From NCBI GenBank assembly GCA_009746045.1, contig RPFO01000103.1:2147857-2211856 (forward strand): a stretch of 64,000 bases of DNA, written 5' to 3'. The stretch's first letter is position 1; each line of letters opens with the position of its first letter. Made by a program: the position numbers and the translations under genes. Source of the DNA: Mesostigma viride. Taxonomy: Eukaryota > Streptophyta > Mesostigmatophyceae > Mesostigmatales > Mesostigmataceae. This document shows, piece by piece, positions 1 through 64,000 of the stretch. Under the pieces are notes generated by a model. That model did no database searches and was not told where the DNA came from. It worked only from the letters and a program-made list of their open reading frames with translations.

Positions 1-533
1 TACTCAGGTATACCGCATCAGGTTTAAGATCGCCTACAGCTCTCAACTTTAAGATCGTCAGCCCTGGATTTGATTTTAGGTCTAAGATCGCAGCCCTGGG
101 TCAGGCGGACCCCAATCTTAAACGTGTGTGAAGGGGGTGTACTCAGGGCTTGCGGGCGGCCGACAACAATCCTCAACGTCGACAGCAGGAACAAAGTAAG
201 AGAGGCTTGACTAAGATAGGCCTGACTAAAAAAGGCATGACAGACGGCACAAATCCATGGTGGAAGAAAACCAGACACTTGTCAATAATGGTCATTGAAG
301 CAGATCTTGAGAAATTCATGGATGACATAAGAAACGTGGCACCCCAGGGCAACCAATGACACCCAGACAAACCACGTAAACACCCGTTGTAATATCTCAC
401 CATGCGAAGCTCATCATACATTTCAACGATAAACAGTACAGACACCAGCATAAACACATCACCATGGCCAACTCCACGCAACTGCAATACACACACCAGT
501 GTGAATTTCTCAGACACGCCACGGTCAACCCAC
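1..533. other. Intron and unresolved left edge of the Tic62-like gene
   Basis: The donor GTGGGT begins at 533 on the minus strand, so this stretch is intronic or holds unrecognised 3' exons. No Tic62 C-terminal block could be found in any minus frame. An AT-richer stretch near 370-520 has no protein signal. A poly-G run lies at 660-680 just inside the neighbouring intron. Confidence 0.5.
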
Positions 534-3500
534 CTGCAGACGCGAGACCAGGCCGCCAAAGACAGAGTCGCGCGGCAGCAGCTTGACGTTGTGGGTGAGC
601 TTGAAGTTGTCAGTCGGCCGCTCCATGCCGCCGGGGCGGATAATCTGCGCACAAGCATGGGGGGGGGGGGGGGGGGGGGCAGGTGCGGGGATAGAGGAGG
701 GTAGGGGGAAAGGGCTAGGACTGGAGGGTTAAGGGAAGCTGCGATGGGGCCAAAAGGAGGGAAGAGAGGGGCAGGAAAGGGGAAGCATGGGAACCAGAGC
801 CCTGGACTAGGGAGGAAACCCTTGACTAGGGAGGAAGAAGGGCAGGTGTGTTGCTATGGGCCAGACAGGGGGGGGGGGAGGTTAGCGCTCACACAGGAAG
901 GTGCAAACAACACCAGGTGGCTGGGTGGCTCGGGGTGTATGCCGTGTGTGTATACCATGTGTGAGCGTTTATACCGTGTGAGAGTGTATACCGCGTGAGA
1001 GTGTATATCGTGTGAGAGTGTATACCGTGTGTGAGTGTATACCGTGCGTGCGTGTATCCCGTGTGAGAGTGTATACCGTGTGTGAGTGTATACTGTACGT
1101 GGATGTATACCATGCGAAGGGACAGCAAGCGCGGACAAAGGCTGGCAGATGGAATATCTGCGGGCGTTCAAGCAGCCCCCGTGGGCACAGGTCGACAGCA
1201 CCCCATCAGCAAACGCATGACGTGGAAACAATGGACCCCCATACAGCCTATTAGATGTCATTAGCGCACTCCTATCGAGGGGAGCAACTCCAACTGGTCC
1301 CTTCTCAACAGCCCGGCACGGCGACTAGCGCGCTGGTGCACGCCCCACGTTGGATGTGGTCAGTGCACCCGCTGGTTTAGAGAGAGGAGCAACACAAAAC
1401 GTTCCCTACTTGGCAGCTTGACTAGGAACCGGCACGCACCGTGTAGCCCATGTTGGACGCAATCAGCGCGTCTTCGGCCTTCTTCTTCCACGACAGGATC
1501 TGGCCAAACACGCTGGCGGGGGGAACGGGCCACCGTGGAGGGGGAGGCAGGTACAAAGTATTACAGTGAGCCGAGAAGGACGTTGGCAAACAGGCTGTGT
1601 GAGGGGGGGGAGGCGGAAAGGGCACAAACAGGGGGACGCCACGTCCACGAGGAGAGAGGGGACTACGGGGCAGGAAGGTCAAGGACAACACGGTGAGCCG
1701 AGCGGGGGATGGGCTTCATGGTTAGCGCCTTCACGGGCAATCAGCAGCGGGTAGAGCCCATGGGCAAATTAGGGCATAACAAATAAGCGCGGTCAACCAT
1801 GAGCCCAGTGGGCGATCTCGTTGGCGACCTAGCAGCGGGAACCAACAGCTGTACAAGCAATCAAAAGGATATGAGAAACGGCATAGTCAACGGGCAACCA
1901 AAAGGGTGACCTTATGCAGGGGTCCTGGTGTAGTAAACATCATTGTTATTGATAAGTGTAGAAAAACATCATTATTGATTGCACGAGTGTTTGCACCCCT
2001 ACATCAAAAGGATCCGTATGGAGTCTGATGGTGGCACCTTGGGGGCGCAGCATCTACCACAAAGCGTGCGCAGTAAACAACACCGAGTACCATGGCACCT
2101 GGTCGAGGGCATCAGCAGGCCAGTACCTGTTAGACAGAAGGACAGTACCTAGTTAAGGACACCAGCACCTTGTACATTACATTAGGATGGTGGTTCTTGC
2201 TGGAGGCCACGAGCAAAGCAGCACGTACTTAACAGGACTGGCCGCACAAACGAGAGGGCGGCAGCACCCAGAATCATGCAAGGATGATGCCTACATCACC
2301 CCATCAGAAGGGCATCCTTGCCAGATCGCCAGCACATACTTGAGGACGGAGGCCGGGAAGCCCAGCTTCGAGGTTCCCAGCGACGTCACCAGCACAAACG
2401 AGTCCACGCCGGCCTTCTCCGCTGAAGGACCGCGGGGGGGAGGAAGACGACGCAAGTACGGTGGCACAATCAGAAAAATGTGATATTGGAGGGCGCCATT
2501 GCCGGTGTATGGGGGAGGCCCAGGCAGGTGATACTCTGTAGGGGTCCACCCGTTAGCCAGGAGGCAGCCACATCACTCTGATGGATTATCCCATGCGCTC
2601 CCTGGTATTAATAAATTAGGTAATCTCTTAATGTGCTCCCTGGTATTAATAAATTAGTTAATCTCTTAATGTGCTCCCTGGTATTAAAAAATTAGTTAAT
2701 CTCTTAATGTGCTCCCTGGTATTAATAAATTAGTTAATCTCTTAATGTGCTCCCTGGTATTAATAAATTAGTTAATCTCTTAATGTGCTCCCTGGTATTA
2801 AAAAATTAGTTAATCTCTTAATGTGCTCCCTGGTATTAAAAATTTAGTTAATCTCTTAATGTGCTCCCTGGTAAGGGGCGGCATGGGGCGGGGGGGGGCG
2901 GGGGGTGGAGGTCACTACCAGCGATGACGGGCGATGGCAACAGCATTACTACCGTATCGGATAAGCCCAACCGTGCCCATCCCGCCACCTAACTTGGCAC
3001 CTGGTGCCCGGCACACACAACGAACGTCCCTGGTGGCTGCGGTGGCCATACGCCCCCCTCGGGTGAGAGCGATCGCTCGGGGCCCATCATCGCCTTGAAC
3101 AAGCCATGCTAACACGCGAGGCCATGCTGCTGCTCGCAAACCAGAATAGCCATGGCAGAAGCACTTGTCAGGCAGTTGGGGATGACCGTACTGCTTGAAT
3201 GAGCCGCGAATGTCCCAAGCCCACCATCTCCTTTCCAAGCTCAGTGCCCACCGAGCAGTGCCCACCAAGCAGAGTCTACCGAGCATTGGCCAGGCCGTCA
3301 CATACGATGACCACCCGTGCTAAATGAACCGTGCTTGTGCTGCCATTACAGCGTGCTGCGCCCCCCCACGTACCGGCCTTGATGAGCGCGATCGTGCCCA
3401 GGCCGTCAATGTCCTTTGGCTGGCTGCCGTTGAGCGCCTCTGACGCCCCCAGCGCGCACGCCACGCGGCCCGCGTTGCCGATAGCGTTTGCCAGCACCGC

Positions 3501-5934
3501 CTCGCGGTCGGGTGCGTCGGTCACGTCAAACGCGACCAGCTTGAGGTTGCCGTCCTGCTGCGCCGTGATCAGGTCGTACATGAGCGCCACCTGGCGACAT
3601 CGTTGTTGATGTTGTTGTTGTTGTGGTTGTGGTTGTTGTTGTTGTTGTTGTTGTTGTGGTGGTGGTGGTGGTGGTGGTGGTGGTGGTGGTGGTGGTGGTG
3701 GTGGTGGTGGTGGTGGTGGTGGTGGTGGTGGTGGTGGTGGTGGTGGTGGTGGTGGTGGTGGTGGTGGTGGTGGTGGTGGTGGTGGTGGTGGTGGTGGTGG
3801 TGGTTGGCGCGCATGTGTGCGTGTGTTTTTGTGGGTGGGCAGTTTTCGTGGGGGGGGGGTGGGTTGGGGGGGGAGCGGATGGATGGTCAGCAAAAGGGGG
3901 GTGGGATGTCGGGGTGTCCGGGCATCACTGGTAGATGCGCGCAATTACCGCATTCCGTGCAACCACCACGCAGCGAGCAAAGAAGAAGACAGGATTGTGC
4001 CGCTTAGACGCCCACTCGGCGGGCAATCCGCGCGTGGCAGGTTAATTCCAGCGCAGAAGTACTAGTGCCGCCTACCCATGCTGGTTCTGGCCCACACACA
4101 CAAACACACACGCACACGCGAACAAACACACGAACAAAAACACGCACGCACAAGAACGCACACACGAACACATACAAACACACACTCGCACGCACATGCG
4201 CACACGCCCTCACGCACATAAACACACAAGTGCACGTGCTCGTCTCACCTCCAGTTGGTTCTGGGCCTTCTCCACGTCGCGCACGCCCGCGCGCACCTTG
4301 TAGCCCTTGGCCAGCAGCTCGCTGCGAGTGGTAGGCAACACAGTCAAGGTCGTGGGGGCAACACACACGCGGCGGGCAAGGTACGGACGACAGGCGCAAG
4401 GGTACCGTGACAGGCAGGAGCCGTGAGGGGCAAGACAGGCAAGATGAGAGGGGGGAGCACAGGCAAGACCACGGGGGACAACACACACATGGCGCGCTGG
4501 CTGGGCACGAGGGTGCAGCGAACAGAATAACGGGTGGCAGGAGCAACCAGCATGAGGGACGACACACACACGGCCACCGACATGGCACTGCGGCCAGCGG
4601 CTCGATGCGGGTGACAGGCGCTCTGAGTACGCACACGTTACAGTCACAAGGATAGTGGGTGAGGTGCATACACCGCAGCGACAGGGATAGGAACGATAGG
4701 GAATGATAGGAATGATAGGAACGATTATCACGAGAACAGTAGCAGGCATTTGACGTCGGTTGGTGACAGACCAATCACACGAGGCGAACCCATACACGCT
4801 ACCGGGTATTCCAGATGCACCATGCCAGGCCACCCACGCCGAAGCAATAGCAAAGTATACTTGATTATATTATTAATATTTTCTATTTATTGAAGCAGGT
4901 GCATGGCAATCCAGAAACCGGTCACAACGCAATGCAGACACAGGTACCGTGCGACCCAGGCATGCGCTACCAGGGGAGTCATGCCCCACACGCAAAACAC
5001 AAATAATTGGTCTACCTCATGTGTGCCTACCTCATGTGAATGACGGGGCATGCATGCCACACACAAGCACTGGCTCGGGCAGGCAACGCCAGGCCCAGGC
5101 CCTGACTCACGGAACACGTGCAGCCAACAACACAGGTTGCGAAGCCACGGTCAGAGCTGGTCTGTCGTCTCACCATCACGCACGGAAACGCATAAGGCTG
5201 AAGCTGGATTGTGTACAGGCATGTCTAGGCGCAGCATGCTACCACGAACGGTGTATCGAGGCACCCACCGAACAATGCGAGCGCCGGTACGGCCCGTTGC
5301 ACCCGCCACGAAGACCGTGTTGGGGTCCTGCTTGGCGGGCTTGCCAGCAGGGACTGGGACCTTCTTCAGGATCGTGGTGCCTGTTCGTGTACGCGATGTG
5401 CATCAACCGGCATGTAACGCTTTTGTTAAAGGCCTGTGGAGAAGATGTCCCGTGCACGCCTGTATACATCCATGTCTGCCTCCTATCACACTACAGCATA
5501 ACAGGTGGGCGTGCCAGCGAATTTGGCTTGCAATGGCACGATCTTCGGAATTAGATTTCCCTTTGCCTGCGTCTAGGGAGCGGCCCGGAGCTCCCTTGCG
5601 GCTTTGCGATGATGATAATACCCTGCAAACCTGATAAATAATAGACTATCTTTCTGCATATTCGGTGCTGCAAACCCTAGCCTGGAAGCCAATCTCGTGC
5701 TGCTAGAACCTCACCAAAGTTGCCGAATAGAGCTTTAACTTCCAGAGCAGCAGCACGCTGCTTCGCCTGCTGGTTCTCATTCTTAACAAGTCTAGAAACC
5801 CCATTCCCAAGGAATGATGAGCGGAATGCCGCCTGGGCGGGTTGCGCACACAGTGGCTGTTGACGGCGGGCCAGCTTCTCAATGGCGGTCTGAGGCTGCG
5901 CCACCTTGAAGGCGGCGACGCTGATTGTTGCCAT
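534..5934 (-). CDS. Tic62-like plastid NAD(P)-binding Rossmann protein (partial, 7 exons)
   Basis: Exons in transcript order: 5934-5715, 5380-5269, 4321-4249, 3590-3374, 2421-2340, 1512-1440, 644-534. They total 888 bases (296 codons) with matching phases and GT-AG borders. The product starts with a plastid-like leader, then has the dinucleotide-binding motif VFVAGATGRTGARIVREL (GxxGxxG), an acidic beta strand LVAFDVTD, the block FVLVTSLGTSKLGFPASVL, SWKKKAEDALIAS and IIRPGGMERPTDNFK. These match the atypical short-chain dehydrogenase domain of Tic62, which binds NADP(H) and ferredoxin-NADP reductase at chloroplast membranes. Whether this copy carries the proline-rich FNR-binding tail of plant Tic62 cannot be seen, because the 3' exons lie left of the window. 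A general NmrA-like plastid reductase remains possible. Start 5934 is chosen by alignment with the related exon at 15460; an in-frame ATG at 5949 is an alternative. Confidence 0.88.
935..1115. repeat. GTATACCGTGTGAGAGT minisatellite in Tic62-like intron
   Basis: About nine imperfect copies of an 18-20 bp unit of the form gtgtataccgtgtgagagt lie between the exons at 1512-1440 and 644-534. The ORFs that cross it are repeat artefacts. Confidence 0.85.
2597..2872. repeat. 38-bp tandem repeat, about seven copies
   Basis: The unit reads roughly taatgtgctccctggtatta followed by an AT-rich stretch ending in ttagttaatctct. It lies in the Tic62-like intron between exons 3590-3374 and 2421-2340. Copies differ by one or two bases, which suggests recent expansion. 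Confidence 0.92.
3603..3803. repeat. (GTT)n/(GGT)n trinucleotide expansion beside a splice acceptor
   Basis: A short GTT-rich block (3603-3657) runs into about 48 uninterrupted GGT units. On the coding (minus) strand this is an (ACC)n-(AAC)n tract that ends 13 bases before the acceptor of exon 3590-3374, where the branch point and pyrimidine tract should be. Poly-His, poly-Pro, poly-Val and poly-Trp ORFs here are repeat shadows. Confidence 0.95.
4089..4230. repeat. CA-rich microsatellite
   Basis: Imperfect (CA)n with cgcaca and aacaca variants lies in the Tic62-like intron just downstream (minus sense) of exon 4321-4249. It is non-coding. Confidence 0.85.
5715..5934 (-). CDS. Tic62-like gene exon 1: chloroplast transit peptide
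   Basis: The 73 codons encode an Ala/Gln/Arg/Ser-rich leader with few acidic residues near the start (MATISVAAFKVAQ...). This fits a plastid transit peptide. The exon ends TTTG before the donor GTGAGG. The one leftover base joins the GC that opens exon 2, giving Gly followed by TTILKKVPVPAGK. The same exon architecture occurs at 15460-15235. Confidence 0.8.
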
Positions 5935-8736
5935 GACCCCGGACGCCATGACTACCGACCCGGTTGTGAAACGAGACGGGAAACAGAGTCCCCTCACGAT
6001 TTTCCTTCACGCCTTTCTGCCACACATTGCCCAGTGCGCTCGCGAATGTTTATCCAGTCCGGGGGTCAAACAACGAGGTAGACATGCGCCGCGCCAGTCC
6101 AGGACGCATCGACTACAACAAAAATCTTGACCGAGAAGCAATGCTACTCGGCCGAAACCGCCTGCTATTGCACGCTGACCAGGAATGGCGCTAGTGTACC
6201 GTAGTGTGGAAACGGATATGCAGATTCACTAACCTGGCGGTAGATTACCGTATCCGTCCCGCGTGACACTCTGGCATATGCGCTGCTTTTGCAAACGATA
6301 TCGATAGACCTGTAGTCGACGTGGGCAACAACAACAACAACAGACCTGTAGTCGAGCTGACAGCGCTGGGCGCGGCGCAGCGTCGGTGGTTGCCAGGTTG
6401 CCAGGTTGGCAGCACAAAGGAGATGAGATGCTGACGTGCCGAGAAGAAAGAGGTAGGTACTCCAACCCGCGGATATGACTGTCGACTGCTCTATCTTGCG
6501 AAAATGCACACGCACAAAAAAATGTATTCGTGCACGTAGCCACGAACGCATCGTCGCGGTAAACGATCGATCGTCGCCTGGACATGCCTTGCATGCACAT
6601 CATTATTGCCTTCGCAACTTGCCACCGCGCCCCCGTTACCTTTTCCGTGCATGAAGAGCTAGCTTACTGCACCACATGGGCCGTAAGGTAGCAGACGCAC
6701 TACCTGCATCGCACTAGAAATATGCCTTCCGGATTGCGTTAAGGGAGGGAAGCCGAGCATTTTGACGACCATGGGCCTCGAACGTAGCCTGACCGGCAGG
6801 AGTTAGCCCGTAAGGCAGTCCGAAAGCCGCCCGGTATTGCGACGGCTGGCTAAGGAGGGGTACGCGGTTAACCTAATCGACAGCTCGTTGCCTCTGTACG
6901 GCATGTCCAGGTGTTATGAAGCCGCTCATGGCAAATGGCTACGTTTCCCCTGGGTAATTGTGCTGTTGATGATCAGACCGTCGGGGGTTGACGAGGCGCG
7001 ATGACCGCGTTTACGGGGATGTAACCGATTTTTTTGTCTTTGCCGGAAGTGCTCGGGTTTGTGGTCGACAAGCTTTCCGAAACCTATTACTTCGGCTGGA
7101 CCTTTGGTGCGAGGGAATGGCAAGGTGTTTGTGTGCTGGTGGGTGAATTGTGCTTGCATAGCGAGCGGGACGCACCGCCATTCGGTCAGGACTTTCCACT
7201 TTTGAACATGGGTTTGTTTGCCCTAAGGACTCGGATTTTAAAATGAAGTGTCTAAGGCGCTGTGTGCCAACGGGCCTTGCTTCATTCGGATCTGACTGCA
7301 AGGCTACGTTAGGTCTCCAACGTAATGGGTTGCGGTTGTGGGGGCGAAGGTGGTATACGGAATGCGCTACATGGCATGGGCGGGGGCCCTTATCTATGCT
7401 TCTTGCCCGCGAGGGAGGACTGTCAGTGGAGGAAGTTAGAGGACATGGAAAGCTAACAAGGGGAGTGGGGGGGGCGGGGGGAGAGGTTGGAAGTGGGGGG
7501 CACAAGTCGCGCCAGCTGGCGGCAATGAGCCAAAGACTGTGTGCCAAATGACGACAGTTCTGTCATGGGTGGTCTAGCTGCAGGGTGAATGTTCGGTGAT
7601 GCGTTGTTAGCTCGGCTTGCCTAGTGAGTATAGCCTATACCGGGAAGGCCGGGAAGGTCGTGCAGGTGTAGGGCCAGTATAGAGAGGGGGATAGGGCTCG
7701 GGTGCCCCAGCCCCGTCCTTAAGTTCACACCCCACGCGCTCATAACCCTGTGCCAGCATCCCACATGCTCACACCCAACATGCCTGTAACCGTTAACAAA
7801 TATATTGCATGAGGATGCATGCAGGGGCTACCTACACAAATCAAGCCAAGCTGCTGCAGGGCACCTTCCCGCCCGATTCATGCCAAGGAGGGCGAACGCA
7901 TTGTCTGTACTCCGTGGAAAATAACAGTGTGCGCTGGCTCAAGTGTGGTTTGGTTCTATCGCTTTGCTTCATGGCCAACGCGGCAGATAGTAATCCAAGC
8001 CTTCCATTTCCATCCCCGATTGAGGACTTGTGCTCACGCGACGCAGTCTACGTGTAAGTTATTGGATTAAGCGTGCAGACCCACTCAAGCGGACAGCTAG
8101 AGAGCACACGAGGCCTGAGGCCTGGACCTGAGGCCTGCAATTTGGGACCTGGCGAGGCACGTGGACCGGCTTGTTCTCCATGTTTATTGCAGATTTTTAG
8201 CTCCATAAATACCCCCCCACAGCACATCCCCCATTGCTTGCATGCACTAGCTAAACGATGAATTGTCTCCAACAACACCACGATATTTTATGCATCATCG
8301 CTATACTTGTCCTTCAGCACGCCACCACCAGGGTCTCATCTGTAAGCAGACTGAGATGGATCGAAGGAGGGTTTTATGAGACGGGCTTCCGATGAGCCAA
8401 GGATGATGCGGGTGACCGATACGACGGCACGCACCACCAGCATGACTACATTGAAGAAACTGGACCAGTACCGGGAAGTGAAGAGAATCGCAGATGGTTT
8501 GTGCATAAAGCAAGGTGTCGTCTGTTTCCTTAATAAACATGTACTAGTGTAAGCAGATGGTGTGTTTTGTTATTCTGCAACTGAAGCACATGGTGGTGTT
8601 GGCTGCCATTGTGACAAGCCACGCACATTGCAGGCATTGCTGCTGGGTAACAAGCATGAAGCACCAGACAGTTGACGGATCATCACATCATCCAGCCAGC
8701 CATTAGCAATCGTACAACTGGCCAATCTTGTTTCTA
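5935..8736. other. Intergenic region between the PC4 gene and the Tic62-like gene
   Basis: Both flanking genes run on the minus strand, so this region should hold the PC4 3' UTR (near 8736) and the Tic62-like promoter (just right of 5934). No conserved protein is visible; the longest ORFs have no recognisable motif. A LINE-type 3' tail remnant lies at 8020-8051. An imperfect AATAAA-like motif occurs near 8533, but no clear minus-strand TGTAA was found close to the PC4 stop. Confidence 0.5.
8020..8051 (+). repeat. Interspersed repeat tail (ctcacgcgacgcagtctac family)
   Basis: The end motif tgctcacgcgacgcagtcta, preceded by a gaggactt stretch, also occurs near 44461-44490 and twice at 46107-46170. 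This marks a short dispersed retroelement 3' end. The body of this copy is not recognisable. Confidence 0.6.
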
Positions 8737-8828
8737 TCAAAATTGTGATTCTATTTGCTTTACGGCCTTGTCTATGTCGTCCACATGGTTCCGCAGCTGC
8801 ATCCACTGCTCCACGGTCAAGCTGATGC
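8737..8828 (-). CDS. PC4 terminal exon: C-terminal helix and stop
   Basis: Two bases complete the Gly codon, followed by 29 codons and [23 protein letters not shown] is the conserved C-terminal strand-helix. The protein ends soon after, as in KIWI proteins. Confidence 0.92.
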
Positions 8829-11800
8829 CTGCAGGCCAGCACGGGGTGGCAACATGTGTAGCAGCAAGCACAGCAAATATAATTCAGTTGGTCATGGTTG
8901 GTAAGGAAGTGGCAAGACCAGAAGCTGGTTCACATGAGCTAAACCCGCATGCATGTCAAGCACAAGCAAAAACTTGTAACAGCACATAGTAGTAAGGAAA
9001 TATGTCCACACGTTCTGTGACTTTGTTCCTAACACTGTCGTAAGGGGTATGACATTGCAAGGTAGCATTTGTCAAGCATATGACAACATGTTATGTCGTT
9101 CCGTTTCCTAAACTTCTCAATCCTGATTGAATCAGCCATAACGCTAGCACAAACAACAAGGACAGCTGTAGTCCTTGCAATTGGTTGTCTCGTGGACGAG
9201 TGCCTGAGGATGCAAGTGACCCTAGGCGAAGGTGGTGTGGTGCAAGTGTTGCTATGGTAGCGCCAAGTGCAGCACAAGGCCAGGCAAGCTGTGGACAAAG
9301 AGCCGCAGCTAGGCAAGACAATGCGACCAGACCAGCTGGTTGGGTTAAATAAGATAAAGGGGTTTAGGGGGCAATGGAACATAGTATGGAGGCAACAGGG
9401 GCCTCCCCCGCCCCCCCTTTGTTTGTCGGCTCCCTCCCTCCTCGCTGTGTATAGGGCTTTAAGGTTCCTTGATAAGTAATTTGGTACCCAGGTGACTCAG
9501 TCACGTGCTTTCCACTCATCTGCCAGCTCTTGTGTTGTCAGCGTTTGCTGGGCACTCACCTGCCAAAGGCATGGCCCGCTTTGGTAGCCAAGGGAGGCAA
9601 ACAGCAGGGGGTGGTAAACACTAAACAGTCTCTCGTGAACAAGGGAGGTACTGGCAAGCCTTGAGTGCTCCAGCCCGAGAAACAACCATGAGGAAATCGT
9701 ACAAGGAATAAGCCATGACAAGGCAGCACCAACTCGAGGACAACCAAAAATACCTTTCCTCCCCGGCCGCATCTCCCCGTGCTCCACGTAATATTCCCGT
9801 ATGTCCACCAGCGTCCGGCCCATATACTCACGCACAGAAACATATTTCAGCTTCCCCAGCTGCGAGGCAAGACACGCAGTGACACCAGGCATCACACAGT
9901 GACACCAGACGTCAGAAAACATGAAACCACCAGTTGAGGCATCGGAAACGTCTTGGCGGTCCAATGAAACCTTGCGAGCCTCACAAGCCGAGGCAGCTGA
10001 GCCCTAGTTCGTCCCCGCGTGCTACCCCAACATGGTCCTCCTTTGTCGCCCCATCCCATTCCCCACCGTTTAATTGCCCCGCGTCCCATGGGTTGAAACA
10101 CAAGCGTGGGCTCACGCAGCGCCCCATGGAGAGGGCAAGGAAAATCGGAGAATCCAAAAAATACTGCGGGGGAAAGGGGGGAAAGGGGGGAAAGGGGGAA
10201 AGGGGGGAAAGGGGGAAAGGGGGAAAGGGGGAAAGGGGGAAAGGGGGGAAAGGGGGGAAAGGGGGAAAGGGGGAAAGGGGGAAAGGGGGAAAGGGGGAAA
10301 GGGGGAAAGGGGGAAAGGGGGAAAGGGGGGAAAGGGGGAAAGGGGGGAAAGGGGGGAAAGGGGGGAAAGGGGGGAAAGGGGGGAAAGGGGGGAAACGGAA
10401 GAGAGGGAAGGGAGGAGGAGGAAGAGAATTCGCTCATATTGAAATGTATATCCTACATTTTCATCTGTTGTATTTGTGTGTGTGGTCATACTCAAACTCA
10501 CATTCAAGCATTCCTTTGTTGCATAACGCACCCCGATCCAAATCCATAGGGACATGCGAATGGCTGAATTCGTCATGTCTCGGGCCCCAAGTGGCCGTGT
10601 GGGCCTCCCATGGACGAGATCCATGTATAAATAGTATATAATAGTATATAAGTAGTATAGTATATAATAGTTGGATCTACTCAAGTAATAGCAGCATGGC
10701 CAGAATTCCGTCAAACGTCCCGTTTGCCACTCGTCCAAGGAAGGCTCCCCAAACAGACCCCAAATTGCTACGGTGTTTTTGCCAAGGTACCGGTTCCGGT
10801 ATTCTCCCGGTAATTACCGGTGCCCCCCGGCCGACTGGTAAGCCCCCCCCGGCCGACCGGTATGCTATATGCCAAGCAGGAAACCCCCCCCGGCCGACCG
10901 GTATGCTATACGTCAAGCAGGAAACCCCCCCCGTTCGACCGGTATGCTGTGTTCAGAGCAGGGTACCCCCCGCCCGTTCAACCGGTTTAAGCCATTGTGA
11001 ATTGTACGGGCTGCCCTGGTCGACCGGGAAGCTTTAAATGCCGGCCGGGGTTCCCCGGTTTCCCCGTCAGACAGACCCGGTACTTATAACCTGACTATTA
11101 CAAAATATCAATCGATTAGTATATGTTACAATTCCCAGCATTTACAAAAAGTTTGCACATTGGTGCCATGCTAACACCTCCACGGAATGTAAATGCCGAC
11201 ACAGCAGAGCCCTGCTGAATGCCCGACAAAAACCAGGGCGCCAGGGAATGAAATCTCGCGACGGTCCGATCGCAGCTACAACATACCTTACTGATCAACA
11301 TAAAATAGTAGTGCGTGACCCTCAGATGCAGTATTTAAAAAATCGTCATGGACAACGGCTCGATTCCTCGTCAAGGCTAGGCGATCAGTTTTGCGAGAAC
11401 ATCGCTCGCTCGCAACTCACGTACAAATAATAACTGTGAGCACTGAGCTGCCTAAGTTGAGGCGTCAAGCGTCGAGGCTCTAGAGTTGAGTTGTATGGAT
11501 CCTGGGCCCGGGTTTGGGGGCACAACGTGCTCAAGTCAGCCAGTTGGCGGCTAGTGCTGTACCTGGACGTGCGAACTGCGAGAGAGGAGGGGCTGAAGTT
11601 TCAACTTCAAACTTGGGTACGTCTTGCGTAAATCGATGCTCCGTACCCAAGTAACAAAAGGCGTGGCGCGGTGCAGCTTTGACCCTACAGTGAATGGGTC
11701 AGACTCGGCACTCAGCAGTCAGCAGCAGCCAGCAGGCAGCAAGTCGAGTCTGTCAATGCGTGGTGGACTTATCGGGTAACAAATGCGCTGCAACACAACG

Positions 11801-13153
11801 CGAAGGTTCTGAGCCGCAAAACGAATTAAACAATCTATGGAGTTCATAGCAGTTGAGCCAGCTGACTTTATTTGCGTGTTTTCTAATCCTACATTTTCGG
11901 TAGTGCGCTAGAGAAGTAGATCGTGACGAGGAGGAGAGAGCCCCCGATTCCCCCGGGCTTCAAATTCAAAGACCATTTCACACGAGGTGGTGGCATTTTA
12001 ACCTTGGCTGGAAGTGCGAGCGGTCGGCGGGCTTTGGGCACGGTCGTTCAAGACGTCCAGGCACAGGCAGGCAGCGAGTTAGAAGGGGACGACACTGATA
12101 AAATGAATGTGGACGAGGGCGCCGTAGAGGAGGGACGAATGAGTTTGAGGGGTGACAAAGAACCTGGTCCTCGGTTTTAAAGAGGAACCCGGGTCTCCTT
12201 AGGTAGCTTTTCCAACTTCCAATGGCCTATGGGTGTAGGGTGCATGCAAACAGGCGGCATCATGTTTAATAACATACTTAGTCAGGCCACGCCATGTATG
12301 AGTGAGCCAATGTGAGAGCTCTACACTGCCTACCGGCATTGCGTACTATGTTTTGTAACCTCCTATTGTTACCATGCATGCTTGTATGCATGCTAAGTTA
12401 TCATCGTCGCGTGTCTTATTAGGGCTGCGTATACCAAGGCTGTGAGAATCAGGGCACAAGCAGCCCACTAGGGGCCTATGGCAAGGCTCCAGAGTTTAGG
12501 ATAAATTATATAACTGTATAAGAAATCCTACTGGGATTTTAGTTTTTCTATAAAAAAATCGCCACCATCCGGGGGGGCTCCGCCCCCCCCCAGACACCCC
12601 CCCGGCAGCCGGGACCCCTACTGGAATTACCGGAACCCCCCCACCCCTTAGCAAAAACACTGAATTGCTAGAGATGCACACGGCCATCACCCAAAAAGCG
12701 GTTTGCTTCCAATCATAGTGCACGGTGACTATTCCATTCACAATACGTGTACCGCAAATAGGATGTATCCACCAGGGGCAAGGCTTAGCTAATCGAGGCG
12801 AGGCTGCAACACTCAAGGCAAGCTAAAATTCAAGCTGCATCATTCAAGGCAAGGCTTCACCCGTTAAGGCACGGCTACCAATCAAAGCACGGTATAATCA
12901 ACCAAGGCAATTCACTAGAAATCAAGCAAGCCTTTACCAACCAAGGCCAGTCATCATCCACCACGGCAAGTCATCATCCACCAAGGCAACGCTCACCTTG
13001 CAGACAATGTTCTCCGCCGAGGGGTCGTCGTCCTCCTGAGGTTTGGCCTGACTGCCGCCCGCACGGGAAGACTTGTTGGCAGCGTCACCATCCGCAAACG
13101 GGCGGTCGGCCCCATCCTCGTCCTCGTCACGCCTGGGAGCACGGGAACCGTAG
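8737..13153 (-). CDS. Transcriptional coactivator p15/PC4 (KIWI-like), 5' end missing
   Basis: Three exons are clear: 13153-12997, 9859-9754 and 8828-8737 (stop TGA 8739-8737). The first encodes an acidic, Ser-rich N-terminus ending in [12 protein letters not shown]. The second gives [19 protein letters not shown] then [16 protein letters not shown]. The third gives [20 protein letters not shown] and a short end. This is the PC4 ssDNA-binding fold, with its conserved beta strands, the IREYY block, the PGRKGISL hairpin and the C-terminal helix used for dimerisation. PC4 proteins bind single-stranded DNA and help RNA polymerase II transcription. The acidic N-terminus followed by a single PC4 domain resembles plant KIWI rather than KELP. 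Exon 13153 opens with one base completing a split codon, so a short 5' exon must lie to the right; I could not identify it. The 3.1-kb intron holds a hAT-like transposon. Confidence 0.9.
9754..9859 (-). CDS. PC4 exon: beta-sheet core of the ssDNA-binding domain
   Basis: Thirty-five codons plus one base, with acceptor CTCGCAG and donor AAAG/GTATTT. It encodes the [18 protein letters not shown] strands and the EMRPGRK loop that contacts single-stranded DNA in PC4 proteins. Confidence 0.92.
10166..10395. repeat. (GGGGGAAA)n / (GGGGGGAAA)n minisatellite
   Basis: About 26 units of 8-9 bp lie in the PC4 intron. Gly-Lys-Gly and Pro-Phe ORFs over it are shadows. The plus strand is a continuous purine tract. 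Confidence 0.95.
10771..12662. mobile_element. hAT-like DNA transposon, 1,892 bp, non-autonomous
   Basis: The left end cggtgtttttgccaagg and the right end ccttagcaaaaacactg form a 17-bp terminal inverted repeat with 15 matches (CRGTGTTTTTGCYAAGG). An exact 8-bp direct repeat, AATTGCTA, flanks it at 10763-10770 and 12663-12670. Both the CA-type terminus and the 8-bp target duplication are hAT hallmarks. GC-rich subterminal sequence (ccggttccggta and its mirror) is present at both ends. No transposase-like ORF is visible; the longest inside is an 85-codon ORF at 11923-12180 with no recognised domain. It sits in the PC4 intron. Confidence 0.8.
10815..10990. repeat. About 50-bp tandem repeat inside the hAT-like element
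   Basis: Four imperfect units of the type cggccgaccggtatgctata plus aagcaggaaaccccccc lie in the left subterminal region. Repeated subterminal motifs are usual transposase-binding sites in hAT elements; that role is inferred here. Confidence 0.75.
12997..13153 (-). CDS. PC4 exon: acidic/serine N-terminal region
   Basis: One leading base plus 52 codons. The acceptor CGCAG precedes CTAC, and the donor AAG/GTGAGC follows. The text [15 protein letters not shown] and [16 protein letters not shown] is typical of the disordered SEAC-like tail before a PC4 fold. On the coding strand a (CCCT)n tract of about 240 bases lies immediately upstream of the acceptor (13203-13453). Confidence 0.85.
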
Positions 13154-13202
13154 CTGCGCCGAGAGAAAATCACACGCAAACAGACAGAGGCCAGCCGATA
13201 GG

Positions 13203-13453
13203 GAGTGAGCAGGAGGGAGGGGGGGCGATGGATAGGTAGGTAGGTAGGTAGGAGGGAGGGAGGGGGGCGATGGATAGGTAGGTAGGTAGGTAGGAGGGAG
13301 GGAGGGAGGGAGGGAGGGAGGGAGGGAGGGAGGGAGGGAGGGAGGAGGAGGGAGGGAGGGAGGAGGGAGGGAGGGAGGGAGGGAGGGAGGGAGGGAGGGA
13401 GGGAGGGAGGGAGGGAGGGAGGGAGGGAGGGAGGGAGGGAGGGAGGGAGGGAG
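13203..13453. repeat. (GGGA)n/(TAGG)n microsatellite
   Basis: The tract is almost pure ggga with short ggtaggtaggta blocks at its left end. On the PC4 coding strand it is a long pyrimidine tract just upstream of the acceptor at 13153. Confidence 0.95.
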
Positions 13454-13800
13454 AGGGGGGTGGCCAAGTTAAAGACAGCCAAGTTACATTGATCAATAAA
13501 CAAGAGGCCACAGTAACACCTTCAGCTTTGCATGGCAACCACCCTGTCAGGTGGGTGGGCTTCAAATATACAGACCTTGGGGGAGCGACCTTCACCGGAC
13601 CCAAAACAGGCAACGCTGCGCTCCCTTCCCCCACCCTTGCCCTCTCCAGCCAACCCCAACCGCACAGAGACACGCAGCGCACTGCGATAATGACAGCCTC
13701 CCACTTTGCCAGCGAAAGGATGTGCACAGCAGCAAGGCACATTGGGGATGCTGCCACTGGAAAGGTGCTCGAACTGCACAAATGTATCGCCGTCCCCGTG

Positions 13801-14145
13801 CCCTTGCCCCCCTGGCCCCCCTGGCCCCCCTGGCCCCCCTTGCCCCCCTTGCCCCCCTTGCCCCCCGTGGCCCCCGTGGCCCCCCTGGCCCCCCTGGCCC
13901 CCCTGGCCCCCCCTGGTCCCCTTGGCCCCCTTGGCCCCATTGGCCCCCTTGGCCCCCTTGGCCCCCTTGGCCCCCTTGGCCCCCTTGGCCCCCTTGGCCC
14001 CCTTGGCCCCCTTGGCCCCCTTGGCCCCCTTGGCCCCCTTGCCCCCCTTGGCCCCCTTGGCCCCCTTGCCCCTCTTGCCCCCCTTGCCCCCCTCGCCCCC
14101 CTCGCCCCTCTTGCCCCCCTTGCCCCCCTTGCCCCCCTTGCCCCA
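13801..14145. repeat. 9-bp minisatellite (CCCCCTTGG)n
   Basis: About 38 units of cccccttgg and variants. The several collagen-like Gly-X-Y and Pro-Leu ORFs on both strands are shadows of this repeat. It lies between PC4 exon 13153 and the orphan exon at 15460. Confidence 0.95.
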
Positions 14146-15234
14146 TGGTACCCTGTGTGCCCTGTGTGACCTGTGTGCCCATGCCCCACTGTAACTACCC
14201 ATCCCACACTCGGGCTGTGCCAGATTGTTTTTAGTTCCACATTATGCTGTACAACACGCTTGTCGCGTTCTTTTCCAGCAAACTTATGCACTATCAATGC
14301 TGCCGCCTTATCCTCACTGCGGGCAGCCAGTCTTACCCACTGCGTTGGTAGCAGGAGGCAGGACCTTAAGTGCGTGCAAGTTGCCACCCACTTGGGCCCC
14401 CTGATAGTCGCACCCAAAGGTGGTCGCACCCAGTGGTGGTGGGCAGGGGGCACCTGCTCCCGTTTCCCCCTGGCCACACGGTTTCAGAACTTGCGCAGTT
14501 GCCATCCTACGTGCCACCTCCTTCCGTTACTGTGCCCTCGCATTTTATACAAGCGACACACCTCGTGCATTGACCTTCCAAGAGTGATTGCCTCCATGTT
14601 AGAATATTGTTGTCCGATATGTAAATCGTGATAAACAGAACTTTAATTTCTAGGCTTTTATTTTTTTGCACTGCACAGACATACGAACCGTCTCGCGCCG
14701 CCACCTGCCCTCGCCACCACCGTCGTGCTGCCATCCTGCTCGATCCTGTGGATGCTGCCAACCGCGGGGGCTGCCCTCCAGATGCTGCGGCCTGTCAATG
14801 GGCGTGATACCATGGGCACAAGCCGACCCGTTGGGTACCGGATTTGTGTGGGAGAACTTGCGATGGTCATGGAGAAGGACATCCACCTGCCAACTATAGT
14901 CTATACATTGAACAGACACCTCGTTGACACTGGGGTGTGGCATGTATTGGTGCACTTTGATGTCCTTGGGACAGACTTTGCATGTTTGTTATGACATTGA
15001 CCTAACTGTTCACAATATATATAAGCATACTATCAGGTAGTATCACAAAAACTATAGTAGGAGGCATGTACAAATTACGATTTGAGTTGATCGTCGATGC
15101 TGGCTCTAGCATCAAAGCTCCTGGACAATAAGAAACAAGTCTCCCTCGACAAAACGCTAACGCCCCGTTCCGAGTTAGGGACGCAGGCAGGAAATAGCGG
15201 GTAAGAAATCGTTGGGCTGTGAATTGGAGCTCAC

Positions 15235-15460
15235 CAAAGCCGCGGGAAAACGAACTCCTCTGCATTGCGGCAGCGCTCTGTCTTGCGTGCAGGCTTCCGT
15301 CCGCGAAAGGCTTAAAATTAACACCATTGGCAAAGGAAGTGAAGCAGAATGCCTGGGTGGGCTGGGTCTGGCATGCCTGTCGTTGGCGGAAGATGCGATT
15401 GACGAGAACGGCTTGACGCTGTGCCGCCTGGAATGTGGCAAGGGTGCAGCTTCGTGCCAT
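15235..15460 (-). pseudogene. Orphan exon related to the Tic62-like transit-peptide exon
   Basis: ATG at 15460 opens 75 codons plus one base, ending CGCGGCTTTG before donor GTGAGC. The Tic62-like exon 1 ends AACTTTG before GTGAGG in the same phase. The peptides align: MARSCTLATFQAAQ with MATISVAAFKVAQ, a QPTQAF...SFANGV block with QPAQAAFRSSFLGNGV, and an Arg-x-Ala-Ala-Ala stretch before the final Gly-Phe-Gly. No matching Rossmann exon follows before the PC4 exons. This is either the remnant of a duplicated gene or the first exon of an unrecognised plastid protein. Direct joining to PC4 exon 13153 breaks the frame. Confidence 0.55.
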
Positions 15461-16438
15461 GAACCCTGAAGGCGCTGCTTTTAGCTCAGGCTCACTGGAG
15501 AAGACTGGGGAGGAGTACACCCGATGGTTGCAATCAGAAGGGATGGCGCCTTAATACAAGAACGTTCTTAGTTCACGCACGCCGCTTATGCATAGCTTAC
15601 GTAGCATCGCTGTCGGAGTGTCGGAAAACGGGGTTAGATTTGCTAAAAAAGCTATTGAGGCCTACGTAAAGTGGTAAGAAAAAAACAAATAGAGCTTAAC
15701 TAGTTATGGGCTGCTCTAAGTAGAGGTCATAAGTATAGCTCACATATATACGAGCTCGTGCGTATAGAGCTCGTACATCTAGCGTGATGGTCACACGTGA
15801 TCGCGACTACGCGCGAAAATATCCTGTTTCCAAGAACATTTTTTTCTCTTGCCTACAGTAGGTACCACCGTCAGTACTCAGTAACCTGTCACAAAAATCA
15901 CACATAGAGGCCTTACTATCTGCATTGTGCCTGTATTTTCCTGCGACCTTAATAAAAGTTGGTCATGGGGCTTAGTTCAGTTGTTGTCGCGTCAGACTTT
16001 CGCCCTGCATCGTTCAAGAGCGCCACATGGCAGTCGACGGACGACGGGAACACGACACGTGTAGTGCCGTGCAGATGTGTCACCTGGCACCTGCTGGGCG
16101 GCAAACAACTATGGACAAACTTTGCCGATACAGTTTCTTGTAGTATCTCCCTATACAAAAGCAAAGATACTATTCCATCCAACTACGCCCATACGGTGGT
16201 AGAGTAGGCAGCCAAATTTCGCGCACGTTTTCTGCAATCTGCACGGCACAGTCATGGCACAGTACCTATTTGGCACGCACAGTATTTGGCGCCACAATAA
16301 TGATGCAGATCAGCATGGCCGCTTGGGTGACAGATTTAATGCTACATTACAGTAGCTGCCTTGTTGGATAGGAAGTAAGAAGCTAAAGCACGCGTGAAAG
16401 CTTAACAATAGGATATTAATTGCACATCTTCTTGAGAT
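15461..16438. promoter_or_regulatory. Divergent intergenic region upstream of LACS
   Basis: This 978-bp AT-richer stretch separates the orphan exon (minus) from the LACS start (plus). It should contain the LACS promoter and 5' UTR. No TATA box or known element can be assigned with confidence. Confidence 0.4.
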
Positions 16439-16593
16439 ATGGCTACATCCGAGTGGCTCCGAGAAGTCGAACCGGCTCAGCCTGCTACAGAAGGAAAGTT
16501 GGAGAAGAGCCCGGTATTTCGTAATAGACTCGCTAAAGATGGGTATGCAGTTGATTTGCCTGAAGACGTCACAACCCTGTACGACTCGTTCAG
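16439..16593 (+). CDS. LACS: LACS exon 1 with start codon
   Basis: ATG opens 51 codons. [20 protein letters not shown] and the block [12 protein letters not shown] match the N-terminus of plant LACS enzymes, which supports this start. The exon ends AG before GTATTT; the A opening exon 2 completes an Arg codon before [16 protein letters not shown]. Confidence 0.9.
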
Positions 16594-19500
16594 GTATTTC
16601 TTACGGAAACAACGATTTTCATTTCCGAAACGCTGCTTTCGATTATCATGGTAGGCCTTAATAACACGGTCACGAATGCGAAATTCGGTGTGCCGATGCG
16701 CGTCGTTAATAATCGACATTGCCTGTTGTGGTGTGGCTATGTCTGGCGTTTGCATCAGACACGCGGTGGAGAAGCATCCGGAAAATAATTGCCTTGGCTG
16801 GCGTCCGATAGGAACTGACGGCCAGGTGTGTGCACGCTGGGTCATGCCTGGTGATCCGGCCCCGTCCAGTTCCGTCACTTCTTTGTGCGTGTCAGGTATT
16901 TTGAGCCGTGAATTGGATGGACCATGTTGTCATCGCCTCACATCGACGGCATCCCGCGCTATCCACGGGTCGGGCACTCGGGTAGCCCCGTGTCGGTTGC
17001 TGACCTCATACGGGGGTGCGCGAAGCCAATAGGCCGCTCTTCACTGTAGGGTGGCCATGCCCGCTGTCCTGCAGTGAAACCCCTGCTGCATGGATACTGC
17101 CTCGAGTATCTACCAAGACCTTCAATCAGCTCCGGAAGGTTTCTGTTGTTAGCTTCCTTTGGGGTAAATCCAAGACAGCATCTTCCCAGCGCGGTGGCCC
17201 CACGGCGACTGTTGCACGCACGCTTGTACGCCCGATAGTTTTGTGGGCATGGGCTATGAGCTTGCTCATGTTAACCAAGTCGCTGCAAGTACTGATGACG
17301 CACCCACCCCTGCCGTGCCTGCATAATAACACGTAATTACCTTCCATAACCAAATGAATAAATAGTTTGTTCGTGTCCCGACCAATTTCTTTCATGGGTC
17401 ATGTCCCCTGCCCTCTCACCGTAGATGAGAACAGCCTTCTATCCACTGTATTCGTTCAACCTATTTTCACATCCACATCATTTTCTTTGGGTGCCGTGCT
17501 CGATGCCCACCTTCTTCTGTGGGTGCCGTGCGCAGGTACTCTACATTCGTTAGATTTGTGAATTCTATTTTCCACCCTATTCATAGTCCTGCCACCCTAT
17601 TCATAGTCTTGCCTCTCTATTCATAGTCCTGCCACTGCCACTGGTTTTGGCAGGTCCCTCTTTTCTATGCGCCTCCGCCCTGACCCTCCGGCTGCCCACT
17701 GCTTTGGCCTCGCCCTGCCCTGCTACTTTCGGTACGCCGCATGCTGCCCTCCCGCGCATTGTGGCCTCTTCCGCCTTCTTCTTGTGCATCACTCGTGTGC
17801 CTTATCCTGGCCTCCCAACGCCACTGCCTGCTCCTCCTCCCCTTGGCCCACCTGCAGGCGGGCCCCTACCAATGGATGAGCTATCGCACTGTGATGGACC
17901 AGGCCACGCAGGTCGCGTCCGCCCTTCGCCACTGCAAGGTGGACCCGGTACGGTCGTGTGTTGGCCCCTTCCCCCACCGCGGTGTACTGTGTATCCATGG
18001 GTGGGTGCCGCCCCCGCGAGGGGGACCCGGTGCGGTGCTGGTCATGTCGGCTTACGTGGGTGCGCAGGGGGTGAGGGTGCAATTGTGGGGGGGGGGGGCG
18101 CAGGGGGGGTTCTGCTCCTATCGATGAGCTCTTATGTGTGGCGTGAGCGCTCCTATGGGTGGCATGATCCCTCAAAAGGGTGTCGAGCATCATTTGGTTC
18201 CTGCTCCTGCGGGGGCTTCACACGGGTGGCCGCGCACAGAGGTTTGCACACGAACGGCTCGGCTTATTTGGCTAGTCTGTTGTTGTGTTCCCTGATCGGC
18301 TGAACGCGGGGGCACAGAGAGTGCTGTCACTTTGTGCGTTCGGCTCCCCACGTCGTGTGCGCGTGGCGTGGTCACACTCGCAGTGTGCAATACATCAACA
18401 CATGGTGCCTCATGCCGCTTGCCTTGCGCTGCTTCCACGGCTTCAGGGGGCCACCATCATCACCGAAACGTAGCGGCGTGGCCATCATTGCCACCATCAT
18501 CACCATCAAGGAAATGGGATAGCAGGAAACGGGTGCCTCTCGTTGGCAGGCCGTGCAGCTGCTTAGGGCCACATGCATCCCTATTTGTGGAGACAGGCCG
18601 TGCAGCTGCGTAGGGCCACATGCATCCCTATTTGTGGAGACAGGCCATGCAGCTGCTTAGGGCCACATGCATTCCTATTTGTGGAGACAGGCCGTGCAGC
18701 TGCTTAGGGCCACATGCATCCCTATTTGTGGAGACAGGCCATGCAGCTGCTTAGGGCCACATGCATTCCTATTTGTGGAGACAGGCCGTGCAGCTGCTTA
18801 GGGCCACATGCATCCCTATTTGTGGAGACAGGCCATGCAGCTGCTTAGGGCCACATGCATTCCTATTTGTGGAGACAGGCCATGCAGCTGCTTAGGGCCA
18901 CATGCATCCCTATTTGTGGAGACAGGCCATGCAGCTGCTTAGGGCCACATGCATTCCTATTTGTGGAGACAGGCCATGCAGCTGCTTAGGGCCACATGCA
19001 TCCCTATTTGTGGAGACAGGCCATGCAGCTGCTTAGGGCCACATGCATCCCTATTTGTGGAGACCCGCCACGTACCTGCTGCGCTCCTTTTCTCCTCAAC
19101 ATTAAGTGCATACTCTGGTCCGCATGCTCCCCCTTGCCGCCGTCACGCCACACCTGGTGGCTACTACGCTCGCAGTTTGTCATCATCGTGGTACACCGGG
19201 TCAGTTCCATGCTCACAGGCATGCTGCCCAGCATGCGCCAAGCAGGCTGTGCACTGCGGCACGCGTCGTGTAGTTTGCACTTCGCGTCGGCGCCTGCCGT
19301 CTCGTGCCCTGCATGGATATCTCGTACCCCCCTGGCATGTCCCTGTGTATGCCCCTACCCCTGTGCCCCTACCCCTGCGCATGCCCCTGTATCCTGTGTA
19401 CAACCGATGTTCTGCGTACGGCGTGTACTCGGCGCACTGTCTGCTGGCACCCGCACCAGCACTGTCTGCTGGCACCCGCACCAGCACTGTCTGCTGGCAC

Positions 19501-22500
19501 CCGCATTCACGCATTGACGCTGGTTATGGTTATGTTTGCGCATGCCATGTATCTGCCATGTATCTGCCACGTATCTGCCATGTATCTGCCATGTATCTGC
19601 CATGTATCTGCCATGTATCTGCCATGTATCTGCCATGTATCTGCCATGTATCTGCCATGTATCTGCCATGTATCTGCCATGTAACTGCCATGTATCTGCC
19701 ATGTATCGTGTGTGCTAACAAACTCGGTTCCTTATCTGCTGTCACCCGCACCACCAGCACGGCCGCGTGGGCGTGTACTCCATCAACTGCCCCGAGTGGA
19801 TGGTCACTATACAGGTGGGTGGGTGCAGATGGGTGGTCACTATACATGTGACTAAGAGTGGGTGGTCACCACCCAGGTGGGTGCAGAGTGTTGCCCAGGT
19901 GGGCCAGATGACATATTTTTCAAGTCCAGATGAGCATGTGGATGGGTTGAGGCATCGATGGCAAATGCCAGATGTTTTTCGATTTATTATAACAACTTTC
20001 CTTTGTCTTCTTGGATGGCAGCATTATTGTACACGTAGACAGGAGTGCCAGCATGGGGACAGGGACATATCTTGTAGCCCGCAGCAGCTTGCAGTTTGCT
20101 GGCATGGGCAAGTGCATCCTCCTGTTTGCTGAGTGTGCAGCAGCACTCTAGCTTTGTGCATTATATGGTATGGAGATGCCTGCGTGGGGAAGCGCACGAG
20201 GGATGCAATCATGCGCTCACATCGTTGGCATCGTCCTAAGCACAAGTGAAAACAACCCACAATGACCCCATGATGACAACAATGATGACAACAATGATGA
20301 CAACGATGATGACAACATTCTCGCTGTGGCGGTGGTAGACACCATTATCGCAAATCAACCCACTTTGATAAGGGGTTGCTTTGCGAAGCCGTAGGATGAG
20401 GATCCACAAATAGACGGATGGCATGGACGCCGTCGTGGGCTTGTGCCCAGGATGTGAGATGGCTGTGCTGAGCCCGGCGGGTTACATGACGAGCTCTCTG
20501 GTCATGAGGCAGGTGCCGGTCTTCGGTCGCCTGGGGCTGGGCTGGGCTGGGGTGGGGTGGGGTGGGGTGGGGTGGGGTGGGGTGGGGTGGGGTGGGTGGG
20601 GTGGGGTGGGGTGGGGTGGGGTGGGGTGGGGTGGGGTGGGGTGGGGTGGGGTGGGGTGGGTGGGGGTGGGGTGGGGTGGGGTGGGGTGGGGTGGGGTGGG
20701 GTGGGGTGGGGTGGTCTGGGGTGGGGTGGGTGGGGTGGGGTGGGTGGGGTGGGGTGGGGCGGGGGGGGGCGGGGCGGGGCGGGCGGGGCGGGGCGGGGCG
20801 GGGCGGGGCGGGGCGGGCGGGGCGGGGCGGGGCGGGGCGGGGCGGGGCGGGCGGGGCGGGGCGGGCGGGGCGGGCGGCGGGGCGGGGCGGGGCGGGGCGG
20901 CGGGGCGGGCGGGGCGGGGCGGGCGGGGCGGGGCGGGGCGGGGCGGGGCGGGGCGGGGCGGGGCGGCGGGCGGGGCGGGGCGGGGCGGGGCGGGCGGGGC
21001 GGGGCGGGGCGGGGCGGGGCGGGGCGGGGCGGGGCGGGGCGGGCGGGGCGGGGCGGGGCGGGGCGGGGCGGGCGGGGCGGGGCGGGGCGGGGCGGGGCGG
21101 GCGGGGGGGGGGTGGGGTGGGGTGGGGTGGGGTGGGGTGGGGTGGGGTGGGGTGGGTGGGGTGGGGTGGGGTGGGGTGGGGTGGGGGGGTGGGGTGGGGT
21201 GGGGTGGGGTGGGGTGGGGTGGGGTGGGGTGGGGTGGGGTGGGGTTGGGGTGGGGTGGGGGGTTGACCCTGTCTGTCCCACGCATGCGCATCAAGAACAG
21301 GTAGATGGGCGGTGGACCTTGTTGAGGGTCGACATAACGCTGGTGTCATAGGTCACGAGGGTGGCATCAAGAAGGAAGTTTTCCAAGTTGACGTACTACG
21401 TCCTGTTGGTTTGGATGACCCTTTGTTTCTGGTACCTGGAAAGCTTGTGTTAGTCGAACCATCGCCATGTTTTCTTGGGTAATGTGCTGACATCGTTTTG
21501 CTTTGCCGGAATCTGTGCCTACCCCACATCCTCCCCCACATCCTTCCCTTCGGTCATCCTCCCCCGCATCCTGTTTTGTCCAATGCTTGGCATGGCGTCC
21601 GCAGGCGTGCAACATGCAGTCCCTCTACTGTGTTCCCCTGTACGACACCCTGGGTAAGCACAGGGCGCAGGGCACAGGGCACAGAGCACAGAGCGGGCTT
21701 GCATGCTGGCATCTGACCTTTCCTACCTTATAGACGTCGCATGCTAAGACAGTAGCGGTTTGGGTGACAGTGCTAGTTGACCCAGGTGTAGCTACGTGAT
21801 CGCTGCATCATATGGACTACATGATAGTCGTATGGTGTAAAGGGGTGTGTTTGTGAGTTGTGATGTTCTCTTGTTGCCTACTTGGTTGGCAGAGCAAACA
21901 GGGGCGATGTGCACAAGTGGAAGTTTGGGGGTCGGCTGGGGTCCCTGTGGTGGGAGGCGGGACGTGGCTCCCCTTGGTGGATGGACTAGGAATGTGGCGC
22001 CATGTGGCGGAATGTGGAGGGGGGGGGCCACTGGGTGCCGCAGTGCAGTGGGCCAGTGGTGGACTCGCTTGGCACATGCACTAGAAAGAAGTTGTCCATG
22101 TCAGTGTACACTGTCCCTATGTCTTAAGTCCGATCGAGGAACACGATGACCGAGCTGTTCTCCTCACAATCACCCCCTCGTCGTAGTGAAAGTTTGGTTC
22201 TATCCTGGAAGCCTCGTGATCCTAGTCAGCATGTGGATTTCCTCTTCTCCTTGGGTTGGCTTGCGATAATGTTGTTGTCTTGCGCACAGACATGGGGGCG
22301 GTGGAGTTGATTTACGATCACTGGCATTCCTCATAGTTTTCTGTTGCATGCGGCTTTTGTTTCCACTGCCCCTTTGCCAATAGGCGCGGGCGCGGTGGAG
22401 TTCATCGTCAACCACTCAGAAACGGAGGTCATCTTTGTGGACCACCGCAAAGTGGGCGAGGTGAGTTGGGAGGGATGGGGTTGGGTGGGCCGATGGGGTG

Positions 22501-25500
22501 GTCCTGTTGGTTTGGTGTTTCACAGGGTTTTTTCAACGTGGGCCGTGGGTAGCCTTCTCGTTCCCCCCCCTGGCCCTGTCTCAATTACCACCTTTACCTT
22601 TTGCCCGCCCTCCATCTCTTGACTGTTCATCATTAGGCCGTCATTGAGCTTACTGGGTTTGTTCCGGGTCAGAATATGTGCCCGTTTTCTCCGCGCCAAC
22701 CCGGAGTACCGCCAAGCCTGGTGCGGATGCTGGCCTGCGTTCCCTTGTTGCAGTTGTAGTGCCGCACGGCAACACGGCACCCGTAAAGATACTCGCAGCT
22801 AACGATGGGGCAACGAGGAAAGGGGTTCGGTGCTGAACACTTATGGGCGAACGGTTGATAGCTCAGGACTCATGTCATCGGTGGTGAACAGTTGATAGCT
22901 CAGGACTCATGTCATCGGTGGTGAACAGTTGATAGCTCAGGACTCATGTCATCGGTGGTGAACAGTTAATAGCTCATGACGAATGTCATCGGTGGAGATT
23001 GTCTGTGGTGATATCGGCTGGTGGAGATGTTGTCAGTTTTGGATGTTGTCGCGCGGGCAGCGACTGTGTGCCATCGCTCCTCCCCTCGACCAGGAGACTG
23101 CTGCCAAAACAATGCTGCCTGCCCTGATCCACCAGGGAAGGTCCTTCTGCGACGTGCACTTCCGACCTCTGTGCGATCCCTGTGCGATCGTCTCTGGCCA
23201 CGTGCACGCACCCCCGTGGTGACGGCTGGCAAGTCCCCCCTGTCGATAGGGGTGGGATGGTATCGAGTTTATCAGGGTCCCTCCAGATACAGTATATGTA
23301 GATGTATGGGATCTACCCATCCCCGCTGCCGCGGCTATCCCTCTCGGAACAATGCCTTTGCATCTACTGCCTTGGATGCCCTGTTTGTCATCGTGCACGT
23401 GAGTCATTGGAGTCTGCAAACCCTTGATGTAAAGAAAGGTTGATGTAAAGACGGCACTGGGAACACAAACAGCCAGCCCGGCAAAGGTGTTTCGGCCAAC
23501 GTTTCCTGTTGCCTGAGGTCGCGGCACCCACGCACCGACCAGGCTGACACACAGCTGGTTCCGCGGCCATTCCTGATGCCAGTGGGTCTCGCCTCCCCTC
23601 CCCTCCCCGTGGCTCCTGGGACCCTTCCCTCTCCCTAACGGTTGCGTGGCTTCTTCTCCCTTCCACCGGCCATCCATGGATGCCATCCACTAACGCCATC
23701 CATCCTGGGGCATCGTGGGACATTGTGAAGGTTTTTGCCTTCAACCAGAATATGTCCCATGGACTAAAGTGGTCTAAGTGGTCTCACAATTGTGGTTCCT
23801 CCCCCACACCATTACCCCCCCCCCCCCTTCGCTCGCACTGCCTGCCGCGTGGCGCCCACCCTGGTGCCAACAGCTGCTGGAAGCGCTACCCAAGTGCGAC
23901 AAAGTGCGGGGTGAGAGCCGGGACCCACCCAGCCCATACGTGCACGTATAGGCATGACAATCGGCATGAAAGTTGGCACGACGATTAGCAATCTGCAGCA
24001 TTTTACCAGTCGCTGCTTGCCTCGACAATAAGCGGATGACAACCATCTATTGTGGCAGTAGTGCAAGTAGAGCATGCACGATGGCAGTGATGCACAAAGT
24101 GCAAGTAGTACGTGATCTTGTGGTTGTTGTTACAATCTGTATTGGCGGCGATGGATGGCTGCCTGGCGGGGGCGGGCTGGAGAGTCCGGTTCTCATGGTG
24201 CACTTTATGTTATCAGAGAGAAGATACTGATAGGAAAGTCAAGACCAATGCGCAAGCAGGTTTCCTAAGCTTGTCATTCTGTCAATCACAGTCAGTCAAC
24301 CCACCCGACAGGCGGTCAAGTGCACTGTCTGGCGGACAGATCGGCGGCTGAGCGTTGGAGCAGGCGGCTCGGCGGGCGGCCAGCGTGTGGCAGCATGAGC
24401 GCGGCTGATTTATTGAGTGTGCATCGAAAACGCTTCATCTTGCCTAATGGCTCCACTTGTCATCCATGCTTACACTTCCCATCATCCTCGTTCGTGGCGC
24501 CGCTTGCGTTTTTGTGGCACACGTGGCCGTGATCTGGCATTTGCGGTCTGATGGCACTTTTCGGGTATCTGACGTTTGGGGCGTCGCGACTAGGGTTGTT
24601 TGGATGATGGGGGCGTGCTTGTTGTCTCGGTACCGCCCAGTTGGTTTGGGTTGTTGTCTCATGGCGTTGCTGTGTTGGTCATTGGGGCTGCCTTTGTGTT
24701 GCCCCCTCTCGGTGGCACGCGGTCGGCTTCTCCCTTTGTCATGACGTCGGCTGCTCCCTTGGTCGTCGTGACGTCTGCCAGCTCTGGTCCTCTTCGGCAC
24801 CGCCAGCGAGGCCACCAAGACAGACGCGCGCAAGTGCGGGCAGCAGGTGTACACGTGGGAGGAGTTCCTGACACTGGTACGCAAGCATAATGACAGGATT
24901 GCTACGCAAGCATAAGAATGGGATTGTGTAACTTGCTCCAATAGTGCAATATCCAAAGTCAATGCTCTGCCTGGCTCATTTCCGTGGGATGAGCTAGCGG
25001 CGGTGATAAGTCCTTCACAGGGCGATGAACGCATGATCTTCCACCCCATGACAGGCCTTAATTTAGCTCTGAGAGATCGTGGTGGTGCCGGTGCCCGTGG
25101 TGCATCTAGAGCAGGTGTAGTTTACATCCTACCCTTGCAGGAAGTAGCCCAGAATGTATTAAAAGCCATATGCCCCTTCTCAGGGATATGTGCTACATGT
25201 ACTCCCAACGGAGTCATGTTCCTAATTAATTAATTAATTAATTGATTGATTAAATAATGGCGATGAACGCATGCGTATCCAACGATGAGGTGAGTTCCTG
25301 GCGCGAGTGCGCACATGGTGACAGGAACAAGGCCGATGCTCCCTCTGCGCTGATTGGTCGGTGGGTGGCACGCGTGGCCCATGTGGACGCGATGGGCTCT
25401 TGATGCTGGGGGCTCGTAAGCCTGAAGACATGTGAAATATGTTGGCACGATGTGTGTGGAAGACAGGTGAAATATGTTGGCACGATGTGTGTGGAAGACA

Positions 25501-28500
25501 GGTGAAATATGTTGGCACGATGTGTGTGGAAGGGATGAGAGGGTATCCAGAGGTTGTATGGGACAGTTGTGAGTATTGTCTTTTAGATCATACTGCTTAT
25601 CACAATAGTGCAAATAAAGTTCTTTTCATGATGGATTTTAAACCTGGTTAACGTCCAAACAACCTTCCTGGGTCAGTGGCACTGATATGCAATCTTGTGG
25701 TTAGGAACAGGACCGGGGGTGTCTAAAGTGATGGTTGCCAGGCTGCGGTCACCCTGGTTAATGGATTGTTCACCCATGTAATATGTTCTGGTACTTTGAA
25801 TCTTTTCGGGAGATGTCGCCCTGTCATACTTAGCCTTCGATATGGTCTCACGGGGGGCTTGCCTGCTGATAGCCAGTGATCATTAGGTACTGGCACAGAT
25901 AGGTACTGCCACAGATAGGTACTGGCACAGAGAGGTACTGGCACAGATAGGTACTGGCACAGATAGGTACTGGCACAGATAGGTACTGGCACAGAGAGGT
26001 ACTGCCACAGATAGGTACTGGCACAGATAGGTACTGGCACAGATAGGTACTGGCACAGATAGGTACTGGCACAGAGAGGTACTGCCACAGATAGGTACTG
26101 GCACAGAGAGGTACTGGCACAGATAGGTACTGGCACAGATAGGTACTGGCACAGATAGGTACTGGCACAGAGAGGTACTGGCACAGATAGGTACTGGCAC
26201 AGATAGGTACTGGCACAGATAGGTACTGGCACAGATAGGTACTGGCACAGATAGGTATTGATCATAAGGTACTGGCACAGATAAGTACTGGCACATGGGT
26301 TCCAAGCCATGGGAGTGCCTACCTACCAAGATTGATGGTAGGTAGGCACTCCCATGGATCAGGCCGCAGAAAAGGTATTTCCACAACTACCCCCCCTACC
26401 CTCCCATCATATATATGTCGGCGTTATGATTCCGCTTCCAAGGGGTACTGGCGCAGCGGGTTGACCGCCACAATTGCCGCAGGCCCCCCACTCCCATCCC
26501 ACACGGCCACACCGCCACACTAAAAAAAACAATCCCAAGGAATGTCTTATTGGTGCACCTGCGCTCCCTCGCGTTGTTGCGCGGCCGCATTCCTCTGCGT
26601 GCGATCGGCATCACGGGCGACACCCAAGCAAGGTTTTGGGCTGCAGGGGCTGTGTGTTTTGGGAGTTGGTAGAAAAAACACAATTCATATCTTTGTTTGC
26701 GGAGTGAAGTTGGGTCACCTGCTTTAAGGGCGGATGCTTCCAAAGTCGGCGCTGCATCCATGATGATAATAACATTGATGATAATAGTAATAATAGTAGT
26801 TATGATAATGAGGAGGAGGAGGTAATTCAAATATTGATCATTATTTACGGTGTTTTGGAAATAACAAGGAACTTAAATGGAAAATTATTCGTGATGCTGT
26901 TTGCCCGCACCTGACCGCCGCAGGGTGCAGAGAACCCCGCCAAGCCGACACCACCCAAACCGGACGACCTCTGCACCATCATGTACACGAGCGGAACGAC
27001 CGACGTGCCCAAGGTATGGGCGTATAGTGACCCTGCATGCTGGTATAGTGAACCATTGACACACCATCATGTGCACGAGTGGAATGACCCACGTGCCCAA
27101 GGTATAGGGGCGCGTAGGGAAAAGTGATTGCCTGTGTTTCTTACGTTTGGCATCGACTGATCCTTGGCGCCGGCATCGTGCGGACCGTTGCGCCAACGTG
27201 TACGCAAGGGGGACAAGCACCGTGCCCGCGCGATGGGCAATGGATGGCGTACAATGACCTGCACGCTAGTATAGTGAACCATCATGTTCACGAGCGGAGC
27301 GACCGACGTGCCCAAGGTGGGAGGCCAGGTCTTGAATCTGTGATAGTGCTAAAAATAGCTCTTTGATTCGTTGTCGAGAGTTCTGGGGGTTATGCGATGT
27401 TATTGATGGCAACATCATGGCAATGAAGCCTGGATGGGTAGCCTGGGTGGGTGCAGGAAAGGCCTATGAGCTGCGCCAGCACACATGGGGCAGGTTCTGT
27501 GGACGCGTCGGGGCTGCGGTGGGGGCCTACACAGCGTGGACTGTGGTGGCTGGGGAGAGCAGATTCTGCTTGAGTGGCTTTGCTCACCGCCCGCCTACTG
27601 CCCGCCTTGCTTTTGCCCACTGGCTTTGCTCTGGTTTGTCTGTCTCCCTTTTTTCCCTTTGCCGAATGCTGGCTCACAGATGGCCTTAATGGCTTGCTCA
27701 TGTCGCCCCCTTGCCTGCTTCCGTGGCCGTCCCTGCAGGGCGTCATGCTGACGCATGGCATGGTGCTCAACACGATTGGTGCCATGGAGAAGGCCATCAA
27801 GGTGGCGTTTGAGGTGAGGTCATTATAATAGGGCCGGTGCGGTGACTGTAGCGTGCTGGATCGGAACAGCACCCGCAGGGACCACGAGGTCCCTGCCAGG
27901 CCTGGTGGAGGCAGCGCGGTCGCTGTACAAAAGGATTCTTGTCTTTGGTGGGAGATCTTGGCGGTTATTAATATGCAGCTATTTTGATAATGGCATGTGA
28001 AGCCGCACGCATGTAGGTTTCACCCCTGTCTAGAGCATGTTTGTGCTCCAGTGGCTGGAAGTTGCCACATCTGGCAATCCATGACTGTTCATGAAGGATT
28101 GGGGATTATGATGGGTTACTTTTAAGAGGAGCATGACTGTCATGGTTGGCTTCCTTCAACGGGGATATGAGGATTATTATTATTATTTTTATACTTCCTT
28201 CGATTATACCTCCTTAAACACGGATATGAGGACTATCGTTGGCCAGCCAGGTCCAGGATGGATGTACTCGTGAGCCCCTTTGTTCCTGCTATCGCAACAA
28301 CGGTCTTTGGCTACAGTCAAGAGAGATCCGTGTCGCAGCCGATCCGCGCTGCTCATGCTCTCGGCCCTACCGGCCTAACCATTTTTTCGTGGAATCCCCA
28401 TGACCACTCCCCGGTGCCCACGCTGACGTCATCACCCTGCCCGCAGCTACACACCGATGACGTCATCATCTCCTACCTGCCGCTGGCGCACATCTTTGAC

Positions 28501-31500
28501 CGTGTGGCCGAGGAGCTGTTCCTCTCGCGGGGCCTCTCCATCGGCTACTGGCAAGGGGTAGGTTACTGGCAAGGGTGGGCCTAGAATCAAATGATGACGT
28601 TTGGCGAGCATGTATGTGGCTCTTTGGGCACCGAGGGGCAGTCACACCTCGCCTCACGAATACCGCCACCCCCACCACATACTGGTGGTGGCATAGGCCA
28701 TGGGGATCCGAGGGCCGAGTGCGCCTTGTCTCAGATAGACCAAGCCAGGCAGCTGGTCTCGTGCTCCATTCCCCGGTATTATATCGTATTTTATTATTGA
28801 TTCTATTGTATTCTTTTGCCGCCGTGCTCGTGCCCCTCTCCCTCCCATGGTCGCGCTGCCCTGCCCATCGTATCCCTCTGCTGCCGCTCTCTCCTGTAAT
28901 CTAACAGCACCATTTGCACCTTTGACGCGCAAACTCGTTTGTTATTTTTCCTTCTCCTTCCTCTCCTCTCCCCCCCCCCCTTTCCTCTAGCCTGGGACCG
29001 AATCCAACCGCCTTCCTGCCCACTGCCCGTCCTTTCCCTCCCCCCCGGTAATATCTGCTCTGTTGCTTACGTGCCTGACCAGGAGACGTCCGCAAGCTCT
29101 GTGGCTCTTTCTCTCCTCATGCGTGCCTCATTGCTGGCACCCGCAAGCACCCGTTATGTGAAGAAGAAGCAGATGAAACAAACAGCCCCGCTAAAGGCCA
29201 CCATGTTTCCCCAGCACACCCTCCCACTTTCCCTCCCTCTTCGTCCCTCCAACTAAGTGATGCCTGGGTGTTCGGCAAGGCATTGTGAGGCTGTAGATGC
29301 TCACATGCACTCTCCCCCCACCATCTCGTACCTCACTGCCGGCGTCTGCACCACCAGGACGTTAAGAAGTTGATGGACGACATCGTCACGCTCAAGCCCA
29401 CCATGTTCCCTGGCGTGCCGCGCATCTTCGACCGCGTCTACACGGGTACGGCTGGGGGTGGGGAAGGTGCACCACAGATAGGAAGTGGCAAAGCCACCAA
29501 GCGACCGAGCTGTGTTGTACCAAGTACGTATTCACCCGCGTACTTGCTTATGCACTTAATTATCGACTTACTTGTGCACTTGCTTGTGTACTTACTTACG
29601 CTCTTGCTCACTTGCATATTTAGTTTCCAAGCTGTGTGCTTCCGCGGCAGCTGCTGCTACTGCCACGTGCTGCTCGCACCCGCGCATGCTTTCCAGCTGC
29701 CGATGGTGTTTCTTTTTCTCTGTCCCCATGCCTCACAACGTGTTTACCATTTCCCCACACACATGCCAACGGCTGCCATTGTTCACCTAACGTCTCTGCC
29801 ACCATCGCTGCGCATCCCTGCCGGTGCGGAGAACGCTACCATCTGCCATCTGTCACTCACTGCTGCCCTTTTTCAGCTCATTGCTGCCGCCCCTGCTACC
29901 CATCCCTGCAGGTGTCGGGAATGCCATCAACTCACTACTCCCTTCTGTCACTTACTGCTGCCATCTTTTGCTCATTGCCGCCACCACCACTACCGCACCC
30001 GCAGGCGTGGAAAACGCTATCAACAGGGCGAGCTGGCTAAAGAGGACCCTCTACCGCGTGGGTTTCAACCGGTGCGTGGCATATGGGTTGTCTAGGGGGT
30101 GTTGAAGGGGTATTTAAAGGGGTGGTCGAGGCGTGTTTCAGGGGTGTTTGAAGGATGTGAGGACTAGCAAGCGGTCTCACCCATAAAAATTCACACGCGA
30201 CTCTCAAGTATCTAGCAGAACGTAAAGGCCTTTGGTGTCAGCGGGGGCAGCGAGATACCAATGAACCCTCTCCAGCAATCCTCTGCCCCGACCCCCTGCT
30301 GCTTCTCCCCCCTCCGTTCCCCTAAACCCACGTGTGTCCCCCCCCCCCCTTGTTGACGGCTATCGGGAGACCGCTCAACCCTGTGCTTATGCCCCATTCC
30401 CTATTACGACCACTCACCCCAGGGTCACCCAGCCAGCCAGTGTGTGTCCATTCACCGCTTGCCGCCTGTGCTCACGTGCACGAACTTGCGACAAACTGGG
30501 CCGATTGTCTCTGAAACGCGCCTGCACTGGTGTGCACGCACGCCTGCTACCCGTCACCTAGTGTTCTAGTGTTCATACTGCTACCCGTCACCTAGTGTTC
30601 TAGTGTTCTAGTGTTCTAGTGTTCTAGTGTTCTAGTGTTCTAGTGTTCTAGTGTTCTAGTGTTCTAGTGTTCTAGTGGTCTAGTGTTCTAGTGGTCTAGT
30701 GGTCTAGTGGTCTAGTGGTCTAGTGGTCTAGTGGTCTAGTGGTCTAGTGGTCTAGTGGTCTAGTGGTCTAGTGGTCTAGTGGTCTAGTGGTCTAGTGTTC
30801 TAGTGTTCTAGTGTTCTAGTGTTCTAGTGTTCTAGTGTTCTAGTGTTCTAGTGGTCTAGTGGTCTAGTGGTCTAGTGGTCTAGTGGTCTAGTGGTCTAGT
30901 GGTCTAGTGTTCTAGTGGTCTAGTGGTCTAGTGGTCTAGTGTTCTAGTGTTCTAGTGGTCTAGTGGTCTAGTGTTCTAGTGTTCTAGTGTTCTAGTGTTC
31001 TAGTGTTCTAGTGTTCTAGTGGTCTAGTGTTCTAGTGTTCTAGTGGTCTAGTGGTCTAGTGGTCTAGTGTTCTAGTGGTCTAGTGGTCTAGTGGTCTAGT
31101 GGTCTAGTGGTCTAGTGGTCTAGTGGTCTAGTGGTCTAGTGGTCTAGTGGTCTAGTGGTCTAGTGGTCTAGTGGTCTAGTGGTCTAGTGGTCTAGTGGTC
31201 TAGTGGTCTAGTGGTCTAGTGGTCTAGTGGTCTAGTGGTCTAGTGGTCTAGTGGTCTAGTGGTCTAGTGGTCTAGTGGTCTAGTGGTCTAGTGGTCTAGT
31301 GGTCTAGTGGTCTAGTGGTCTAGTGGTCTAGTGGTCTAGTGTTCTAGTGTTCTAGTGGTCTAGTGTTCTAGTGGTCTAGTGGTCTAGTGGTCTAGTGGTC
31401 TAGTGGTCTAGTGGTCTAGTGGTCTAGTGGTCTAGTGGTCTAGTGGTCTAGTGGTCTAGTGGTCTAGTGGTCTAGTGGTCTAGTGGTCTAGTGGTCTAGT

Positions 31501-34500
31501 GGTCTAGTGGTCTAGTGGTCTAGTGGTCTAGTGGTCTAGTGGTCTAGTGGTCTAGTGGTCTAGTGGTCTAGTGGTCTAGTGGTCTAGTGGTCTAGTGGTC
31601 TAGTGGTCTAGTGGTCTAGTGGTCTAGTGGTCTAGTGGTCTAGTGGTCTAGTGGTCTAGTGTTCTAGTGTTCTAGTGGTCTAGTGGTCTAGTGGTCTAGT
31701 GGTCTAGTGGTCTAGTGGTCTAGTGGTCTAGTGGTCTAGTGGTCTAGTGGTCTAGTGGTCTAGTGGTCTAGTGGTCTAGTGGTCTAGTGGTCTAGTGGTC
31801 TAGTGGTCTAGTGGTCTAGTGGTCTAGTGGTCTAGTGGTCTAGTGGTCTAGTGGTCTAGTGGTCTAGTGGTCTAGTGGTCTAGTGGTCTAGTGGTCTAGT
31901 GGTCTAGTGGTCTAGTGGTCTAGTGGTCTAGTGGTCTAGTGGTCTAGTGGTCTAGTGGTCTAGTGGTCTAGTGGTCTAGTGGTCTAGTGGTCTAGTGGTC
32001 TAGTGTTCTAGTGTTCTAGTGTTCTAGTGTTCTAGTGGTCTAGTGGTCTAGTGGTCTAGTGGTCTAGTGGTCTAGTGGTCTAGTGGTCTAGTGGTCTAGT
32101 GGTCTAGTGGTCTAGTGGTCTAGTGGTCTAGTGGTCTAGTGGTCTAGTGGTCTAGTGGTCTAGTGGTCTAGTGGTCTAGTGGTCTAGTGGTCTAGTGGTC
32201 TAGTGGTCTAGTGGTCTAGTGGTCTAGTGGTCTAGTGGTCTAGTGGTCTAGTGGTCTAGTGGTCTAGTGGTCTAGTGGTCTAGTGGTCTAGTGGTCTAGT
32301 GGTCTAGTGGTCTAGTGGTCTAGTGGTCTAGTGGTCTAGTGGTCTAGTGGTCTAGTGGTCTAGTGGTCTAGTGGTCTAGTGGTCTAGTGGTCTAGTGGTC
32401 TAGTGGTCTAGTGGTCTAGTGGTCTAGTGGTCTAGTGGTCTAGTGGTCTAGTGGTCTAGTGGTCTAGTGGTCTAGTGGTCTAGTGGTCTAGTGGTCTAGT
32501 GGTCTAGTGGTCTAGTGGTCTAGTGGTCTAGTGGTCTAGTGGTCTAGTGGTCTAGTGGTCTAGTGGTCTAGTGGTCTAGTGGTCTAGTGGTCTAGTGGTC
32601 TAGTGGTCTAGTGGTCTAGTGGTCTAGTGGTCTAGTGGTCTAGTGGTCTAGTGGTCTAGTGGTCTAGTGGTCTAGTGGTCTAGTGGTCTAGTGGTCTAGT
32701 GGTCTGCTACCCGTCACCTAGTGTTCTAGCGTTCGTACCTATCCCCAATCCCCTTTGCACGTGCCTGCATCTGACCCCCTTGCACACGGCTGTGCCGGTC
32801 AAGGTTATTGCAAGCCATCCCCTCTCTCAGGTGCCAAAACCCCATCCTCTCGGGCCCTGAACAGCGCTTACCTTGCCAAGCTGTACGCCGCCATCGCTGT
32901 CTGCTCACTGTCGCGCTGGTTCCTTCCCTGCATACCCGCGCTGGGCGCGCCGCAAGCTCATGCCCCCTCACCAGGCCTCGTGCGTCCCTCCCCGGTCTGC
33001 CGGCCCACCCCACTCCCTCGCTGGCCACGCCGAAAGTCAAATGTTGCCTCATGTCGCCTCACGTTCCCCTTTTGGTGCCTGCCTACCCTACTGCCTGTTT
33101 CCGTGCGCAGCAAGCTCTACTACCTGAACCAGGGCTACGACCACGAGCGAGCCTCCCCCCTGTTTGACCAGCTGGTGTTCGGCAAGGTGGGTCATCTACC
33201 TGTCTGCTCGCACGACGGGTGCGCGGCAGCGTGGGGTGGGTCATTGCCTTACCTGTTGCGGATGGTGGCTGGTCGCTCGTTCCCTGTTGGACCGCTGTGT
33301 CTTTGGACGGGTGGCACATGGTTTGCTCGCCCGTCGCCAAGCAATTGATCCCAGTTGCCGTGCCGTGCCGTGCCGTGCCGTGCCGTGCCGTGCCGTGCCG
33401 TGCCGTGCCGTGCCGTGCCGTGCCGTGCCGTGCCGTGCCGTGCCGTGCCGTGCCGTGCCGTGCCGTGCCGTGCCGTGCCGTGCCGTGCCGTGCCATGCCA
33501 TGCCATGCTTATCAAGTACATAGTTGCCTGTGTTTATGGCATGGCATCACACATAATCGGTGGATCCATGGTCATGTGCCATGGTGCTGTCATCCGCCAC
33601 GGCACCGTCTCCTGCCAGGGCCCTACACAGGTGGAGCCCAACCACTTGAGGGACGCTCGATTTTGATGTGTAATGGATCACACGTTGCCCATGGTGTGTC
33701 CGTTGTTTGGGCGCGTGACGTTGCCTGTGGGCGGCGGTGTGTGACGTTGGCTGCCGTTTGCTGGTGACTTGATTGCTTGCGCCGCGGCGTGCAACCTTGC
33801 CTGTGGTATGGTCGCGTCATCTTGCCTGCCTCCCTGGGGCGTGTCCTATTGTGACTGCCGGCCGGAGTGTCCCCGCGGGATGGCTGCTGCCTCGCCCATG
33901 ACACCTCGCCGGTGCTCTTGTGTGCGTGTTGTGCCTTGGGCCCCTCTTGACAACTCGTGGCCTTGCGTGCGGTGCCGTCGTGTGACCTCCCGCCGTCCTG
34001 TGACCTCCTGCCGTCACGTGACGCGCGCCAGATCCGCGACCGCCTGGGCGGCCGTGTGCGCCTGATCATATCGGGGGCGGCCCCCCTGGGCAAGCACGTG
34101 GAGGACTTCCTCTGCGTCACCATGTGCTGCCCGGTCATCCAGGGATATGGTGCGTGGGGCAGAAACAGTTTGTGGGGCAGAAGAGCATGGGGCAGAAGTA
34201 GTGCGTGCCAGGGACATGGTGTGTGGGGCGGAGCATGAAGATGCGGAGGTTATCCCGTGGACGGCTGTATGTCGACGGTAGCCTGTCGAGCCGTGGGTTG
34301 GATATGGCGTGTCGGGCAGGGTGTTGGGTACGAGGGAAGCCTCGTGCGCTTGTGCACAACCGCCGAGGACATCGGGTGCAGTTCAAGTTCTTCAACGTTA
34401 ATATGGACGTGGGCACTTTGTTCTCCAACCTCCCCTCACCCATCCCCCAACCCCTTTTGTATCCAGGGGTTACAGAGGCATTATTTGTCACGGAGGCATA

Positions 34501-37500
34501 TTTTCATTTGTTTGCTACCGACACGTGCGGCCATTTGCCGCGTCTTCCCTCTTCCCCCATTCTTTTTCTCCCGTCCCTTTCCCATCCTCTCCGCTCTCCG
34601 AGTATGCCCCCTTTCCCTCCTCATGTAAATGCTCCCTCTTTCGTCATGCCCCCCGCACATCCCCTTTCTTTCCCCGTCCACGCTCGCAGGACTGACCAGG
34701 ACCTGAAGCCCCTCCCACCCCTTGTCCCCTTGTCCGTCGTCTTGCCCCCGTGCCTACTGGCCTGACCGAGACGTGTGGCGCATCATTCCCCACCCAGCCC
34801 TCACCCACCTCTCACCCACTCCTCACCCTCCCCAACCCACTTACAACCCACCCCCAAAGCCTGCCAACACACGTCACATTCCTGTCGTTCCACATGCCTG
34901 ACTGAGGCGTTTGCTCGTCCCCTTCTTCCCCCTCATGCATGTCCCTCGTTTCCCCCCTCTTCCTCGCCCTTATTTGCCGTCTTTCCCCCACACACATGCG
35001 CAGGCCTGACCAAGATGTTGATGCCTTCTTCCCCTCCCGCGTCTCATAAGAGCACGCGGCTGCCCCCACTCCCAACCCATCAGTAACCCACCCCTCGCCC
35101 ACCCCTAACCTGTCGTCCTCTGTGCCCCCCTGTTGTCCCGCAGGCCTCACCGAGACGTGCGCCGCCTCCTTCCTGGCCATCCCCGACGGCAGCATGCGCG
35201 GCACCGTGGGCGTGCCCCTGCCCGCACTGGAGATGTGCCTCGAAGCGGTGCCAGAGATCGGCTACTCGCCCAGCGCCGAGCCCATGCGTGGCGAGGTACT
35301 GGCCTGAGCTATTGATAGCGGTTGCTGTCGCTTGCGTTCCCACATGGCATTGTTTGAATAGGGTGCTCACCCAGCAACTAGGCCTACAGGTGTGCGACGA
35401 GGTAACGCTCAAATCATAGCGGTCGCGGGCGCTAAGAACAGCTGGCTCTGGTGCTAAGATTGGCCACTGCTGGCGCTAAGAACAGCCGTTGCTGTTTCGT
35501 AACGCCTCGCTATCCCCTTCTTGACAGTGATCACCCCCCCTTGTCGATATGCCCTTCTTGACAGTGATCATCCCCCCTTGTCGATATCCCCTTCTTGACA
35601 GTGATCATCCCCCCTTGTCGATATGCCCTTCTTGACAGTGATCATCCCCCCTTGTCGATATCCCCTTCTTGACAGTGACCATCCCCCCTTGTCGATACCC
35701 CCTTCTTGACAGTGACCATCCCCCCTTGTCGATATGCCCTTCTTGACAGTGATCGTCCCCCCTTGTCGATACCCCCTTCTTGACAGTGACCATCCCCCCT
35801 TGTCGATATGCCCTTCTTGACAGTGATCATCCCCCCTTGTCGATATCCCCTTCTTGACAGTGATCACCCCCCCTTGTCGATATCCCCTTCTTGACAGTGA
35901 TCACCCCCCTTGTCGATACCCCCTTCTTGACAGTGATCATCCCCCCTTGTCGATATCCCCTTCTTGACAGTGATCATCCCCCCTTGTCGATATCCCCTTC
36001 TTGACAGTGATCATCCCCCCTTGTCGATATGCCCTTCTTGACAGTGATCGTCCCCCCTTGTCGATATCCCCTTCTTGACAGTGATCGTCCCCCCTTGTCG
36101 ATATCCCCTTCTTGACAGTGATCATCCCCCTTGTCGATATCCCTTCTTGACAGTGATCATCCCCCCTTGTCGATATCCCCTTCTTGACAGTGATCACCCC
36201 CCTTGTCGATATCCCCTTCTTGACAGTGATCACCCCCCTTGTCGATATGCCCTTCTTGACAGTGATCATCCCCCTTGTCGATATCCCCTTCTTGACAGTG
36301 ATCATCCCCCCTTGTCGATATGCCCTTCTTGACAGTGATCATCCCCCCTTGTCGATATCCCCTTCTTGACAGTGATCACCCCCCCTTGTCGATATGCCCT
36401 TCTTGACAGTGATCATCCCCCCTTGTCGATATCCCCTTCTTGACAGTGATCATCCCCCTTGTCGATATGCCCTTCTTGACAGTGATCATCCCCCCTTGTC
36501 GATATGCCCTTCTTGACAGTGATCATCCCCCCTTGTCGATATGCCCTTCTTGACAGTGACCATCCCCCTTGTCGATATCCCCTTCTTGACAGTGATCATC
36601 CCCCCTTGTCGATATGCCCTTCTTGACAGTGATCATCCCCCCTTGTCGATATCCCCTTCTTGACAGTGATCATCCCCCCTTGTCGATATGCCCTTCTCGA
36701 CAGTGACCATCCCCCCTTGTCGATATCCCCTTCTTGACAGTGATCATCCCCCCTTGTCGAGCCCCCGCACGTACACCCAACAACGTACACCCAACAACGT
36801 ACACCCAACTACCTCGCGCGCCCTTGCCCCGACGCAGTACACCCCTATACCACACGCACCCACTGCGGCTTTGGGCGTTGGATTGTGGAATTGCATGATG
36901 GGTCCAACCTGCTTGGGCCACACCAGGCACAAGTCAACTTTTTTTCCTATTATTATCAATTATTTTTTAAAAAAGAGAGAGATTCGCATTGCAGTGGTTG
37001 CGTATTTTTCTGTGTTGCCTGCGGTGTCTGCGGTGCCCATGTATCGATTCGCCCGCGAAGTAATTTTTCTTATCAATTAGTATTACTTTAGAATGCGTGG
37101 CGTGCGCCAGCTGTGCCTGCATTGCTCGTGTTTCCACCATTGAACCTGGTGGGCCACACATTGAACCTGTCAGGGTAACCAGGGAGCCAATTATGTTCAT
37201 CTGTTTCCTTGTGTGCGTGGCGTGCGCCAGCTGTGCCTGCGCGGCCCGACAGTGTTCAAGGGCTACTACAAGCGCGACGACCTGACGAGCGCCAACGTGG
37301 ATGAGGACGGCTGGTTCCACACGGGTTGGTGGCGCATGATGAAGTAGCGACAGTGGGGGGGGGATGGGGCCACACAGGTGGGTACGAGCGGGAATCAAGG
37401 CAGGATGCAGGGGTGGGTGGGTGGGTGGGTGCACGATGGGTAGTGGACTTGGGCAAGAATGGCAGCATTGTAGACGGTCGGGTTGCGCGCAGGTGGGTAG

Positions 37501-40500
37501 CACGCCCCGGAGACACACAGTAGCAGTGCAATTGGTGGTGTGCAGGGACCCGTGGCCCTGGCAGGCTGAAACGGATGGGTGTCACGCAGCATGATGCCAG
37601 CGTGGTGCCAAGCAAGGTCTACCAGCTATTGTTGTCACATCGTCGCTGCCGCCCTGCTTCAAGCACCGCCGTTACCTGGGCAAGCGAACGCCTGTGCCAG
37701 CAAGGCCTGTACACATACTGCCACCTGTCCTTTCCTGCCCCAGATGAGGCCGCTGCGGTAGGCTCTAGTGTTTCGTTGTTCCTGCATTCAACGTGCTGAG
37801 TCATCCCGCCTGCCCTCGTTGCCACCTGGCTACCTCGTCGCCACATGTCTCCGGCTCCCCTATCTGCCCTGTTTCCTCCCTCTACCAGCTGTCGCCCTCC
37901 CCCTTTACCGTCGTCAACAGGCGACTTGGGAAGCTCAATTCATGTTGTCAATTCCTGTTTCAATTCTTAAGGTTTCATGTTGGCTCTCCCGATGCTCTGC
38001 CGCCCTCGACCCCCACCCCCAGGCGACACCGCTGACATCCACCGCTTTGTGCCTCTGTGTTTGCTGGCCACGTGCCTTGCCAGCTGCCTTACATCATCGC
38101 CACCACATCATCGCGGACCTTTTTGGACCTTTGTGTTCCCTTTGGTTGCGCGGCTGCCCTGCCCTGCCTCGGCTTCCCCCCCATCACCTCACCCGAAGAG
38201 ATCGTAGATATCAAACCTTATGCTTCTACATCTGCTCTCTATATGCCCTGCCACCTGCCTGCCCCCATCGCCACCTGTCGCGCTCTCCCTCCCCCCCCCT
38301 CCCCTTCCTCCCCTTCCTCCCCTTCCTCCCCTCCCCTCCCCTCCCCTCCCCTCCCTCCCCTCCCCTGGCCCCCTCCCCAGGGGACATTGCGGAGATCAAC
38401 AGCGACAGCGGGTCGCTGCGCATCATTGACCGCAAGAAGAACATCTTTAAGCTGGCGCAGGGGGAGTACGTGGCGGTGGAGCATGTCGAGAACGTGCTTG
38501 GCAAGTGCAGCCTCGTGGACATGGTGGGTGGTCGATACAGTGACCTTGCAGTGGGTTGCAGTGACCGCCTTGCTAGCCTGTAGTGACCTTTGCTGCGTCT
38601 ATAGTGACCTTTGCATGGCCTATCGCAACCTTGTGGTCAAGCCAGCCCAAGCCATGGCCAACGTGGGCATGCGGGCGCTGGGGGGCTGTTGGGTGCGACA
38701 TGTCTGGCGGCGCTTGGATGCTTGCTTGCGGCCTGCTTGCCTTGTATTCGAATGTGATTGAACCATGGCATCGTGTCGGATCGCACTAGGCATTTCCCAG
38801 AGCCTTCGGTGCGCTTGCCGTGGCCCTGCCTCCGGTCCCCCCCCCCCCCCCCCGTGAATCTCCTCCCACGCTCTCCTCCCTGGGGGCACGGGCCGCCAGC
38901 TTCAAGCCAGTTTCCATACTACTACAATTTCAATGCGGTTCCAATGCAGTCACCAGTTCCCAATGCAGTTGCGTGAAATGACTTTAACGGCCTCGCCCGA
39001 TGTGGAACTGGTTACATCTGGCGTGTTTGCCTCCACGATTGCGGTCACTTGCCAGCAGATGGCTTTTCTATAGGGTGGCAACCCCCGTGGCCTCTGGACA
39101 GGATGGTTTTCATTCTTGACAGGCGCAGCGTTGTTACCGGATGCCGGTGCTACTACTACTTTCGTGAGTGTCTGGCCGCCTTGTACCGGGCACCAGGTCT
39201 ATCGAAAGTGGTCTGTGCTGTGGATGGGTGGGCTACCAAGGCCCTGCTCCCATCGCCCCGCCACCCCATGCATGCACTGCCAGATCTGATGGGATGGTTT
39301 GGCCATACATTTGCCGCCCCCTGCATGCCGCCAGATCTGGGTGTACGGCTCCAGCTACCAGTCCTCGCTTGTGGCCGTGGTGGTGCCCAACCAGCCCGCG
39401 CTGCTGGCCTGGGCGGCGTCCACGGCCGAGGGCAAGGACAAGAGCTTTGAGGAGGTGTGCCACCTGGCGTCGGCGCGCGCGCATGTTACGGAGGAGCTCA
39501 AGAACACGGGCAAGGCCGCCAAGGTGGGGGGGGGATGCCAGAAACGACATGGTGGGGGCTGTGATGCGTGGGTGGGACAGTAGCCTTGTCGTAGATGCTG
39601 GTACCATATGGCATCGTGTGTACAAGAACAGGGGCGAGGCTGCGCAGGTGGGGGTTGATGAACAAGTCAATAACAGCGTGCTGGCCTGTGGTTTACTGTG
39701 CGCAAGGTGGGGGTGGATGAACAAGGCAACAACAGCATGCTGGCCTGTGGTTTACTGTGCGCAAGGTGGGGGGTTGATGAACAAGGCAATAGCAGCGTGC
39801 TGGCCTGTGGTTTACTGTGCGCAAGGTGGGGGTTGATGAACAAGGCAACAACAGCGTGCTGGCCTGTGGTTTACTGTGTGCAAGGTGGGGGGTGGATGAA
39901 CAAGGCAACAACAGCATGCTGGCCTGTAGAAGGTGGGGGGTGGATGAACAAGGCAACAACAGCGTGCTGGCCTGTAGAAGGTGGGGGGTGAATGAGCAAG
40001 GCAACAACAGCGTGCTGGCCTGTAGAAGGTGGGGGGTGGATGAACAAGGCAACAACAGCGTGCTGGCCTGTAGTTTACTGTGCGCAAGGTGGGGGGTTGA
40101 TGAACAAGGCAATAACAGCGTGCTGGCCTGTGGTTTACTGTGCGCAAGGGGTTGATGAACAAGGCAATAACAGCGTGCTGGCCTGTGGTTTACTGTGCGC
40201 AAGGTGGGGGTTGATGAACAAGGCAACAACAGCGTGCTGGCCTGTGGTTTACTGTGCGCAAGGTGGGGGGTTGATGAACAAGGCAACAACAGCGTGCTGG
40301 CCTGTAGTTTACTATGCTGGTGACGAACGGCTGGGAAGGTTCGTTGTGGTGAGGGCAGTGGGGGGGTGGCAGCGATGACATGTTGTCTGCTGGCAAAGTA
40401 AGCGGCCACCGCAGAGGCGGATAGTTAACCATTATCAACACTGGGTGATCAAAGAACGCTGGGGATTTGTACACTGGTGACGTCGTCGCCAAGCACAGCG

Positions 40501-41809
40501 GTCATGGTCATTGGCTTTTACAGGTATTGTTACTATACAGGTGCTACTATACAGGTGCTACTATACAGGTGCTACTATACAGGTGCTACTGTACAGGTGC
40601 TACTATACAGGTGCTACTATACAGGTGCTACTATACAGGTGCTACTATACAGGTGCTACTATACAGGCGCTACTGTACAGGTGCTACTATACAGGTAGCT
40701 GTACAGGTGCTACTATACAGGTGCTACTATACAGGTGCTACTGTACAGGTGCTACTATACAGGTGCTACTGTACAGGTGCTACTATACAGGTGCTACTAT
40801 ACAGGTGCTACTATACAGGCGCTACTATACAGGTGCTACTATACAGGTGCTACTATACAGGTGCTACTATACAGGTGCTACTATACAGGTGCTACTATAC
40901 AGGTGCTACTGTACAGGTGCTACTATACAGGTGCTACTATACAGGTGCTACTATACAGCTGGTATGAACATTAACGTCTGCCAGTAGTAATCATTATTGG
41001 CACTGTCGTCAGGACATGTCCCACATCCCTGTGTTTTCCTCACTCATCTCCCCCCGGTCTTCCCCCACCTCATGCTCCCCCCCTCGTCCACCCCCCCCCC
41101 TTTCACCCCCTGCACCCCCCTTTCACCCCCCTGCACCCCCTTTTGCTGGACGCGGCAGCTCAAGGGCTTTGAGTTTGTGAAGGGCGTGATCCTGGAGCCG
41201 CGCCCCTTTGACGTGGAGCGCGACCTGATGACGCCGTCCTTCAAGAAGAAGCGTCCACAGCTGCAGAAGTACTACCAGGTGAGCGGCATCTGTATCGTGC
41301 CCGGTCAGCGGAGAGTCAACGTTTGAGTGGCGGTCACTGTGCTGCCCGCTCTACCACTTGTCCTCCCCATAGGGCAAGTGTCTTGCTAACCGACATCCAT
41401 CGGCGTTGGGGCACCCATCCAGACATGATGAAGCGGTCGTCGTGTTTTGCCTGCCTGTCCAATACCCACTTAAGCATCCATTCTGCCAACAACCCACGAA
41501 CCCATCAACCACCGTAGAATGGCGCATCATTGGGGGGGGGGGGGTATCGTATCGGAGCCACCCACCATTTGCTTTGTGCGAGCCACCCACTATTTGTTTT
41601 GTGTGAGCCACCCACCATTTGTTTTGTGCGAGCCACCCACCATTTGCTTTGTGCGAGCCACCCACCATTTGTTTTGTGCGAGCCACCCACCATTTGTTTT
41701 GTGCGAACCACCCACCCTCCTTTGTGCGAGCCACCCACCAACCGGCGTCTGACCGACCCGCCAGGCGGGCATCGACGAGCTGTACAAGAACATGCAGCCG
41801 GCGGCGTAA
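16439..41809 (+). CDS. LACS: Long-chain acyl-CoA synthetase, complete, 21 exons
   Basis: Exons: 16439-16593, 16759-16825, 17858-17947, 19758-19814, 21605-21653, 22384-22460, 23874-23910, 24782-24876, 26924-27013, 27739-27813, 28447-28557, 29358-29445, 30005-30071, 33111-33186, 34032-34149, 35144-35295, 37231-37324, 38381-38523, 39335-39523, 41159-41278, 41765-41809. They total 1,995 bases: 664 codons plus TAA, the usual plant LACS length, with all phases matching. The enzyme activates long-chain fatty acids to acyl-CoA by way of an acyl-AMP. Blocks in order: N-terminal [43 protein letters not shown], the P-loop [100 protein letters not shown] and [14 protein letters not shown]. There is no transit peptide or C-terminal SKL, so a cytosolic or ER-membrane-associated form is likely. 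The P-loop has Asp where Gly is expected. Coding sequence is under 8% of the span. Confidence 0.95.
18535..19065. repeat. 47-bp minisatellite in LACS intron 3
   Basis: About eleven copies of a unit containing gcagctgcttagggccacat and gcatccctatttgtggagac. Copies are nearly identical, with C/T variation at two sites that alternates along the array, which suggests higher-order expansion of pairs. Confidence 0.94.
19437..19510. repeat. LACS: Triplicate acceptor-like repeat before LACS exon 4
   Basis: Three 25-bp units of ctgctggcacccgcaccagc resemble the true acceptor region at 19736-19757 (ctgctgtcacccgcaccacc then AG). Each ends in a possible CCAG acceptor. Confidence 0.75.
19535..19712. repeat. 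12-bp minisatellite (CCATGTATCTGC)n
   Basis: About 14 units in LACS intron 3, directly upstream of exon 4. Tryptophan/histidine-rich and Cys-His-Val ORFs are repeat shadows. Confidence 0.95.
20540..21265. repeat. Pentanucleotide (GGGGT)n-(GGGGC)n-(GGGGT)n block
   Basis: LACS intron 4 holds three consecutive blocks: GGGGT to about 20758, GGGGC from about 20759 to 21108, then GGGGT again. Occasional four-base units break the period. All G runs lie on the LACS sense strand, so the pre-mRNA carries more than 100 G tracts. Confidence 0.96.
22845..22985. repeat. 37-bp tandem repeat, about four copies
   Basis: The unit contains gaacagttgatagctcagga and ctcatgtcatcggtgg, in LACS intron 6. The last copy has diverged. 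Confidence 0.88.
25020..25256 (+). mobile_element. LINE-like 3' end with TTAATTAA tail in LACS intron 8
   Basis: The segment shares long stretches with 49535-49750 (inverted), with the split repeat at 48020-48072/49415-49500 and, more weakly, with 46600-46700. Shared text includes gaagtagcccagaatgtatt and ctacatgtactcccaacgga. It ends in an attaattaattaattaatt tail, taken as the poly-(TTAA) 3' end of a retroelement. Confidence 0.7.
25436..25535. repeat. 35-bp tandem repeat, three copies
   Basis: The unit contains ggtgaaatatgttggcacga followed by tgtgtgtggaaga, in LACS intron 8. Confidence 0.88.
25887..26295. repeat. 16-bp minisatellite (AGGTACTGGCACAGAT)n
   Basis: About 26 units in LACS intron 8, with tactgccac and cagagagg variants interspersed. 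A 24-bp inverted repeat around 26309-26356 (tgggagtgcctacctaccaa and its complement) follows directly. Confidence 0.95.
26924..27013 (+). CDS. LACS: LACS exon 9: adenylate-forming P-loop with a Gly-to-Asp change
   Basis: Thirty codons, phase 0. The AMP-binding signature reads [13 protein letters not shown], continued by G in exon 10. LACS enzymes normally have SGTTG-x-PKG. The codon is GAC rather than GGC, one base away. Degenerate copies of the exon end follow at 27061-27108 and 27279-27322. Confidence 0.92.
30543..32735. repeat. 8-bp satellite (TAGTGGTC)n, about 2.1 kb
   Basis: LACS intron 13 carries roughly 264 head-to-tail 8-bp units from about 30593 to 32703. The TAGTGTTC variant is concentrated at the left end and otherwise appears in small clusters. 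The array is bracketed by direct repeats of ctgctacccgtcacctagtg at about 30543, 30578 and 32704. Every unit contains CTAG, and no ORF crosses it. Confidence 0.97.
33357..33507. repeat. (TGCCG)n pentanucleotide microsatellite
   Basis: About 28 TGCCG units followed by three TGCCA units, in LACS intron 14. The Ala-Val-Pro-Cys-Arg and Thr-Ala-Arg-His-Gly ORFs are shadows. Confidence 0.97.
35515..36760. repeat. 37-bp minisatellite, about 34 copies
   Basis: The unit holds cccttcttgacagtgatcat then a C run and ttgtcgatat, in LACS intron 16. C-run length and single positions vary between copies. There are no unique spacers, so it is not a CRISPR-type array. Confidence 0.97.
38381..38523 (+). CDS. 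LACS: LACS exon 18: fatty-acyl-CoA synthetase signature
   Basis: Together with the end of exon 17 (DGWFHTG) it encodes [20 protein letters not shown] and [17 protein letters not shown], the FACS signature that sets acyl-chain preference and bends the C-terminal lid. The acceptor is CTCCCCAG after a long CT tract. Confidence 0.93.
39655..40315. repeat. LACS: 60-bp (and 46-bp) minisatellite carrying donor-like motifs
   Basis: Units contain gcgcaaggtgggggttgatg, aacaaggcaacaacagcgtg and ctggcctgtggtttactgt. A shortened form lacks the tttactgtgcg part. Each unit repeats an AAG/GTGGGG donor like the one ending LACS exon 19 at 39523. The first unit is preceded by a degenerate copy of the exon end at 39620-39655. 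Confidence 0.92.
40535..40960. repeat. 14-bp minisatellite (ACAGGTGCTACTAT)n
   Basis: About 30 units in LACS intron 19 with occasional ctgtac and aggcgc variants. Each unit contains a CAG/GTGCTA donor-like motif. Confidence 0.95.
41563..41747. repeat. 25-bp minisatellite upstream of LACS exon 21
   Basis: About seven copies of gagccacccaccatttgttt followed by tgtgc, ending 18 bases before the final acceptor at 41764. Confidence 0.93.
41765..41809 (+). CDS. LACS: LACS exon 21 with stop codon
   Basis: The acceptor GACCCGCCAG precedes [14 protein letters not shown] and TAA (41807-41809). The C-terminus lacks a peroxisomal targeting signal. Confidence 0.9.
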   Translation, partial: AGIDELYKNMQPAA

Positions 41810-42135
41810 AGACGGTGCGACGTGCAGCCATCAGGAGGGGGGAGCCAGGAATGGACAGACCAAGATGAGCATTCCCAACGGTCCCTCTACAGGACCACCC
41901 CACGTGGCACTGCCTCCCACTAACGCAATGACCCCAATCTCTGCCACAAGGACACCAGTTTCTGCGTACCTCCTTGAAGGCAAGTTTGCAGGCGGCATCA
42001 AACTCCCGACACGGGGTACTCCAGATGTGACTGGGTGTGCACCAGGGTGGCTACGTGGAGGTACCGAGGCAGAAAACTGTGGAGCTCTCGACTGGGATGA
42101 CCCTTGTCCCGACAGTTGTGTGGCAACAAATGGCT

Positions 42136-42140
42136 TGTAA
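42136..42140 (+). terminator. TGTAA polyadenylation signal of LACS
   Basis: TGTAA lies 327 bases after the LACS stop and is followed by an A/T-rich stretch. TGTAA is the usual chlorophyte cleavage signal in place of AATAAA, though an overlapping AATAAA (42140-42145) is also present. Confidence 0.65.
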
Positions 42141-42880
42141 ATAAATTTCTAAGAAGCATTTAGGCTGTCAGTGGGACGCAATAACAGGCGATAGCAAACA
42201 GTAATGCCAGGCCAATGGACTGGACCGGGATTGTATATAAGGCAGCCACTGTCCAGGCAGGCGAGAAGTACGATGTATGTAGTTGGTTGGAAGGGCATCG
42301 CTCATCGTGGCTTTGTAAAAAGCTTTGAACGCCAATGCTGTGCCAGCCAATGCCATATTCCTTTATTCGGAGAGTTGCATGGCGGCCTTACGAGGGTTTG
42401 AAAGTGCCTGGCTGGTGCACGGACGAGGATAGGAGTGTACATAGCAGGATGACGGCTATCCTCTCTTGTAATATCGTTTTCCATGGTTTGGTGCCATAAG
42501 GGAACAACATAGGACAGGGATTCGTCCTCAGGAATAAATGTGTTTATCTTGTTTTGCTTTCATGCAACTCTGACCTGGTGGTTGTCCAGGTCAAAGGACT
42601 GCACAAAGATGTTTTTCTTCCAATGGAAACTGCATTCGGATCTTTGCATGCAGAATCGATGGATTTCTGGCAGATAGACATGTGCATCTTAGCAGGAAGA
42701 ACTTGCATGGGTTGCATGACCAGGGAAAATTCAAAATTTTGTAATTTTAACATGACTCCGTTGGGATATCATGTAGCACGTATTCCATTTTTTGTTATTG
42801 GGTGGGGGTGAGCGGAGCCGCGAAAACTAACTAAGCTTACGCTAAGCTAATTGAATCTAAGCTACAAAAATCCTAGCTAC
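42141..42880. other. Intergenic DNA after LACS
   Basis: No conserved protein or repeat family was recognised. The stretch from about 42541 to 42750 is a low-GC open region on both strands with no known motif. Confidence 0.45.
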
Positions 42881-43044
42881 TCTACTCTGCAAAGTGCCCC
42901 TTCCTCTTGGGGGGGGGGGGGCTTGCCCACAGGGGCTGGCGTGATGGCCTGGACAATGGTCTGCCACATCTTCTTGTCCTGCATAGCAGTCCAAGCAAGA
43001 GAGAGGGAGGAAATGCGGTGTTCAAACTGGGCTGGGACCACTAA

Positions 43045-43574
43045 CAGGGTTATCACACTCGGGTTTTTTTCGGTCGAATTGTTTGGACGCTCCGGCGAAA
43101 TTCGGCGGACTTTCGGCCAAAAGTGGTATGCGCCGGAACAGGGCCGTGCACGCGCCGGGCTTGACACGCTGTACGGGATGCGAAAAAATGGCAAGTTTTT
43201 TACGGCTGTTTCCGTGGGCTGGTCAGACATGTTCAGAATTGGGCATGCGACCCTGATGCGAAGGGAATTTCGACCGTCCAGGTGGACGCATCCTATTGGG
43301 TCGGACAAGTAAAAATTTGTGGCGCGGCGCCCCCCCGGCCACAATTGGGGTGGAATTCCAGTGGTATTGGGTGGTAGACCCATTTGGGGGTCTACCACCC
43401 AATACCACTGAATTCCACCTGATTTTGCCAAATTCAGTGGTATTACGGTGGATCAACGGAAATGACCCGTTTTTCCGTTTCGGACCGGAAAAACCCAGTG
43501 TGAAAAAGTTTCGTCGAATTTTTTCCGGCCAAAACGGAAATTCGACCGAAAAAAACCCGAGTGTGAAAACCCAG
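43045..43574. mobile_element. 530-bp MITE with TAA/TTA target duplication, nested in a LINE
   Basis: Ends begin cagggttatcacactcgggt and finish with the inverted partner cccgagtgtgaaaacccag. The inverted repeat runs about 34 bp into tcggtcgaatt. The flanking trinucleotide TAA is duplicated at 43042-43044 and 43575-43577. Removing the element rejoins LINE coding homology on both sides, which independently supports the borders. A 3-bp TAA target fits the PIF/Harbinger (Tourist) type. No transposase is present. Confidence 0.8.
43349..43419. repeat. Near-perfect 32-bp hairpin inside the MITE
   Basis: The left arm (43349-43381, ending tattgggtggtagaccc) and right arm (43388-43419, starting gggtctaccacccaatacca) are complementary except for one extra base, with a 6-base loop. 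The central stem is uninterrupted for at least 22 bp. Confidence 0.92.
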
Positions 43575-44340
43575 TAAGTCGGCCAGCAACTGATCCGTAT
43601 TGTTAATTGCAGGTCTACCCGCCCTGCGGGGCTTGTCCTTGGGGCCAGGTCAGGATATGCCGCCCTGCAGGCTGGCCAAGCCGCTGGGGGCCGGCCAGAC
43701 CAAGGGCGGTGTCTACCTGACTGCTTCGAGCAAGATGTCCTACAACTGCTATCCTACGCTGCCTAATCTCATCCGAAATACGGGGCATACCCTTATACAA
43801 AGACTTTAGCGCCCTATGCGTGAAAAACCCTACATTCAGGACCTGTCGGAGCATCCTGTCTACTGTGCCGTTCAGCCGGGTGACCAGCTTGTCCATGAGC
43901 GTCCATGCCTCGGCGCCGTATGTGAGCACCGTGAGGACCAGGACCTTGAAGAGCACGCGCTTGCGGTCCTCGCCAAGGTCCTTCAAGTGCCAGTAGGTGT
44001 TGAGCGAGCGGAGCCTGGCCCAGGCCAGGCCAATGCGGGTGTCCACATCAGTCGGCGGTGTCAGGGAGCATGCTCCCCAGCAGTTTGAAGCGATCACGGA
44101 ACTGGACCTCAGACCCGTCGACTGTCGAGCAGCAGCGGGAGTGGCGGGCGAGTGGTAGCACCAATCACCATCGCCTCTGTTTTGACGCTAATCGCGCCCG
44201 CGCCCCCAAGCTAGCCCAGACAGTCCAGTCAGGTCTGAATGTGCTCGGGGCGTTCGATGAGGGCGGTATCATCCGCATAAATCAGGTCGGGCAGGCGGTA
44301 AACAGGGCCACCACCGCCCTTGCTGCGCTCGCTAATTAAT

Positions 44341-44500
44341 TAAGGAGCACAGTGTGTGACCCAGTTTGGCATTCATAGCAATTCGGGCCATGGTGCCCAC
44401 AACCTGTAACTAGGATTTAGATAGGTAGCATCATCCATCCATCCCATGTTCCCCTCCCACTGAGGACTTATGCTCACGTGACGCAGTCTCGTGTACATTA
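44341..44500. repeat. Short retroelement tail between two LINE fragments
   Basis: Contains a ctaattaattaagg stretch at its left edge and the dispersed motif gaggacttatgctcacgtga at 44463-44482. It separates LINE pieces at 44340 and 44500 that may once have been contiguous, so it may be a nested insertion. Confidence 0.5.
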
Positions 44501-45000
44501 ACTAATGGATGTCCAAGCCAGGGTCGAAAACCTTGAGGGCGGCAAAGTGCGCACGTGCCTGGCGCATGACGTGATCCACAACAACAATGAACAGATATTG
44601 GGGCAGGACACAACCTTGTCACACCCCGTTGTGAAGGGGACATGGTAAGGTGGCTTCCGCCGGTCCGCAATACTGCCTGTAAACCCTCGTAATAACAGCC
44701 GGCGAATGGCAGCAATACATGCTGGTGGCACGCGATCCAGAGCTAGGATGGCCCAAAGTGCCTTCCAGAGGACCGTGTCAAAAGCCTCGATGTACATAAT
44801 AGTGAACAAAAATGAAGACCAGCGGAAAACCATCAGGGCAAATAAATGCGACGCACCTCCTCCCAGCCGGCGCGCAACAAACACAGCCATGACAGCGTTA
44901 CGGCCACTACGGAAACTCATCTGAGACTCACCCACATGTGGGTCCACTGCACAGCGCGGGGCCTGTGCAGCATCATGCGCATGAAAATCAGGGAAAAAGT
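44500..45000 (-). mobile_element. LINE reverse-transcriptase fragment (palm, degraded)
   Basis: The minus-strand peptide includes SQMSFRSGRNAVMAVFVARR, then YIEAFDTVLWKALW and IAAIRRLLL, the order of blocks in LINE RTs. The QGCVLSP block has decayed to GCDKVVSCPN. The surrounding frame is open for 228 codons but no catalytic box is intact in it. Confidence 0.75.
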
Positions 45001-45544
45001 AAGCTGGAAACAGATAGCTGGCCAAAATGCTGCTAAGCATTATCACCTTGCATTTGCAACATGTCACTGGCATGAAAGAAGCATCGGCGGGCGGGCTTCC
45101 TTGTGTCAACTTGGCATGAAAGAAGCCTGCCAGGTCTGCCCCCGAACCAATACTGTAGGTAATGCTTGGGCGGAGGTTGCACATTTGACTCCAATCCCAG
45201 CCTCTCCCCCCATCTCCCTTCAGTATATACTATCAACGACTGAGTGAAATGTTGGATTTAGGCCCCGCCGTATAGTGACGCGGTTTTGATTAATTAGCTG
45301 AATAATTTTTTAAAAAATAAACAAATTAATATAATAACGAGCCAGTTTCATTGCATTACCGAAAACCAAGGGTTGGCCTCCTAAACCTCGGCTTTCAAGT
45401 TCAAGTTCCGCTAGCCAATTTATATATCAGAATGTGTCGACAGCCGGAGCAGGTCGCCGGTTGGCGACCTGCACCGCGCTTGGTTCCATACACACCGAAT
45501 GCGAGCAAACCGGCTTGCGCGCCTGAATCATGATTACCTAGTCA

Positions 45545-45990
45545 ACCACAATGAATGAAGAGGTATGGCGAGAGCACGCAGCCCTGCCACACACCCCGGC
45601 TTTTGCAAAGGGCGCATGGTGGCGTGGACCCAGACCAAGTGCGCACCGAGGTGGTGGACCCTTCATACAGGTTGTGAATGGCGGCAATGATCGAGGGGGA
45701 CTGAGGGGGATCCGGAACAGGGCGAGGATGTGCCACAGTGCAGGCCTATAACCGGAGTCGAAAGCTTTGATGAAGTCAACCAGCGGCACGACTCAGCAGG
45801 AGCAAAGGGGACTCACCCGCGGAGGGGACTCACCCGCGGCTAGGTTGGAGACAATGCATTTCCTCCACGAGGTGGCGAGTAGCGAAGAGCGCCTGTACTG
45901 TGAGTGCGGCCCGGGGACGGAAGCCGAGCTGAGTCTCGCTGAGGTGGCCGTCGCCGGCCTGAGCGGGCGTTTCACAGGCGGTTCAGGATG
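45545..45990 (-). mobile_element. Second LINE reverse-transcriptase fragment
   Basis: Across two frames the minus strand encodes ETQLGFRPRAALTVQALFAT, then LVDFIKAFDS and LYEGSTTSV, ending in GVWQGCVLSPYLF. These are consecutive RT blocks. At least two frameshifts and truncation at both ends mark it as dead. Confidence 0.82.
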
Positions 45991-46106
45991 AGCCGCATCA
46001 GGAGCTTGAGGGGTGCACTATGAATGCATTCTTTTACATAGCCCCGTGACAGTACCGGACCACTCGGGGCCAGTTAGATAGTTTCCCGTCTCCATGTCGA
46101 CACCAT

Positions 46107-46170
46107 TAAGGATTTATGCTCACGCGACGCAGTCTACTATTTGCATTTATGCTCACGTGACGCAGTCTAC
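46107..46170 (+). repeat. Tandem pair of the dispersed retroelement tail
   Basis: Two copies of atttatgctcacgcgacgca (second with cacgtga) followed by gtctacta, 37 bp apart. The same motif occurs at 8031 and 44470. Confidence 0.7.
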
Positions 46171-46352
46171 TAAGTACTTATTGCCCCTGAGGATAGCCGC
46201 TGCACTACCGCCTCGTCTACCGCCTCGTCGGTCTGCCATTACAGTAGAGGACAGCTCAGATGAGGATTATATCCCCCTCTAGTGCCTATATGGTTGGGGC
46301 ATGACGCAGACGAGATTTGTAACTTTCGTGTAATTATATTTTCTGATGAGAT

Positions 46353-47640
46353 TAGCATAGTACTCCGTCTAGGGAATATAGCCTAGTCTAGGGAGGCTCA
46401 TAGTACTCAGTCTAGGGAATATAGCAGTAGTGTAGATTAGCCAGGCTTAGCTTAGCATGTGGCCCATGCCTATGCGATGGTGCACCTATAATGGGACTCC
46501 CCACGGATGATACATTAAGAATTTAGCAATTAGCCCTGCCTATGCAGAGAGCTACTCTCTGCTAATTAAGAAGCCATGCCCTAGCCATTGTTTAGCCATG
46601 ATGATCTTCCAACCTACTGATGTCCGCACCTTAGCTGCTGGAATACATAGTGGTGCAGGTGCACGTTGTGCACCCAGAGCAGAAGTTAGCATATTGGGGC
46701 ACCAATGTGCTAGATGGATGCAGGTTGAGGAGATCTTTCCAACGCGCCGTGTCAACCGCCTAGAACAAACGAGGGACTAGAGAGATATCCGGTCCCGAAG
46801 TACTGCCGACCGGTGGGCGGGGACGGTGCACTCTCAGGGCATAGTGGACAGGACACGTGGCAGGCAGTGCCTGCACAGGCTTAGCCTGAACCATCACGTG
46901 ACTGATGTCCACCTGATGGCCACCTGATGGCCACTAAGGTCCTCGTCCTTCCTGTTCTCACGTATGGGGCCGAGACGTGGACCCCGTCACCGCCGACCTG
47001 GCCCGCAAGCTGGACGGCGCGGTCACCAGCATGCTGCGCTCCATTTTCAGAGTAGGATATGCTGCTCATGTCCGCAATGAGGACCTGTACCAGGGCATGC
47101 CATATATCACCAGCACCATTAAGCAGCGGCGCCTGCAGCTAGTAGGGCACCTAGCTCGCACCAACCAGGTAGACACCTCACGTGGCCCCCCCGCGGGACT
47201 GCGCCCAGCTCAGCCTGGCCGGCACCTCCTGACGTGGGCCGGGCCCCGTGATGTTAGACGCCCCAAGGCCCGCACCTTCAAAGAACAGCTAGTAGAGGAC
47301 ATGGGGGGCCTAGGCCTCTCCGTGATTTGGAAGAAGATGATGGACAAGGCCAAGTGGGCCCAGGTCATAGAGGACAACGAGCCCCCCCCTGTGGGGAAGC
47401 GCCCGCGTGTGCAAACCCGCGGGAGGCACGCCAGCCAGCTCCCCTAGGGTAGCGTGATGCTGTTTAGATCAGTAGATGTTGTAGTTAGTGATGCTGATAG
47501 ATAGATGTTGTAGGTAGCTGATGTAGATAGATTAGACCGGTTAGACTGTTTGCACCCATCCATCCATCCATCGGGGTTAATGCTCCGTGACTCCCCAAGT
47601 TACGGGAGCACGAGTCTACTTAATGAATTAATTAATTAAT
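46353..47640 (+). mobile_element. Truncated LINE copy, plus strand
   Basis: It begins with ctagggaatatagcctagtc repeats shared with 49760-49990 (inverted). It then carries the ORF2 C-terminal region: KVLVLPVLTYGAETW at 46936-46980, a frameshift, then DLARKLDGAVTSMLRSIFRV, KQRRLQLVGHLARTNQVDT and PPPVGKRPRV to 47446. It ends with a short hairpin (gctccgtgactcccc... gggagcacgag) and an aattaattaattaatt tail at about 47626-47643. Confidence 0.8.
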
Positions 47641-47643
47641 TAA

Positions 47644-48019
47644 TCACGTGACTGGGACACAGTGTACTGAGGACGCAACGGCCCTGCGGCTAGTAGAAGC
47701 CAGTAGCCAGCCAGCAGGTCTGCAAGGATGTAAGTCCATGCAGAACTGTGGCAGGTCCTGTGCTAACCTAGACACAGGATAGCCAGAGATTCCTGTATGC
47801 TGCCTGCAACAAGGATGCAGGGCAGCGATACGAGGCTCTGGCAAAGTAGCGTTGCACAGCGTTGCTCATGACCGAGGAACAAGGATGGAGCGAGGTTGCA
47901 TATAGCTCGAGGCTCAACGAGGCAACGAGCGTCTTCACACACGAACCTTGGTCGTCACGACGAGTGGCGAGCCTATCGAGGGTCGTAGGCCTGGTGTGAG
48001 GATAAAGGTTGCTACTATA
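47644..48019. other. Unclassified intergenic DNA
   Basis: No coding or repeat signal was recognised apart from cgaggc-rich text around 47880-47990. It is bordered by a LINE tail on the left and a split repeat on the right. Confidence 0.4.
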
Positions 48020-49500
48020 GGTTTTAGTTTACACCATACCCTTGCAGCCGGAAGTAGCCCAGAATGTATTAACCCATAGTCCGTAAACTACCCGACCTGT
48101 CGGGTAGTTTGACTAACGGTCGAATTTCGCGCCGCGCCGTGAGCGCCGCGCCACCTGTGACGGATGTCAGTGGTCCGGTGGGTCCGGGAACACTTATGGA
48201 CGAAGGTGATGCATAGGTTTGGGGGTAATATTCGCCATAGCCTGGTAATTACAACGTGCATTGAGAATGTATCACGTGACTTTGGCGGGAAAATTTCGCT
48301 CGCGCGCGCGCGTAATGAGATATGGCTGACAACGTGCCGCTGTCACGAAATTTTTGCGTCTCACGGCTTGAAACGGTTCAGAATGTTGCTCAGAATGACG
48401 ATGCATGATTTTCGTAGGTCAGGCACCGCCAGATTTATAGGGTTAGGAAAATAGAGGTAGGAAAATATGACTTTCCTGGTCGTCAGTTCCAGATGAGTCA
48501 TAGCTTGTCATAGGTCGATTTTCTCCCTATGGCCGGGCAATCTGCGCCAGCCCGGGCATCCAGTTTGGGTAAGGGACGTCAGCTGCAGCGTTTGCTGAGA
48601 ATGCGGACTAGTTTAGTGGCCATCTTTGCACGGAACATCGACCTGGTAGCCATGGTGGATCATGAAGTATGCGGCTATGGCGGCCTTTGCCTGTAGAGCA
48701 TCAGTACGTGTGAGATATGAGGGTCCCGGCCAGCGGAATCCGGGTAGGGCATGAACGAGCCAGGTACGACAACGTATTTGCGTGTTGTTTGCAGCGGAAT
48801 ACGTATCCCATGCATTATGAATGACGATTTTATCCATGCATATTTCAGCAAGTTCCATGCCTGTTGTAAAGAGTGGTATTAGCCCTGAAAGTGCCCAGTT
48901 TTGGGCATTTCTTTGGAGTGTACCACTCCGTCAGTGCAGGTAGGCAACGTGTTTGTATTCCAGCACTTTTGGCAGCCTTTGATAGCTTGTTATAATGCAT
49001 TATTGTGCTGCATGTCATAGATAGCTGTTTTCACGCGTGTAACCCACACACATGTATGAGCACGTTATATAGGGGTAATGGGTTATCCGGGTGGTCTGAC
49101 CCAAGGAAACCCCCATTGGACTATCCAACTAAGTTGTCCAATGTTGGTATTGAGATTCCCTGCCCTCCCTGGGAAGTTAGGGGGGGGTTGACTTTTCCTT
49201 GGGGAAAAAAGATCGTCTTTTGGCCAGCTTTGACGGGAGCTATAATCCAAATGCTTTGATAAAGCCAAGGTATTATTGCATATTCTGAAAGCCCTTGAAG
49301 TGTAGATACTCCTAGCATCTTGGTTGGGGGTATTTGGAGTTGTGGCCTGTAAGTTATGATTTTTTTCATTTTCAGGGGTATAAAAGTGCCAAAAATGGGT
49401 CAGCGGACTATGGGTTAAAAGCCATGTGCCCCGCCTTCTCAGGGATATGACAGTGCTACATGTACTCCCAACGGAGATATATGTTCCAACTTTAATAGTA
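48020..49500 (+). repeat. LINE-like 3' repeat copy split by a DNA transposon
   Basis: The left part (48020-48072, ending cccagaatgtattaa) and the right part (49415-49500, starting ttaaaagccatgtgcccc) together reproduce the continuous copy at 25120-25215. The interruption is exactly the element at 48073-49414. Confidence 0.82.
48073..49414. mobile_element. piggyBac-like DNA transposon, 1,342 bp, TTAA target
   Basis: The ends are perfect 11-bp inverted repeats, CCCATAGTCCG and CGGACTATGGG. TTAA is duplicated on both sides (48069-48072, 49415-49418). The pre-insertion site is visible in the paralogous repeat at 25150-25170, which has a single TTAA. TTAA targets with CCC termini define the piggyBac superfamily. 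A subterminal palindrome (aactacccgacctgtcgggt then agtt) lies at 48086-48109. ORFs at 48164-48454 (+) and 48613-48858 (-) are short and unlike a transposase I recognise, so the element is probably non-autonomous. Confidence 0.85.
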
Positions 49501-49534
49501 CTTCCGTGGCATGCCCATATGTGCCCATATGTGC

Positions 49535-51400
49535 CTAATTAATTAATTAGGCACATAACTCCGTTGGGAGTTGACATGTTGCACATATCCCCAAGATTAG
49601 GGGCATATGGCTTTTATTACATTCTGGGCTACTTCCTGCAAGGGTAGGGAATCATGTAAACTACACCTGCTCGAGGTGCACCAAGGGCACCGGCACCACC
49701 ATGATCTCTCAGAGCACACTGAGGGGGCCTGGCATGGGGTGGAAGATCATCATGGCTATACAAAAGCTAGGCCGCATGGCGTCTCATCAGAGAGTGACTC
49801 TCTGCATAGGCAGAGCTTGGCTAAATTCTTACTGCAGCATCCATGGGGAGTCCCATTATTATAGGCAGAGCTAAGTTGGCTAAATTCTTAAGGCATCATC
49901 CATGGGGGGCCATATTATGGGCGCACATGCGCGTAGGCCACGTGCTAGGCTAAGCCTTACTAATCTACACTACTGCTATATTCCCTAGACTGGGTTTGCT
50001 GGGGTGGCAGGGGGCGTCTGCCAGGGCTTGTGGTCGACGTGGATGACCGCCCCCCTCCAGTATACGGGTTTCCCCCCTGCGCTCTGCCGGAGCTGAAGGT
50101 AGGTCGGCCATAGCTCGCGTCGCCGTTGTTGCTGCGCCCGGGGGCCGGCATTGAAGTCGTCGTCCAGCGTGTAGCGAGTCCTCGAGAGCTTCTTGCGTGT
50201 GAATGACAGCTTATCCGGGCCATGTACGTGAAGGTGAGGAGCACGGGAGCCGGGCCAGCCTTACCCCGCGCGCGGCCGGAAAGCTGCAGACAGCGGACAT
50301 CCGCAGCTCACCAGTGAAATGCATGGGGGCAAGAATGTCGCGCCTAAATGCCATGAGAAGCGTCTCCGGGTCTCATCTGCCGGCTGGTCGAAGTGCTTGA
50401 CGATGACATTGTGGCTGCGCTGGGTGAGGTCGGCCTCCTCCCGCGGAGGTCGAGTGCTTGTTGCTTGAGCTGTGCCGTGATGCTGGAGGTGGTGGAGGTG
50501 GTGTGGTGCTTAAGCAAGTCCGCCCAGGTCTGGGTGGAAGGAGCATCGCTGGCCGGGCCAGCGGATGCCGGCTGGGCAGCGATGTCCTTCACCGCCTGGG
50601 CGGTGAGGCCTGCGCTGTTTTGCATGCACTCAATGGCGATGGCGTTGTCGTGGAGGCGTTTGTCGATGTCGATGAGCTGGGCTTTGATGGCGGCGGTGGA
50701 GGTGGAGGCAGCAGTGGAGGTGGAGGCAAGGAGGGTGGAGGTGGAGGCGACGGTGGTGGAAAGGTGAGGGAGCTCAGTAGCCAGCGTGCCTGGCCCGGCA
50801 TTGCTGCCACATCGGCAGCGAGGGGGGTCACGTGCTGCTGGAGGGCTTCCGTAAGGATGGAACGGAGTGTGGATACGGAGATGGATGGAGCCCAGATCTC
50901 GCCGTCAGAGCGCATGAGAAGCGAGCAGAGGATGAGGTGCTGAAGGCGGGGGCGTGGTTGGGGATGTTCCGTCACATAGGCGAGGGGGCACCATTTGCCA
51001 TCCTCGAAGATGAGACGGTCGATGCTGTGGAGATGGAGGCACAGGTTGTAAAGCGAGCCTGGCGTAGTCCCCGTAGAAGATGCAATGCATAGCATCGCTC
51101 GGGGACATGCAAAGCCATTCGTGATCGTCGACTTTGAAGGTTTGAGGCCGGATGCGCGGTTCTGTCCATGGGCGCGATGCTGGGCGGCTGCGTTTGGGAT
51201 CAGGCGATGCTGAAGGCGAGGCCGCAGGAGCCGAGTGCACTACGAATGCTTGAGAAGTGTCACCGCTGCCTGGGAGGCCGGGCGGAACTGCAGCCAAGGC
51301 TGCAGGCGAATTTTCTTGGCTCATCGCAGCCGCCAGGCTGCGTTGCGTAGTCGAGCGTTTGCTCGCCATAATATTGCGTTTTAGTTTCGGAAAAATAAAT
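49535..51400 (-). mobile_element. ORF1-only LINE-like (HAL1-type) element
   Basis: On the minus strand, an ORF1-like protein starts at 51369 and ends at 49985 after several frameshifts. A non-coding stretch (49984-49751) and a 3' segment with an aattaattaattagg tail (49750-49535) follow directly. No reverse transcriptase lies between ORF1 and the tail. The same 3' segment occurs alone in LACS intron 8. Confidence 0.65.
49985..51369 (-). pseudogene. LINE ORF1-like nucleic-acid-binding protein, frameshifted
   Basis: The reading begins MASKRSTTQRSLAAAMSQEN. It shifts frame near 51060, and continues through LIFEDGKWCPLAYVTEHPQP, a Pro-rich linker, a helical QLIDIDKRLHDNAIAIECMQ stretch, SHNVIVKHFDQPADE, then DILAPMHFTGELRMSA, and ends RRRELWPTYLQLRQSAGGKP, VYWRGAVIHVD and a stop. 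The helical segment, followed by an RRM-like strand and a basic C-terminal block before WRGA, resembles L1-type ORF1 proteins. At least two frameshifts mean it is a pseudogene as it stands. Confidence 0.65.
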
Positions 51401-51598
51401 CAGCGTGTGTGTCTTAGAAAGACGAAGCGTTAGTGATATTCACGGCCGAATTTGGTGCCCAAACGTGAAAGTTATGAGCGCCGCCGTCAGCCATGGCTAC
51501 CTCGGGGCTTGTGGCTCGTGCTCGTGCCATGCTATGTCCTGGCTATGCTTAGCTTACTTGCCCACGCTCCTTGTTATGATATGCTCACACGGGTCTTA

Positions 51599-52003
51599 TT
51601 GCACCCACAGAATTTGCCGGATCGTCTATCGTGTCCGATTGCTGCTGTGGCATGCCTCTGGCATGAAGGAGAAAGGGGGTCTCTGCCCTTTCTTCCTGTT
51701 GTGCACATACAGCACTCCGGTGCTCCGTGACTCCCCAACAGGAGCACGAGTTTAATTAATTAATTAATGTTACTTACACAGTCTACATGTTCATTTATTC
51801 ATTAATTTACAGTACCGTGGATTGAATTGATTAATCAAGGTGTATTGCACCCACAGTGGATACCGGATCGTTTAGACGTGTTCGATTGCACCTGTGGCAG
51901 GCCAGGGGCATGAGGGAAGGGGGGGGTCTCTGCCCCCTTCCTGCTGTGCACACACAGCGAGCACTTTTCATGTTGCTCCGTGACTCCACAACGGGAGCAC
52001 GTG
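51599..52003 (+). repeat. Two tandem copies of a 160-170 bp repeat
   Basis: Copy 1 (51599-51770) and copy 2 (51844-52003) both open ttgcacccacag, share a ccggatcg motif, ggggtctctgccc and a terminal hairpin tgctccgtgactcccc with its partner ggagcacg. Copy 1 ends in an aattaattaattaat tail. The hairpin end also closes the LINE at 47580 and recurs inverted at 63908-63934. Confidence 0.75.
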
Positions 52004-52440
52004 CTAAAATTTTTAACTAATAATTCATCAACGCATGTCCTCTTTGGAAGGCCTCTGGCTGGCCGCAAAATCCTAATGACATGCTATGTGACCTCCAAGC
52101 TTTTGGGGGCAGCTACACCCCGTGACACAGTAATGTGTTTTTTTTCTATCTATAAGATGTGGTGTAGGCGTGGTGGATCGAGCCAACATTGCCTGCATGC
52201 CAATCTGCCTCATAGAGCAATCAAGCTAGCTAGGTCATCATGCATCCACTATTGGCTCCCTATGAGGACTACCATGCAGCTATTTAGGTGCTCTCGGAAC
52301 GCAGGGTTGGCTAGGCTAGCAGAAGCCCTTGGGCAGTTGTCTCTTCATATACCTGGTTGCCATGGTTGGCAAGCTTGCACACCTACTCCCTAAGAACTAG
52401 CGTGCAGGCTTGAGTTCTCACGCTGGAATTTCCTGACAGT
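52004..52440. other. Intergenic stretch before the SUMO-protease 3' end
   Basis: No conserved coding signal; the plus-strand 137-codon ORF (51980-52393) has no known motif. Confidence 0.4.
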
Positions 52441-52445
52441 TTACA
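52441..52445 (-). terminator. TGTAA polyadenylation signal of the SUMO protease
   Basis: The minus strand reads TGTAA 129 bases after the stop codon at 52576-52574, a typical chlorophyte spacing. Confidence 0.6.
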
Positions 52446-52573
52446 TGCAGGCCTCTGCTACTAATATCCCTTGACATCCGCCATACTGTACAGGGTAATT
52501 GCAAATTCCAGAATAAATACAACCAACATGATGGGGAAACCTGACTCTGTAGCACCGAAACCTTTGTCAAGGC

Positions 52574-63610
<11,037 letters not shown>

Positions 63611-64000
63611 CTGCCAGGTGAACGCGCATGGTGGGGTGGCAGTGGTGGGGTGTCCGTAGCTTTTCACCCAATCATTCATTCCATTTCATTTCTGCATGCG
63701 TCATCCATCGGGTCACTCTGCACACACCGACAGATCCAAAGACACACGTGCCGTGGACGGTGACTGCCACAGGTGACCAGCTTCAGTGATCATTGCCTTG
63801 GCGATGTACAATAAATAAAGGATTGATAGAGTGACCGCACCGGCCATTGGCTAGGCGTTCGGTGTGCAGGGTGCGCCCATACCTTAAAATAGATCAAGTT
63901 CAAGTGGCTCCGTTGGGGAAGTCACGGAGCACGTTTGTGAATGCTGCCAAGCCCAGTACAACGGGGGGTACCGTGCCCAGGTCCATCCACTGTGCTCCGC
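63611..64000. other. Right edge: upstream intron of the SUMO protease
   Basis: Exon 63610 opens after an acceptor, so this is intron with the 5' exons off the window. It holds an inverted copy of the dispersed hairpin end (63908-63934, tccgttggggaagtcacgga). No exon was recognised. Confidence 0.5.

Follow-up and report, generated by a model that had tools for sequence, protein, structure and literature searches.

The window analysed here is the whole 64,000-nt stretch of Mesostigma viride DNA at positions 2,147,857 to 2,211,856 of contig RPFO01000103.1 (assembly GCA_009746045.1), in which three genes were modelled. The assembled model of a long-chain acyl-CoA synthetase (LACS) gene has 21 exons at 16439-41809 on the plus strand, a 1995-nt open frame and GT-AG borders at every intron; its 664-aa product is 100% identical to database protein P0001 (jgi/Mesvir1/502). 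A second Mesvir1 protein, P0002, is 65% identical to the same product. Two partial models, each with a frame open across the modelled splices, lie on the minus strand: seven exons at 63610-57928 and five at 4321-534. We take these to be a SUMO-protease-like and a TIC62-like gene, names that follow the original prediction. Together, the three genes have 30 introns and 60 junction sides. For the M. viride genome as a whole, a mean intron length of 1142 bp has been given, with repeats making up 30.1% of intron space (PMC6947507).

The original prediction held that at least 11 of the 21 LACS exons have diverged copies of their own splice junction in the adjacent intron. Using a query limited to 60 nt of exon plus 40 nt of intron, a strict alignment scoring (+5/-5/-15/-5) and non-adjacent introns as the null, we found such copies at a score of ≥85 for 13 of the 21 (exons 3, 4, 6, 8, 9, 12, 13, 14, 15, 16, 17, 18 and 19). 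Across the three genes, 15/60 sides had a copy at ≥85 (null 0.43% per side) and 19/60 at ≥70 (null 2.2% per side). The SUMO-protease-like and TIC62-like genes, in which copies had also been proposed, do contain them, more weakly than LACS: 2/20 sides at ≥85, one in each gene (SUMO exon 3 and TIC exon 2). Fourteen of the 15 positions named beforehand were recovered as junction copies at ≥85, the exception being 34684, where nothing reached 70. When these positions were rechecked one by one, four rows were uninformative: 27061, 29901 and 34203 matched the junction itself or its tract, so that their recovery is based on the strict-scoring run, and 34684 matched the copy at 34735. A looser alignment gave 58 records at ≥90, many of them doubtful, and the strict scoring superseded it.

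Downstream of LACS exons, all on the plus strand, copies of the donor junction that keep the GT lie at 18009..18036 (exon 3, ending at 17947; score 90), 19856..19883 (exon 4, ending at 19814; score 100), 25292..25326 (exon 8, ending at 24876; score 85), 33282..33336 (exon 14, ending at 33186; score 85) and 34208..34232 (exon 15, ending at 34149; score 95). Exon 9, which ends at 27013, is followed by three copies: the first at 27062..27120 (score 195, GT kept, exon part 36/40 identical), a degenerate second at 27183..27274 (score 125, GT lost) and a third at 27275..27318 (score 190, GT kept, exon part 39/42 identical). The copy of the exon 19 donor at 39623..39654 (exon end 39523; score 110, GT kept) runs directly into a 60-bp minisatellite at 39641..40317 (TRF and alignments), whose unit carries a CAAG/GTGGGG-like exon 19 donor sequence and was probably derived from it.

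Acceptor-junction copies lie upstream of their exons on the same strand. They were found at 22280..22322 for exon 6 (start 22384; score 85, AG kept), at 29122..29210 for exon 12 (start 29358; score 125, AG lost) and at 37094..37120 for exon 17 (start 37231; score 135, 27/27 identical). Exon 13, starting at 30005, has two, at 29798..29841 (score 85, AG lost) and 29876..29931 (score 120, AG kept), the latter separated by about 90 nt from the neighbouring copy as well as from the junction. Exon 16 (start 35144) has three, at 34735..34789 (score 130, AG lost), 34881..34934 (score 100, AG lost) and 34999..35032 (score 85, AG kept), and exon 18 (start 38381) has two, at 37986..38045 (score 90, AG kept) and 38154..38214 (score 85, AG lost). 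On the minus strand, tandem units (TRF) reach into the end of SUMO-protease-like exon 3 (61454-61176) at 61075..61186, where a 27-bp unit overlaps 11 exon nt, and a donor copy scoring 95 lies at 61123-61075. The donor-junction copy of TIC62-like exon 2 (3590-3374) is at 3187..3234 (minus strand; score 85, GT kept).

Copies scoring ≥80 cover about 8-53 nt of exon and 2-40 nt of intron within the 60 + 40 nt query. An assembly artefact is an unlikely source, judging from the sequences themselves, because 33 of these 44 copies are about 10-30% diverged. A comparison with shuffled introns, which the original prediction had proposed as a check, came out in its favour: with 40-nt exon-only queries, the first test and a weaker one than junction-spanning queries, 9/40 LACS sides had a match at p≤0.05 on the expected side (upstream for acceptors, downstream for donors), compared with 0/40 on the wrong side and 1/40 inverted. 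Junction-spanning queries raised the LACS count to 17/40 at p≤0.05 and 12/40 at the lowest possible p; the corresponding figures were 32/158 and 7/158 for intron-interior windows, and 11/78 and 7/78 for windows from the 4.7-15.5 kb stretch. With other introns as the control, 23/60 sides of the three genes were positive at p≤0.05, against 4/60 on the wrong side and 30/257 intron-interior windows. As an observation, the junction copies are real.

Junction copies at neighbouring and distant loci

Sampling outside the window covered 200 kb around it and, on the same contig, a 50-kb region at a distance of about 1.8 Mb. Exons were called by a predictor trained on the window genes, which in the window returned 27 of the 33 modelled exons exactly, plus 12 other predictions; all exons outside the window are predictions, and every locus lies on one contig. 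For 92 filtered predictions in the 200 kb, 28/152 testable sides had an expected-side copy at ≥85 and 11/152 a wrong-side copy, where chance would give about 1.8 and about 1.5, in a set that includes tandem arrays mistaken for exons. Twenty-four neighbouring exons, picked by eye from 107 outside predictions after exclusion of those that were mobile-element-like, repeat-like or doubtful, gave 12/46 on the expected side and 2/46 on the wrong side; the picking was not blind, because it was done after the result for the 92 predictions had been seen. At the far locus, 4 of 21 predictions were mobile-element-like and were removed before testing, and the remaining 17 gave 9/32 and 0/32.

We pooled the three window genes, the neighbouring predicted exons and the far locus, after masking every array that was ≥100 bp long and had ≥3 copies. 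A direct copy at ≥85 was present on the expected side of 34/137 sides, on the wrong side of 2/137 and in inverted orientation at 0/137, which bears out the predicted polarity of acceptor copies upstream and donor copies downstream. Same-side flanks of other loci served as the null, at 0.21% per side or about 0.3 expected among 137. About one in four tested exon-intron junctions in M. viride thus has a worn, same-direction copy in the neighbouring intron. The distance between copy and junction has a median of 207 nt and a range of 57-908 nt (49 copies at ≥90), distances below about 40 nt being invisible by design.

Short or pyrimidine-rich matches do occur, and weak scoring yields many doubtful ones, as would be expected if the copies were chance similarities arising from shared splice motifs, polypyrimidine tracts or low complexity. 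Set against the masked-array null, however, the pooled count makes this explanation extremely improbable. For the whole set at ≥85 it is refuted by the same-side controls, and single weak copies may yet be due to chance.

Origin of the copies

We think it probable (roughly 0.85) that the copies are direct local duplicates, relics of minisatellite-type tandem duplications over the exon-intron boundary, known as mirages, that have decayed in the intron while the real junction was maintained by selection. Slippage, template switching or unequal exchange would double a unit that holds some of an exon end together with some intron sequence, with unit lengths in the clearest cases of 27, 40, 66 and about 90 bp. 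The same protein would be made only if the spliceosome used the copy joined to the intact exon; spare copies of exon starts would then be left upstream and spare copies of exon ends downstream, both drifting freely, some growing into arrays and most fading. The polarity could arise in this way without any special process, because the duplicate that is used is the one joined to the intact exon. Junction duplicates would also remain recognisable for longer than duplicates internal to introns, because their exon member changes slowly and its loss would not be tolerated. Slippage or unequal exchange had been suggested from the outset, and tandem duplication is supported by the direct local copies and by arrays that reach into exons.

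Three such arrays have a direct tandem unit that spans an exon-intron boundary. The young state of a junction duplication is seen in a predicted gene nearby (C1480:2092685), where a 66-bp x 4.9 array with a 91% match begins with a unit that contains the final 16 nt of an exon. Another predicted exon, C1480:2103723, has a 40-bp unit in 2.5 copies, and SUMO exon 3 has one of 27 bp in 2 copies. Wide re-alignments returned mostly self-matches, the informative rows being 44827 (C1480:2092685), the tail of 10681, 46574 and LACS exon 9. Boundary-crossing tandem duplication followed by decay predicts just such a gradation, from newly formed arrays to barely recognisable relics. The suggestion that copies could seed intron minisatellites also holds for some: SUMO intron 3, LACS intron 19 and the two neighbouring predicted exons.

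The copy signal is highest at the junction and fades over about 40-80 nt on either side. Exon-side 40-nt queries had matches in 14/57 cases at the junction, 5/50 at 20 nt into the exon and 1/37 at 40 nt; for the intron flank, the counts were 15/52 at the junction, 13/51 at 20 nt, 7/50 at 40 nt and 7/50 at 80 nt, with 58/514 in intron interiors. One result runs against plain decay: identity inside the alignments is 80% on the intron side and 77% on the exon side, although the intron side is expected to decay faster. This comparison is a weak one, because local alignment trims dissimilar ends. In an anchored identity profile the two sides fall alike: identity is 0.76 at the junction and has dropped to about 0.6 at a distance of 30-40 nt, compared with about 0.5 for random anchors; the expected difference in decay between exon and intron was not seen in this profile, which does not separate the models.

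The exon 17 copy points in another direction. Over 27 nt it is a perfect match, offset by 120 nt, and its 60-nt flanks have an ungapped identity of only 11/60 and 16/60, a pattern that would not be predicted by a plain 120-bp tandem unit; a short templated insertion in the recent past might account for the copy, as might gene conversion between older copies. Extended to the whole set, the reading would be that the copies are short templated insertions, made by template switching or as filler DNA in break repair, in place of tandem units. Many alignments (25-60 nt) are indeed shorter than their offset (60-430 nt). Template switching should nevertheless yield both orientations, and inverted copies are absent from the pooled sides; moreover, clear tandem arrays that begin in an exon exist, and the exon 13 copies recur at about 90 nt. 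As a general origin, we regard templated insertion as improbable.

The excess of copies at junctions could also mean that duplication itself is more frequent at splice junctions, which would then be true hot spots and not just places where more duplicates survive; DNA breaks coupled to transcription or splicing are one conceivable cause. Intron-internal local duplicates are themselves common (17/297 tests at ≥85, 0.6 expected), and against these the 19/59 junction sides with a local copy at ≥85, counted without an exon requirement (13/59 with it), represent a 5.6-fold excess (p 1e-7). When the exon part of the query was mutated in a way that mimics drift (d=0.2), 11.1/59 sides remained, 3.3-fold over the interiors (p 0.002); substitution survivorship alone is insufficient for the whole excess, because this thinned count still exceeds the interiors. 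The intron-only flanks at junctions, cited above, likewise exceed the interior rate. Conversely, an additional factor of up to about 2 would be expected, because either member of an interior pair is deletable but only one member of a junction pair. This would leave about 1.6-fold (Poisson p 0.08), which does not establish a hot spot, and the splice motifs in junction flanks are under constraint themselves. Survivorship may therefore explain most of the roughly 5.6-fold excess, and a hot spot seems unlikely. We are equally doubtful of a bolder form, in which breaks coupled to transcription or splicing repeatedly copy the ends of exons into the adjoining intron, so that Mesostigma introns grow outward from their own junctions. 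Were it true, such copies would continually provide material for minisatellites and new splice sites.

Splice sites and reading frame in the copies

The original prediction allowed that the copies could act as decoy splice sites, and selection might keep them as decoy, back-up or regulatory sites. The GT is retained in 26/31 donor copies, slightly more than the 21.9 expected from other sites (p 0.12), six of the 31 stemming from one exon's array region; the AG is retained in 7/13 acceptor copies, where 7.7 are expected (p 0.78). These counts come from all 33 modelled exons of the window plus 21 of the 24 chosen neighbours; the far locus did not contribute. Extensions would keep the frame in 17/44 cases, near the chance value of one third. 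Strong splice-site matches in intron interiors have no sense excess, with 45 sense and 49 antisense donors and 33 and 50 acceptors. Bare AGGT does have one (127 sense, 79 antisense), but it is gone once tandem arrays are masked (61 and 77). In addition, the annotated protein, a single database entry, is identical to the LACS model, which uses none of the copies. The decoy proposal thus finds little in its favour, and we consider it very unlikely that selection maintains the copies.

Differences between copy and exon fall at 48/234 first, 41/234 second and 71/238 third codon positions in 26 copies (third against first plus second, p 0.0016, with copies of one exon not independent). Such a distribution would result from drift at every site of the copy, combined with drift at chiefly the third positions of the exon. 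On the same counts, coding constraint was rejected for the copies: the third-position excess is mild, and there is therefore no sign that they are alternative exons.

Relation to known boundary duplications

According to the original prediction, no described class of element was known to behave in this manner, but one exists. Mirages are minisatellites of lancelet genes, described for Adh3, the globins, TnC and PGBD5 (PMC3087553, PMC3902484); TnC and PGBD5 were added by the later paper, in which the PGBD5 copies are described as imperfect (PMC3902484). The Mesostigma arrays at SUMO exon 3 and at the two neighbouring predicted exons share the direct unit over the boundary. As in the lancelet class, 5' and 3' boundaries are both affected, with acceptor and donor copies present in LACS and at the far locus. 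Several loci are involved, in the window, its neighbourhood and the far region, all on one contig and, outside the window, in predicted exons. The decayed copies are direct, junction-spanning and local, and probably go back to tandem units as well. An introner element, with similar copies dispersed among unrelated genes, was considered and rejected: flanks at other sampled loci match at ≥85 in 0.21% of cases, compared with 25% for a junction's own intron.

What is new relative to the known mirages is the lineage, the frequency and the age series. The lancelet examples, as far as these papers describe them, are repeat clusters at a handful of animal loci, whereas in this green alga about a quarter of the tested junctions are affected, often by decayed single or few copies that form a series from array to relic. 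No report of mirages in algae was found in the limited library of literature that we searched. If the pattern is genome-wide, it would suggest that mirages are not peculiar to lancelets, and a streptophyte alga would record the rate and tolerance of boundary-crossing tandem duplications from fresh array to faint relic. The tandem-duplication routes proposed for intron growth, sliding and gain would become directly countable. It would also suggest that selection on the protein alone can yield seemingly directional copying of junctions.

Related events have been described in other lineages. In human genes, internal tandem repeats occur at the borders between exons and introns (De Grassi and Ciccarelli 2009, PMC2812944), where, as here, minisatellite expansion takes place at the boundary and alters gene structure; unlike the Mesostigma copies, which the annotated protein ignores, the human repeats are described as recent, variable between paralogs and able to form novel introns (PMC2812944). 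Mutations of the same type, close to such boundaries or across them, are described for potato RdRp, where an intron was gained through tandem duplication (PMC4974935), and for Drosophila, as tandem duplication or intron sliding (PMC2891723). In those accounts the events create or shift introns, whereas in Mesostigma the spare copy appears to have been taken up by existing introns.

Junction copies at LACS exon 17 and at a predicted exon outside the window

The acceptor junction of exon 17 of the LACS (long-chain acyl-CoA synthetase) gene is duplicated perfectly over 27 nt at window 37094-37120, and the flanks around this copy are dissimilar to those at the real junction. A simple 120-bp tandem unit does not account for the exon 17 copy. 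At L016 (C1480:2092685-2093190), a locus elsewhere on the contig that holds the window (C1480), a 66-bp array begins within the end of a predicted exon. Farther from the junction than this array, at 336 and 452 nt, lie two more copies that match 28 and 26 exon nt, compared to 16 nt for the inner array units.

Long arrays and trinucleotide runs

An 8-bp unit (CTAGTGGT; 98% match) is repeated over 2.1 kb (window 30592-32705), and this array takes up most of LACS intron 13. Other long arrays in the gene have a 37-bp unit repeated 34 times (window 35507-36760) or the unit TGGGG (window 20532-21260). Window 55469-55703, close to the minus-strand model of the SUMO-protease-like gene, contains long runs of two trinucleotides, TTG x 60 followed by TGC x 19; on the minus strand they can be read as an Asn/Ser-rich stretch.

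Mobile-element-like frames

Between the LACS and SUMO-protease-like genes lie fragments that we take to resemble reverse transcriptase (window 43834-47411), and similar frames are also present in the window's flanks. Several repeated predicted open frames occur in both orientations in the right flank (L005-L011, about C1480:2244000-2311000); these look like a mobile element family.
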